Shown one piece after another: positions 1-64,000 of a DNA stretch of 64,000 nucleotides. Below the pieces are notes generated by a model. That model had not been told where the DNA came from. It saw nothing but the letters and a program-made list of their open reading frames with translations, and did no database searches. The position numbers were made by a program, and so were the translations under genes. Each line of letters begins with the position of its first letter. Positions within the stretch are counted from its first letter, which is position 1. Origin of the DNA: Sinohyriopsis cumingii (Eukaryota > Mollusca > Bivalvia > Unionida > Unionidae); contig CM068828.1 in NCBI GenBank assembly GCA_028554795.2, positions 7,829,720 through 7,893,719 of the forward strand. Direction: 5' to 3'.

Positions 1-110
1 GCAGCACCAAGTGCAGCGGCTTTTGCAATAGCTGGGACTGCAGCAGCTAATAAAGCTGGTACAGTCGCAAAAAAATGGAAATATTCTACCGATTTTAATT
101 GAGTCTTAAA
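1..110. other. Alanine-rich coding-like segment at window edge
   Basis: Both strands are open through an alanine-rich stretch. On the plus strand a frame with no start inside the window ends in a stop at about 105. On the minus strand an open frame with no ATG runs off the window. It lies just downstream of the broken capsid gene at 223-1477, so it may be the end of a convergent or following gene of the same viral relic. I cannot choose the strand. Confidence 0.25.
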
Positions 111-954
111 CTGAGCGAGCTGAAAGAGTGATTTTAACACCTGAATTTAAATGTTTGGCGCTGTTGAAGTAACTAACATTAAAATTGTAAAATATCACAT
201 GACTACGTTCTTTAGAATTTAGTCATTCAGCCTTTTGTAAAGCAATAAAAATATTTCTTGGTGCAGAATCTCCTTGGTGTGATGCTATATGCCATGTAAA
301 TAACCCAGCAATATTACCTTGAGTGCTATCTGTAGTTACTGTAAACCATGATAACAATGATTTTCCGCCTGAATTCATAACACTAATTAATATTTCTTCT
401 TCAGCAAGTGATGGAGTCGTTACTGGCATCCACAGTGAAAGTGTAAATAATATTACATTACCAGCAGTACCAGCGGCTGGTCGCCAAATAGCATCATTAT
501 CATCACCCTTTCACACAAGTACAACTGTATGTTTCACTCCATAGATAACTTTTCTGATATTTCTACAAAATCCAAAAATATGTGATAATGGAATTGTCCA
601 TGCAAATCTTCTACGACCATGCTTCAACATTGATTTACATATAGCAAATCCTAAGTTGTAATTGTCGTTGGCCCTCTGTAACATATAAAAATCATTGGTG
701 GGTCTGTCTATTGCTCCATCTGGTTGTGTAACAGTTGAAGTACCTCGTGTCACTTGTACTTTTAAATGTGGTCTGGGATCAGGATGATCAGTGTTATCTT
801 TGGCAAACATCATTGACGGCCCAGCTGATCTTGTATAATCGTATGAATATCTTGCTAAATTACATATCGTTGTAGCAATATCAACATCGTTTTGAATTAT
901 TTCAATAATTCGTCCATCAATCATGTAAGTAGCGCTATCAAACAAGGCCATAAT

Positions 955-1230
955 ACCATTGTTAACAGGGGCCCCGATTGGCCGAGTCGTCTAAAGCGCT
1001 CTCAGTCACGGATCACTGCCATCTCACCTCTGTCTGCGTGGGCTCGAGTCTCGGGCTCGGCCAATGTGGATATGTGAGAAAGCTTGCCGGTAGCTTCTCG
1101 CGGGTCGGTGGTTCTTTCCCGGGTTTCCCGGGTTCTTCCTCCACCATTAATACTGGCCGCCATGTATAGCCTATTTTGTGCTGAAAAATGGCGTTAAACC
1201 CTATAACAACAACAACAACCATTGTTAACA
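955..1230. repeat. 13 bp target-site duplication around the first SINE
   Basis: ACCATTGTTAACA occurs at 955-967 and again at 1218-1230, exactly flanking the SINE. Removing the SINE and one copy restores the reading frame of the capsid pseudogene, so the insertion followed capture of the viral sequence. Confidence 0.9.
968..1217 (+). mobile_element. tRNA-derived SINE, plus orientation
   Basis: The element begins GGGGCCCCGATTGGCCGAG, a tRNA Leu/Ser-like 5' half with an A box (GGCCGAGTCG) and a B box like GGCTCGAGTCTCG. It has an unrelated body and ends in GGCGTTAAACCCTATAACA followed by an AAC repeat tail. A second copy lies inverted at 8064-8259 and shows the same head, A and B boxes and tail. 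It would be transcribed by RNA polymerase III and mobilised by a LINE. Confidence 0.88.
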
Positions 1231-1491
1231 AAATCATCTATAACATCACTTGCATATGCTGTATTAGGAGGGGTATCTGTTACACGTTCTTCTCCTACTT
1301 CAATAAATCCTTCAGCAGGCAAAAATATCTGATTGTATCTTGAACTTGTATCTCAATTCGTCCACGCTGATTTAATATACGTGCTTCATAAGAATAATAT
1401 TGATAACTGCGTATAGATTCATCTTTAAGAACTGCTGCGTCCATATCAAATGCTGGATCGGATATACGCTTAAACATTTTTATTACAATTA

Positions 1492-2421
1492 TTATCGTCG
1501 AACACGAAGGACACTTCCTGTAACAAAATTTGAAATAAATTTATTCTTAATATCAATTAGTAGAAATTGTGACTTAGGAGATTGTAGTTTAAAAGTTCGT
1601 GATTTAAAAGATTTTAGTTGAGGTTGTTTTTGAACTGTTTGTGTTTTTGAAAATTTGTGGCTCAGGTTGAGAAATTTCTGTTTCAGGAATTTTTGGTTGA
1701 GAAATTTGTGGTTCTTGTAGCTGAGGTTGAGGAATTTGTGACTCAGGTAGAGATTGTTGTTTACGTAAATCCGCATAAAAATTATTTACTTTTTCAATAT
1801 ATTCTCTATATTTTGGTTTATCATTTCTATCTTGTTTTTGTTGTAATATATACGATATATCCATTTAAGAAAATTATCAATATTTACGCTAACATATTCA
1901 TGTTTTAAAAATTCAGACTTTCGAAGAAAACTCAACCCTTCAGTACTAGGTAATTTTTCCTCTGCAGCAATATCTTTATTAGTAAGTTCTTTAATAAAAC
2001 CTTCTCTAAATTTATTAATCAATTCAGCATTTTCTTTTATTTTACTTTGGGTCTTGGTGCAAGATCTTTTCGTATTTTCACCAATACCTTCAAGTATTTC
2101 TTCCTATCTACCAGGAGGTTGAGCAGCAGCTATTTCAGTTAGACGATTTCTTCACATTTTTGTTGTTCGATTAGTTCTTCTTGCTATCTTTTCAGTTTTC
2201 TCAGCTGTTTGTTTTAACATGGGAAGAAGACCTTCAGTAGCTTCTGCTACTCCTTCAGTAACCTTTGTAACAGGTTTGAAATATTGTTCTTTATCTTCTG
2301 CATATTCAACTTGTGCTTCTTGACGTTCTTGCATTTTTCGTTTGAGAGCATTACGAACAGGAAGTTATCTTCTGATTGCTTCTAATCTTTCTCTAGCTAA
2401 TCTACTAGTGTAAGATTCCAT
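1492..2421 (-). pseudogene. Broken gene next to the relic A capsid
   Basis: From an ATG at 2421 one frame can be followed to about 1865 despite three in-frame stops (about 2363, 2154 and 2105). A one-base shift then continues it into a glutamine/proline-rich tail ending near 1492, with a further frame change near 1640. The N-terminal part is rich in charged helix-forming residues; the C-terminal part contains PQPQLQEPQ-like repeats. It lies immediately upstream of, and in the same orientation as, the capsid relic, as expected for a viral structural or scaffolding operon-like block. I do not recognise a domain. Confidence 0.45.
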
Positions 2422-3590
2422 TATTGATATAATAATGATTTAATTACTCACACATTTAAAGCAGCAATGAGGGTGTCACGGTGGGTAAACAAAAACATTA
2501 TACAAATTTAGATAAACACAAACGAAAAGGTAAATTAATAAAAAGCTAACCCAATTAGAGAAACTGTCGGTTTTGGTTAGAGGCTTCGGTTTTTTGTTAT
2601 TACTCATATATTTGTCATTGTGTGTATGAATGTTTATTTTCAAAATGGACTTTAAAGCATGTGGTCTGTTCACCCTCTCTACTGCTGTGTGTGTGCGTCA
2701 GGTAGGCAGGTAAACAGGTGCGTAAATGGAATATAGGATTGCATGTTAGTTAATGTACGTGTATTATAGATGAACCAAAATGACTCGATTCGTTGCATCA
2801 TACAGTGCTCGCCAAGGGTGTGCTAAATTTTGTTAACCTTCCAATTCTGAAATACCGATTTATGTTATTTTCCTGTTGCCTGCACAAAGCGCATGAAATG
2901 TTGAACCCTTTATCTCGAGTTCTTTGGCTTGAAATATGGAACCCGTTTATATCAAATTCTATGACTTGAAACATAGAACCTGTTTATCCCGAGTTCTATG
3001 GCCGAAGATTTATAGAACTTATATACCAAAATTCTCTCTATATCGTTGCAATACAGACGATTCTTATCAGGATGCTATTCATTTTACGGAAGCTATATTT
3101 AGCTGTAGCATCGGTATATAAAACTGTAAACTGTTCAGTATGTCAGGTCATTTAGGCATGAAAAATGCCCTTATCGACAAGGTCACCATGGTAGCGGTTG
3201 CTGGGGTGGGCTTCTCACGGATTGTAGGGTCGTATTTACTTCGTTACTTGTGACGAAAATCAGAAGGTTGCTATAGAAAAAATAGTTGAACACAACACCG
3301 TATCATCCCATATGTAGTGACTAGACGCGGAAACGAATGCTACGCTGGATGTCGAGGGAGAGACCTTGAGATTGGGATTTTCGCCGTTCGAGTTGCTCTA
3401 CAGTAGAGACAACTCGGATTCTGCGCAAAATATGTTCGGGTGATGTTTCGGACAAGGAAAGGAAAACGATCTACCAATACATTGTCGACGAAGAAGTTTA
3501 GAGATTACGTGTCAGATAAAAGTGTAACCCAATAAAATATCTCTTGGTTCGTGTCAAGAAATAGTTTTTAACAATCTTAAAGGACAGTAT
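2422..3590. other. No gene seen; short tandem repeat at 2909-3010
   Basis: No convincing coding sequence. Three degenerate ~37 bp units built on GAGTTCTATGGCTTGAAA lie at about 2909-3010. The part from about 3480 may already belong to the Polinton relic that follows, but I cannot align it securely. Confidence 0.4.
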
Positions 3591-3624
3591 ATCCGTGTAC
3601 CAAACCTAACAACAACCACGGCAT

Positions 3625-3712
3625 TTCGTATGACGATTATGCAGGGGGTTATTTGATTTCACTCCTAACAAAGGCAGCGACGAGAGACCGTTCCACCCTA
3701 TAAAAGCTTGGG
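3625..3712 (+). pseudogene. 3' fragment of a Polinton major capsid gene
   Basis: Reading across a small deletion near 3655, the conceptual peptide carries the same GISYDDYAGGY, FTP-x-x-GSDE and FHPIK landmarks as the intact capsid at about 28057-28150 (GITYEDYEGGY, FTPDQGSDE, FHPIK). The CCCTATAAAA string is also conserved. The fragment stops abruptly where it joins the next gene piece. Confidence 0.8.
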
Positions 3713-3840
3713 GCTTCATCTCGGAAGAAGCAGTGTTGCATCAGTGGTATAAAGACTTGAGTGACTATCACACCCTTCAATTGACTACTCTGGTGATCCA
3801 ACGCATCGAATTGTTTGCCAAGAAACGTTTACTCCACATA
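3713..3840 (+). pseudogene. Fragment of the Polinton zinc-cluster gene
   Basis: The stretch encodes LHQWYKDL followed by LTT-x-x-IQRIE, matching LHQWYKDL and LTTQEIHRIE of the gene at 28283-28786 of the intact copy. Upstream nucleotides TCATCTCGGA also match. The cysteine/histidine part of that gene is absent, so this is an internal fragment left by a deletion. Confidence 0.75.
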
Positions 3841-3890
3841 GATTCGTCAGTCTGGCTAACCATCGTCAACGTGACAACATCGTCAAAGAT

Positions 3891-4445
3891 GAGCAGAATA
3901 GCAAAATTGCTTGAGGTCCAGATGGACATGGGATATGCCCGTTGCCTCGTGGAAGAGCTAGCCATGTTAGCAATTAAGGAAGCGGAGAAAATAGAAGAGG
4001 AGGAGAAGAAAATGAAGAAAGAAGAGGAAAAAGAAAGAAGGTATCCTCCCTCACCTGATGATAAGGCAGACCTGCGAGATCAATCCTGTGTTGAGGACAC
4101 CACCATCACAACACCGAGCACCAAAACCACTACCACCACCACTGAGAGCTGCTGTCTCCCAGATTGAGAACTGGAAGAAGAAGCTGGAGAGGCAGCAGCA
4201 AGAGTTGAAGCCTCAGTGCCAGCGACAACAACCACGAGGACCACAACATCATCAAGCCAGACGAAGAGCACTGAGGTAGCGAAATTTCAGAGTCCCTCAA
4301 ATTGAGGACTGTGAAAATGACACAGCACATCCCACATCTGCGCTCCCAAATATAAGGGTAGACTGGGAGAATAATTGAAGCCGTAGATGTATGTGTGGTG
4401 CCCGACCTGGGAGGTGTGGGTATTAAGCAGATGCATCAGGGTTAA
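3891..4445 (+). pseudogene. Relic of a Polinton right-end coiled-coil gene
   Basis: ATG at 3891 begins a helix (RIAKLLE...GYAR-x-LVEELA) then a Glu/Lys/Arg-rich coiled coil, like the gene at 30561 in the intact copy (RLAKLLE...EYARRLLNELA). The first frame stops at 4167. In another frame 4270-4440 keeps counterparts of the RNFRIPETEN and DVYVAPGLEG segments of the intact gene. This independent copy supports the view that the frameshifted tail of the intact gene was once translated. Confidence 0.75.
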
Positions 4446-4794
4446 GCAGATCTCTAGAAAAGAGAGATTGCTCAATTTGATTAAAAATTGTGTTTGTCGG
4501 TATTCTGTGTGTTTTCCCCTAACAAAAAGCCGTGTCACTTAAGTAATGAATGTTTGTTTTGTGTGAAATTCGGGTATTGTGACTATAAACACTAACCCAC
4601 TTTGTTTGTGTGATACTTTGTGTTTGGTAGCATTGCTGATTGTATGTGATGGTTTGGGTGTTTTTTTAAATAAAAGTTTTCCGTCGCCACGTTGATGGTC
4701 TGGAGTATAATGCTTTCTTGGTATTGGTGTGTTAGCTTGTAAAAATATGTCAGCTTGTGGTTTGTTTGGTATGTGATATGTGTAGTTGGTATGA

Positions 4795-4822
4795 GGGGAT
4801 GTTTTCCTTCATGTCCGTGCTT
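4795..4822 (+). promoter_or_regulatory. Polinton right-end promoter block, relic copy
   Basis: GGGGATGTTTTCCTTCA followed by TGTCCGTGCTT matches the block found four times in the intact element (29611, 30471, 31224, 31293) with two C-to-T changes. It implies another accessory gene stood downstream at about 4.88 kb, of which I see no clear coding remnant. Confidence 0.8.
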
Positions 4823-5500
4823 GAGGAATAGAAAGTGGTACGTTCGACAGTTGCGTCACCAACTCTTTTGGATCGGAACCAGTTGATGTTCGCCGAACTG
4901 TCAAGTATCAGCACTAGAAATGGTCGAGGAGACCATATAGTTTGATGGGCGGTACCGTGCATTAGTAGCAAAAGGAAAATGAAGGGAGTGCACTGTGCAT
5001 CGGTAGCCACCAGAAATGAAGGGAGTGCACCGTGCAATGGTAGCCGCTGGAAAATGAAAGGAATGTCAGCAGCTTGCAATCCGGAGAAGTCCAGGCGAAC
5101 TCGACGTGAAAAGGTCGAGCAACTATTAAGACCGCCTGAGTGATTGTTTGGGGTTTTTATTTTGGCTTTTGAAAACTTCCTTTGATAAATTCTTTTTTTA
5201 ATTAATCCATATTTGGTCCGTTAAACACCGACATCAAAAGCATATACTTTCACATAATTTTACGTGATAGAAAAATAATATGCGTCATTTAGACTCAACT
5301 GATTGTTGTTATTTTGGAAACTAGAAGTGCACGTCGTAGACAAAATTCAAATTCAATAGACGAAGCTTTTAATGAAATTTGTTTGACCAAACGGATTTGG
5401 CAAATTGCACTGGTGACCTACACAGTATTGGTAGTTTAAATTGTCCATTAGAATAAATGAACTAAATTTGATTTAAAAAGTCCTGGCGTTTCAGTACTTA
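4823..5500. other. No gene seen
   Basis: Contains a short internal duplication (GAAGGGAGTGCACNGTGCA at about 4981 and 5019) and otherwise AT-rich sequence without coding signs. Confidence 0.4.
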
Positions 5501-5702
5501 CGTTGACGCTTGTCGCCTCTTGCCGGGTCCCTCTCCTCCTCCTCCTCGCTCAGACATTTACACTTGCATGAAAAACTGTATGACTATTTACACTCGTCTA
5601 AAACACTAACAGGTGCCCCGATGAGCGTGTAAACACTGAACACGGGTGGCGCTATGAGTGTGTGGTTCGCAACAAGCGTCTTACAGTAGATTCAGATTAA
5701 CA
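5500..5702 (+). repeat. Direct repeat left of the 41 bp array
   Basis: About 200 bp containing a C/T-rich run (TCCTCCTCCTCCTCGCT), TAACAGGTGCCCCGATGA and GGTGGCGCTATGA. A diverged second copy in the same orientation stands at 7715-7915, so the two frame the minisatellite. Each copy ends next to 41 bp-type repeat sequence. Confidence 0.75.
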
Positions 5703-7290
5703 CGATGAGCATGTGTATTTCTATTATCGCCCATCGTATGTACCATGGAGCATGTGTGTTTCTATTGCCGCCGATCGTATGTACCATGGATAATGTGTAT
5801 TTCTATTTCCGCCCATCGTATATACCGTGGAGCATGTGTGTTTCTATTCCCGCCCATGGTACGTACCGTGGAACATGTGTGTTTATATTCCTGCGCAGCG
5901 TATGTACCGTAGAGAATGTATGTTTCTATTCCCGCCCATCGGTTGTACCGTGGAGTATGTGTGTTTCTATTCCTGCCCATCGTATGTACCGCGGAGCATG
6001 TGCGTTTCTGTTCCCGCCTATCGTGTGTCCCGTGGAGCATGTGTGTTTCTATTCCCGCTCATCGTATGTACTGTGAAGCATAAGTGTTTCTATTTCCGCC
6101 CATAATATGTACCGTGTAGCATGTGCGTTTCTTGTCCTGCCCATCGTATGTACCTTGGATCATGTGTGTTTCTATTGCCGCCGATCGTATGTACCGTGGA
6201 TAATGTGTATTTTTATTTCCGCCCATCGTATATACCGTGGAACATGTGTGTTTATATTCCCGCTCATCGTATGTACCGTGGAGCATAAGTGTTTCTATTC
6301 CCGCCCATCGTATGTACCGTGGAGCATGTGTTTTTCTTTTCCCGCCCATCGTGTGTACTGTGCAGCATGTGTTTCTATTTGCGCCCATCGTGTGTACCGT
6401 GGAGCATATGTGTTTCTATTCCCGCCCATCGTGTGTACCGTGGAGCATGTGTGTTTCTATTCCCATCGTATGTACAGTGGATCATGTGTGTTTCTATTCC
6501 CGCCCATCGTATGTACCGTGGAGCACTAGTGTTTCTATTCCCGCCCATCGTATGTACCGTGGAACATGTGTTTTTCTTTTCCGGCCCATCGTGTATACCG
6601 TGGAACATGTGTTTTTCTTTCCGGCCCATCGTGTATACCGTGAAGCATGTGTGTTTCTATTCCTACCCATCTTGTGTACCGTGGAGCATGTGTGATTCTA
6701 TTCCCGCCCATCGCATGTACCGTGGAACATGTGTGTTTCTATTCCCGCCCATTGTGTTTACCGTGGAGCATGTGTGTTTCTATTCCTGCCCATGGTGTGT
6801 TCTATTCCCGTCCATCGTGTGTACCGTGGTGCATGTGTGTTTCTATTTCCGCAATCATGTGTACCGTGGAGCATGTGTGTTTCTATTCCCGCCCATCGTA
6901 TGTACCGTGGAGCATGTGTGTTTATATTCCCGCCCATCGTGTGTACAGTGGAGCATGTGTGTTTCTATTCCCGCCAATCATGTGTACCGTGGAGCATGTG
7001 TGTTTTTATTCCCGCCCATCGTATTTACCATGGAGCATGTGTGTGTTTCTATTCCCGTCCATCGTATGTACCGTGGTGCATGTGTGTTTCTATTCCCGCC
7101 CTTCGTATGTACCGTGGAGCATGCATGTTTCTGTTTCCGCTCATCGTATGTACAATGGAGCACGTGCGTTTCTATTCCCGCCCATTGTATGTACTATTAA
7201 GCATGTGTTTTTCTGTTCCCGCTCATCGTATGTACCGTGGAGCATGTGTGTTTCTATTCCCGCCCATCGTATGTGCCGTGGAGCATAAAT
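5703..7290 (+). repeat. 41 bp minisatellite, about 38 units
   Basis: The unit is a head-to-tail 41 bp repeat with landmarks CATGTGTGTTTCTATT, CCCGCCCATCGT and GTACCGTGGAG. Because 41 is not a multiple of three and the unit lacks stops in the plus frames, long periodic reading frames (up to about 300 codons, 6289-7200) cross it; they are repeat artefacts. A few units are shortened (for example near 6465 and 6795). Confidence 0.95.
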
Positions 7291-7446
7291 GCTCCGAAAA
7301 CGGATCAACTAATAAGCACACTGTCTGTGCATAAATGCGCTGGGGGATGTGTACTCTTTCCTTCTTCATCGAGTAATTAATAAACCCTCATATGAAGGTA
7401 TTAACTGGTCGAGCATGCCTGATAGACGCACGCGACCTTATTACAA

Positions 7447-7478
7447 CAGTCAGTCAGTCAGTCAGTCAGTCAGTCAGT
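7447..7478. repeat. (CAGT)n microsatellite
   Basis: Eight uninterrupted CAGT units. Confidence 0.95.
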
Positions 7479-7714
7479 CGTGCCATTCAATTTTTTTCAG
7501 ATTAAGGGCAAAGACGTCGAGCAGAGAACATCGGAGTGCTTGCTTCTATGCGAAAAGGACGGAGGCCGAAAGCAGGATACACGTGCGCCCACGTGTAGCC
7601 AAATAATATAATGAACGTGGCTACGGTGACGTGGAAAGAATTCTGTGGACTAAACCGACCAATCCATCTCATAACATATGCTACGAGAGTACGACCCAGG
7701 GTTTCAGTATTTTA

Positions 7715-7915
7715 GTTGATACCTGTCGTCTCTCGCCGAGTCCTTTTCCTCCTCTTCCTTGCTCGGACCACAACACGACGAATTTTGGAACTGTTTCCTC
7801 TCGTCTAAATTAACAGGTACCCTGATGATCGTGTAAGCACGGAACCGGGGTGGCGCCATGAATGGATTGTTATCCCCAATAAGCACCTTATATTAGAAAC
7901 AGACTATGACGACGG
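7715..7915 (+). repeat. Direct repeat right of the 41 bp array
   Basis: Diverged copy of 5500-5702, sharing TAACAGGTACCCTGATGA and GGTGGCGCCATGA. It is followed at about 7917-7950 by one degenerate 41 bp-type unit (CCCATCATATGTCCCGTGG), as the left copy is followed by the whole array. Confidence 0.75.
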
Positions 7916-8052
7916 CATCTGTGCTCCCATCATATGTCCCGTGGGGCATTGGCGAATGCGACGTTAATTCAACAAACTAACTAACTAGTAGTGCCTGTCA
8001 TCAGCTATCAATGAAGGATGGCCACCATTAACTTCAACAAGCTTGAAAAGCT

Positions 8053-8270
8053 GCAAGAGGTGATGTTGTTGTTGTAGGGTTTAACGCCATTTTCAGCACA
8101 CGATATGCTATACACGGCGGCCGGAAAGAACCACCGACCCTCAAAAAGCTACATACCCACATTGGCCGAATTCGAGACTCGAACCTACACAGACAGAGGT
8201 GAGATGGCAGTGATCCGTAACGGAGAGCGCTTTAAACCACTAGGCCACTCGGGGCCCCCGCAAGAGGTGA
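8053..8270. repeat. 11 bp target-site duplication around the second SINE
   Basis: GCAAGAGGTGA is present at 8053-8063 and 8260-8270, exactly flanking the SINE. Confidence 0.9.
8064..8259 (-). mobile_element. tRNA-derived SINE, minus orientation
   Basis: Reverse-orientation copy of the SINE at 968-1217. Read on the minus strand it has GGGGCCCCGAGTGGCC, A box TAGTGGTTTAAAGC, B box GGTTCGAGTCTCG and ends GGGTTTAACGCC-type tail with an AAC run. It is about 50 bp shorter than the first copy in the body. Confidence 0.88.
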
Positions 8271-8339
8271 CATTCACTCTAGCAATGGTCGAAGAGTTTT
8301 TTTTAGAAAAGGTGGAGGCAGGCTGATACAGTCTTGGGA

Positions 8340-8587
8340 GAGTCAATATGGAAGTAAATAACTTACGGAAAGCAAAAGGGATTTTGAAAGATGTCGTAAA
8401 GGAGGAAAAAGATAAAAATGAGGAAAAAGAGTAAAAGGAGAAGCAGAATAAGAGTAGGAAGGAGGAAGAAAATGAAAAGAAGAACAGATAGGAGGAGTAG
8501 GAGAAACAAGAATGGGAAGAAGAAGAATAAAAACGTAATGCAGATGAAGAGGAGTAGGTGGGAGGAAGAGAGGAGAGAAATTAGAAG
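8340..8587 (+). pseudogene. Decayed Lys/Arg/Glu-rich accessory gene end (relic B)
   Basis: Purine-rich sequence that encodes runs of lysine, arginine and glutamate in all plus frames but is cut by stops. It leads directly into AGAAGAAACCCAAAGGCCC, as the last gene of the intact element does at about 31979-32005. I infer it is the end of the rightmost gene of relic B. Confidence 0.5.
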
Positions 8588-8597
8588 AAACCCAAAG

Positions 8598-8640
8598 GCC
8601 CTTTTCAGCGCCACTTCACTGCCTCGAAAAGATTTTTACT
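8598..8640 (+). terminator. Histone-type 3' hairpin, relic copy
   Basis: AAACCC AAA GGCCCTTTTCAGCGCC then ACTTCA and, 13 bases on, CTCGAAAAGA. Compared with the intact copies one stem base (G to C) and the ACCCA flank are mutated, but the TTTC loop and the purine-rich block persist. Confidence 0.7.
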
Positions 8641-8734
8641 CTTTTGCCGAAACAGTGTTTGTCTTTCTATTGTATAGGTGCTTGTTTGTATATATCTGTG
8701 TATGTCTGTCTATATTGTGTTTGTCCCTATACAA

Positions 8735-8875
8735 CCCTTGACCCTATATAGACCCTATATATTTTCATTTGACCCTATACAGACCCACCTGTTCAATTGA
8801 CCCTATACAGTCCCTATACATTTTGACCCATTACAGACCCATACATTTTGACCCTATACAGTCCCTGTATAAACA
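8735..8875 (+). repeat. Subterminal-type repeats of relic B
   Basis: Five or six short units around GACCCTATACAGTCCC resemble GACGCTATACAGTCCC of the right inverted repeat of the intact element (32110-32162). They follow the hairpin at the same relative place, so I read this as the right end of a related Polinton. Confidence 0.65.
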
Positions 8876-9049
8876 AGACAGCCGCTATCGCTTAACCGGC
8901 TTGAAACAGCTGTTCCGTTTTTTAGTGCCGTTTTCAATGATATTTGTGTTTGTTGCCTGTTTTCATCTTCGTTGTTTTCATTATGTATTGGCTGTTAAAT
9001 TCGCATGTGTTTCTTCATCTCCTTGTTTTGGAAATGAGAACAATTAGAC

Positions 9050-12000
9050 TTTTTCTCAGCTGTCTTGCTCCACTGTTTTTGAACAAACAGCCATCACGTG
9101 ATACTCGCCAGTCAACCCGTTTATGCTACGATGGATTCTCATTAATTGCTTTAAATGATCACTCCTTGGCTCTTCACACTACATTGTGCTCTAGACTAAA
9201 CGAACTGGGACTACATTCATCATTACCTAAATGTAAACAGAAGCGAAAAAGGAAACGTTGTTTCAAAGCTGGCCGGCGTAGAACAGGAAGAAGAATTCCA
9301 GTTATCTCTCTTATTTCGGCTCAGCAATTTCAAAAAAAATCGACCGTTAATTTAGATAACCTAATTCAAATCCTTATTAATTCATCAACCTTTGTGTAAA
9401 CTATCCAAGAAATACCTCTGTGCATTGCATTATTCAATGCCCAGTCAGTAGGACCACCGGAAAAGCGCACAGAAATAGTTAATTTTATCAACGACCAGAA
9501 TATTGACGTATTTTTCCCGACAGAAACATGGCTAAAAACATCAGGCGATGAGCCCAAGTGTGCAGATCGAACAACCACTGGTTACTCCATCAAGTCGTTC
9601 CCCGTAATTCTCGAGGAGTTGGAACTGCTGTCATCACAAAGAACTCCATGATAAAACGTCTTAACCACACCACAACATTCAATTTCGACCACACATCGTT
9701 TGAACTAGTCCAAACCACACTCATACTGGAGCAAAGGTCAGTCCATCTTTCTGCCTATACCGCCCTCCTCCTAGTAGAAAAAAACAAGCTGGCTGAATCT
9801 CTCTTTTTGGAGCAGTTTCCGAATCTCCTGGAGTATGGAAATTCGATAGGTGGCAACCTGATAATTCTTGGAGATTTCAGCTTTCACTTTGACTGTCCCG
9901 GAAACTCAAATACATGAAAACTCATAAATTCCATTAATGTTTTCAACCTCAAACAGTAAGTTAACCAACCCACCCATAAACATGGTCACATTTTAGACTG
10001 GATTCTTCATAGACCTGATGAAAACATTCTACGGTCCTCCCTGGTATCCCATGACCTTGCATCAGATTACCTCTGCATTATATGCCATCTTGACGTATCA
10101 GTACCTAACCCTCCACCTTTATTTGCTACTAAGAGAAACCTCCGTATGATAAATAGAACCAAACTAATGCATGACATCCAAGCTAACCTAACAACTTGCT
10201 TACCTCCTGCCGCAGCACAACTCGATAACTGCCTGCATTCATTGCTTGACAAACATGCCCCATCTACCAAGTGCAGAGTATCAATTCAAAAGTGTTCTCC
10301 GTGGTATAGCAATGTTAGGGACGAGATTCGCACTGCTAATAGAGACCGACGTAAAGCTGAGAGGCTCTGGCTTTCCACCAGACTCACTATTCATAAGCAA
10401 ATCTATGAAGCCGCTAAGAAGAATGTCACAAATATAGTCCATGCAGCGAAATCAGCCCACTACACTACTAAGATCATGAAAAGTTCCAGCTGCAAAGAGC
10501 TCTTCGAGATTACTTACAAGCTAATGTCAAGGAACAAATCTACACCACTTCCAACTACCTTCTCTCCAGTCGACCTTCTGGACATGTTTGCAAATTTCTT
10601 CCGTGACAAAGTACAAACCATTAGAGATAAGCTTGGCACCACAATTTCAATTGACTCGTCGTCACCATACAGTTGGGATACAGAATTTGAGCGGCAACCA
10701 TTAGCAGCATTTGAACCTGTCTATATGGATTTCGTACGTACAATCGTGATGAAGAGTGCACCAAAGTCATGTGAATTTGAACCAATTCCAACATCACTGC
10801 TGCTTGAGTGCTTAGATCCAGTATTGCCTTCACTAACTGATGTTATTAATACCTCTCTCTCATCCGGGGAATTCCCATCATTTTTCAAAACTGCCATTGT
10901 AAAGCCTCTGCTGAAGAAACCAACACTAGACCATGACGACATGACGATTTAAAGAACTACCGCCCAGTTTCTAATCTCCCATTCATATAAAAAATCTTAG
11001 AAAAGGTTGTTCTATCCCAGCTTGTATCTCATCTAAATTCAAACAGTTTTTTTAGCAATGTACAATCTGCATATCGCCCTTCCCACAGTATTGAAACTAC
11101 TCTTCTAAAAGTAGTTAATGACATTCTCTCTGCGTTGGATAGCGGAAAGATTACAGTCCTCACCCTCCTTGATTTATCTGCAGCATTTGACACAATAGAC
11201 TATGATATATTACTTCACCGCCTCCAACATGTATTTGGCATTCATGATACAGTCTTACTGTGGTTCAAGTCCTACTTGATCAACAGGACACAAATTGTAT
11301 CTGTAAATAGAATACACTCCAGCCCAGTTGATCTATGTTGTGGTGTTCTACAGGGGTCTGTTCTTGGACCTGTTCTCTTCATTCTGTACACTCAGTAGCT
11401 CTCAAGTGTCATAGACCATTATCCAGTGTCTCACCATTTGTACGTTGATGACACCCAAATATACAAATCTAGCCACCCAAATGAAGTTGATGCTACCATC
11501 CAAGGTGTAGAGAGGTGCATTTCTGATGTGAAATCATGGATGACATGTAACAAGCTGCAGATGAATGATGATAAAACTGAGGCCATTCTGATCACAATAC
11601 AAAGACTTTCTCATTCACATCCTTTACCTCAAACAATAAATATCAGCAACACCAACATTAAATTCACACAATCAGTACGAGACCTAGGTGTTACTCTGGA
11701 CAATACTCTCACATTGCACCAACATGTCATGAACATATGCACGGCTGCTTATCTTGAGCTGAGACACATCAGCTCAGTTCGCAGATATCTTTCAGTTGAT
11801 GCCACTAAAACACTTGTGTGTTCATTAGTACTTTCAAGACTGGACTATTGTAACTCAATTTTGTCTAGTTCGTCTCAATATCTGCTCCAGAAACTTCAAC
11901 AAGTTCAAAACACAGCTGCTCGGATCATATTTTGAGTACCACGATCGGAGCACACCTCCCCGCTGCTCTGTACCCTACACTGGCTATCCATTCGATCCAG

Positions 12001-12478
12001 AATCAAGCACAAAATTTGTTCTCTGTGCTACGTTTCACTGTCGGACTCTAGTCCAACATACCTATCCGACCTCACCCATGTCTACTTTCGCTCCTCTTCT
12101 GACCATCGTATACTCATTATTCCCACTATGAAAACAAAGTCATATGGACAGCGTTCTTTTGCATACCAGGGCCCAACAACGTGGAATGAATTGCCCACTG
12201 AACTTAGACACAAAGACACAGTCATCACATTCAAGAGTGATCTCAAAACTCATTTTTTTCGACTGCAAGAACAAACTTAAAGACCTAATAATGTTTCCTA
12301 CCTTAAATATTCTCAGCATGTTTTGTGCTTTAATGTTTTATAATTTCATGGTGTTTGTTTTTGTAATCATATCATTATATGTTTTTTATTTTATAGGTGT
12401 TGTCTAATGTTGTATAGAGCTTAGAGCTTCTAAAGATTAGGCACTATACAAAGTCCTCCTTATTATTATTATTATTAT
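9050..12478 (+). mobile_element. Broken CR1/L2-like non-LTR retrotransposon
   Basis: Several frames together give an apurinic-type endonuclease (IALFNAQS...TETWL at about 9427-9530; LGDF at 9865-9880), a linker, and reverse transcriptase with LDLSAAFDTIDYDILLHRL (11167-11220), VLQGSVLGP and YVDDTQ (11440-11455). After it come the RT thumb (LDYCNSIL) and a conserved tail with FKSDLKTHFF (12229-12260). It ends at TTATTATTATTATTATTATG near 12478, a microsatellite tail typical of the CR1/L2 group. Stops (for example 9397, 9915, 11396, 11933) and frameshifts show it is dead. Clade choice is from pattern memory; Jockey-superfamily placement is firm. Confidence 0.88.
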
Positions 12479-12662
12479 GTTAAATTCCCATAGTCTTCGT
12501 ATTCCAGTTTCACTTTTTAACATGAAGTTCCATTGACCCTATGTCATCCCCTACAACTATCCTCCTGGGACCTGAAAAAATGAAGGATATTGCCGTGCCG
12601 TTAACATTTTGTATTGCTAACATGTACATTTTTAAACACTGACTGTTGAAAAGAGGAGGGAG
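12479..12662. other. Short host interval before the Polinton
   Basis: No feature apart from the six-base target copy at its right end. Confidence 0.5.
12657..12662 (+). repeat. Left target-site copy, AGGGAG
   Basis: Six bases directly outside the left inverted repeat. The right flank has AGCGAG at 32351-32356, five of six identical. Six-base duplications are the Polinton hallmark; the single difference is most simply a later point mutation. Confidence 0.7.
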
Positions 12663-13016
12663 AGTAGTGAAAGGGGATACCGTAAACTCAATGGGAATTA
12701 ACATTACAGACCTCCCTGGGAACATATAGCCTCAATGGAAATTTAACATGGAGAAAAATCGTGGGAACATATAGCCTCAAGGGAAATTAGCATGGAGAAA
12801 AATCGTGGGACTGTTGAGCCTCAAGAGGAATTGAACATGGGAATAGGGGACTGTATAGCGTCAAAGGAATTTAAACAGGGTGGAACTGTATAGCGTCAAG
12901 GGAAATTGAACATGGGATTTTTTTTTTTAAAAATAAAAAATAAAAAAGGGGTAGGCAATCGAAAGTCATTCTCTTTTCGAGAAATGTGGGTGGCCCTGAA
13001 AAGGGCCTTTGGGTTT
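12663..13016 (+). repeat. Left terminal inverted repeat
   Basis: Begins AGTAGTGAAAGGGGATACCG. The AGT AGT start is a short tandem repeat, as expected where protein-primed replication starts by sliding back. Inside are five or six degenerate ~40 bp units with the core ATAGCCTCAA or ATAGCGTCAA and AACATGG, then an A/T tract (12909-12950) and, on the minus strand, a histone-type hairpin at 12992-13007. The inner end is GGCCTTTGGGTTT. Confidence 0.95.
12992..13007 (-). terminator. Histone-type 3' hairpin in left inverted repeat
   Basis: On the minus strand it reads CCCAAA, GGCCCTTTTCAGGGCC, ACCCA, then CTCGAAAAGAGA 8 bases later. The 6 bp stem, TTTC loop, A-rich 5' flank and ACCCA 3' flank match the metazoan histone mRNA 3' end. 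The purine-rich block sits where the U7 snRNA-binding element lies. It begins 24 nt after the stop codon of the minus-strand gene at 13032-13265. Confidence 0.85.
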
Positions 13017-13031
13017 ATGTTAATATTAATA

Positions 13032-13265
13032 TTAACATAGATGGCATCTGTCACATCTTCTTCTTCTTCTTAAACTCCTTCTAACTGCAGGTCCATACAC
13101 AAGTACCCTCTTGAGACATCCTTGTCTTTCTATGTAAACTCTTCTCATCCATAGACTAGTATCTGTCCTATCAACAACAGTCCACTTGGACCGGACATAC
13201 ATGAGCATGTTTAGGACAAACATCATTGAAGACACAAGGGTGGATGATTCAACTGTGGTCCACAT
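13032..13265 (-). CDS. Small arginine-rich Polinton protein (77 aa)
   Basis: Leftmost gene, running outward towards the left end. The ATG at 13265 was chosen because a TATAAATA box lies 52 bp upstream (13317-13310, minus). The product has a hydrophobic N-terminal third and a basic C-terminal third with RRSLRRRRRCDRCHLC, ending in a possible C-x-x-C metal site or nucleic-acid tail. No family recognised. It shares a divergent promoter region with the gene at 13485, and its 3' end is a histone-type hairpin in the inverted repeat. The arrangement (small basic product, divergent partner, hairpin end) resembles a histone gene pair, but the protein itself does not look like a histone. Confidence 0.6.
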   Translation of the reverse strand: MWTTVESSTLVSSMMFVLNMLMYVRSKWTVVDRTDTSLWMRRVYIERQGCLKRVLVYGPAVRRSLRRRRRCDRCHLC

Positions 13266-13484
13266 CTTGAGGTGACGAGAACAGGTGAATCGATGCAGTG
13301 AACTGCGCTTATTTATAGGTAGAGGAAGGGTTGAAACGGATTGAGTTCATTCACCAATCTGAACACGCGTTACAAAATTCAGTCAGCCCGCATCCAATCC
13401 GAAGAGAGCAGTCTGTGACGTCACGTGGTCTATATAGATTCGCTAGCGCCTGTGTGCAGTCAATCTATGCGACAGTGATTCAAC
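13266..13484. promoter_or_regulatory. Divergent promoter with CCAAT, CRE/E-box and two TATA boxes
   Basis: For the rightward gene: CCAAT at 13394, a perfect CRE TGACGTCA at 13416-13423 overlapping the E-box CACGTG at 13422-13427, and TATATAGA at 13431, 54 bp before the ATG at 13485. For the leftward gene: TATAAATA (13317-13310) 52 bp before its ATG at 13265. Host stress or growth factors (CREB/ATF, bHLH) could act here; that is inference from motifs only. Confidence 0.65.
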
Positions 13485-14048
13485 ATGACGGAAACTCAGA
13501 AAACGATTCATTGGGGTGCACCAGCAGTGGAGACCGCCCAAGGGAACCCGGAGTTACTTTCAGAAGAGGTAAATTGGGATTTTGTAGATTTTCTTACCTC
13601 GCAAGAATTTGTTCCGGAACCTTCGTTACCTTCTTCATTACCGCAAGTGGAGAATTTTAGACAGAGACAGAAAGAAGAATTGGAGAAATTTATACAACGA
13701 CAAAAGGAAGCGGAACAAGCTTTTCTCCTGCAGCAACAAGAAGAAGAGGTAAGAAAAAAACAACAACAAGAAGAAGTAGCAGCAGCAAAGAAACAAGAGG
13801 GTGAAAATCAAACGGTCACGGTACTGTTGGACATTTTAGCGGAGTTAAGAAGTCTGAAACAAATGTATCAGACTTCTTTATTATGACCGAAGAGAATACG
13901 ACCTTCCCGAGCTAAACACGTTAACCCTGTGACTAAGCCTACCGTACCACCCTTAGTGATTTCAACCCAATCATCATCAACAGTACGCAGTCCAGAAGTA
14001 GGCCTTGGCCGTGGCAAAGGCTTAAGGCAGTTAAAGTTGATTGCTTAA
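13485..14048 (+). CDS. Coiled-coil Polinton protein with in-frame TGA
   Basis: ATG at 13485, 54 bp after a TATA box. Residues ~1-60 are mixed; 60-110 form a Gln/Glu/Lys-rich coiled coil (QRQKEAEQAFLLQQQEEEV type). A TGA at 13884-13886 ends the open frame after 133 codons. The same frame then stays open for a further 53 codons, Pro/Ser and basic, to TAA at 14046-14048. That second stop is 21 nt before a histone-type hairpin, the same spacing as for the other outer genes. I therefore take the TGA as a recent nonsense mutation, though a natural end at 13886 is possible. Function unknown. Confidence 0.6.
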
Positions 14049-14069
14049 ACTCACCCCTACACCACAAAA

Positions 14070-14112
14070 GGCCCGTTTCAGGGCCACCCACGTTTCTCGA
14101 AAAGAGATAGCC
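14070..14112 (+). terminator. Histone-type 3' hairpin after the 13485 gene
   Basis: Stem GGCCCG / AGGGCC with TTTC loop (14070-14085; top pair mismatched), ACCCA at 14086-14090, then CTCGAAAAGAGA at 14096-14107. Sequence around it (through TTTGCCAAT) resembles the inner part of the terminal repeats, so the module appears to have been copied as a block. A long A-run follows at 14131. Confidence 0.8.
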
Positions 14113-14245
14113 TTTCAATTTGCCAATAACTCAAAAAAAAAAAAAAAAAAATTTTACCCCTATAGTACGTGTATGTGTATAAGTGTGTGAGTGTACGTCC
14201 TTATTTTAAAATCAAAACTCAAAGACACTTACCTTATATAATTAA

Positions 14246-14251
14246 TTTATT
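14246..14251 (-). promoter_or_regulatory. Poly(A) signal AATAAA for the zinc-knuckle gene
   Basis: AATAAA on the minus strand, about 82 nt past the distal stop at 14333. This gene therefore appears to use ordinary polyadenylation, unlike its neighbour. Confidence 0.5.
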
Positions 14252-14332
14252 CTTTTATCCATAGTTACAATCCAATTCACAATTCACAACAGAGCACTTT
14301 AAAAAGTTCATAGACTTCTTCTGTCTCCTTGT

Positions 14333-14803
14333 TTAGTCTCTCTGTTTTTTAAATTTCTTCACCGTCACAGGCTTTTCCTCTTCTTCCTCCTCACTTTCTT
14401 CCCTTCTTCTTTTCTTCTCCTGTTTCTTTTTCTTCACCTGTCTGCTTTCTTCCTCTCAAGAATCCCTCTCTTCTTCTGAAGAATCCCTCTCTTCTTCTGA
14501 AGAATCCCTCTTTTCTTCTGACTCCTCTTGTTTCTTTTTTTGGCAATCTGGAGACCAATGTCCTTTTTCTTGACAATAATAACAGGTATCTTGACTTTTG
14601 TCTTTTCTAGCCCCTGTTTTTGTTCTTTTATGACGGTCTGGACACTCTGAAGACCAATGCCCTTTCTTCTGACAGATATAGCAAGTATCTTGACTTTTAT
14701 CTCGAAAGGAAGGAGAGTAGTCCGTCGGCTGGTCTGAAGAGAATTTTCTAATGACCCCTCGCAAAGCTCTGATGAAACGTTCCATCTGGGTAGTCTCTTC
14801 CAT
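14333..14803 (-). CDS. Two-zinc-knuckle protein with charged tail
   Basis: ATG at 14803, 58 bp after TATATAAAAGG (minus, 14861). Two CCHC knuckles, CYICQKKGHWSSEC and CYYCQEKGHWSPDC (C-x2-C-x4-H-x4-C), are separated by a duplicated linker containing DKSQDTC. The knuckles bind single-stranded nucleic acid in retroviral Gag and in CNBP-type proteins. A run of SSEEERD repeats ends at TGA 14456-14458. The frame continues open, acidic and then Lys/Arg-rich, to TAA at 14333. I therefore give the longer extent and treat the TGA as probably a mutation. Not part of the usual Polinton core set; role perhaps in nucleoprotein handling. Confidence 0.75.
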
Positions 14804-14933
14804 CGTTGTGCTCGGTTTGAGAGTGAAATGAATAGTGAAAGGACACACACCCTTTTATATACGCTGGTCTGTCATGACTATAAATTAGTCTATGGTGTTT
14901 AAACTTGAGTCATTTTGACGTTTTGCACTCAAG
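14804..14933. promoter_or_regulatory. Divergent promoter: zinc-knuckle gene and polymerase
   Basis: Contains TATATAAAAGG on the minus strand (14861-14851) 58 bp before the ATG at 14803. On the plus strand TATAAAT (14879-14885) lies 55 bp before the polymerase ATG at 14934. Confidence 0.65.
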
Positions 14934-17900
14934 ATGAAACGATCCTATTCATTCGAGAAGAAAGAAGAAGAAAGTAAGAGGCAGAAACGTGATCTATCGC
15001 CTCGTACCAGAGCTGAAGTCTTGGCACAAATTCATGCCAGTGATTTTGAAGAGGACATGAGTGAACCAGAATCCGAACCCTCTAAACCAAGTTCGCCACC
15101 CTTAATCAACCCTGAAAAATACTATTCCATTCGAGAGACGGAAAAGCGCTCCTCTAGAAAATTTAGAACCACGGCTTACAAATACACGGTGAAGTTTAAA
15201 GATTTCAAGGCTGAAGTACCGTTAGAGAAAGCAGAAGGGTTCATCACCGGAGTGTGGGATTCTTTGCTCACCACACTCAAGCGACAATGTCAACCCAAAG
15301 AAGACGATCGCTTGAGACTTTCCATACAACACGACGGTTTGAAATCCCGTTTGGATCGAGTTTAGCAGCCCTGCAGAATTGACCACTTCCAAAGTCATGG
15401 ACAAAATTCAACACGTACAACAATCTAATGATCAGTTTGACATCACCGATGGAAGAGCCACACTGGACATGACCCACGTCTCTCCTCCTCAAGGGACTGG
15501 ACGCAAAAAGATGTTATTGGTGAACGAGCTTCGCAGCAATAAGCGTAGCCTCGTCCAAATTCACAATTCTCAAGACCAGATGTGTTTAGCCCGAGCCATC
15601 GTGGTGGGACGAACCTATGCCAACAAGAACGACACGACAGAATGGAAAAGAGCCTGGAAAACTATTCGACAATCGGACCGAGCCAAACAACGAAACGAAG
15701 CAGAACTCCTATTGCAACAAGCCGACTTGCCCAAAGGCAAACCCTGTGGCATTCCTGAGATTCAAAATTGCAAGATGTCCTAGCTCCACGATACACCTTG
15801 AAAGTGTACCCTCAAGAAATGCGTGGGCCTCTGTTGTTTCGAGGCCAAGATTTTAAGGACGGAAAATACATTCATGTCTATTATCACGATGACCATTTCG
15901 ATACCATTACCAGTATCACTGCATTCCTGGGATACGGTTATTACTGTGAGAAATGTGATTATGGTTATAATAATCGAGAGCAACACAAGCATTGTGGATT
16001 GAAATGCTCAGGATGTTTGGCCTCTCCACCCTGTCTGAGCGAAGGACCAGTGCCTTGTTCAACTTGTCTGCGCACGTTTGTCAGCCCTACCTGTTACCAA
16101 CAACATCTGAAGACGCAAGGGTCACAGCAGAAATGTGCTTGTCAACTGCTGAGATTGTGCCCTACGTGTGGACAAGGCCTACGTACCAATAATGTCAAGG
16201 CACACGTATGTTCAGGAAAGAAAAAATGTCACATTTGTCACCACATCGTGGACTTGGAACACCAATGCTACTTGCAAAAATACCAACCCCCACCAGAGAA
16301 AGAGGACGGTCACAAGAAGAAAGGCAATTTCATCTTTTTCGATTTCGAATGCATGCAAGAGACCGGCATTCACATTCCTAATTTCTGCGTGGCTCATCGA
16401 GCGTGCGAGAAGTGCATTCAGGAACCTATCTTCAGTCATTGCCCTCACTGCAGCAAGATTCCTGGAGGGCGTGAAAAAATCTTTCGGGGACCGAACACGT
16501 CAGCCGATTTTGCCCAATGGGTTTTAGACCCCACCGACAAGACGTGGAGCCAAGAGGACATCGAACGTTACGGAGATTGTCATCGTCATGCCACGGTGAT
16601 GGCTCACAATTTCTCCGGATACGATGGACAGTTTCTTTTGAGATACTATACGGAACAAGGCACCAAGCGTCCTAAAGTGACTTTGAACGGAGCCAAAATC
16701 ATTTTCATGTAAGTGGGACAAGTACAGTTTAAAGATTCGATGAGTTACTTGGCCATGCCTTTGAGCCGAATGCCTAAAACGTTTGGAATGACAGAAATGG
16801 CTAAAGGGTACTTTCCACACTTTTTCAATACGGAAGCCAATCAACACGCCGTTCTACCCCATTTACCTGAGGCTCACTATTACGACCCCGACAACATGCG
16901 TACCGAACAACGAGAAGCTTTCTACACTTGGTACCAGGCTCACGACTCGGACCCCTTCGACTTTCAGGAAGAAATGCTAAAGTATTGTCGTTCCGACGGG
17001 GACATTTTACGGCGTTGCTGTGGAAAGTTTCGAGAAATGTTCATGGAACACGGAGGGGTCGATCCTTTGAAAGAAGCTTGCACCATTGCCAAAGCGTGTT
17101 CCTTAGTGTACCGCCAACGATTCATGCCTGAAAACACCGTAGCTGTCATCAGTCCTCACACGACCCACTTTGTCAAACGTCAATACTCGGTCAAAGCCCT
17201 ACGTTGGTTACATTACTTGTGCGACAAGGAAGACAAGTGGATTCGGCATGCCCGCAACGGAGGGGGTGAAAAGACCATCGGAACGTATTCGGTCGATGGT
17301 TGGGACTTAGAAAACCCCAAGATCGTGTACGAGTTTAACGGTTGCTTATTTCACGGATGTCCTGTCTGTTATCCTGACCGTGGCACTAAAAATCAGTTTT
17401 TACAACGAACCATGGAAGACCTGTACCAGGCCGCTTGTCAGCGACGCCTAAAGTTAGAACAGGAAGGATACCAAGTGGTGGAAATGTGGGAGCGCGAGTA
17501 CGATCACCGTATGAAAACCGATCGTGAATTTAAACACCTCGTGGAAAGTTACAAGTTCATGGACCCGCTGAACCCGAGGGATAGTTTGTACGGAGGAAAG
17601 ACCAATGCCACCTGTTTGCTGTACCAAGCCGACGAAGAGAAAGGAGAAGAAATCAAATACTTGGACGTGTGTTCACTGTATCCCTACGTGTGCAAATATT
17701 GTCGCTTTCCTGTAGGGCACCCACAATTGCTGACGGAACACATCGACCTGAAAAACATTCGACAATACGAAGGCTTGATCAAGTGTAAAGTTTTCCCTCC
17801 CACGAACCTATACCATCCCGTCTTACCTCACCATTGTCAAGGCAAACTGATGTTTCCATTGTGCCGTACTTGTGCCGAAACGTGCAACCAAGATCAGCCT

Positions 17901-18896
17901 TGTCAGCACACCCAGGAAGAACGTGCCTTGACGGGAACCTGGGTCAGCGTAGAATTGTTCAAAGCTCTGGACATGGGATACCAACTGTTAGAAGTGTACG
18001 AAATTTACCACTTTCCCAAGACACGACAATACCACAAGGGTGACCCCACGCAGAAAGGCATTTTCGCTGACTACGTGGATGCTTTTTTGAAACTGAAGCA
18101 AGAAGCCAGCGGCTATCCTTCCTGGTGTCACACTCCCGAAGACCAAATAAAATTCAAAGAGAAATACAATGAACAAGAAGGCATCACTTTAGATCACATC
18201 GAGAAAAACGAAGGCAGGCGATCGTTTGCCAAAGTGATGTTAAATTGCTTGTGGGGTAAAATGGCACAACGACCGTGTTTACCCAAGACGGAATATTTGA
18301 CAGAACCTTCCCGCTACTTCCAGATGATTCACGACAAAACCAAATACATGAAACACGTGGACGTCGTTCGCGAGGATTTGATCTTGGCCAATTACGAAGA
18401 AGATCTGGACTTTGTACAAGACGACCCTTTTGGAAATGTCATCATTGCGGCTTACGTGACAGCCCATGCTCGTTTAAAATTGTACGAAGCTCTGGAACTG
18501 TTAGGGGAACGCGTCCTGTACTTTGACACGGACAGTTGCATCTACATTCATCACCAGAGTCAACAGCACCCTGACATCGAAGGAGACCGTTTAGGAGCCT
18601 GGACAGACGAACATCCCGACGACAAGATTCTAAGTTTCGTCAGTGGCGGTCCCAAAAATTACGGCTACGAATACCGGGACCCACAAGGAGAAGTGCACAC
18701 GACGTGCAAAGTGAAAGGACTGACTCTGAATTATCGTACCAGTCGAGTGGTCAACTTTGGGGTATTGAAAGAAGCCTTGCAATCGGAAGAGGATGCAAAC
18801 TTTAAAGTGACCACCTATCAACCGAACAAGATTGTACGTTTACCCACTCACCACATCGTCAGTCGGCCCCTGGAAAAAGTATATCAAATCGTGTAG
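14934..18896 (+). pseudogene. polB: Protein-primed family B DNA polymerase, broken
   Basis: About 1320 codons if read through three lesions: a shift near 15360, another near 15770 and TAA at 16710-16712. An N-terminal charged region is followed by a cysteine-rich region (15950-16300, many C-x2-C pairs). The exonuclease has FDFEC (16338-16352) and NFSGYDGQF (~16609-16635). A YEFNGCLFHGCPVCYP segment at ~17330 is typical of Polinton polymerases. Palm motifs are DVCSLYP (~17665), LNCLWGKMAQR (~18243) and YFDTDS (~18520). This enzyme replicates the element from a protein bound to the AGTAGT ends. The long 3' part (16713-18896) is intact. Lesions could include homopolymer assembly errors, but TAA at 16710 sits in ordinary sequence. 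Confidence 0.97.
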
Positions 18897-18914
18897 CAGA
18901 AGCGAGTGCGACTT

Positions 18915-18969
18915 CCCAATCATTTCACCTTACCGTAATGGACACGTCGGTATTGGTCTGTATATAAAA
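18915..18969 (+). promoter_or_regulatory. Promoter of the BIR gene (CCAAT and TATA)
   Basis: CCCAAT at 18914-18919 and TATATAAAAAGG at 18961, 65 bp before the ATG at 19026. Confidence 0.65.
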
Positions 18970-19025
18970 AGGAACCCTAGGCAAGATCGATAGTTCATTG
19001 TGACTACCAAGACCGAGCGAACAAG

Positions 19026-19661
19026 ATGAATACTTTCAGAGAAACACAAAACAAGTTCAGAAAGGCACAATTCAAGTGTGGGGCTTCTGAAGTGGAATGT
19101 GATTGTGAGCCTTGCGATGGGTACGATGCTGTACGTTGTGACCTTAGCGATGCCGTAAAGCATCATGGGAACTTTAGTGTCACTACCCCTATCATGGAAA
19201 GTGATGCTGTGCGTGTCAAACCTGAGGGATGCGAAAGCGATGCCGCTCGTCCTCTTGGACATTTTACTGGGTTTCGTTTTAAAGGTGGATGTTCACCTTC
19301 ACGTCTACCCCCTTAGGGATGCCATCCAGCGCTGAGCAAACTCCTGTCCATGTCACCCAACCCTCATCGAAACGAACCTGTGAAAGACGAATATTCGTTT
19401 CCTGTGCGTTTGTCGGAATACTGCGACTTTGAAAATCGTCTTCAATCGTTCAAAGGAAAATGGCCTAAGTATCTGTGAGGACCGACCCCCGAAGAATTAG
19501 CCAGAGCCGGATTTTTCTACTTGGGCAAAGGAGATAAAGTCAAGTGCTTCAGTTGCGGTGTGTCACTTCACCACTGGGAACCGCAAGATTCGGCCTACGT
19601 AGAACATGCTCGATGGTCACCGAATTGTCATTACTTACCCTTAGTGGGACCGAGACATTGA
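19026..19661 (+). pseudogene. BIR-domain (IAP-type) protein, two in-frame stops
   Basis: ATG at 19026 follows a TATA box at 65 bp. The first 96 codons are cysteine- and valine-rich with two GYDAV/ESDA-type repeats and no known domain. TAG at 19314 and TGA at 19476 interrupt a single frame ending at 19661. Codons ~118-205 are a clear BIR: FENRLQSF, then PEELARAGFFYLGKGDKVKC, F-S-C, WEPQDSAYVEH, R-W-S-P-N-C. The zinc ligands C-x2-C, H and C and the WE-x-x-D signature are present. BIR proteins bind caspases or their activators and block apoptosis; baculoviruses and other large DNA viruses carry them. No RING follows. The gene sits between polymerase and the structural genes. TGA at 19476 could derive from CGA by CpG decay. 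Confidence 0.85.
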
Positions 19662-19683
19662 AGTAACTTATCATAACCTGTTC

Positions 19684-19956
19684 ATGGATACTTTACACGA
19701 GAACATTCGTGCTTTGCCTGTGGAGTTGAGAGAACGCATTTACCGAGAAGTGATCAAAATACAAGTGAAACGCAAACGCAGAGTTATTCAGCCGTTTTTA
19801 AATTATGCTCTGTTTCAAAGTATAAGAAGACTGATTATGAGTGGATATTACATCAGGCACAAAGTTAAACGAGGCTATTGGCCACCACCCAAGGATTCCA
19901 AAAACAGTGTATATACTTATGGATACTTTACAAGAGAACATTTTGGGCTTGCCTGA
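19684..19956 (+). CDS. Small F-box-like protein, copy 1 (90 aa)
   Basis: Starts MDTLHENIRALPVELRERIY, almost the same as the N-terminus encoded from 19919. The LP-x-EL-x-x-x-IY pattern resembles the first helix of an F-box, but the rest is basic and unlike a standard F-box protein, so that label is weak. The frame runs into the start of the second copy and ends there, consistent with a local tandem duplication that truncated copy 1. Confidence 0.45.
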   Translation: MDTLHENIRALPVELRERIYREVIKIQVKRKRRVIQPFLNYALFQSIRRLIMSGYYIRHKVKRGYWPPPKDSKNSVYTYGYFTREHFGLA

Positions 19957-20437
19957 GGAGCTGAGAGAAAGGATTTACCGAGAGCTGGTGAAAATACAAG
20001 TCAAACGTAAAGAACAATTGCATCCATTACGTCACCAGATCTTTAACCACTGGTACCTGAATGGTATAATAGGACTGATTCGTCAGAAATTGTTTCAGTG
20101 GTCAGACCTTGTTGAACAGTTTGAGTTAGTGAATGAACTAAACGTTCGTAATTTTGGTTACTTCGAGATTCACCTACTGCAACGCATTGAGGAAGACGAG
20201 TTAAAGGATTACCAACATTTGTTACGTGGGATCTACTTAGCGGAAGAGGAAACTCCTAAACGAAGTCTGGCGTTTCGGTTACAGTATGCAAGATTTAGAT
20301 TCCCTACTGGAGAACGAAAATGTCTAGTTAGAAATTACGTGTATTGCTTCCGAAACAAAGAGACTATAAAATCAGGTTGCCATGCCACGAATTTTATCAC
20401 ATGTTATCCAACAGATTCCGTGGAAGGAACTCAATGA
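19919..20437 (+). CDS. Small F-box-like protein, copy 2 (172 aa)
   Basis: ATG at 19919 begins MDTLQENILGLPEELRERIY, a paralogue of copy 1 about 235 bp upstream, with the same KIQVKRK stretch. The remainder is predicted helical (NELNVRNFGYFEIHLLQRIE type) and matches no family I know. The same weak F-box resemblance applies at residues ~8-25; if real it would point to host ubiquitin ligases. The 3' end overlaps the ATG of the next frame at 20382. Confidence 0.5.
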   Translation: MDTLQENILGLPEELRERIYRELVKIQVKRKEQLHPLRHQIFNHWYLNGIIGLIRQKLFQWSDLVEQFELVNELNVRNFGYFEIHLLQRIEEDELKDYQHLLRGIYLAEEETPKRSLAFRLQYARFRFPTGERKCLVRNYVYCFRNKETIKSGCHATNFITCYPTDSVEGTQ

Positions 20438-20720
20438 CCATATTCAAGCCGTGGATCATTACCATCGATTATTACAAGAACTTTATCCATTCAATTTGGG
20501 TCGACAAGTGGTGTGTGTCTTAGTGACTTCTTTTCTGGGATTTCGTTTACCAGCCGATTCTTTGTGGACTCTTTACGATCAGTACTTACCACACCCCCAT
20601 GGCCTTCAATGGTCACGAAAAACTCCTTTTGCTCAAAGCCTTGCGTTTTCATCTGGATACTTCTCGACCTCAACAGGAAAAAAAGATTCGTCAACTTTAA
20701 GCTACCCAAGACGTGTATGA
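20382..20720 (+). CDS. Unknown Polinton protein overlapping its neighbours
   Basis: Frame +1 relative to the 19919 gene, opening with MPRILSHVIQQIPW and overlapping its last 18 codons. Amino-acid composition up to about 20600 looks coding (LLQELYPFNLGRQVVCVLV), whereas the part after 20600 overlaps the better frame of the next gene. It could be a separate short gene or the frameshifted C-terminus of the 19919 gene. Confidence 0.4.
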   Translation: MPRILSHVIQQIPWKELNDHIQAVDHYHRLLQELYPFNLGRQVVCVLVTSFLGFRLPADSLWTLYDQYLPHPHGLQWSRKTPFAQSLAFSSGYFSTSTGKKDSSTLSYPRRV

Positions 20721-21105
20721 CGATGTGTGTGTAGCGTGTGACTTACATCCCCATAGGACAGATGTCCGTGCCTGGAAAGAATGGGATTTTGAGGCTTGGA
20801 CCCAAAAAATGTGGCCCAGTAAGCACGAGAGTTGTTCAAGGAAAAAAGTTACTTTTCAACCCGTGTTAGTGACGGTGCCAGAAGAACCCGTCACCCAGGA
20901 CAGGACTGTCGTGGACAGGCTTCAAAGATCCTTTCGGGAGGACACTTGTGTGACCTTACCCCCTATAGAACTGGTCAGAACTTTACCCAAAACATGTTGT
21001 ACAGACACTTGTGTTTATTCCACGTTAATGGTTATCATGTGCCTTTTATCCTTGTACTTAAGCCTTCGGCTTTTATGTATTTTTGTCTTTCGTATTCATG
21101 TTTGA
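20599..21105 (+). pseudogene. Putative C-terminally anchored membrane protein, one stop
   Basis: ATG at 20599. TAA at 20698-20700 interrupts one frame that then runs to 21105. Upstream of the stop is a helix (LLLLKALRFHLD). After it come DVCVACDLHPHRTD with possible metal ligands and a central hydrophilic part. The last ~28 residues are very hydrophobic (VIMCLLSLYLSLRLLCIFVF), as in a tail-anchored protein. AATAAA at 21113-21118 follows. Function unknown; it precedes the packaging ATPase. Confidence 0.5.
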
Positions 21106-21112
21106 AACATTC

Positions 21113-21118
21113 AATAAA
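21113..21118 (+). promoter_or_regulatory. Poly(A) signal AATAAA
   Basis: Eight bases after the stop at 21105. It suggests that the left rightward transcription unit ends here by ordinary polyadenylation, just before the TATA box of the ATPase gene at 21136. Confidence 0.55.
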
Positions 21119-21135
21119 CGTGTTCTGAAAAAAAG

Positions 21136-21143
21136 TATATAAA
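21136..21143 (+). promoter_or_regulatory. TATA box of the packaging ATPase
   Basis: TATATAAA, 54 bp before the ATG at 21190. Confidence 0.65.
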
Positions 21144-21189
21144 CTCTTGTCTTGTTTGTTTTCGTGTCACAAGTGACATTTCTCACACT

Positions 21190-21984
21190 ATGGCTACCTC
21201 TGCTGTCTCTGCTCCCTCTTCCTCCACTGTCAAAGTCATCGACGAACACTTAAATCGTGCCAGTTGGGAGGCTTTGTATCTTCGCCATCCCTTTAACATG
21301 CTCATTGCTGGACCTAGCGGTTCAGGCAAAACCGAATTCGTCAAACGTTTGATCGAACATAAACATCATTTGATCGATCGGCCACCTCAACGGATCGTGT
21401 GGTGTTACAAAGAGTGGTAATCGGCGTACAGCCTCTTGCGAGAAAGTCAAGGCGATTCCATCGTGTTTGTGGAAGGCATTCCTAAAGAAGACGACGGCAT
21501 CGTCTCTGACTCCCGTCAAACCCATTTGGTCATTTTCGACGACATGTTAGGAGAAGACGAAGAAGAAATTAAACTGTGGTTCACGCGCAAAGGGCACCAC
21601 CGTAATGCCAGTGTCGTTTACATCACCCAAAATTTGTTTCAACAAAGTAAAGCCCATCGCACCATCAGTCTCAATGAGCATTACGTGGTCTTGTTTAAAA
21701 GCCCTCGAGATAAATCGCAAGTGCAAGTCTTAGCCAAACAGTTAGGAACACATTGGCTGACTCAGGCGTACGACGATGCCACTCAAACTCCACACGCCTA
21801 TTTACTCGTCGATTTGAAACCTACGACCCCCGAGGATTTGCGATTTCGTACCCACTTGTTTCACCACTGGTGCCAAGACGGAGGGCCTGTCCTGTATACG
21901 TCTCTGTCCTCGACTATATTTCACTCCACAAAAAAAATCTATAAAAACCTCAGACCCTTTTCGTCTGTCTCACACATATTTTGA
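21190..21984 (+). pseudogene. FtsK/HerA-type genome-packaging ATPase, one stop
   Basis: ATG at 21190. Walker A is GPSGSGKTEF (residues ~41-50) and Walker B is HLVIFDDM (~114-121). The motif VVYITQNLF (~142-150) is the sensor region usual in A32-like packaging ATPases of Polintons, adintoviruses and poxviruses. One in-frame TAA at 21418-21420 splits it; downstream the frame is open to 21984, giving about 264 codons, a normal length. The enzyme would drive DNA into preformed capsids. The neighbouring core and capsid genes fit that role. Confidence 0.95.
21940..21947 (+). promoter_or_regulatory. TATA box of the core-protein gene
   Basis: TATAAAAA, 47 bp before the ATG at 21987, embedded in the 3' end of the ATPase frame. 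Confidence 0.65.
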
Positions 21985-21986
21985 AC

Positions 21987-22913
21987 ATGACGTCCCTTCA
22001 GTCGCATCTTCCCGTCAAATTGATTCGTGCCTTGTATGGTATCAGTCGAGAAAAAAAACCACAAATACGAGCTCGTGTCTTAGAAGCTAGTCTCAAAGAA
22101 GTCTTACGATGGTTCACGGTGACCGCACGTCAATTACTCCAAGGAATCATTCAGATTCCTCATCAAACCAAACGCTTTTTTGATCTAAACAAAGTCGATT
22201 TGACCCAACTGGCCGATCCCCGCATCGACACTCAAACCAAAAAACAAATCATTTTGAAACCTGGAGGGAGCGGTACTCTAGGAGGGGTCATCATTCGCTC
22301 TCTCTTAAGATGGGATCCTAATGCCCCCAAACTTCTCCCCAAGAAAAAAGTCAAACGAAGCTCCAAGAAGAAGAAAAAGACCAGGTCCCCAAGAAGAAGA
22401 ACTTCTCCAGTGGCGGGACCCTCCTGTTACCAGACACCACCCCGAATAAAGAAAAGAAGCCCCAAGAAAAAGAAAAGTCCACAGAAGAAAACTAGTCGCA
22501 AGAGAGGCACTTCTTCGGCCAGGACGCAACCTTACACTCGCAAACCACGACCTGCCACGGCGGTGACTGCGTCTCCGGCAGCCTCACGTTCATCCACTTC
22601 TCCGTTGATGACACCAAGAACTGAAGAGTACTTGGAGACGTTGATCACACCAAGAACTTCTCCGTTGATGACCCCAAAAAGAACTTCCCCAGTGACAGGA
22701 CCCTCCAATTTAGTGGCAGTGGCTGCTGCTCACAAAGTACCTTCTCCCAAAATCAAAGTCCAAGAAAGATCGGGCATGTTACAAAGTTTACTGGATTTGT
22801 CCAAGGAAGAACTGGCTCGATTAAGTCCGTTGCGTACCCCTGCACGACGTGTCATGCCTGTCCTGAAGTTGTTACGACGTAAAGACAACCAGTGGCGACG
22901 CGTTCCAGTATAA
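21987..22913 (+). CDS. Basic core-like protein (308 aa)
   Basis: ATG at 21987. Residues ~1-105 contain a helical domain ending in TKKQIILKPGGSG and a hydrophobic stretch. Residues ~110-260 are a disordered, very basic region with SPRRRTSP, SPKKKKSP and SPLMTPRT repeats, typical of DNA-condensing core proteins and of proline-directed phosphorylation sites. The N-terminal domain parallels the next gene (VLKGTIPLPKHQK, KKKMLVQRGG), so the two are paralogues. I infer a genome-packing core role like adenoviral VII or X. Its stop codon TAA is part of the next gene's TATA box. Confidence 0.8.
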   Translation: MTSLQSHLPVKLIRALYGISREKKPQIRARVLEASLKEVLRWFTVTARQLLQGIIQIPHQTKRFFDLNKVDLTQLADPRIDTQTKKQIILKPGGSGTLGGVIIRSLLRWDPNAPKLLPKKKVKRSSKKKKKTRSPRRRTSPVAGPSCYQTPPRIKKRSPKKKKSPQKKTSRKRGTSSARTQPYTRKPRPATAVTASPAASRSSTSPLMTPRTEEYLETLITPRTSPLMTPKRTSPVTGPSNLVAVAAAHKVPSPKIKVQERSGMLQSLLDLSKEELARLSPLRTPARRVMPVLKLLRRKDNQWRRVPV

Positions 22914-22917
22914 AAAA
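22909..22917 (+). promoter_or_regulatory. TATA box overlapping a stop codon
   Basis: TATAAAAAA; its TAA is the stop of the core gene. It lies 64 bp before the ATG at 22973. Confidence 0.65.
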
Positions 22918-22972
22918 GGCCTGTGACCAAGTCGGGGGTATCAGTGTTTTTGGTGCTCCTGAAGACTCAAAG

Positions 22973-23359
22973 ATGTCACCCTCCAGAAAACCCCAAGGAA
23001 AGAAAAGGAAAGGACTACCACCACGTTTAGTCAAACATGAGGACATGTTATCTGTCCTGTCCAAAGCTTCTCCACCTCTACGAAAAAAACTCATTCAATC
23101 GGCCTCCAAAGAGGTCATCGATACCGTGTGCGAATGTTGTTTGAACGTCTTGAAAGGCACGATCCCTTTGCCCAAACACCAGAAACAATGCTTAAGCAAA
23201 CATCGTCACGTTCTTCGCCAAATGGTTCAAAAGAAAATTCCGATTCGTCAAAAGAAGAAGATGTTGGTCCAACGTGGAGGTATGTTACCCCTCTTGTTAG
23301 GTCCCTTGCTGAAAGGAGTCTTGGGAACCATGTTGGGAGGACTGGTGGGAGCAAGATAA
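22973..23359 (+). CDS. Adenoviral pX/mu-like minor core protein (128 aa)
   Basis: ATG at 22973 was chosen over an upstream in-frame non-ATG because of the TATA spacing. A basic N-terminus is followed by a helical domain (KEVIDTVCECCLNVLKGTIP) and QKKKMLVQRGG. The Gly/Leu-rich hydrophobic tail MLPLLLGPLLKGVLG is the pattern found next to capsid genes in Polintons and adenovirus-like elements, where it may disturb membranes or bind DNA. Near the end MLGG-L fits the (M/I/L)-x-G-G-x consensus of adenain, so the protease of this element may trim it. Shares its domain with the preceding core protein. Confidence 0.8.
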   Translation: MSPSRKPQGKKRKGLPPRLVKHEDMLSVLSKASPPLRKKLIQSASKEVIDTVCECCLNVLKGTIPLPKHQKQCLSKHRHVLRQMVQKKIPIRQKKKMLVQRGGMLPLLLGPLLKGVLGTMLGGLVGAR

Positions 23360-23362
23360 AAA
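23355..23362 (+). promoter_or_regulatory. TATA-like box overlapping a stop codon
   Basis: GATAAAAAGG; its TAA is the stop of the pX-like gene. It lies 54 bp before the ATG at 23409. Confidence 0.55.
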
Positions 23363-23408
23363 GGCCCTCGGAAGTCCCAAGATCTCAGAATCGACCCCTG
23401 ACAACCCC

Positions 23409-24053
23409 ATGGAAGGACGAAAACTAGCTTTAGTGCCTTACAAACGATGGATGGAATACCATCGTTGGCAAGAACAACGCACCCCGCATTTACCTCCCAA
23501 TCCCCATTTGAGCGAGATGTCCCAGTTACAACACGAATTGCAGTCCTTGATGGATCGCCAAGATTTGTCCGAAACAGAAAAATCGCAAAGGTACGGTCAA
23601 CTCTTGCAACGACTGCAACTCTTTCACCAGAAAGCTTTAGACGAAACAGCTCTACCCACTCTGAAAGATTTTAAGACCTTGATGAAAAGTTCAGCACCAT
23701 CACCAGTACCAGTACCAGTACCACCACTACCAGTGACCAAGACAGAAAAAGGAGAAGAAGTAGAAGAAGAAGAAGGGTTTCAAACTCCACCAGAAAAAGT
23801 ACGCAAGTTAACAACACCACCTACCTCCAGAATTGGATGGATTAAAAAGATGATGGCCACCCCTTCTTCATCACAAGAGAAAAAGAAAGTGAAGACAGAA
23901 GTGAAGACAGAAGTGAAACAAGAACCGATATCCCCCGCTCAGACATCCTCCTCTTCAACACCTATTGCCGGTCGCACACGCAAAGCATTGCAATCCAAGA
24001 AAATACCCCAAGAGAAAAAGAGTAGCATCCTCCAAGAGTGGGTGTCTTATTAA
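23409..24053 (+). CDS. Conserved-type Polinton protein of unknown role (214 aa)
   Basis: ATG at 23409. The N-terminal part LVPYKRWMEYHRWQ and a following helical region with SETEKSQRYGQLL are of a kind I associate with the gene upstream of integrase in other Mavericks. The middle has a PVPVPVPPLP spacer and an acidic run; the C-terminal part has KTEVKTEVKQEP repeats and basic patches. Probably a virion or scaffold protein; no enzymatic motif. It is intact and lies 21 bp before the integrase ATG. Confidence 0.7.
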   Translation: MEGRKLALVPYKRWMEYHRWQEQRTPHLPPNPHLSEMSQLQHELQSLMDRQDLSETEKSQRYGQLLQRLQLFHQKALDETALPTLKDFKTLMKSSAPSPVPVPVPPLPVTKTEKGEEVEEEEGFQTPPEKVRKLTTPPTSRIGWIKKMMATPSSSQEKKKVKTEVKTEVKQEPISPAQTSSSSTPIAGRTRKALQSKKIPQEKKSSILQEWVSY

Positions 24054-24074
24054 CACACCAACCAACACAAAAAA

Positions 24075-25183
24075 ATGGAAAAAGTCTTAGCCAGCATTTA
24101 CTACGATCCCTCCCATCCTGCAGGTTACGCGGGAGTTCAAAAATTGTATCGTGCTGCCAAAACTCGACTGAAAAGTCTCCGTTTACCTCAGGTGCAACGA
24201 TGGTTACAAGAACAAGCTACCTACACTTTACACAAACCCATTCGACGCAAGTTTGCCAGAAGTCGCACCCGAGTGGAAGGCATCGATCATCAATGGCAAG
24301 CCGATTTAGCCGATGTCTCTCATTTGGCCAGCTACAATCGTGGCTACAAATATTTGTTTTGTGTCATCGACGTCTTTTCCAAATTTGCCTGGGTCGTGCC
24401 CTTGACTTCCAAATCCAGGAGCGAGTTAGTGCGAGCCCTGCAACGAGTGTTGAAACAAAGCGGTCGTCACCCTCGTCGATGGCAAACGGACAAAGGTACC
24501 GAATTTCTGAACCAAGCTTTCCAAAAAGAATTAAAGAAACGTGACATTCATTTTTTTACCACCGAGAATCCCGAAACCAAAGCCAGCATCGTGGAACGTT
24601 TTCAACGCACTTTGAAAGAACGCATGTGGAAATATTTTACGCATCACCACACTCTGAAGCACATCGACATCTTACCGTACCTGGTGCAAGCGTACAACCA
24701 ATCTTACCATCGAAGCATCGGACGTGCCCCGCAAGAAGTGACTCCCGACAACGAAGTGTTGGTGTTTGAGCGCCTGTTTGGTACGTCCCCGACGAGGGCT
24801 GTCCCCAAGAAAAGTGGAGAGTTGACCGTAGGAGATTGGGTGCGCATTGGCAAAACCAAACGCACTTTCGACAAAGGTTACTTACCTAACTGGACGACCG
24901 AATTATTTCGTGTCACTGGACGAGTGCATGGTCGTCATCCTGCCGTCTATAAATTGGAAGACATGAACGGAGAAGTGCTCAAAGGAACGTTTTATTTGCC
25001 CGAGTTACAACGTGTCACCAAAAAAGAAGACGACGTGTACGACATCGAAAGCATTCTCGATCGCAGAACCGTAAAGTGGGCAAACAACGTGTCAAAGAAG
25101 TGAAAGTACGTTGGAAAGGATATCGACCCAGTTTTGATTCTTGGATCGACGCTTCGCAAGTCATCGACTATAAAAAGAAGTGA
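24075..25183 (+). pseudogene. Retrovirus-type integrase with C-terminal chromodomain
   Basis: ATG at 24075. The catalytic triad is visible: D in WQADLAD (~residue 76), D in WQTDKGTEF (~139) and E in IVERF (~175), the D,D-35-E arrangement of Polinton and LTR-element integrases. It would cut the element ends and join them to host DNA, making the 6 bp duplication. The SH3-like region (VGDWVRIGK) follows. A chromodomain starts VYDIESILD, is broken by a one-base shift near 25070, and resumes as VRWKGY...DSWI to the stop at 25181-25183. The chromodomain may steer insertion to marked chromatin. Only the shift inactivates it. Confidence 0.95.
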
Positions 25184-25188
25184 ACATC

Positions 25189-25602
25189 ATGCCCTTTCAC
25201 ACAGACGCAGCTACGTCGACCACTTTTTCACCTAGTTCTTCTGTGCAAGATTTACAAAAACAACCCTTGTGGGGGTGGTGCGGAGAACATGTGCCTAAAA
25301 CGCAAATCGTCTTTTTCTGCCAAATCTTCGTGGTGTATTGTGTCATCGGGGCAGCCATTGCCAATTTGAGTTTGCAACAAGGAGGCAAACAATTGTGGAC
25401 CATTTTATTGAGCAGTTGCATCGGTTACCTGCTTCCCAATCCCTCCCTGAAATTCACTTCGAACGGGAACCACGGGAACCTTGTGTCCAGTGCCAGTGTC
25501 AGTCACCACTCCAATAACAACAACAACGACCCCATTTTAGGCGGAGACACGCCTCTGACGTCCAGTAACCCCTCGGACAGCCACAGAACTCTGGAATTAT
25601 GA
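25189..25602 (+). CDS. Two-helix membrane protein of Polintons (137 aa)
   Basis: ATG at 25189, six bases after the integrase stop. Two hydrophobic segments, IVFFCQIFVVYCVIGAAIA (~40-58) and LWTILLSSCIGYLLP (~71-85), are followed by an Asn/Ser-rich tail. The pattern VPK-x-x-IVFFCQ then LW-x-x-LLSSC-x-GYLLPNPS is shared by small membrane proteins of Polintons and related viruses. It may sit in a host membrane or an inner virion membrane; the exact role is unknown. Its last codons overlap the ATG of the minor capsid gene at 25599. Confidence 0.8.
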   Translation: MPFHTDAATSTTFSPSSSVQDLQKQPLWGWCGEHVPKTQIVFFCQIFVVYCVIGAAIANLSLQQGGKQLWTILLSSCIGYLLPNPSLKFTSNGNHGNLVSSASVSHHSNNNNNDPILGGDTPLTSSNPSDSHRTLEL

Positions 25603-26526
25603 GTTACCAAAACCAATTTTACTTAACCTTACCGAGTGACAGTTCCATGGAGGTGTTTCCCCACAACACGTTGTGCTGCTACACGGCCAAATTACCTCAG
25701 GCCATCCCCTTAGATCACGAAGCCCATTGGGAAGTGGCTTTAGTGGAAATCATTCACCCGACCCAAGTCCTCAATGTCCTTCCCAATCAAAATTTTTTTG
25801 ATGTGGAAGTTCATGACGAGCAAGTGCAAGAGTACTTGGATAAGAATGTCAAATATGACAAGAAAACCCGTACACAAAATCAAAAGTGGACCTACCACTT
25901 GTTCATTCCTCCAGGCTATTATTTTAGTGGTCAACATTTGGTCAGCACCATAGCCTCCAGGTTTAATGTCGTGTTTCTGAAAGCTTTGGAAAGTGTCAGA
26001 AAAAGTGTCACCATGGAATACCACAAAGCAGCTCGTCGCTTCTTGATGAAATTTGACGGGAGTAAAATCCTGTCCATTTTATTTTGTCCTGAATTGTATG
26101 ACATGTTGGGCGGAGACATGGACATGAGAATGGTCATGATCAAGAAAAATTGAATTATCAATCATTTACGACAACGAGTCTTTTAGCAAGTTATTTCGTG
26201 CCCCGGTAGAACTGAACCAAGGACTGAATTTGATGTTCGTGTATTCCGATGTGGTGGAGTACAACGTGGTGGGACACACCTCTGTGCCGTTACTGCGTGT
26301 CATTCCTTTCAAAGTGGATTCTGCCACGAACGCTGACGAGGAAGGTGGAAACACTTATCACGTCCACTGCGAATTTGTACATCCTCACTATTTGCCTGTC
26401 AGCAAGTCGTATTTGGACACGGTCAACATTGCTATAAAAGGAGATCTGGGACAAAATATTCCATTCACCAAAGGAAAAGTCACGGTGAAACTCCATTTTA
26501 GAAAACGGTTCACTCACGACTCGTAA
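25599..26526 (+). pseudogene. Minor capsid (penton-type) protein, one frameshift
   Basis: ATG at 25599 overlaps the membrane-protein stop (ATGA). About 310 codons if read across a one-base shift at ~26150, where an A-run has one base too many. The first part has HWEVALVEIIHP and a FFDVEV strand. The second has YSDVVEYNVVGHTSVPLLRV, HYLPVSKSY and GKVTVKLHFRKR, landmarks of the single jelly-roll minor capsid protein of Polintons. This protein closes the five-fold vertices of the capsid. It lies upstream of the pVI-like and major capsid genes in the usual order. Confidence 0.9.
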
Positions 26527-26529
26527 GTC

Positions 26530-26955
26530 ATGTATCCAGTGTACCAAGTCGTTGCTCGACAGCGAGGACACGGTTTAGGAGATATGTTAAAATCGGCCTT
26601 TCGTTCGGTGGCCCCGGTGTTGAAACCGATGGTAACACGCGGATTGCACGCCTTGAAAGATGCGGCACTGACGCAAGGCAAAGAATTTCTCCAAAATGTC
26701 ATCATCGACAAACAAAACCCTAAAGAAGCCTTTATGAGGTCTGGCAAAAATGTTTTGCTGCAAACGGGCAAAGACATTTTGGGCCGCCGAGACACACCTA
26801 TAAATGCCCTTCACGCTACCGAGTCAGGCATTCAGCAAGGACAAGGCAGAAAGAGACGACGAAGAAAACACCCTTTCACCAGACTTCACACGTCTAAAGC
26901 TAGAAAGGCCAAGAAAAGAAGAACCGTTCGAGACTTAGACGTTTTCGATTATTGA
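26530..26955 (+). CDS. pVI-like minor capsid/cement protein (141 aa)
   Basis: ATG at 26530. An N-terminal amphipathic stretch HGLGDMLKSAFRSVAPVL is followed by helices and a basic C-terminus (GRKRRRRKHP, KKRRTV), ending in acidic DLDVFDY. Position between penton and major capsid genes and the GLG-D start match the gene usually compared with adenovirus pVI, which lines the capsid and disturbs membranes on entry. TATAAAAGG at ~26432 could serve it, 97 bp upstream, further than for other genes. Confidence 0.7.
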   Translation: MYPVYQVVARQRGHGLGDMLKSAFRSVAPVLKPMVTRGLHALKDAALTQGKEFLQNVIIDKQNPKEAFMRSGKNVLLQTGKDILGRRDTPINALHATESGIQQGQGRKRRRRKHPFTRLHTSKARKAKKRRTVRDLDVFDY

Positions 26956-26969
26956 GACACAGAGAAAAA

Positions 26970-28277
26970 ATGATGCACCGAGAATCTTGGGCTTGTTCCA
27001 AGACGGAACTGGACCTGTTTGCCATGCCCCCCACGATGATGACGATGCAAGAATCCCAATGGGTGGAATTTCATCCCGTCTCCTCATTGACCGATTCCGC
27101 TCCCATCGAGTTTGAAATCAAGGGACAGCCCGAAGATTACATCGATCTGAATAGCAGTTACTTGTACTTGAAAGTCAAAGTTCTAGATAAGGATAATGGT
27201 GGAATAGATGCCACTGCTGAGAATATAGCTCCCGTCAACAATTTCATGCATTCCTTGTTCAGCTCAGTGGACTTGTACTTGAATAACAAACTGGTCAGCA
27301 GCAGCATGGATACTTACCCTTACCGTGCCTACCTGGAAAATCTCTTGACGTACGGAATAGATGCCAAGAATACTCATCTCAATGCTTGTGTGCTATGGGA
27401 ACCTGACGAAGCGAAGAAGTTTGAAAAATTTGACAATGACGGCTTTGAGGAAAGACGAAACAAAATCAAAGATGGACAGAGTTTAGAACTGATGGATCGT
27501 TTGCATTTGGACATGTGGTTGCAAGAGAAATATTTGCTAAACGGGGTGGATGTCCGCTTGAGACTGAATCTCAGCAGTGTCGCTTTCCATTTGTTGGCTG
27601 ATGATGATGCTACTAAGACTGGCAATCCTAAAAGCAAAATCGAGGAGGCCAAACTCTACGTACGACGCGTGGAAGTGTTACCTAAAGTGGGAAATGACAT
27701 CAGTCAGACGTTGAGCAGAACGACTGCCAAGTATCCGATCCGACGCGTGGAAGTGAAAACGTTCACCATTCCTGCTGGACAGCGATCCATGATCGAAGAT
27801 CATCTGTTTCAAGGGCAGTTACCCAAACGTTTAATCCTTGGTATGGTCCTGAATTCAGCCTTCAACGGAGCCTACCCTGAAAATCCTTTCAACTTTCAAC
27901 ACTTCAACGTGAAGAAAATCGAAGTCAGTCGCGATGACAAAACCTTGTGTACCCGACCTTTCGAACCTCACTTTGAGAAGAAGAATTACTTGAGATCGTA
28001 CTTGTCCCTGTACGAAGCCACGGGACAGTTAGGAACCAACACCAGTCACGGTATTACGTACGAAGATTACGAAGGAGGCTATGCTTTGTGGGCTTTCGAT
28101 TTCACTCCAGACCAAGGCAGCGACGAGGGACATTTCCACCCTATAAAATCCGGCCATATTCGTGTGGAACTTCAGTTTGCGGAACCACTGGACAAGACAG
28201 TGAACGTCATCCTGTATGCAGAATTCGATAATACGATGGAAATCAACAGTTTGAGAGAAGTCATTCTAGATTATTAG
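26970..28277 (+). CDS. Major capsid protein, double jelly-roll (435 aa, intact)
   Basis: ATG at 26970, with a second ATG next to it. The hallmarks of the Polinton capsid are present: the N-terminal segment with MQESQWVEFHPVSSL, PIEFEI, YIDLNSSYLYLKVKV, NNFMHSLFSSVDLYLN, the central IRRVEVKTFTIPAG, and the C-terminal GITYEDYEGGYALWAFDFTP...FHPIKSGHIRVELQF. Length is normal. No lesion at all, which stands out beside the broken genes around it. The protein would form the T-number hexons of an icosahedral particle. A fragment of a related gene lies at 3625-3712. Confidence 0.96.
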   Translation: MMHRESWACSKTELDLFAMPPTMMTMQESQWVEFHPVSSLTDSAPIEFEIKGQPEDYIDLNSSYLYLKVKVLDKDNGGIDATAENIAPVNNFMHSLFSSVDLYLNNKLVSSSMDTYPYRAYLENLLTYGIDAKNTHLNACVLWEPDEAKKFEKFDNDGFEERRNKIKDGQSLELMDRLHLDMWLQEKYLLNGVDVRLRLNLSSVAFHLLADDDATKTGNPKSKIEEAKLYVRRVEVLPKVGNDISQTLSRTTAKYPIRRVEVKTFTIPAGQRSMIEDHLFQGQLPKRLILGMVLNSAFNGAYPENPFNFQHFNVKKIEVSRDDKTLCTRPFEPHFEKKNYLRSYLSLYEATGQLGTNTSHGITYEDYEGGYALWAFDFTPDQGSDEGHFHPIKSGHIRVELQFAEPLDKTVNVILYAEFDNTMEINSLREVILDY

Positions 28278-28282
28278 AAGCT

Positions 28283-28786
28283 ATGGAAGACTGTTATCCC
28301 TCTTTACCTAGTGGAAAAACTTTGGACATGGAATGTGAGGAGACCGTGGAAGGAGAATCCCAAGACAAAGACGAAGAAGTTGTCATGATGAAGTCGAGAT
28401 GGCCAGAACAATAAGCCGATTTAGTCTCCTGTTTTGCCAAACACTTGGTGGAAAAAATGACGGAATTGATCAAGAAAGAGTGCTATGGATGTCAAAACGA
28501 TCATCCCAGTCAAATTCAACACAATAAATGCCTGATGCTGAGTCAAGAAGAAAAATTGGACGAGTATCTGGACGATGCTTGGAGTCTCATCTCGGACGAA
28601 GACGAGTTGCACCAGTGGTATAAAGACTTGCGTGAACATTCTTGTCCACCATTAACCACTCAAGAGATCCATCGTATCGAAGCTCTCCTGAATCAGAGTC
28701 AGGAGACGAAACGAAGAAACGGTTATTTGTCAGACATTTTCAAGCAAAAAGTCAGGATCGAATTGATGACATATTATTACCTGTGA
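28283..28786 (+). pseudogene. Polinton zinc-cluster protein, one stop
   Basis: ATG at 28283, six bases after the capsid stop. An acidic N-terminus is cut by TAA at 28412-28414; the frame then runs on to 28786 (about 167 codons). The key segment CYGCQNDHPSQIQHNKCLM has three Cys and two His in a pattern that may bind zinc and recurs in small proteins beside Polinton capsid genes. Then LHQWYKDL and LTTQEIHRIEALL. Function unknown. Relic B carries the LHQWYKDL part at 3720. Confidence 0.7.
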
Positions 28787-28808
28787 AGAAGAAAAAAACA
28801 ACACACAA

Positions 28809-29368
28809 ATGGATACCTGGGAACTTTATTAACTTTTGAACCACAGTTCGTATACGGCTTCTTGGAATCCTGTCGTCTGTGCTAAAGATGAACTCCCTCA
28901 TCGCAAACCTCAAGACCATCTAGCTTACGTGATCAACACGGACGACAGTCATCTTCCAGGAACCCACTGGGTAGCCGTTTACTTTCCTCAAGAAGGATGT
29001 GTGGAATATTTCGATTCGTACGGATTGCCCCCTTTGGAAGACGATATCATTGACTTTATGAGAAGAAATGCTCAGACCACCCGATTCAATAATGTGAAAT
29101 TACAAGGCACAGATTCCTTGGTTGTGGACAATATTGTGTGTATTTTCTGCATCATCGCAGCCTGGGCTATTCCTTAGAACATTTAGTAACTCATTTTGAT
29201 CCTCGTTCTTCTTCAAGAAACGATGTGAAAGTAGATCAATGGTTTTGTGACCATTATGCTTATCTTTTGTCTCAAGCTAGGAAACGTAGTGTCCATCAAT
29301 GGCCTAATGACTTCCAACAGTGGAAATCACAATTTCATTCACAACGTTGTCAACCCTGTTTAAAGTAG
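28809..29368 (+). pseudogene. Adenain-like cysteine protease, broken
   Basis: ATG at 28809. TAA at 28830 lies in the first codons and a one-base shift occurs near 29122, just before the catalytic cysteine. The His is in PGTHWVAVYF, the Asp in EYFDSYG and the Cys in the CGQYC segment read in the shifted frame, the His-Asp-Cys order of adenovirus and Ulp1-like proteases. The C-terminal part has HLVTHFDP and DQWFCDHY. It would process virion precursors such as the pX-like protein. At about 185 codons its size is typical. Confidence 0.92.
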
Positions 29369-29610
29369 AGTGTAAATTGAAAAAAATGTTTGTGATTTGA
29401 AAAAAAAATGTTTGATGTTATATTGTTGGATTATTGTTAAAAAAAAGTTAGAGTTGTTGGTTAGTGTTAAGTGATTTTTGAACAAAAAATGTTGTGTTTT
29501 GAAAAGAAATGCTTTGTGGTTTGTTTGGCTATAAGAATGTTGATTCATGCTCTTTGACTTCTTACTATCCCTCTCACGACACTCATCGAACGTTGCGACT
29601 CGAAAATCGT
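29369..29610. other. A/T-rich spacer after the protease
   Basis: T- and A-rich with repeated AAAAAATGTTTGTG-like units; no gene and no histone-type hairpin. A likely 3' UTR for the structural genes. Confidence 0.4.
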
Positions 29611-29641
29611 GGAGGGATGTTTTCCTTCACGTCCGCGCTTT
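29611..29641 (+). promoter_or_regulatory. Right-end promoter block, copy 1
   Basis: GGAGGGATGTTTTCCTTCAC then GTCCGCGCTTT, followed by a TATA-like TTTAAGAA at 29645, 60 bp before the ATG at 29705. Confidence 0.85.
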
Positions 29642-29704
29642 GACTTTAAGAACCGGGGGAGTTTCCAGTCTAACCATCCATTGTCGACTCATCCTCCTAC
29701 GAAG

Positions 29705-30058
29705 ATGTGCTCCAAACTAGCTAAGCTAAACGAAGCCTACGTGAATTTTCATAGGGTCAGACACAGTCTGATACCGAAGCCAGAAGAGATAGAGAATGTG
29801 AGAATGTTAAAAGTCACTGAAGACCTGATAGAAGAGCTCTTCAGAGAAGAAGTGAACAGGGAGAAAGAAGAATGGACAGAGAAGTACAGACTTCAGAGAC
29901 AGCAGCAACAGGAACAACAACAGCAGCAGCAACCTGAACCTGACAGAGGCTTTGTCGATTGTCGTATCGACACCAAAGAGTTCTTCGTCTCTTTCCGAAG
30001 AAGCAGACCTATCGTCAGAAAGTCTATCCTCAGAGGACGACGCATTCTTAGAAACTAA
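29705..30058 (+). CDS. Right-end coiled-coil protein 1 (117 aa)
   Basis: ATG at 29705, 60 bp after a weak TATA box and 64 bp after the shared promoter block. The N-terminus KLAKLNEAYVNFHRVRH resembles RLAKLLELHVHLEYARR of the next gene. The middle is a Glu/Arg coiled coil with a polyglutamine run (~80-92). The C-terminus SFRRSRPIVRKSILRGRR is basic. Stop TAA at 30056-30058, then 26 nt to a histone-type hairpin. No known function; the N-terminal similarity, promoter and 3' end define a small gene family with the two genes to its right. Confidence 0.7.
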   Translation: MCSKLAKLNEAYVNFHRVRHSLIPKPEEIENVRMLKVTEDLIEELFREEVNREKEEWTEKYRLQRQQQQEQQQQQQPEPDRGFVDCRIDTKEFFVSFRRSRPIVRKSILRGRRILRN

Positions 30059-30075
30059 AAGATTGCCATAGCAAA

Positions 30076-30250
30076 CAAAAAAACAGCCCTTTTCAGGGCT
30101 ACCCAATACTCTAGAAAAGAAATAACCATCGATTTGCCAATGTGTGTAGGTAGAGTAGTGTGAATATAAACACTGACTCTTTTTTCCTAGTGTGAGGGTA
30201 TGTGTTTGTGTATATGATTGTGTGTTTCTAAGTGCTCACGTACGTTTGTG
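30076..30250 (+). repeat. Intergenic direct repeat, copy 1
   Basis: About 170 bp from the hairpin through GTGAATATAAACACTGACTC to GTGCTCACGTA, repeated at 30963-31140 with few differences. The repeat shows that the hairpin and following spacer spread as one block. Confidence 0.85.
30085..30122 (+). terminator. Histone-type 3' hairpin after gene 29705
   Basis: Perfect stem AGCCCT / AGGGCT with TTTC loop (30085-30100), ACCCA at 30101-30105, then CTAGAAAAGAAA from 30111. An A-rich leader (AAAAAAAC) precedes it. Confidence 0.85.
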
Positions 30251-30470
30251 TGGATAGTAGATTAAGATGATGTTTTTTGGCTGTTTCAGGTGTGGGGAGA
30301 GTAGATTTGGGGGTTTGATTGGATTGCTTTGCGTATGTGAATAGTATATTGAAGTGGTTAATGAAAAATTTTTTAGAATAGGAATGGGTAGTATAAAAAA
30401 AGTGAGTGTTTCTTTTAGGTCCACGCGTAGTTTTGGTCATGATCCAGGTAAGATCAATTTTATGTTTTTA

Positions 30471-30510
30471 GGGGGATGTTTTCCTTCACGTCCGCGCTTT
30501 TAGTATAAAT
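30471..30510 (+). promoter_or_regulatory. Right-end promoter block, copy 2, with TATA box
   Basis: GGGGGATGTTTTCCTTCACG then TCCGCGCTTT (30471-30500), and TATAAAT at 30504-30510, 57 bp before the ATG at 30561. A 33 bp leader starting TTTGGTCATGATC (30434) precedes it and recurs at 31256. Confidence 0.88.
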
Positions 30511-30560
30511 TGAAACTCGTTCGGCAGTCCAGCTACCCTTGTTGATTGATCAACACCAGA

Positions 30561-30966
30561 ATGAACACCAGACTAGCGAAACTGTTGGAACTTCATGTGC
30601 ATCTGGAATATGCCAGGCGCCTGTTGAACGAACTGGCCGCGGAAGCCATTGTAGAAGAGAGAAGGATGAAAGAGGAGGAGAGAAGAAACAAAGAAGAGGA
30701 GGAGAGAAGATACAATGAAGAGGCGGAGAGAAGATACAAAGAAGAGGAGGAGGAGAGAAGAAACAAAGAAGAGGAGGAAAAGGAGAGAAGAAATTTCAGA
30801 ATCCCAGAGACAGAAAATTGGGATTCTGAAGCTATTTATCCCGCTTCTGCTCTCTCCCCAAAAAAATAAAAAAGCAACTGGTGAAGAAGATGTGTATGTG
30901 GCGCCAGGCCTGGAAGGTGCCATCATTAACCAGGTGTCCATGAAGTTCCAAAAAAAACAAAAATAA
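30561..30966 (+). CDS. Right-end coiled-coil protein 2, shifted tail
   Basis: ATG at 30561. N-terminal helix RLAKLLELHVHLEYARRLL, then a long Glu/Arg/Lys coiled coil of RRxKEEEE repeats and RNFRIPETENWD. The first frame ends at 30869 in an A-run (CCAAAAAAATAA). One base on, the frame stays open through DVYVAPGLEG to TAA at 30964-30966, only 5 nt before a histone-type hairpin. Relic B keeps the DVYVAPGLEG counterpart (~4390-4440), so the tail was coding and the A-run has gained a base, in DNA or in the assembly. Function unknown. Confidence 0.7.
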
Positions 30967-31140
30967 AAAACAGCCCTTTTCAAGGCTACCCAATACTCTA
31001 GAAAAGAAATAACCATCAATTTGCCAATGTGTGTATGTAGAGTAGTGTGAATATAAACACTAACTCTTTTTTTATAGTGTGAGTGTATGTGTTTGTGTAT
31101 AGGATTGTGTGTTTGTAAGTGCTCACGTAGGTTTGTGTGA
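30963..31140 (+). repeat. Intergenic direct repeat, copy 2
   Basis: Second copy of 30076-30250: hairpin, TTTGCCAATGTGTGTA, AATATAAACACTAACTC and GTGCTCACGTAGG. Confidence 0.85.
30972..31010 (+). terminator. Histone-type 3' hairpin after gene 30561
   Basis: AGCCCT / AAGGCT stem with TTTC loop (30972-30987; one C-A mismatch), ACCCA at 30988-30992, then CTAGAAAAGAAA. Confidence 0.78.
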
Positions 31141-31223
31141 ATAGTAGATTATGGGTTTGTTTATTGTTTCTTAGCGTATGTGGAGAGTATAGTTTGGGTT
31201 TTATTATATGAAATGAGAAAGTA

Positions 31224-31250
31224 GGGGGATGTTTTCCTTCACGTCCGCAC
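31224..31250 (+). promoter_or_regulatory. Right-end promoter block, copy 3 (orphan)
   Basis: GGGGGATGTTTTCCTTCACG then TCCGCAC. It lacks its own TATA box and gene; copy 4 follows 69 bp later after the TTTGGTCATGATC leader, so it is probably left over from a tandem duplication or gene loss. Confidence 0.8.
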
Positions 31251-31292
31251 GTTGTTTGGTCATGATCTAGGTAATATCAATTTTATGTCTTA

Positions 31293-31331
31293 GGGGGATG
31301 TTTTCCTTCACGTCAGCGCTTTAACTATAAG
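31293..31331 (+). promoter_or_regulatory. Right-end promoter block, copy 4, with TATA box
   Basis: GGGGGATGTTTTCCTTCACG then TCAGCGCTTT, with TATAAGA at 31326, 56 bp before the ATG at 31382. Confidence 0.85.
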
Positions 31332-31381
31332 AACCTACAAAGTTCGTCGTTCGCACCATTCTACAGAATAATCTAGACAAG

Positions 31382-31979
31382 ATGACGCAAGTGACTGATT
31401 TATTTAATCAATTGAGGCATATCTATTTCTGGATGATAGATGCAGAATATGCTATAGAAAGGATACAAAAGGAATGGAAGTATGAAGATAAAGAACACTT
31501 GGTAACCAGTCAAGTCGAACGTCTAAAGGCCGCCAGACATATAATAGAAGGAATGATAGAAGATGAAGTCAACAAATCAAGAGGATTTATTGACCCACCT
31601 TATGTCAGAGTGGGGAGTTTGAAGGAAGCACTGGATTATGTCATCCAAGTCAGGTGCTTCCTAGAACATATAGTGTATTGGACGGAGTTGTCATATGTGA
31701 AGAGGGGGCTGGACAGGTTGAAAAAAAGGAGAAGAAATAATGAAACAAGTGATGACTGAAGAGGTGAAAAAGATAAAAGAAAAATGGAGTCAAGAAAGAC
31801 AGGATAAGGAAACAATAAAGAAGAAAGAGGCCTTTGACAAAGTCAATCAGAATTGGATCAAGATACAAGAGAAGTTCAGGGCTATGAGTCACCCAGACTG
31901 GTTACCAGAAAAAGAAAAGAGGAAGAACAAAGGAATTTGGGGAAAGATTAGGGGCTGGATGAGGAAATGGAGGAAATAG
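31382..31979 (+). CDS. Right-end coiled-coil protein 3, shifted tail
   Basis: ATG at 31382. The first frame gives 125 residues, helical and charged (LFNQLRHIYFWMIDAEYAIERI), ending at 31759. An overlapping frame one base on (ATG at 31740) continues with a Lys/Glu-rich helix and GIWGKIRGWMRKWRK to TAG at 31977-31979, 21 nt before the histone-type hairpin of the right inverted repeat. Either one gene with a one-base lesion or two overlapping genes; the constant stop-to-hairpin spacing favours one. Function unknown. Confidence 0.65.
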
Positions 31980-31991
31980 AAGAAGCAGAAG

Positions 31992-32350
31992 AAACCCAAA
32001 GGCCCTTTTTCAGGGCCACCCACATTTCTCGAAAAGAGAATGACTTTCGATTGCCTACCCCATTTTTATTTTTTATTTTAAAAAAAAAAATCCCATGTTC
32101 AATTTCCCTTGACGCTATACAGTCCCACCCTGTTTAAATTCCTTTGACGCTATACAGTCCCCTATTCCCATGTTCAATTCCTCTTGAGGCTCAACAGTCC
32201 CACGATTTTTCTCCATGTTAATTTCCCTTGAGGCTATATGTTCCCACGATTTTTCTCCATGTTAAATTTCCATTGAGGCTATATGTTCCCGGGGGGGGGG
32301 GGTCTGTAATGTTAAGTCCCATTGAGGCTACGGTATCCCCTTTCACTACT
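31992..32350 (-). repeat. Right terminal inverted repeat
   Basis: Reverse complement of 12663-13016 apart from a G-run (32291-32302, CCTCCC on the left copy) and a few substitutions. It ends CACTACT and contains the same subterminal units around ATACAGTCCC and ATATGTTCCC. Confidence 0.95.
32001..32043 (+). terminator. Histone-type 3' hairpin in right inverted repeat
   Basis: CCCAAA, then GGCCCT / AGGGCC stem with a five-base TTTTC loop (one T more than the other copies), ACCCA at 32018-32022, then CTCGAAAAGAGA from 32028. Serves the gene at 31382. Confidence 0.82.
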
Positions 32351-32356
32351 AGCGAG
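32351..32356 (+). repeat. Right target-site copy, AGCGAG
   Basis: Pairs with AGGGAG at 12657-12662 (one mismatch). Confidence 0.7.
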
Positions 32357-32970
32357 AGAGGACTTTAATTGCAAAACCCAAACGCTTGTAATTTTGTACG
32401 TTTTATGTTTACGTTTCCTTGTTTGTTAGTAGTTGGAATCAGAAAAACAGGGTGATAAACAATTGGAAGTAACTCATGATTCTTTGAGATGCAGCAAAAA
32501 ATGTATGCCCATACTGCATACATTTGAAAATTAAAATGGCAGTTTAATGGAATCGTTTACCGTACAACACAAAAACTTTCGAGCGCAAATGCATTTGTGT
32601 ATGCAGTTGAAGGGAGATAACTCCTTCTTACTTTATCTCATATAAAGCTTGCCTTTCATGGCTGAACGAAAGTAGGAATTCTAAGTACAATATTATTTCA
32701 TCGTTTGACAAAATGTAATGAAAGTAGGAATTCTTTGTAAATGATCCAAATCAAGCTTCTTAAAATCAATTACTCGCGTGAGAAGTTGAACTTTTATAAA
32801 GCATGATGTGAATCATATTCGACAGTCTCGTAGCAACGCTCCTTGTATAAACCGTTTTTGATCATGAAATTTCCGTTTTCTAGAAGGGCTTAAAATTATT
32901 ATTGATGATCAGAATAAAACCTAAAATTCAGCATAGATTGAATTATGACTATCATATCATGATTCTATCC

Positions 32971-33005
<35 letters not shown>

Positions 33006-33185
33006 ACACACACACACACACACAGAGTGACGTACCTATCTCACCACGGCCCCCACAGCAAAGTTTTCTTTTTACCGGCCCTCAACCATACTGTAACTTT
33101 CATTCTTTTTCCCTGGTTGGGCCGGGCTCCCAACACGACCGCGCCTCACAGCAAGGCTGTACCTGTCACCACTATAGTTATGCCA

Positions 33186-33253
<68 letters not shown>

Positions 33254-34008
33254 GTTCGATAATTTAGTGACCTACTGCACTTTTCCCTTTGCTTGCACTT
33301 CTTAAATATGTTGTTGTGAAGCTGAAGGTATTCGCCCATCTCATAAGTGACCACTACTCAGTATGGTCTTATTTGATGACCATTGTGGAGTGGAAACATT
33401 TGAGCATGTGCCCTCATGTACGTTATTATGGGTTGTTAAGAAAAAATAAAAAGAAGTTTGAAGAGTCTTAGAAACAAATTATATATAAAGTTTTGAATAT
33501 TGTGGCAGTTAATTAAATAAATGGGTTTTTACTTATTAAATTTTGCCATAATATAACCTAGGTACTACCATTGGTCTGAAATTATTACAATGCATGTTTT
33601 TAACTGTTTTCCTGTTATATAGCCGTACTTACAAGGTTTATCTACAAGTGTTATGATGAACGTTGCAATACGATAAGCAGTCGGGATTTCTTATTTCCTT
33701 AGTGTATCTAAGTGTATGCACATGCAGCGTCGTTGTACAATGCAACTAATACATGACAAATGTAAAAGAGTAATCGACATAAAAATAACAAACATGTTCA
33801 CTTTCTCTAGAAGCATGTGTATCTGTACCGCGTGATATGATGTACTTGTTATGGTTATGGTTGAAATTAATACCGTTTAAGCCAACTCGACACGTAACTA
33901 TTAAAATCAGGATTATAAGAATTAAATCTCTCTATCTCTCCATTTATCATTTTCACTGGAATTTATTGGGGTCAAGGAGTTGACATGACATATCACTTGT
34001 AGAACTCG
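32357..34008. other. No gene; microsatellites
   Basis: AT-rich. Holds (ATCT)n at 32970-33005 next to (CA)n at 33006-33024, and (TG)n(TA)n at 33186-33250. No coding sequence or family recognised. Confidence 0.6.
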
Positions 34009-34378
34009 TGATACATTTTTCGGAAACCGAAAGTTCGTAGATTCCTGGAAATGTAATACGGAGTTTTATCCCAGCCAATCACAGAAAGACAGCCGTCAGA
34101 CGGGATTCATGGGATCAGCTGATCTATGAAAACTGGTTGGGTCTTATAACAACAACCGACGGGAATTTATCATTAGTTAGCTTTAGGACATATTTTTTAT
34201 TTGGATCCAACGGCAGAAAGGGTACGTATGAAAAGTGACAATTTTTGACTTTTATAGACATATCTGTCGACAGTTATTTAAAACTGTGAAAGCAATATAT
34301 GTTTGCTTACATAGCCTATGTTGTAAGTTGCGTTCTTTATTTATTTTGGATGTGTTATATTTCAACACAGTGTAGCCT
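34009..34378 (+). promoter_or_regulatory. Candidate promoter/first exon, copy 1
   Basis: Contains the ISRE-like GAAACCGAAA at 34023-34032, CCAAT at 34075-34079, GATCAGCTGATC at about 34112, and a splice-donor-like GTACGT at 34222. A tandem copy follows at 34381-34706 with the same order. It lies upstream of the ZNFX1-like gene, whose coding start at 42623 follows a splice acceptor, so a remote 5' UTR exon is expected. The assignment is inference. Confidence 0.45.
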
Positions 34379-34380
34379 TA

Positions 34381-34706
34381 AAATACATTTTTCGGAAACC
34401 GAAAGTTCGGAGATTTCTGGAAATGTAATACGAACTCTTATCCCAGCCAATCACAGAAAGACAGCTGATCGATGAAAACTGGGTAAATTTCTCATTAGTT
34501 AGCTGTGGGGCACATCTATTATTTTGGATACAACGACAGAAAGGGTACGTATGAAAAGTGACAATTTTGGACTTATATCGACATATCTGTTGACATTTGT
34601 TAAAAACTGAGAAAGCAATATATGTTTGCTTACAATACCTATGTTGTAACATGCGTTCTTTATAATATATTTTGAAAGTGTTACATTTCAACGCACTGTA
34701 GACTTA
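34381..34706 (+). promoter_or_regulatory. Candidate promoter/first exon, copy 2
   Basis: Tandem duplicate of 34009-34378, shorter by about 40 bp. GAAACCGAAA at 34395-34404, CCAAT at 34447-34451, donor-like GTACGT at 34545. The conserved blocks (ISRE-like, CCAAT, donor and AGAAAGCAATATATGTTTGC) have changed least. Confidence 0.45.
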
Positions 34707-34779
34707 AATGCTTATTTATCTATAACGTTGATGATCAAACTGGTTTCGGTAGGATGTCCACCTTACGCCGCATTTGTTA

Positions 34780-34862
34780 AGGGGACAACCCCCCCCCCCC
34801 CAGTGAAAAGGCGTAGAGCCACTAGGGCCATTTAATGAATCAGGGTTGGGTGTGGCCGATTG

Positions 34863-34919
<57 letters not shown>
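34780..34919. repeat. C-run and (TA)n microsatellite
   Basis: A 12-base C-run near 34790 and (AT)n from 34863 to 34919, ending at the Penelope-like inverted repeat. Confidence 0.9.
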
Positions 34920-34922
<3 letters not shown>

Positions 34923-35799
34923 TCTAACTAGCCTGAGCGCTTTCGACCCTTTCATGAGTCTTTTGCAAAGGCAAATACAAAGTATAGACAAGACAAACAA
35001 ATAAAACAGAAAACGGTTATTTTTGCAAAACGTTACATGGCAGTTTCTATAGGAATATATTAAACCTTTAAATTTGTTATGTTTCAGCTATTTTGTTAAA
35101 ATAAACTATTTCGCATTTACATTTAGTACTGGCAAACTTCACTTTACAACATTGATGTGTGCATTCTCAAAATTAGTTCGTTTTCTGTTCAATCAAACAA
35201 TCTGACTACTTCCTGTTTGTCTGTTCAAGACTGTATTCCCCCAGATTTCACAGAGGTGATGTATAATGCGATTGATTATAGTATAGTATGTCTTATTGAA
35301 GTGACTGGACTTGGCTGCTTTCCAACTCCAGCACGGCATGTTTTGAAGAGAACTATGTATATAAACTCCCTTATCCAACCCATGCACATATTAAGTTTTA
35401 GCCATTGTGTGAACTATGTATGCGTTGCAATTTCACTAATACAATAAAATATAATTTCCGTACAGAGGAACATAAATCTGCTTGATCCCAATTGATCAAT
35501 TACTGGCCATGAACTCGTAGCTGATCCTCGTACAATACGGAGTGAACTAATGTGTCTCTTGCAAACGAATGGAATCTAACAGTCCATGAAATTTCTAAAC
35601 ATCTGAGGCGTCTGGTTTCCTACTAATTCAGTTAATATTCCATTACATAAGATTTCCCCATGACGCTATAAACCCGCAAAAATGGTGGGCTAATGTAGTA
35701 TCTCACAAATATGGTAGCCTATTGTAAATTTCTGCCTGGCTTCATAATCACTCATCGTGTGAAACCTATGGACATATTTTTAACACAGATTTCCTAGAA

Positions 35800-35990
35800 G
35801 AAATAATAATAATAATAATACAATAATAATAATAATAATAATAGTAATGGTATTATTATTATTATTATTATTATTATAGTAAAATTAACCAAGCAAATCT
35901 CAAATGTGTTGAAATATTATTATTATTATTGTTATTATTATTATTAAAGCATAATTAACCAAGTAAATCGCAAATGTGTTGAAATAGGTG
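35800..35990. repeat. (AAT)n/(ATT)n runs with short direct repeat
   Basis: (AAT)n at 35800-35843 faces (ATT)n at 35851-35879, able to form a long hairpin. A 45 bp unit containing AATTAACCAAGYAAATC and AAATGTGTTGAAATA is repeated at about 35883 and 35950. Confidence 0.8.
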
Positions 35991-36322
35991 CATTTATGTC
36001 AAAGAAAATCAGGTTGTTGGTTCAAAATACATATCTAATTTTATTTATTATGTCGTTTTTAACATATTTCAGTGCATTTATGTGTATAATATATGGCTGG
36101 TGGTGCACAATACATGTCCATTTGTATTAACTGTATCATTTCTAACATATTTCAGCATATGAAGGTGTATAATAGGTTACTGGAGCACAGTCTATATCTA
36201 TTCGTATTCTTGTTTTGTTCTTTCAATTCAGTACAGATTTGTAAGAAGTAAATCCTTGGAGAAAATCCGTAATTTCTAGTATAATGTCTGGTATCAACTC
36301 AGCTTAAAATGTTATATACAAA

Positions 36323-36428
36323 TAAGCAACTATGCGTGCCATATCAGTTGACTGTGTCAAAATATTACATGAAAGTAAGCAACTATGCATGCCATATCAG
36401 TTGACTGTGTCAAAATAATACATAATAG
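36323..36428. repeat. 54 bp tandem duplication
   Basis: Two near-identical units with GCCATATCAGTTGACTGTGT. Confidence 0.85.
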
Positions 36429-38106
36429 TAAGCATAACGTAGGTTACTGCAATACCTGAAAAATTTATTGTTGGCATAATATATTTCAAACAAATGATTT
36501 ATTAAAAAATGGTATTCTGCCAACTCTTTCTTTCGCAAGAAGGGTCAACTTAGCTAAAAAGATGCCATGATTTATTTGACGCCATCATAGTTTAAATAAA
36601 TTATACAAGAGTAACCATGAGCTGGTATCTACGATAAAAGAAATTTTTAAGAAAATTAGAAGAAAGAAAATAATAAATCACCTTAATGTCAAAGATAGGA
36701 TAATTATAGAAAGATAGAAGACGTCAGAATTATTTGTATATAATGGCATAGTCATTAATACCAAGGCGATAGTTAAAAAAAACGAAAAAAACAACAACAG
36801 ATCAGTACGTTATTGATTTTACTTCAGGATATTTGATATGTCTTTCTGATAATGTCCAATCAAGAATGTTGGTAAACTATTAGGCTAGCACGGCTTGAAT
36901 CACGGCTAGATGTTTCTTTTATGTCCTCTTTAAGATTGACTCTGTCTCTGTCTTTCTGTCTCTGTCTCTATCTATCTCTGTCTCTGTCTCGCCTCTGTCT
37001 GTCTGTCTGTCTCTCTCTCCACGATAAATACCTGATTACGAAGGCAACCCAAAGGGCTAAACAAACAAACCGCGATGACTTACTAAAATATGGAAAGAAG
37101 GAACCCGCTGATAGGATACCATTTATCCTGACCTACCACCCAGACAACCCCAAAGTAGGTAACATAGGGAAACACTGGCCCATCGTGGAATCGTCGGATA
37201 CACTAAAGTTATCCTCACATATAAACCTGTAGCCTACCGGAGACCAAGAAACCTCAAAGACATCCTAGTCAGGGCGAAGCTAACGCCAATCGCAAATCAA
37301 GAACAGGCTAGTCAATCTGGCCGCTGTGGCGATAAAAGGTGCAAAAAAGTCAACATAAACCAGGACATTTTCTAGCACAGTGACTAGAGACAAGCTAAAT
37401 ATATATGGTTCAAACAAAGCATGCAAAACAGAGAATGTCATTTATCTCATCACATGTAAGATCTGTAGCCTTCAGTATGTCAGAGAAACTGAAAAGCTAC
37501 ACAAAAGGATCAACTTTCATATATCTGACTGGACGACAAAGAAGCTGTACAGAAGTCCGGTCTCAGAACACTTTTCCTCCCCTGGCCACACTTTCATTGA
37601 TATAACACTTAATGCAAATGCTCACAACCCCAAACTGGAGTTCTAAAACCAGGGAAGAAAAGGAATCTTACTGGTTACGCCGCCTAAGAACATTTAAGCC
37701 GAGCGGTTTAAACCAAGAAGACTAGAAAAATACAACCATGCACAAATAAAATTATATTTTGCAGCCGACACATTTTCTTTGATTTATTCCCTAAATTGGC
37801 TTAATAACCTATGGCTACTATAAAACTGAAATATCTGGGATATAATTTACGCTTACATAAATTTGCATAAGATGGCTCATCAATTTCTAGGTCTATACAA
37901 ATATTTTCCAGTATCAACAACAAGCTATAACAAATTAGTTGAAACAATGATGCTGAAAGGTTTAATTTCTGTAGAAACAGCCATGTAAAGTTTCGCAAAC
38001 ATAACCGTTTTCTGTTTTATTTATTTGTCTTGTCTATGTTTTGTATTTGCCTTTGAAAAAGACTCATTTAAAGAGTCGAAAGCGCTCAGGCTAGTTAGAT
38101 ACTAGT

Positions 38107-38706
38107 TTCGCACTGTTCATTGTCAGTTTATTGCATTTTCGCATTTATCTTAATCAATCCCTGACACACATAATCCCTTGCTGGATTCAGTGCACTTGAA
38201 AGGATTGTTATTCGCCATATGAGCTGTATTCTTTATATATATATAGTCCTGAATGTCTCTTACCTTCAAAATACGAGCTGCAAACGTGGCTGATGTAAAT
38301 TTGGAGATGAATTTAAGTGACTCAGTATATGACTCAGTATATCTTGTGTTTTTCCTAAAGGAGTGTTTATTACCCAAGACAGCGTTATGTTTGCATAGAA
38401 GCCCTGACTATTGTGAATCATGTGATCTAAGCTATGTTATTCAGCCAAATGGATATATATCTACATATATGAATAGATAAGTGTGTAGCTAGGCATGTCA
38501 ATAAGTGCGTAGGAATCACGTTGGGTGGGTAACTAGGTGTGGTGGTACATAAGTGACAAGGCATTACGTTAGATGGGTATGTGGTTTGATAGCCAGGAAC
38601 TGGCGGGAAGCAAGAGGGTTGAGAGGTATGCGTGTTGGTTTAATAAGTTAATTAATTACTTATTGGCGTTCGTTCGTCGGAAAGAAAAGATGTGCACACG
38701 AACACA

Positions 38707-38752
<46 letters not shown>

Positions 38753-38895
38753 TGTCTGCAATATCATTATACCCATTCTGACTAAAAATATACATGAATA
38801 TTAATGACGTAAGACCACGCCCAGTAGCCAGTGATTAGCCAGTCAGAGTGTAAAATTTGAAACGCCGATTTAAATCTTAAAAGTTATAAATCGTG
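38107..38895. other. No gene; (TA)n(GA)n at 38708-38751
   Basis: AT-rich sequence without coding features; one composite dinucleotide repeat. Confidence 0.6.
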
Positions 38896-39715
38896 TTTTG
38901 TTTTTATATATTGCATTCCAAACTGGACATATATGTCAAATATACAAGCGTTCACATGTTTAGTGTTTATATTGTGTATTCCGAATTGGACATAGATGTC
39001 AAAGATACAAGGGTTCACTTGTTTAGTATTTATATAGTGTATTCGAAACTGGACATATATGGCAAAGATACAAGCGTTCACATGTTTGGTGCTTATCTAG
39101 TGTTTTCCAGACTGGACATATATGTCAAAGATACAAGGGTTCACATGTTTAGTATTTATATAGCGTATTCGAAACAGGACATATATGGCAAAGATACAAG
39201 CTTTCACATCTTTAGTGTTTATATAGCGTATTCCCAGCTGGGCATATATGGCAAAGATAAAAGCGTTCACATGTTTGGTGTTTATATAGCGTATTCCAAA
39301 CTTGACGTATATGGTAAAGATACAAGCGTGCCGTTCACATGTTTGGTGTTTATATAGTGTATTCGAAACTGGACATGTATGTCAAAGACAGAAGCGTTCA
39401 CATGTTTAGTGTTTATATAGCGTATTCCAAGCTGGACATATATGGCAAAGATACAAGCCTTCACATGTTTGGTGTTTATATAGCGTATTCCAAACTGGAC
39501 ATATATGTCAAATATATAAGCGTTCACATGTTTGGTGTTTATATAGCTTATTCCAAGCTGGACATATATGTCAAAGATACATGCGGTCACATGTTTAGTG
39601 TTTATATAGCGTATTCCAAACTGGACATATATGTCAAAGAAAAAGTGTTCACATGTTTAGTGTTTATAAAGTGTATTTCAATCTAGGCATATATGTCAAA
39701 GATACAAACGTTCCG
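38896..39715. repeat. 63 bp minisatellite, about 13 units
   Basis: Units of 63 bp with ACAAGCGTTCACATGTTT, GTGTTTATATAG and AACTGGACATATATG. As 63 is 21 codons, each strand has open frames that repeat a 21-residue peptide for 100-150 residues. These are not taken as genes because both strands are open and there is no start context or splice signal. Confidence 0.92.
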
Positions 39716-40076
39716 ATATTTCGCTCTCTTACTACTGCTGGGAGAATGTAGGTGTCTGAAGCTTAAGTGTCCTAGTTTTACAATAATTTTTTTTTCTGAT
39801 CAGGAGGTTTAGTGATTACCATGTAGAAAAGTAGTGCACCACAAAGGCGGTATTATGCAATATATCACTATTAAATCTTTCATTCCGTACAAGTAAGGAA
39901 GGGCACAGTTACATTTAGGATACTAATTAGTATTCACTCTGAACTGTCAGTCTTATTCAACCGATGAACGTTGTTTAATGGAGCCACTATGGAGGAAAAA
40001 GAACATCAATGTGCTTCAGTTATTGTCCCCTGTCGACTTGTACAAAACCATATCTTTTTATGGTCCACCATGCCAT

Positions 40077-40160
<84 letters not shown>

Positions 40161-40747
40161 CTTTGTCCGTCCTCCCGTCCGTCCGTCGTTCACATCTAGG
40201 TTAAGCTCTGTGTTTAAGGCAAGATACTGTGGAACCAGTGTTGCTCGAACAAATTTATATTTTACCTTTTACCATATAATTTCAACAGCGAACTTTATTT
40301 GCAAACTTTTCAGCAGAATAGCGTCATCATGTGTCGTTCTTTAAATGAAACATATTTTTGAAGTTTCTTAAATGGAAGTAACTCGCGGAGAGAGAGAGAG
40401 AGGGGACGTTGGACATTATTTGGCAATTTAGAATGTATCTTCTTGTATTTGTACTAATTTTGGCGTAGAATGTACTAAATTCAAATGAGAAATTTCATTT
40501 CTAACCAGGTTTAAAATATTTAAAAAATTTACTTATAGCATTGTTTCCGGATTGCAAACATTAATTCCTTGCACTGCGCTGCGGAAATATATGCATATAA
40601 TATAGTTTGGTCAACTTGCAGTCCTTCGACTTCATTTCCCTTTCTTCATGATCACCTTTGCCGATTATCTTTCCAGAACACGAGTGATATTTATAACCTT
40701 GGTATTCTTTCTTACACAATTTCGAATGTCATTTCTTATATCATCAG
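39716..40747. other. No gene; (AT)n at 40080-40152
   Basis: AT-rich, with a long AT dinucleotide repeat and a short (GA)n at 40388. Confidence 0.6.
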
Positions 40748-41000
40748 AGAGCCTACTTTCTAAATACGTATATTATATGACATTTTTTAGAGTAAGAGCC
40801 TACTTTCTAAATACGTATATTATATAAGATTTCTTTAGAGTAAGAGCCTACTTTCTAAATACGTATATTATATAAGACTTCTTTAGAGTAAGAGCCTGCT
40901 TTCTAAATAAGTATATTATATAGGAGACTTCTTTAGAGTAAGAGCCTACTTTCTAAATACGTATATTATATTATAAGACTTCTTCAGAGTAAAAGCCTAC
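40748..41000. repeat. 48 bp tandem repeat, five units
   Basis: Unit landmarks AGAGCCTACTTTCTAAATAC, GTATATTATATAAG and ACTTCTTTAGAGTA; small indels between units. Confidence 0.9.
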
Positions 41001-41226
41001 TTTATAGAGAAGTTTATAATGGAAATATTTGTAGATTATTAGCGGTGCACTTTTGCTGCAGCCCATAGAATAGAGAACATTAAAAAAAAATAATACATAA
41101 TTCTTCGTTGTGTTTTTTCCGTTCGCACACATTTCTACGTGTTTACGTGTGTGGTGTGCGTGTAAAGATTTTTCAGTGTATACGAATATAATGAGTGCAG
41201 AATTCATCTATTTCTGCCATGAAGAC

Positions 41227-41284
41227 AACATAAATGGAAAAGATTGCGATCGCTAATGTAAATTTCACTTTTTCCATTTATGTT
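41227..41284. repeat. 15 bp inverted repeat, 28-base loop
   Basis: AACATAAATGGAAAA at 41227-41241 and its exact complement at 41270-41284. Confidence 0.8.
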
Positions 41285-41522
41285 ACTGTTCTTGAACTTA
41301 TCAAAAGTACTCACATGCATCTATTAATAACACGTTAGTTCCTATAAAAAGTTATTAATTACCAAAAGGCAATCCCCTACGAAATCTTGATAATTTGGAA
41401 CACATGAACAGAATGAATCGTGAATGAGAAGTGAAAGAGTAGGACAATTGAAAATCATATATTTTTTTTAGTTTAGCAATGAAAAATTTGGATACTAAGC
41501 TATGTTATCCTGGTTCAAGTTT

Positions 41523-41567
41523 TGGGTCGTTCATAATAAAATCAAACTCCGAAGCAAATTTGGATAC
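41523..41567 (+). other. Stray fragment of the ZNFX1-like exon
   Basis: About 45 bp around CATAATAAAATCAAACTCCG and AAGCAAATTTGG is nearly identical to coding sequence at 43631-43675 of the ZNFX1-like gene (two or three differences). It lies 1 kb upstream of the coding start, in what I take to be the 5' UTR intron. Confidence 0.8.
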
Positions 41568-42619
41568 TGTGTATGTCTTAAAGAGTTATTAAAAGCTGGA
41601 GATTTTAGTGATGTACCAGTTGTGCATGGGGAAGTAAATGTCCATTTTTTTGGCCGTTGCTGCTTTTCCAATATGCCATATTTCTCCTGAACTGTGATCG
41701 ACTCCACGACCCACACCCGTTAAAATATTGCTTGCCAAACAATCCACGAATATCCATCGTGACAAACACGAAAGATTGGATGTCTTTCTCTTTTGTTATA
41801 TACTCTTAGTTTCTGAATATTGCGATAAACGAGCAGGAGAGACATATGATTTTTTATGTGACACAGTTTGACCATTTTATAAAGCCATGGATAAAACATC
41901 TCCAATACACGTGGGTAGGATGGAGGAGATCTAACCGTAGGAATTCGCCAAGCTTTGTCCTGGTACAGATTTTACTTCATCGGGATTAGATTTCTCCATC
42001 CTATCTACAAACACGGATTAATTATATTACTTACACATTAGCGCATATGATGGCTTCTCTGATTTCATCTAGTTTCTTGTTTCGTTGTTCTATCACTTCG
42101 ATGAGGTCAACAAAAAAGCCAAACTGTATATTTCGATGAATTGTCTCTGTCTAAATGAACAAAATGCATGCATTCACTAGACCAAAAGGACAGATCACCG
42201 AGTTGACTCAACACTTTAAAATGCAGACTTTTCCTTTGTATGTGAAGCATGAAGAAGACGCAGGCATTATATTTTCCACACCACTGTTGTATTTATAGTC
42301 ACGTTGTAAAAACTAATAAATATTAATTCATAATCTTGAAGGATTCGCTGGCAGACTACTATCCATGGAAAGGTAAGTCATTGTATACTTTTGTATATAA
42401 TCCAAAGTAATTTAAAATCCAGTTCTTTTCTCTGACACTTGTACATGTGAAGTTACCAAACTAGCATGCGCAATTAAATTGCAGAATAATATTTTCGTTT
42501 TTACTAAGTCGAAGTTCATCTTGCTATTAAATTTGGTAGTGGATGGTACGGTGGTAGAACAAGTGCGGCAAAGTTGTCCAAAGAATTAATTAGAAACTCG
42601 TATCTTTTTTAATTTAAAG
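41568..42619. other. No gene; presumed 5' UTR intron end
   Basis: AT-rich. It ends in a T-rich tract and AG at 42618-42619, a splice acceptor just before the start codon. Confidence 0.45.
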
Positions 42620-42622
42620 GAG

Positions 42623-45600
42623 ATGGATGACTCAGAAGACGAGGCGAACGATAGTGGATGTTCAGCACAGTCAGTCTCTGTGTAAGTGTAATTATCACAC
42701 GTTTCGTTCCAGTTGAAGACAACTATATCTTATTTGTTTACGTTTCTTGTCGATTTAAGTTAAAACCGAACATTTTGGGAACTGCAAATAAATCTAAAAT
42801 ATACTATATTATTTGTAATTTATACACGCCTTTGCAAAATGATAACTTAGGTTGAAATAGCTTTTCTGTCATTACTCGTTTGGAATTCGGAGGCTTTCTG
42901 AACAATAATGTATCCACACAGAGCATACAAAACTGGTCTGCTTTCCTTATAACCACGAAAAAGTTTTAAATATTTACCATAATACATAAGTGCTCATTTA
43001 AGATTTTATCACCAGTCTATTAGAGGTCAAAATTTTCGTTGCAGCCAGAGAGCAATTACTGAGCGACCTGGCAGGCATAAGAAGGCTACAAGAAAGAATG
43101 GTTCTTCTACAGCAGCAACTGGGGACGAATTTACAGGGGCAACAGGTACAACTAAAACTAGACCAAGGTCAGATTCTGCTCGGAACTTGTCAGGGATGAG
43201 AAACGGCCATAGAGCAAGAACTGAATCTCCCCATAATGGCGCGCATGCGCGGTCAAAAGTCAGCGCATCAGGAAACATTAGTCATTTGAAAGAGCCAGGG
43301 TCTGCTATTGGAAGAGATAATGACGTTCATTTACGAAAAAGCAAATCTATGTTTTGCGATCGTGCAAATGTGTCAAGTTTTGGAAAAATGCAAGAAAAAT
43401 GTACCCATGAACAATTACACGATGGTAATGAATCATTTCTATTACACACTGATAATTCTACCCGAACTAAAGAATTCCAACGCGGATATCAGACCGACAG
43501 ACAGGCCAGGGGAGGTAAGCGAAGGAAAGGAAAAGAAAACGTGAAAGTATCTGGTAATGGACATACATGCAAATCAAAAGTGGACATGGATGACAGCAGG
43601 AGAAGGGAAGCGCCATCAAAAGATTTATATAGGTCGCCCATAATAAAATCAAACTCCGAAGCAAATTTGGCTACTCAGGAAAGAAAGCAAGAGGAAGGAA
43701 ACGTAAGAAGAAGGAGACGAGGTACAGGAGGAAGAGGACGTCGCTCTAGGCAAATGTCTGGGGGAATTATGACAAACAACTCTGCGATATATGAGAAATC
43801 CCACAAAGATGGGAGGAGTGAAAAACTGATTGATCACAGTGAAAATGACCAAACTACATGGACCGGAGATCCTACCAGAAACATTTGTCATGAAGCTTCT
43901 CGGGAAACTACTAAACCATCCAAAACTAGAAGAAACGCTTCTAAAAGGACGGTAGAAAACCGTAAAGTAACCACAGATTTGGGCTATGAGGACGTCGATG
44001 ACAATTTCTTGACTAAAATAAATGAAAAGGTCAAATCACTTCTCGACGAAAACCCCAGTCAAATGTGCAAAGTGTTATCCAAGGAAAAGACATTGCTGAA
44101 AAAGATAATAAAAATCAGCTGCAACGATCAAGAACTTCTCATAAATGTAATAGCTTTGCTAGAAAAGGCCCTCTCTTCACATTCTGCACAAAATGCCGGT
44201 TACGTTTTGATAATCATTCTAAAGGACACATCTTTTTTCGAGTCAGCTATAGTTCCATTTTTGTCCACATTCCTGGCGAAGGAATTCTTGGATTGGTCCC
44301 AATACGTGCCAGTGTTGAACAAAATCATAAGACTAGCACTCAGTTTCTTTTCTAGAACGCCAACTTCGATGTTTCTGATATTTGGTCTAATAGACATTCT
44401 GCAAAGAATAGCAGAGAATCTTCCACTTAGTGACAACCTCAACAACGCTTTGCAGGAGGTACAAGAAGGTATTGTAGAATTACAGGCAATGAAAGAAAGA
44501 CAGGTCAGCAAAAGAATGACAAAGTCAGTGACTCATAGGCTTCCTCGTGCCTTTCTGCATGAAAATGAAGAACCCCCTGATAACTTTAGAGAGATTGCAA
44601 TGTATCCACAACATGCAGAAATTAAGGCAGACAAGCCACCATTTTTTCGCATGAATAAAGAAACCGGAGGGTACAAAGACCTTGAGCATTATCTCGATGT
44701 TCAATACAGGCTGTTGCGTGAAGACTTCATATGCCCATTGAGAGAAGGTATACGCGAATACAAACAAAACATTCACGTGAAGAAGAAGAAGCTTCAGGAT
44801 TTGCGTCTGTATTACGATGTGAAAATACGGCAGTTAGCACCAGGAAGAGATGGCATATATCATCGAATCGAATTCAACGTTTCGCATCTGAGGCATGTGG
44901 AATGGGCTCATAGCAAGAGATTGTTGTATGGATCTTTCCTTTGTTTATCTTCGGACGACTTTGAGACGATGCTATTTGCAACTGTAGCTGATAGAGATCC
45001 ACGGGAACTCAGACACGGAATCATGTCTGTGTCTTTTCAGACAGATTTTAAAGACGTCATGGAAAAGTCACACGAAACATTTGTGATGGTTGAGTCCATA
45101 GCATTTTTTGAAGCATACAAACACGTGCTATTTGGTTTGCAAAATATCATTAGGCTACCCTTCCAGAAACACTTGGTTAACTGCGAGAAAGATGTTGACC
45201 CACCAATTTACCTTTCTAGAACAGACTCCCCAGTCTATGACCTTCAGCCTTTGCTTGACCGTACGATGACCATTTCAAAGTACCAACCAACTAGACAGCA
45301 AGTATTAGGTAATAAAGCACCTCGAAACGTACACTTGCTGTCTCTTTCAGAATGGCCGTCAGCAGACGATACGGGTCTTGACCGATCACAATATAAGGCT
45401 ATTCAGACAGCTCTCACTCGCAGATTTTCCATTACACAAGGTCCACCTGGCACTGGGAAAACCTATATTGGTCTCCAGATTGTTCGAGTTCTCCTACATA
45501 ACAGGCATGTTTGGGATGAGAATTCTGATGCTCTTTTAGGCACTAGCAGATCCCCGATGCTCATAGTGTGTTATACAAATCATGCACTTGATCAATTTTT

Positions 45601-48600
45601 AGAAGGTATTTCAAAATTTTACATGGGAGACATTGTCCGCGTCGGAGGTCGTAGTTCCAACGAAGCTTTAATAAAACACCATCTTGACACATTTAGAGAG
45701 CGATTCAGAAGGGACCGTCTTATTCCGAGAGAAATAAGAGACAATCGCTTTCAAGCAAGAGAATTACTAAATTTGTATATGACGAAATTGGAAGCAAAAG
45801 CTAAAGCTCTAGAACAAGCCAAACATAGATTTCTTACTGAAGATGAACTCTATCCCTACATGCAAAACCTTTATGACTCTTTGATTTTCGGGTTTGAAGA
45901 AATACTTTGGAGCGATATTTATATGGTTGAAAATGTTGCACAGCACGGAATGAAGTCGTGCATTATTGAAGAATGGCTTGGCTGTGGCCTTCTGCTGCCA
46001 GCAAACGGTGCAAATGTAGATTTGTTTCAGAATATGGATATCTCGGAAGATTATGTAAATGCCACAGCGAAGTATGCTGAAGACAGTGTTGATTGTGTTT
46101 CAGAGGATGTGTACGTCAATGTAGTCGATGTGGGAGATGCTATTGAAGCAGATCGTCTGATGATGGACGATATAGATTTTTCCTTGGTATCGAGGAAGGA
46201 AATAACAGAAGAAACTATCAGAACTGCTTCCGTAGAACCAAATACACAACCTAGAAGAGGTGAAAATGGAAATAGAATGGTAGAGACAGAAGGAGAGCAA
46301 CATCAAAATAGTGTTTGGCAAATATCTAGAGCAGAAAGAAAAAGACGAAATGAGGATTTAAAAGGACAGATACACGCAACAAGGGTAATGAAACAGGAGC
46401 AAGTTGACAATATTGTCAATGTTTGGGAACTAGATTATAAGGATAGATGGTGCCTGTACAGATATTGGAGACAATTTTATCTCAATGCATTGGATGAAGA
46501 TTTTGTCAGGCAAGCAGACTTGTATGAAAATGTTATGGAAGAGTTCAAGGAAGCCAAGATGAGGGAAGACGAGTTTGTCCTACAGCATGCTCAGATCATT
46601 GGTATGACCACAACTTGTGCGGCAAGATATCAGTCAGTTCTTCAGAAAATAGGGCCAAGAATAATTATTGTTGAAGAGGCTGCGGAGGTTTTGGAGAGCC
46701 ACATCATCACGACCCTCAGCGAACACTGTCAACATCTGATTTTGATTGGAGATCACGAACAGCTTCGCCCAAATCCAACAACTTATACTCTAGCTAAGGA
46801 TTACAAGCTTGACATATCTTTGTTTGAGAGGATGGTGAACAATGGAATCCAGTGTGACAGCTTGGAGGAGCAACATCGTATGCGGCCAGAAATATCGATG
46901 CTTCTACGACATATCTATCCAAATCTACGCGATCACGTATCTGTTACAGAGTATGAACACATCAGAGGAGTTGGATCTGACATTTTCTTTATTGACCATA
47001 CTCAAGAAGAATTAGACGACGCGGATCAGAAAAGCCATCTCAATAAGCATGAAGCCAGATATATAGTAGCATTGTGCAAGTATCTGCTGAGACAGGGATA
47101 CTCACCGAATCAAATAACCGTCCTCACAACCTATTCCGGTCAGCTCTTCTGCTTGAGAAACATGATGCCTAAGTCAGATTTCAATGGGGTGAAGGTGACT
47201 GTTGTGGATAATTATCAAGGAGAAGAGAACGACATAATCTTGCTTTCGTTGGTAAGGAGCAATCGTGAAGGAAAAATAGGATTTTTAAAGATTTCCAACA
47301 GAATCTGTGTCGCTCTTTCGAGAGCAAAGAAGGGCTTTTATGTCATTGGAAACTTTAGTTTCCTAGCTAGACATTCAGAGTTATGGAAGAATATTGTCGA
47401 AACGCTCGGAAAAGAGAAGAGATTAGGAGAAGCGTTAACTCTTTACTGTCAAAATCATCCAAATGATGGCTTTGAAGCAGCTGATGCGCATGATTTTGAA
47501 AAATTCGCCCCCGAAGGTGGTTGCAAGAAAGAATGCGGAACTCGGTTAAATTGCGGACATGTTTGCAAAAGGCTATGTCATCCCGACGATAGAGATCACG
47601 AAAAGTACCAGTGTCAAAAGCCTTGTGAGAGACTTTGCGAAAGAGGACACAGCTGCAAGAAGCGATGCTACCAAGATTGTAAATGCATGGTTACAATTGG
47701 TAAAGAAATGCCAGAGTGCGACCATGTGCAACATATTCCGTGCTACTTGAATCCGACCGACTTCAAATGCAAATTCCATGTGTCACGCACTCTTCCAAGT
47801 TGCGGACATACCGTTACTGTAGAATGTGGAGAGGATCCCTTTGGGGTGCAATGTCCGATGCCATGTGAGAAACATTTGAGTTGTGGACACGTATGCCAGA
47901 GAACCTGTAGTGAAAGACACACGCAAATCTGCATTGAGATAGTGGAAGAGATTCTAGAATGTGGCCACAAAATACGTCGTCAGTGTTGTAAGTCAAAGCC
48001 TGAAGTAGTATGTAGAGAAAAGTGCACACGTCAGTTGATATGTGGTCACACATGTCACAAAATGTGCGGGGAGAAACATGACCACAATCAATATTGTAAC
48101 CAGATGGTAACCAAACATGTACCAGGTTGCGGACATGCGGTGCAGACCAGTTGCAACATTCCAGAGTCTAACTTAACCTGCGACAAGAGCATAGAAGTTA
48201 AATTTAATTGTGGACATACATCAAGAGTAAGATGTGGGCAAGAGTCTTCTCAGAAATGTAACTTTATGATTGAAAAGAAATTTGATTGCGGACATAAATA
48301 TGATGTTCCATGCCACAGAGCAGGAATTATTTATTGTCAAGAAAAATGTGACACCCGCCTTGTTTGCGGGCACCAGTGCTCTGGCGATTGTACTGAATGT
48401 TTTAAAGGTAGACTCCATAAACAATGTTCAGTTCCCAACGTTGAAGTCCTCATCTGTGGACATGTCTGCACGGTATTATGCTCTTATTGTCCACCGTGTG
48501 AGAAAAGGTGTGATCAAAAGTGTCCTCATAAAACCTGCACGAAAGGTTGCTCAGAATATTGTGAACCCTGTAGAGAACCATGCACCTGGTCATGTCCACA

Positions 48601-50367
48601 CTTCCAGTGTACGCAAACCTGCAGTGAAGTATGTGACCATCCTCCATGCAACGAGCCTTGCCTAAAAAGTTTGAAATGTGGGCATTCATGTATTGGAATC
48701 TGCGGAGAGCCTTGCCCTACTCTTTGTAGAATATGTGACAAAGACATAGTGACAAAGCGGCGATTTGGGAAAGAAAATAGCCCTAAGTCCAAGTTTGTAC
48801 AGCTTTGTGATTGTGGCGATGTTGTGGAAGTAACAGCAATGGATCGGTGGATGCAACGACAGATTCAGCAGGGAGATTTATCCGAAATTCGATTCCCAGT
48901 TTGCCCGTGCTGCAGAATGATAATTAGAAATAGTGTCAGATATCAAAGAGAACTGAATAAGATCCGCAAAACAATACGAGAAGTAAAATCAAAGTTATAT
49001 AATCCCGAGAAAAGAGATAAGCTTATCAAGGATGAGTTGATTTCTAAGATCAAGATGTTAGAGTCTTTATTCAAGACGAAATCCAGAGTTGGACTTGAAA
49101 CACAGATTAGTGAGGCCTTCATGAAAAGCGTCGACGCATTTAAAGTTTGGATATCAAGACAAAAGTGTTTTTTAACACCACAACATGAACTAGACATAAG
49201 AGATGAACTCAGAAGACTTCAGTTGATGCTGAAATTGATCATACTTAGTCATGAAAGCCTAAAAGGTGACACCCAACTGACACGTGATCAACACGAAGTG
49301 GTTGAATCCGTTCGCACGTTACTTCTTTCTGAAGAAAGGCTTGGGAACAATCGCATGGCGGCCGAAAGTTGCTTTGAAAATATTGCCAGACTGTCAACGT
49401 CTTCTTTATTCGATGAACCCCTGATGATATTCAAAACCATCTTGGATATCAGAAAAGAATGGTCAAGGGGAACATGGATAACGTGTGCGGCAGGTAAAGA
49501 GAATAATACGCATTTATCTAGACTTCCATATCTCTGTCATAATTTCGCAGGCATAAATGTCTCCTTCTTTTCGTTTGTCTCTTGTACGTATGATTGTATC
49601 TGTATTCGAACTTCAGAATATTCCTACCACATTTGATAGCATGAAAATATTTGAGCATTGACAATGGTGTTTTCATGTCTGGTCAGTATTTTTTTAATGT
49701 CAAATCTGTGGAATCTTGAAAGGCTTCTTGCTGTAAACGATGTTGCTTCCAAGATATTTTGTGTGTGGACGATACGCAAGAATGTTAGTAAATATAATTG
49801 ATTGGGAAAAAGTCTTTTCACAGAAACCGATAAATAGATTTTCTTATAAAAAGTGGAGAGGCCGTGACATGTAATTCAGTGCCAAGGACTTTGATATGGT
49901 TTTTAACATTGTTTTAAGCATCTCCTCAGATATTCATAGTGTGTACTGGTCCTAGATAATATGTCCCAGATAATTCGAATATCAGGTCAAGAGCGAACTA
50001 GATAATTATTAGTTAAATGATTGATAGATGGGTGTCTGGAAAGTCTACATTTTGTAATGAATGTCCTTATACTTACATTATCTGAGAGGCTAAGAATTGT
50101 AACCACCACCTGCAGTTACACTTTATGTTTTGTTAGGACTAAGACTTATAGTTGCCTCATTCGACCCGACAAAAATTGGATACTCGATCCCCTTGGACAT
50201 TTTAATGAAGTGTTTCCACGAAACGTTTTTTCTTGACTGTTCCTCGGTTTAGTAATACCTGTAGTAATATATGTTTTAATTTTTCAGGACACGTAGTTCG
50301 CAAAGTTGAACTAATCAATGGCTCCTGCCCGTGTTGTGTACACACAGTAAGAGAAACTGCCGTCTGA
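42623..50367 (+). CDS. ZNFX1: ZNFX1-like NFX1-type zinc-finger RNA helicase (2195 aa)
   Basis: Coding exons 42623-42681, 43045-49493 and 50288-50367 are joined by GTAAGT/GCAG and GTAAAG/TTCAG sites and keep frame exactly. A disordered basic N-terminus is followed by a helical ARM-like region (~residues 330-480). The UPF1-like superfamily 1 helicase has QGPPGTGKT (~817-825), IIIVEEAAE (~1226-1234), GDHEQLRP, EEQHRMRPE, DNYQGEEND (~1410) and ALSRAKKG. About twelve C-G-H NFX1-type zinc modules follow (~1505-1920). The last exon supplies an RZ-type finger, CAAGH then CPCC. ZNFX1 proteins bind double-stranded viral RNA and act in antiviral defence and small-RNA inheritance. The start follows a splice acceptor, so more 5' UTR exons exist upstream. 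Paralogue identity within the family is not settled. Confidence 0.95.
42682..43044 (+). other. Intron 1 of the coding region
   Basis: Donor GTAAGT at 42682, acceptor GTTGCAG ending 43044. The phase-2 junction makes Val at residue 20, and the frame is open on both sides. Confidence 0.85.
49494..50287 (+). other. Intron 2 of the coding region
   Basis: Donor GTAAAG at 49494, acceptor TTTTTCAG ending 50287. Reading through instead would give 46 unrelated residues and lose the CPCC half of the RZ finger. Confidence 0.85.
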
Positions 50368-51330
50368 TTACTTTCCACCGAATGGACCATATGCTGTGGA
50401 AATTTGTCATGACATACGAAAGTTCTAAGCCGTCATATGCAGTCGTGTTGTAATGTGTTAAGGATATTTTGAAGTTACCACTAAAAATACCGTCAATAAG
50501 GAGTATGCAAACGAAAGGCAGTCTTGCCTGAAAGTTTTGAGCGTACCGTAGTGTACTGCACATGTAGTATAATTTGCATTCTAGTTATTTACATTGCAAT
50601 CGCATAAGTTACATCTCTTTCATGTTAATTGAATTTTATCTTGTCTCATAAGTAGCAAATATTGAAAATCGTATCCATTTCCATGCAAATTGAAAGCGAA
50701 TACGAGGCTGAATAGTTTTCAAGCTATAACATTGTTTTTATATCTAGATGACCCTTTGTGGGCATGCGTGAGTGTGGGATATAGCTAGAAAGGATATTGT
50801 TTTAAAATATATTTTTTGTTATATTTGAAAGATCTTTAATAGTTTTCGAGTGTAATATATCAACGGCTAAAAGTACAAATTATCATGAATACCATTTTAG
50901 AGAGTTGAATATTCATGCACTGAATAAAATTATTTTAGTAATGATGTTCTAGAGGGTTTTTAATGGTAATTTTCTTTTATTGAATTGACAGATTTTTCAC
51001 GTTGTATATACCATACTTTTTACGAATATTTTTGCGATTTATTTTAGTGAAGTCATAAGTTTGATGGAATATATTCCAAACGGTCCCTTTTGATTCTAAA
51101 ACTGGAAATATGTTTCAGAGTGAAACGAAAATGAAATTCTTTCTGGTTTTGCATGCCGTGTGATAAATACAAGAATGTTGATTGAATGCAGTGAGTACGG
51201 AACTGTCAAATGTTTTAATTTGTTTATGTAGAAATACTATCAAATTTATCACATGTACTTTGTCTCTGTTTGTCATAATGAAAGTTCATGGAGATCTGAT
51301 GTTTCAAAAATGTTACGAATGATCTACTTA
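50368..51330 (+). other. 3' UTR and spacer of the ZNFX1-like gene
   Basis: AT-rich; a candidate poly(A) signal AATAAA at 50923-50928 lies 556 nt after the stop. No other feature. Confidence 0.5.
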
Positions 51331-51334
51331 AAAA

Positions 51335-52330
51335 CTGTATTTGATACAATACATTTAATTCAAAGGCCATATTGAATACAATGCATACATTTAATAGGCT
51401 ATATTCGATACAACACAGACATTTAAAAGGCCATATTCGATGCAACACATATGTTAAAAAGGTCATATTCGATACAAGACACACATTTAAAAGGTCATAT
51501 TCGATACAACACAGACATTCAAAGGTCATATTCGATACTATATATATATATAAGACCACATTCAATACAAGACAATTATTTAAAAGGCCTTATTCAGTAT
51601 ACAACACTGACATTTAAAAGTCCACATTCGATATAACATAGACACTTAAAAGATCATGTTCGATAAATTCAAATATTTAAAGAGCACTATTCAATACAAC
51701 ACATATATATTTCTCAGCAGATGTTTTCATTCCCCACATATCGAGACAGAATCAATTAAGGCTACTTTTATATATTTAAAATTATAAACATTTTAATTAT
51801 GTCATTTACTTAAGAAAGTAATAACAGTTTTTTCTTATTCGTGATTAGTTACTGACGTGTTTGCTTCAGGCGCATTATGCATTTTTTCTGCTTTACATTG
51901 GTGCATTTTTCATACTTAATACTGAATTAGAATTGTAAAATGAAAACTGAAAGAGCCGTATACAATACAACAGACATTTAAAATGCTATATTCGATACAT
52001 CACAGACATTTGAAAGGCCATATTTGATACAACACAGACATTTAAAAGGCCATATTCAATACAACACGTGTTTTGAAGCAGATGTTTTCATTCCAAAGGA
52101 AAATGGATCAAGAATACTTTGTAATATTTATATTTATAAACATTTTAATTATTGTCATTTACTTAAGACATTTATAAAAGCTTTTCGTAAAATTCGAACT
52201 TAATGATAATTAGTTACTGATATGTTTGCCTCGTGCACATTATGCATTTTCTCTGCTTTAAGTTGGTGTATTTTTCATATATAATGCTGAATAAAGACTG
52301 TAAAATGAAAACTGCAAGAGTCGTAATGTT
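51335..52330. repeat. ~31 bp tandem repeats inside a ~360 bp duplication
   Basis: Degenerate units with AAAAGGYCATATTCGATACA and ACACAGACATTT fill 51335-51710 and 51955-52065. The sequence after each array (AGCAGATGTTTTCATTCC, AAACATTTTAATTA, TTATGCATTTT, AAATGAAAACTG) is also duplicated at ~51710-51955 and ~52075-52330. Confidence 0.85.
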
Positions 52331-53855
52331 GTAACTGTATGATTATCGATACTGATCGTATAGTAATGTGTATTCAATAACAAACATGGAATATTTACAC
52401 TGAAACATCTGAAATATATAATGTATTGACTAAAGTTTATTTGTTATTCATGTGCGAAATAGTTGATATTAACTCTGATTCCAAGTATGCGTTTCCATCA
52501 GAGTAGTGCCTGGGAGTTCAGCCATTTCTAACATCAATGAACACACGTTATAATGCATGCAATGGAGATTTCTTGGAAAGGCAGAAGAGAGGTTAAATCA
52601 CATAATTAATATTACTATGGCAACAATGTTTGATTCGGTTTTATATAATAAGGATTTAGTAAGATCAACTGGGTTGATTCAAATTTTATCATGCAAGTTC
52701 ACATTTTTTGTTGTATGCAAAATGATTTGAGAGCAAGATTGTTTATCATATAATGTTTTTGATCATCATCAATTTTTGCGATGAAAAAAAAATAGTTTGA
52801 AATTTAGTTATTTAGGTGGCATAAATATGCAATTAGGTTAATTAATGGAATGTTTTACACTTCTCATCATGACCACACTCAAACGGGAGACAAGTAAAGG
52901 CTGAGCTTGTCGTATTTGCCTCCCCTATTCCGTTGAGCCATGTAGATGTATAGTCTTGCATATGACAGCTAAAGACGGCAAAAGCTGAACGATTACATTG
53001 AACAAGAAACACTAGATTTTTATTATAATATTTTGGAAGCAACAGAAATAAAGCGATGAAACAATCCATTTGGGTAAGCATTTTGGTTGCATTACAAATC
53101 ATTAAAAAAATCTAAATAGGTTTCTGCTTTGTATTTTGTTTTGAAACAGAAATAAGGCGATGATTTGTTTACATATGGATCTTCGTATGTTCCTATTGCA
53201 CAAATAAACGAATTGACGAATGAATATATAAATGATGCATATTAATGAATCAATTAGTCTCGGTCATACAGTCTTTTTAAATCCGAAATTACTAACATGA
53301 ACCCTACACAGGCACTGCAACTCTGTTTAAAAAACACCAAAACTTGTAATGTACATTTTTCGAACAAATGTTCCTGTAAAATAAGGTTTATAAAATGAGT
53401 TGAATAATACGATAGGTTAAACGTTGCTGGTGGTATAGTCCTTTCATATTGCTGGACAATTTTCCTATGTTTTGTGTCAGATTGACAGGTGTATCTCGCA
53501 CAAGTCTGTTACATGAAAATGGGAGTCTTATACTGTATTAGTCTGTCACACGAAATTAGGGTCTTTGTTTAACTTGAAGGACAATTACAGCAGTTTATGC
53601 TCAAACTTGTTTTGTTTGTTTTCTTTCATACATGAAAAACCCATATTCCTCGTTAGCATAAATTTATCCTGCATTATTTACGAATAATTGCCTTCAAAAG
53701 CGTGAATATAGCGAATGTTGGCCTACGTATTACCTGACCAATATATGATTGCGGGTATGAAGTTTCACTGGAACAAATAACGCTGTCATAAAAATATTAT
53801 TCTGCAGGGAATGTGCGGCAGTTTGTGAAATGAGGAGTTATTCAGCGGGAATTTA
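52331..53855. other. No gene seen
   Basis: AT-rich, no coding or repeat structure recognised. Confidence 0.5.
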
Positions 53856-54090
53856 AAAACAGAAATGATTGATGTTACACCTAGAGTATGTATGGCCATC
53901 ATGAATGGATGGAACAAAATAGAAATGACTGATGTTACACCTAAAGTCAATATGGCCATCATAAATAGATTAAGAGAAATACATGATTGATGTTGCACCT
54001 AACGTTAATATGGCCGTTGACAATGGATTGAAAACAAAATAGAAATGACTGATGTTAAAGTCAATATGGCCATGATCAATGGACTGAGAA
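53856..54090. repeat. ~57 bp degenerate tandem repeat, four units
   Basis: Units with ATTGATGTTACACCTA and ATATGGCCATCAT and variable ends. Confidence 0.85.
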
Positions 54091-54530
54091 GAAAAGAAAA
54101 CAAATTCTGACACAATTGTTGCAAATAATTACGAAATAAATGTACATTCAAACGCAGAAGCTCGATCTCAGCGTATTTATTTAAAATAAAAAAAAATGAT
54201 AAAACACACAATGAGAAAAATTTATCAGATTTATAATTTTCGTCTCAATTATCGAGAACCTATTTTGAAGAAACAAATTGTGGTTTCTTTGAAATACTAC
54301 TTGCCCTCCCCCCTTAAATATAATCCCCTTTCTCCTAAAACAAATTCGCCATTTTCTACTTGATCATAGGTGTTCGTATTTCTCCATTATAAATCAACAA
54401 GGCAAATGTTTAATGTGCTGTTCGAATTTCTCTACCTTATAATAAGATTACGTAAATGAGATGTCCAAATTCTTCTTTCAGACTTTAGCAGTACTTTTAA
54501 CGATTAGATCGTTTGTAATATGCTTGAAAA
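54091..54530. other. No gene seen
   Basis: AT-rich spacer. Confidence 0.5.
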
Positions 54531-54925
54531 GTTTCAATGACCAATAAGACTTGCTTGAAAAAATTAGAATGACCACTAAGACTTGCTTGAAAAAATTTGA
54601 ATTACCAGTGAGACTTGCTTGAAAAAATTAGAATGACCAGTAAGACTTGCTTGAAAAATTTGAATTACCAGTGAGACTTGCTTGAAAAAATTAGAATGAC
54701 CAGTGAGACTTGCTTGAAAAAATTAGAATGACCAGTGAGACTTGCTTGAAAAAATTAGAATGACCAGTGAGACTTGCTTGAAAAAATTAGAATGACTAGT
54801 AGGAGCTACTTGGACAAAAATTAAAATGACCAGTTAAAATGATTTGTAAGACCTACTTTGAAAAAGAAAAGAATGACCAGTAAAATCTACTATGGAAAAA
54901 ATGAGAATGACCAGTAGGACCTAGA
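54531..54925. repeat. 32 bp tandem repeat, about 12 units
   Basis: Unit with GACCAGTGAGACTTGCTTGA then AAAAATTAGAAT. Central units are nearly identical and the right edge degenerates. Confidence 0.92.
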
Positions 54926-57215
54926 TATTCATACTATATTATAATCCGTAGATCCCTGTTCTTTGTCTCGGTTCATCTAAAACTTGCATATAAATAAAAC
55001 AAACACCTTTTTCTGTCTGTGTTCGCAATATGTGACTATATGCTACACAGAATCCCTCGTTTTTACATTACCTGCCTGTACCATCAATAAAGTTCTACAT
55101 TAGTAGCTTTCTAAGATTTTTATACATACCCAGTCAATCTTAAATGCTTAATCTGGTGTATGATACAGCAGTTCAATCCGTATTTCTGTATTACACAGCC
55201 AGACTCAAGCTTCTTAGTGTCTTCTTTGACGTCCGCAGCTATATCTTTTTAGACTGAGTGAACTGAACTTTTATAATCCCAATTCGTTTTGAACTGCATT
55301 CAAATAGTAAAGCTAAACATTTTTAGAAGGGGGGGGGGGGGTGAAATAAATAAATCGTGTTTTGTTCTGAGTAGCGAAAAGAATTGACGGCCTAGACATC
55401 CATACACCATATCCACTTCTTTCTTTCCGCCGACTCACAACAAAACAAGTATGCAGTTCTGCGTATTTATAACACATAACAACAAACTGAGCCCTCGTCA
55501 AGGTAGGTAATGCAGCCGATAATTTTAAACTCGCTCAGTCTTCATCAATTTTCAACATAAATTTCGGAAATTCGCTTAAGAAATTGTTACCGAATAATGT
55601 ATTTAAATTTCACATGTTCAAGTAAAAGAGTCAATGGATGGATGGATGGATGGACGGATGGATGCATGCATGCATGCATGTATGAATGTATAGATTACTG
55701 CATTTGTATGGGAAAATATGAACGAATTTTGTTCTGAGTAATACTGCACGACCTTAAGAGTACAATATTATTTCAAGAAAACGAAAACTTTAAACATTTT
55801 TTAATTATATATTCATTTCGTTTTCCTACCAAGGCTTAATAATAAAGGAATAATCAACCAGAAACAAAGTAATTGAATTGATGTTATATTTCAGAATACA
55901 TACACAACAGTAGATTTATCAATACACAGTAACAATATTAATGTGCACATAGTGCTATCCAGCGACTTTTGAACTTTGTCGCAAGTTCGACATCAATTTA
56001 AAAAAGAATTATCGTTTTGGTCTATTTAAAATTGAAATTTAGAGTCATGTGACTATTTTTGTAGATCCTAGAGAGTACTGGCAATAGTCTGACCCATTCT
56101 ATTTGCGAAAAGTACGAATATTTTTCCTAAGTAACTGTTGAAATGACCATAATGAAACTTTGAATTACTGAGTCTCTCACGGTTGTTGTTGACATTACGA
56201 ATATCACGTTCATTCGTTTGCTTGTTTTCAAGTTTCACTTGTGACTCAGTTAACTCGTCCGTTAACTTTATCATCTATATTTTCAAATGGATGAAACAGC
56301 TTATTTAGTTCATCCACAAAATAAATCCAATTAAGCAAAAGCAAAAGCATGTGATAAATGTGCGCCGTACATTGTTTGTTTGCAAAGTTATTATTAATAC
56401 GATGTACTATTTTTAGACGCGTGTCGTGCGTTATGAAAAAAAAGAACACTACTGCACCATTCTGACAATGTAAAGTTAACGGAGAAAAAAAACGAGCATA
56501 TAATAAGTATGCATGTTGGTCGTTGTTGCATAAAATACCTTGGTTCAATATACTTTATTACGCTTATATAAACTTAAAGATGTTACATTGTGCTCATACA
56601 CCCAATCCGGATAACAAGAAATATAACAAAAACAGATGTGGCGAGCTGACCTAGGCGGTTGCAAAAAGAGACAAAATGTTTTATCTCGAAATACATGGAC
56701 AGCATGATAAAGTTTCGAAATTTAAAAAAAAAAAAAACATCGTCCAAGTTTGTAAGCCACTGCATTTTTTTGGTCACTGTCGATCCCACAAAAAATATTA
56801 TTTGCGCATGTCCAGACATTACATCCGGTTGCATTATCGATTATTTAATCATTTGCATAGGTCTACAAGTAGCATTACGAAAGAATATCACTACGGTCAT
56901 GAGAATGTTTTACCTATGTTGTCAGATATATTCAACCAAGACGTGTTAAAACCTGAATCTCGTCAAATTAAGAGATAACATCTGTTTTGCAGTCCCAAGT
57001 AGAGCGAGGTACGGCATGCAGATTGTCATTGGTGTATAGCGGTCAGTTGTGAACTTAATGTGTCTAAAATAGAGGAGGCGGATGGAGTGTGGGCTAAACA
57101 CACGTTTATTGAACTTGGTAAACGTTGCATCCTACAGTGCGAGGATAGATACATGCAAATTCATTGAAGAAAAATCATTAATGAATCAATTTATTAGAGC
57201 AGAATTTAAGAATTG

Positions 57216-57288
<73 letters not shown>

Positions 57289-58500
57289 TTTTACTGCTCT
57301 AACGTACTCAGTGAGCAGCCTTGTGCATTTAGTAGCCCATGTGATTTCATATCTATAATCGATTTTTATTTTTACAACAGCCTATCTATATGTATATTAT
57401 ATATCCTTGTTGTCACAGTCGAACTTTTCCTGCAAAATGAAACTCATGAAATGAAACCTTTTGCTCGCCGAAACAAACGGTATTTTATGTGGATTGTACA
57501 CGCTGCCAAAACACACTTGCTGACGCATGCTATTTCTAGACTGATCAATGTTCTACCAGAGTATATAATGGTTTATATTGATCTCTACTAGTCGTTGATA
57601 ACGGTATACAAGTTTGGTCTCCAAAATTCAAATACATAGCGAGTACTCAATATATATGTATGCAGGAACATGCAATTCAAGCATTTAAAAATGTTATTTT
57701 TTCGTTAAAAAACATCTTCATCTAATTTAAATACTTGTGTAACTACCTAAGGAAATTTATAAATGCTTATATCTGGTTAAGTCGAGTTACTTTTAAGTGC
57801 AAATATAGGGTGAAGAGAATGGAATACAAATTTGCATTCTGCCTAGTGATACAATGCCTTCCTTCAAGTTTAAAAATTCCATGAAAATGAAAAACAAACA
57901 ACAAAAAAAAACCTACACAAAATGTTGCTTCAAACTAAACGTTTTCATTTACTGCCGGATTAAAAAAATGTTAAAAAATTGATTAGAGTATTCACTTCTT
58001 AAACCACACATGAATACATTAAGTACGTAAGTGTGACCTTACAATCATAAATCCGTTAGCAAACACCATAGTGTTCAATATGGTAGCGATCTAATGCAAC
58101 ATGTTGGGCAATTAAAGTACTCGTAATTAAATTGCAGTGAAAGAATCATTTTAATTTTTAGAGAATAGTTTGCATTGGAGAACATTTTGCCTTCACAACA
58201 TAGGATTGATAAACAGATAAGGACGCTGTATCCACGGCATCGGGATCAACATCCCTTTCCTTTCAATGTCTGTTCCCTTTCTCTGTTTCTGACCTGTCAT
58301 GATCAATCTTCATTTACCACGTGTTGATAGGTGATTTCAGACTTGAACCCCTCCCCCCCCCCCCGACAGAACTACAAGTATACAATACGTTCAATGCTAT
58401 AAGTATAAGTATACAATGTATTCAATACATTATAATAAATTTCTTTTGGCTTTATAAAAATTCTACATTCAGTATAGGTTTTAAACTTGATTGAAAATAT
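54926..58500. other. No gene; scattered microsatellites
   Basis: G-run at 55328-55341, (GGAT)n/(GCAT)n at 55635-55680, and (TA)n at 57219-57285. The apparent 169-codon frame through 57219 is carried by the (TA)n run and is not a gene. Confidence 0.55.
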
Positions 58501-58506
58501 ATGGCT

Positions 58507-58569
<63 letters not shown>

Positions 58570-58606
58570 GGATGGATGGATGGATGGATGGATGGATGGA
58601 TGGATG

Positions 58607-58649
<43 letters not shown>

Positions 58650-58660
58650 GGACGGAGGGA
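58507..58660. repeat. Compound (GATA)n(GATG)n(GATA)n microsatellite
   Basis: About 150 bp: a GATA block, a central GATG block, then GATA again. Confidence 0.95.
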
Positions 58661-60240
58661 TAGATGGATAGGCCGATAAGTAAGCTCCTCACTCGTGATG
58701 ATATTGATTGGTGGTTTAGGGGCTGATATCAGCTATTCATTAAATCATGCAAAATTCTGCAACCAATTTTTTTGTTGCACACATCAGTATAAACTGTATA
58801 TACTTACAGGTATTTCTCGAGGCTCTGGAGCTACCGTCGGCTGAATGGTTCTTTAGGGGGTATGTACATTATATTTCTGGAGCCAATCCTATGTTTGATG
58901 ACTTGTAAATCTACGTGGAATAGTACAACCCTCTGTCGCGTGGTAAATTTGAATTTCGCGCTAGACACGGCTGTAACCAATTACCGGGATGTGTCTAAAG
59001 TGTACGCATGTTTGTTCTGGAATGATTTGCATGCAGCAAAATTGTACATTTTAATGAACAGGTGACATCAGACCCACATATCTTCCATCAGTATCAACAC
59101 GGGTTTGGGGGGTTGATTTATCGGACTAACGGATGCAGTGACATATGAATAATGCATGGAAGAAAGACGAAAATGTTCAGACAGAAAGAAAAAAAAATTG
59201 AAGTATGGAAGCGGTGGTGGCTATAAAACTTTTATGTCATTAATACATTTACTCTCGTTAAAGATATTATTTGTGTCTGCAGCAAGGCATAAATGGTCTC
59301 TTGTTTACCTACATTCTTACTCACACATGCATTCATATTAAGAAAACTTTATATTCAGAATATCAAACAATGTATATGCAAACACGATCTCGTACTCTGC
59401 GACAGTTTGTTCCCAAGAAAAGACCGTGAAATGGTTCAAAATTCTGAGATTTTCCTCACAAGATGAGAAATCATCTTTATGAAAGTAACCTTGAAGAGGG
59501 ACTGTACTAGTTACAACACAGCAGTTGTTCTGTCATTGATAAAAATAAATAACCCTAATGAGTAGACATAGAAGCTACAGTATAATCAAATAATAACTCC
59601 AATGCAAACTTACACAATCCTTGAATCATAAAAGTCAGGGAAGCAGACATTTTAAATTTGAATTTATTTTTTCCATGTGCAAAGTAACGAGTCTCTACAG
59701 GGGCAAATGAAATGTCATTGGGACACATAGTAACCCAAAGGCAGCAAGCACGTTTGCTTGTATTTGATTGACATTTTAACCCAAAACAATATTTATTTAT
59801 GATTACATCAATTTATGTTAGGTTAATCTTTTTTCAACATAGAGCTAAAACAATAATAAAAAAACAGTTAAATTTATGCGGCTACCTAAACATAATGCTG
59901 GCAATACAATACAGTTCGTCAGTGTATGATCCAGTGAAGGGAGTGCCTGTACTCCTGCGAAATAAGATTACTACAATTTAAAAATACAGCACAATATGAA
60001 AGCCTCACTGTGATGTTCGTGTTTCCTACAGTTCAATACTTTGACTCCATTCTGTTAGTTTCGTCACTTCCTAAATTAATCGTCAACTCAAGATAACAAG
60101 CAAAACAAAACAAAAACAAAATTGACGTGGTTTAGCACTGCTTCTCACACTGGACTTGAACCACTTATTCATGACCCATTGGCTGATTTGGTCACGTGTG
60201 CATGTACATTCATACATCCCTCCTTCCATTCTTATGGCAC
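58661..60240. other. No gene seen
   Basis: AT-rich; only short open frames with no supporting features. Confidence 0.5.
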
Positions 60241-60244
60241 GTGT

Positions 60245-60770
60245 TAGGCTCGAATAAACAGTAACACAAAAAAGAGTGAAAACAACAAAATCTGAAAAAA
60301 TGCAATAATTTATTTCCCTAGAAAATTCTGTAAAAATGAAAAAAATTATGAACTTACGGTTTTAAGAATCACATCCAAATGAAGCCAAGAATAATACAAG
60401 AATTCAATTTTTAAGTCGAAATAGCAAAATGTTCTACTGATTTCAAGTTCGAATCCCGACGAAACATCCAAGATGGAAGACGATGACGTATGGTGAAATC
60501 TGTAGTGTTGAATTCAACAGTTCTTTGTAGAAACAAGAATTATCTCCGGTTTAAGAAATCAAAATAAATTTCTTATAAGAACTATCTTTGATTAAGAATC
60601 TCACAGGAGCACATGTATTTTCCAGTAAAATAACAGAATTTATCCTTTTGAATCCAAATAATTTGAAATAACTCCAAACAGCAGAACATACAACTTCTAG
60701 TGTACGAAAAAACAATGCTGCAACTGAGAATAATTTTCCAAAGTAGAGGTTATATCTTATCCTAAAACGT
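60245..60770. repeat. Diverged direct repeat, copy 1 (LTR-like?)
   Basis: Shares, in order and orientation, patches with 63355-63900: AACAGTAACAC / GTAACAGAAAGAG, TTTCCCTAGAA / TTTCCTAGAA, CGACGAAA / CCCGAAGAAA, GATGACGT, and AATAATTTGAA. Confidence 0.5.
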
Positions 60771-61189
60771 AAAAAAGGGGTCACGTGATCATCTTCTGGA
60801 AGCTTATAGAAAGCAAGTAATTGTTAAAGGTCATGTACACCCATTGTGACCCTGCCGAAAACCAATCATTTTACTCTAAGAAATAAAAAGTAAAAAAAAA
60901 TTGTTTACATCTTAAACCCTAAGTGCCATCATGACCTCGACAACAAGCAATCATTTTCAAATAAAGATAGAACTTGTTTACGTGATTGCCACCAATTTTG
61001 AAACAAGGTCAGGATTTAGATCAACACCTGGTGTTTATAAACAGTCAAGGTCAAACTATTTTCTGAAAAATGTATCATCTCTAGTGAACGTTCCAGACCT
61101 AAAATTTGACCCCTGACCCGATTAGATAGATTTGGGAAGGCCAAATTGTGTTAAAGACTTTATCAAAGCTTTTACTATTTTATTTTTTT

Positions 61190-61618
61190 TTATTTTATAT
61201 TCCTCAAGAGAATTGCCTCTGGAAACCTTGTTGACGCATACATAATGGTCAACATGTATTGGTTACCTGACTTGGTCTTAGGTAAGGGACCAACACGATC
61301 TACCATAATTCTACTGAATGGTTCGTCAAAGGCAGGAATAGGTTGTAGATGAGCCTTGGGAATTTTCTGATTTGGCTTTCCTACCATTTGACAGGTATGC
61401 CACGATCTACAGTATTTACCAACATCACTTTTGATTTTTGGCCAATAGAAGTGAGTTAAGATCTTGTGATAAGTTTTACTGATCCCTAAATGACCAGCCA
61501 ATGGAAGTTCATGGGTCAGACTGAGTATTACCAGTCTGTAAGGTTTCGGAACTACCATTTGATAGTTCACTGACCATTTGTCATCAGCAGGTACTTCGGG
61601 AAGTCTCCATTTTCTCAT
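61190..61618 (-). pseudogene. Ty3/gypsy integrase fragment
   Basis: An open minus-strand stretch of 142 codons encodes a zinc-binding HHCC segment (H in THELPLAGHLG, then C-x-x-C in CRSWHTCQ). YHKILTHFYWPKI, then IMVDRVGPLPKTKSG with the first catalytic Asp, and STRFPEAI follow. These match the N-terminal half of Ty3/gypsy integrase. It ends before the second Asp and no protease, reverse transcriptase or RNase H is seen in the window. Unlike the Polinton integrase, which lacks this spacing. Confidence 0.9.
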
Positions 61619-63354
61619 AAGAATTCCATTTTAATGAAATAACAGACAGAAACTTCAATAGCTTCAGTTTCACTAATAGCCCTTTGAAACAAACAGGAGA
61701 GCTCATGATCTTTTTCCTGTTCAACGACAAGTGAATGTCGTTTATCACCCGATTAGAATCAAGAGAACGAGTCGTTAACAGAGGATCACTGTGATCATTA
61801 TTTTATCTTCCAACTTACAAAGGTTTGTCGGTGTGTTTTGTTTTCAATGGAATATGTTCAAAATTTGTCAATACAATTTTAAGGATATATTAGCAGATCA
61901 TCTATGTACGCATTGAAGTTAGCCAATACGGTGTCATTTTGTCTTCCAAAATATATACCTAGGCAATTGCAAATTTTACTGCTTTAGATATTATCTCTCT
62001 AGTAAAAAGGTAAACATTCGAGCCAGATTTTGCTATTAATTAATACCAACAGAAATTATATTTTGATTTTTCATGCATGTTTTTTGGCTGCTTGTTTACA
62101 GTTGATGCATTACGAAATGTTTTAGCTCAGTATTGATAAAGACACTTGTATATCTGTATATTATATATATTAGTAGCTTAAAAACATGAAGTTTATAATA
62201 TATAATACACAATGGTATGTCTGAGTGATCGGGAGAAAGTGAATCAGTAAGATGAATACAAGATCTGCTATTGATCCCGTGCCTTCCCTTGTAGTTTCCT
62301 CGCATCACTTGTATTATTGTCATTTTTGACAAAATATATTCATGGATATTTTGTGCCCCTCTTCAATTATTTCGAGCAAATGCAAGACATATATATCTAA
62401 AATTACGTTTCAAAAATAAAATACATATTTAAAATGAAACTTTATCAAGTTGATCGAGTTGGACTCTTGATATATGGGGTTGCTGATATGGTATCACGGT
62501 ACCAATTGTTTTTCCATAGACCTCAATGCTAATGTTTTGTGAAATAAATATACTTTCTATCTTACTTCAGCATGCATGTCACACACTGTCATAGAGAACA
62601 ATGTTAGGTTGTCAGTTTGACAAGGATAAAACCAGGTACTCCACTGCATTTAAGAGAGATAGCTCTACTGAAACTAGACAGGGGTAAGAGCTATCTAGTC
62701 ACAACAGGCACATTTTCAGCGATGTGTACCACATTTTAAAAAATCATAAAATATACCAAATATGAACTAGATATAAAAAATATAATCTCACATGTTTCCA
62801 AGAGGCTTAACGTTTTTAAGCATAACAGAAAGTACAACTCTTACATAATGCACCAGTCTAAGTTAGTGTTGTTTATTTCTGAATACAATGTTCCCTACAC
62901 CTTAAGCTCTGCCCACTTGGGGTTGTACAATTGGTACCGTTATATCATGTATGTTTATCGCCACAAAATGTCGGGCTTGGGACACTATAGTGGGCGACCT
63001 GTCAAGAGGAGTCATTTCGAGCAATTTGGTTATCATTCTGATGAGAAAACATACACACATACATATAAACACACACATTGCTTAAGTAACAAAACAGAAA
63101 CTGACATAGAAACTGTACGAGGAACTGAAGTAGTACCGAATCAATTTGGATATGCTCCATTTTGCACGCTTTTGCAAGGATTTGCCATAGTCAGATCATA
63201 GTATACTCAAGTTAGAAAAACTCAAAATAATTTGAAGGGTGCATGGTATTGCTCAACTTTGCAGTGTGTGTGCACAGCCATAGTTATTTTATAGAAGAAA
63301 GATGCTATACGCGATATATGTCTATGCAATGTGTTACTAATCTATGCTCTTAAA
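61619..63354. other. No other gene in the putative retroelement
   Basis: AT-rich. A 117-codon open frame at 62848-63201 has no recognisable domain and is not proposed as a gene. Confidence 0.45.
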
Positions 63355-63900
63355 GTAAGTAACAGAAAGAGTGAAAGACAACAAACTTTGTAAAATTTAA
63401 CAAATAGTTTTATTTTCCTAGAATACAAAAGTGAAAATGAGAACAAAAGAGCTTACGCTATTGAGAATTAAAACCCAAAATAACCAAAGAATTGCAGACA
63501 CAAGTCCCAGTAATTGAAAATCCTGAATGAAAGTGAGTACAAGTCCCGAAGAAATCCAAAAACTAAAGGTGATGACGTGTCTGTTATAGCTTATAAAGTG
63601 TTGGTGCATCAACAGTCTTTTGTTGAATCACAGTGCTATAATTCCAGGTTTGAATTCAGTATAAATTTAGGTAAATATCCTTGTCCAAGAATTGTATCAG
63701 AGCATTTTTGTATTTCCATAGAAAATACTCTCTCGAATTCAATAATTTGAACAAAAAGATTTATCCAAGCTGGACACAAGATAATACAACGTCAAATTGC
63801 TAGATGTTAAAGTACGAATGACCAAGTCCTCACAATTGCAAGATTATATAGTTCACTAGTTGACCTCAGGCCACAATTAGCATCTTCTAAAAGAAAACCA
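63355..63900. repeat. Diverged direct repeat, copy 2 (LTR-like?)
   Basis: Second copy of the repeat at 60245-60770, 3.1 kb away in the same orientation, so that the integrase fragment lies between. Too diverged for me to fix ends or find TG...CA termini. Confidence 0.45.
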
Positions 63901-64000
63901 TTACCTAATGGAAAATAACCATCTAGAATGATCCTGATGTTTACAAAATCAAACATATAACCTGGATTACACTCAGGAAATTCCAAAACTTAGACCCAAA

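Follow-up and report, generated by a model that had tools for sequence, protein, structure and literature searches.

Histone-type stem-loop and downstream signals on the outer genes of a bivalve Polinton suggest that the element borrows the host histone RNA machinery

A Polinton in a 64,000-nucleotide stretch of the Sinohyriopsis cumingii genome (hereafter the window) raises the question of whether the outer genes of a virus-like mobile element can end their transcripts in the manner of replication-dependent histone mRNAs. The initial annotation had listed five hairpins of this kind, and all five were recovered at the same places and on the same strands. Literature searches returned no earlier report of histone-type 3' ends in Polintons or adintoviruses; one source mentions "histoid" histone-like proteins for adomaviruses, not histone 3' ends (PMC11071296).

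The Polinton and its outer genes

The element spans 12663-32350 (~19.7 kb) and was recognized by its terminal inverted repeats (TIRs), its family-B DNA polymerase (PolB) and its integrase. The repeat arms lie at 12663..13016 (minus strand) and 31993..32350 (plus strand), with a length of ~355 nt, and self-comparison aligned the left TIR with 31992-32350 over 360 nt at 95.8% identity; the inner edge of the left arm starts just ahead of the A-rich flank of a stem-loop. The hexamers flanking the element, AGGGAG and AGCGAG, were considered as a possible 6-bp target duplication and are alike at 5/6 positions. Pfam searches identified a protein-primed-type PolB together with a retroviral-type integrase, the former as an open frame piece at 16713..18896 (plus strand; PF03175, 8e-37) with a second piece in a different frame at 15759-16712, and the latter at 24054..25103 (plus strand; PF00665, 1.6e-14). 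The homologs of the polymerase include adintovirus PolB. A 435-aa protein encoded at 26970..28277 (plus strand) gave no model hit and has 1333 homologs, the named ones being mollusc "F54H12.2-like" proteins; we take it to be the probable major capsid protein. Self-comparison also showed that the Polinton is rich in repeats.

Two outer genes were assigned to the left end and three to the right. L1 is an ATG-initiated ORF of 77 aa (13032..13265, minus strand), while L2 (13485..14048, plus strand) carries an in-frame stop at 13884-13886 in the window copy and exists in uninterrupted copies of 186-197 aa elsewhere in the host genome. R1 encodes 117 aa (29705..30058, plus strand). The R2 region (30561..30966, plus strand) consists of open frames at 30561-30869 and another frame leading to the stop at 30966, and the R3 region (31382..31979, plus strand) likewise of open frames at 31382-31759 and another frame leading to the stop at 31979. 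Repeat comparison revealed a promoter box, GATGTTTTCCTTCACGTCCGCGC, ahead of R1 (29616..29638, plus strand), with counterparts ahead of R2 (30475..30497, plus strand) and R3 (31297..31319, plus strand), and an additional box without TATA at 31228, also ahead of R3. The pN/pS values, computed on intact ORFs only, were 0.09 for R1 (16 intact genomic copies), 0.41 for L2 and 0.35 for R3, showing that these three outer genes are under purifying selection. No histone model matched the outer-gene frames at E<=0.1 in Pfam.

Stem-loops and purine blocks behind the stop codons

Five stem-loops lie in the Polinton, each in the sense of the preceding gene, and the ORF ends place them 24 (L1), 21 (L2), 26 (R1), 5 (R2) and 21 nt (R3) past the stop codon, within the 5-26 nt originally claimed. 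They were scored with RF00032, whose gathering cut-off is 34 bits, and E-values refer to 22.5 kb searched against 4227 Rfam families. The L1 stem-loop (12992..13007, minus strand; GGCCCT-TTTC-AGGGCC) is intact and scores 40.8 bits at 13012-12967(-) with E 5e-9, whereas that of L2 (14070..14085, plus strand; GGCCCG-TTTC-AGGGCC) has lost the loop-closing pair and scores 28.4 bits at 14065 (E 2e-4). R1 has an intact AGCCCT-TTTC-AGGGCT hairpin (30085..30100, plus strand) that remains under gathering with 31.0 bits at 30080 (E 2.2e-5). The R2 hairpin (30972..30987, plus strand; AGCCCT-TTTC-AAGGCT) carries a mismatch at pair 5 and reaches 21.6 bits at 30967 (E 0.072), and that of R3 (32001..32017, plus strand; GGCCCT-TTTTC-AGGGCC), located in the right TIR, has a 5-nt loop and scores 31.9 bits at 31996 (E 1e-5). 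Given the 34-bit cut-off, just one of the five, L1, passes. The sequence bears out the TTTC loop and its TTTTC variant at 32001, while the shared 6-bp stem holds in full for three of the five, one of them with the 5-nt loop, the exceptions being the damaged hairpins at 14070 and 30972.

Each of the five stems is followed by ACCCA and, after a further 8 nt, by GAAAAGAGA or GAAAAGAAA, as had been proposed. These purine blocks, candidate histone downstream elements, begin 13 nt past the stem in all five cases, with the 14-nt register kept at 32001. GAAAAGAGA occurs at 12970..12978 (minus strand) for L1, 14099..14107 (plus strand) for L2 and 32031..32039 (plus strand) for R3, and GAAAAGAAA at 30114..30122 and 31001..31009 (both plus strand) for R1 and R2. 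The layout of metazoan histone mRNA ends is present part by part, from the RF00032 match and the A-rich 5' flank through the stem, its loop and ACCCA to a purine block at constant spacing, all close to the stop codon. On the transcript strand, neither AATAAA nor ATTAAA was found within 750 nt after the hairpins inside the element or in the remaining TIR.

A hairpin of the given loop type with ACC and a purine block appeared 0 times in 30 first-order Markov simulations and five times in the real element (the script counts six because 32001 is read in two registers), and the Rfam scores are better than simulation would allow, contrary to the possibility, raised at the outset, that the model would do no better than on shuffled sequence. 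To gauge chance, an exact match to the bare 19-nt core, in a GC-rich viral contig with no relation to the element, scored 21.3 bits, on par with the damaged R2 hairpin at 30972. The hairpins at 12992 and 32001 represent a single TIR sequence present twice, and the regions around 30085 and 30972 are 91% alike over 207 nt, so the five stem-loops amount to about three independent observations. Across the whole window, RF00032 gave seven rows at E<=10, comprising the five in the Polinton, one at 8592 and one at 49159 (17.9 bits), the last being rejected as chance with E 4.9.

The row at 8592 (26.8 bits, E 0.0024) belongs to a second, diverged Polinton right-end relic, whose stem-loop (8597..8612, plus strand) has one mismatch and is followed by a purine block at 8626-8632 (plus strand). 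Compared with the TIRs, the relic retains 85-88% identity in the stem-loop zone against 55-66% in the flanks, with 74% in spacer and purine block. This stem-loop was absent from the initial list of hairpins.

Conservation across the host genome

In the host genome the 19-nt core recurs without any mismatch 13,976 times, and the reversed pattern 0 times. The annotation had made the idea depend on other copies of the same Polinton family, and the feature was found in very many of them. All sampled sites and stretches, including 100 listed core matches, come from the first 12.2 Mb of one contig (C1). Alignment of nine of the sampled core loci identified every one as a left end of the window element, at ~88-94% identity. 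After removal of duplicates and of sites too close to a locus end, GAAAAGA[AG] stood exactly 13 nt past the stem in 64 of 68 distinct sites, the remaining four having altered blocks; these sites were picked by the exact core and therefore inform only on sequence outside it. Loci picked by the core pattern yielded 18 gathering-level RF00032 matches, distributed over 10/10 loci. Right ends fetched blindly contained the module in 17/20 (nhmmer), and RF00032 reached gathering 13 times in 12 of these 20 stretches and twice in 2 of 10 more, with no gathering-level match on an AGCCCT-type hairpin among the 20. Among 73 distinct sites for which 700 nt of upstream sequence were available, 57 had an ORF of at least 60 aa ending no more than 80 nt before the site, with medians of 24-28 nt, against 131 of 1781 random positions.

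Further sites were found by their downstream tails alone, using tail models trained on sites first found with the hairpin model and dropping tail matches that start late in the model. This search located AGCCCT-type sites in 27/41 sequences and TIR-type sites in 34/41, so that some stretches have no site, with truncated, shifted and lost ends lumped together. Stems were fully paired at 44/47 AGCCCT-type and 31/35 GGCCCT-type sites. The original statement that both stem versions keep pairing holds to this extent, yet what separates the classes is in essence a single change affecting both sides of pair 1, from G-C to A-U; strict covariation is thin, and a strong covariation claim, resting on one pair, was rejected.

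Nothing in their surroundings is as well conserved as the stem-loop and the purine block, and this selective conservation extends over many genomic copies. In 47 and 34 tail-found sites, non-majority bases made up 0.5% and 1.1% of the stem-loop and 0.7% and 1.3% of the purine block, compared with 7.5-38% in the zones outside the module. The bases after the stem in TIR copies (positions 17-21, 0.147 non-consensus) show weaker conservation than their counterparts in histone mRNAs, and AGCCA rather than ACCCA is the majority in the right-end sample. Two simpler accounts, a resemblance by chance and unconstrained inheritance, were rejected on the simulations, the comparison with the relic, the core counts, the kept pairing and the low non-consensus rates of stem-loop and purine block. 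A histone-type 3'-end sequence signal on the outer genes is strongly supported.

Outside the host, scans of viral contigs recovered no Polinton, and their sole core match (L001), lying in a GC-rich contig, was rejected as due to chance; scanning genome contigs with the core pattern gave no match. Searching genome contigs with the 435-aa capsid-like protein uncovered two Polintons, both distant and both on contaminant contigs (L002 and L003), and neither gave an RF00032 row at E<=5. Their weight as evidence is small, since L002 breaks off ~0.8 kb past its last Polinton gene, its ends missing, and L003 is degenerate.

Proposed use of the signal and known counterparts

These features suggest that the element borrows the host histone RNA machinery, and the stem-loops probably mark the 3' ends of outer-gene transcripts of the replication-dependent histone type, formed through host stem-loop binding protein (SLBP) and U7 snRNP. 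Host RNA polymerase II would transcribe each short outer gene, SLBP would bind the hairpin, and U7 snRNP would pair with the purine block, with CTCGAAAAGAGA and CTAGAAAAGAAA as candidate targets for the 5' end of U7. The transcript would then be cut after ACCCA and left without polyadenylation. Two left-end and three right-end genes would use this ending, the latter as putative monocistronic cassettes with a common promoter box, and expression may be linked to S phase, when cells replicate their DNA and host histone-processing factors are plentiful. The position of the AGCCCT-type hairpins of R1 and R2 under Rfam gathering in the window counts against this reading, as do the weaker conservation behind the stem in TIR copies, the covariation limited to one pair and, given their missing or degenerate ends to a small degree, the two distant Polintons lacking an RF00032 row.

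An alternative is that hairpin and purine block function at the DNA level within the TIR and subterminal repeats, as a binding site for the terminal protein, integrase or replication factors, with the histone likeness due to origin or coincidence. Two of the five copies do sit at TIR inner edges of a repeat-rich element, but the other three are internal, each placed behind a stop codon and oriented like its gene; conservation is highest over the SLBP-type flank, the stem-loop and the purine block and drops in the TIR further on, and RF00032 includes both the loop and ACCCA as features of RNA type, which leaves a DNA-level role unlikely. The sequence shared by all stem-loop copies even past the purine block indicates descent from one module, as expected had a host histone gene 3' end been captured once and copied passively without use. 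Such a passenger should diverge at the rate of its flanks, whereas the zones outside the module diverge at least 7 times as fast as the module itself and the relic at 8592 shows the same preference for the stem-loop zone, making passive capture very unlikely.

SLBP has roles beyond cleavage (PMC5706932) and could use the hairpin for the stability, export, localisation or translation of a polyadenylated message, or be drawn by it as a decoy from host histone mRNAs; the fixed-distance purine block would be unneeded there but is conserved to the same degree as the stem-loop, and we rate this option slightly below passive capture. The lowest probability is given to the rule of Mimiviridae and their satellites, in which hairpins direct cleavage by a viral enzyme and poly(A) is added by a viral polymerase. 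Hairpin-terminated transcripts are established for Mimiviridae, where the signal is described as palindromic hairpins (PMC4402537), but the element has specific sequence, loop, flanks and downstream purine block, and no poly(A) polymerase family was detected among 20 ORFs scanned with Pfam.

Beyond 3'-end formation by SLBP and U7, we lean slightly towards a broader scenario in which a virus-like DNA element lineage took over the host histone-mRNA pathway, forming a five-gene regulon with a right-side promoter box, histone-type ends and S-phase-limited, non-polyadenylated messages, perhaps processed at the histone locus body. If true, histone-type mRNAs would gain their first class that is non-histone and encoded by a mobile element, and Polinton expression would be tied to host DNA replication. 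It would also account for a possible failure of poly(A)-selected RNA data to pick up the outer genes and would provide thousands of natural variants for testing SLBP and U7 requirements.

Among known systems, the window element shares TIRs, PolB, integrase and the ~19.7 kb length with Polinton/Maverick elements and adintoviruses. Mimiviridae transcripts likewise end at hairpins, without histone-type sequence, and are cleaved and polyadenylated by viral activities in the cytoplasm (PMC4402537). C. elegans histone genes combine a hairpin with a putative downstream element and also have AATAAA close by (PMC1924863), unlike the Polinton, in which no AATAAA was found within 750 nt after the hairpins. 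Compared with replication-dependent histone mRNA ends (RF00032 with the histone downstream element and U7 snRNP), the genes here are non-histone and Polinton-borne, the AGCCCT subtype has A-U for G-C as its first pair, and AGCCA often follows the stem in TIR copies from right ends. The same A-rich 5' flank, 6-bp stem, UUUC loop and ACC(C)A are nevertheless present in both, as are a purine block ~8 nt further, a nearby stop codon and short intronless genes.

Histone-type hairpins in a decayed Polinton

The Polinton at 12663-32350 is about 19.7 kb long, with TIRs of about 355 nt, and encodes a retrovirus-type integrase (Pfam), a family-B DNA polymerase split between two frames (one piece matches PF03175), and a 435-aa protein that we take to be the major capsid protein. 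There are 1333 homologs of the latter; among the 120 listed, those with names are mollusc proteins called F54H12.2-like, and mollusc names among the best matches point to a mollusc as host. This copy is decayed, with several genes in broken frames. A BIR (inhibitor of apoptosis) domain frame lies downstream of PolB at 19479-19658 (+) (PF00653, 8.4e-21), and since the PolB-annotated Saccostrea protein P0234 also contains BIR and RING domains, mollusc Polintons may regularly carry an apoptosis inhibitor as cargo. Imperfect tandem repeats of about 45 nt occur inside the TIRs (12700-12917 and 32091-32299).

The five stem-loops reported in the initial annotation are present, at 12992 (-) and 14070 (+) behind the left-end outer genes L1 and L2, and at 30085, 30972 and 32001 (+) behind the right-end genes R1, R2 and R3. 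Each shares the sense of the preceding gene, whose stop codon lies 5-26 nt before it, and each stem is followed by ACCCA, 8 nt and then GAAAAGAGA or GAAAAGAAA, a purine block and candidate U7 snRNP target. Only one Rfam family, RF00032 (histone 3' UTR stem-loop), exceeded its gathering score in the window, with a single match at 13012-12967; the other four hairpins scored 31.9, 31.0, 28.4 and 21.6 bits where gathering requires 34, and two of the five stems are damaged in this copy. The lowest score belongs to the hairpin at 30972, and a chance core match elsewhere reaches 21.3 bits, so the case for this hairpin rests on sister copies. A further RF00032 match in the cmscan of the whole window (8592-8637, +; 26.8 bits) sits in a second, diverged Polinton right-end relic at 8350-8880, whose identity to the TIR regions is 85-88% over the flank and stem-loop, 74% over the spacer and purine block, and 55-66% outside.

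Genes and promoter boxes around the hairpins

An ATG-initiated frame of at least 60 aa ended no more than 80 nt before the hairpin at 57 of the 73 distinct sites with enough sequence (medians of the three classes: 28, 24 and 25 nt), as compared with 131 of 1781 positions drawn at random from those loci. Among intact copies, pN/pS was 0.09 for R1 (n=16), 0.41 for L2 (n=10) and 0.35 for R3 (n=23, pS 0.585). R1 has 12 homologs in the protein collection with 55-81% identity, and 9 of them terminate where it does, indicating that the R1 stop codon, 26 nt upstream of the hairpin, is genuine. No histone model was found by Pfam among the outer-gene frames. On the transcript strand, neither AATAAA nor ATTAAA occurs within 750 nt past the five hairpins inside the element, nor in the remainder of the TIRs. 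Beside L2, a gene on the opposite strand (14456-14854, -) encodes two CCHC zinc knuckles and has AATAAA at 14251 (-) and no histone-type hairpin.

A promoter-like box, GATGTTTTCCTTCACGTCCGCGC, with TATA-like sequence precedes each right-end gene (29616, 30475, 31228 and 31297, +). With up to 4 edits allowed, at least one box was found on the hairpin strand in 16 of the first 20 right-end stretches sampled from other copies, usually followed by TATAA or TTTAA. In each of five of these 16 (L072, L075, L084, L089 and L090), as in the window, the full box-hairpin order appears three times; other stretches miss a box or a hairpin.

Copies in the host genome and constraint on the module

Exact matches to the 19-nt core GGCYCTTTTCAGRGCCACC numbered 13,976 (6873 + 7103) in the host assembly (2.905 Gb, 1138 contigs), where about 0.1 would be expected by our own arithmetic assuming even base composition, and the reversed core pattern gave 0 matches. 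Host histone genes may make up part of these places, and Polinton identity is not claimed for all of them. Among the matches listed, all nine loci aligned to the window were left ends of this Polinton, about 88-94% identical, and GAAAAGA[AG] stood 13 nt past the stem in 64 of 68 distinct sampled sites. At one locus, L048 (G000:C1:7672400-7673700), two left-end fragments are arranged head to head, their hairpins pointing outward and separated by about 0.4 kb, a layout that rearrangement or inversion of a copy would produce. Two Polinton contigs from other assemblies, L002 and L003, are filed under bacterial MAGs (a tubeworm endosymbiont and Breoghania) and are probably host contamination.

Right ends were sampled blind, as stretches 15-19.5 kb beyond left-end hairpins, first 20 and then 20 more. 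A profile built from the window copies detected the module in 17 of the first 20, and RF00032 exceeded gathering in 12 of these (13 matches) and in 2 of the 10 second-batch stretches scanned with Rfam. All gathering matches in the first 20 were TIR-type, the GGCCCT form at the inner edges of the TIRs; no AGCCCT-type hairpin, the form of R1 and R2, reached the cut-off there.

To avoid selection by the hairpin itself, sites for the constraint test were located by what follows the purine block, in the 40 stretches and the window, recovering 47 sites of AGCCCT type (27 sequences) and 35 of TIR type (34 sequences). All six pairs were intact in 44 of 47 and 31 of 35, respectively; one of the four imperfect TIR-type sites is the window copy with the 5-nt loop, for which the register was misassigned. 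In AGCCCT-type and TIR-type sites, respectively, the fraction of non-majority bases was 0.005 and 0.011 for the stem-loop and 0.007 and 0.013 for the purine block. The five bases preceding the stem stood at 0.038 and 0.018, the five following it at 0.021 and 0.147, and the stretch from there to the purine block at 0.027 and 0.038; more distant zones ranged over 0.075-0.382. This low variation indicates two kept islands, one being the A-rich flank plus SLBP-type hairpin and the other the U7-type block, the pattern anticipated for a histone 3' end. It is weakest in TIR copies at the first one or two bases past the stem, AGCCA being more frequent than ACCCA in the sample. That both stem versions keep pairing, as proposed earlier, holds, but with a single two-sided change (A-U versus G-C at pair 1); broad covariation of the stem was rejected, pair 1 alone differing between the classes.

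Predicted 3' end formation and known histone mRNAs

What the data show is a signal, where it lies and how well it is conserved; most simply, the outer genes would end in the manner of replication-dependent histone genes. By the mechanism described in PMC5706932, SLBP would bind the hairpin, U7 snRNP would bind the purine block, and the transcript would be cut after ACCCA, leaving it without poly(A). If so, expression would be limited to, or favoured in, S phase, suiting a replicating element, and the transcription units would stop inside the TIR, ahead of host DNA. No report of histone-type ends in a polinton, maverick or adintovirus, or of SLBP with a virus or transposon, appeared in the literature searched, which excludes most subscription journals, and the accessible text of PMC11071296 contains nothing on such ends. 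Histone mRNAs are regarded in a 2026 paper as a unique class lacking poly(A) (PMC12775136).
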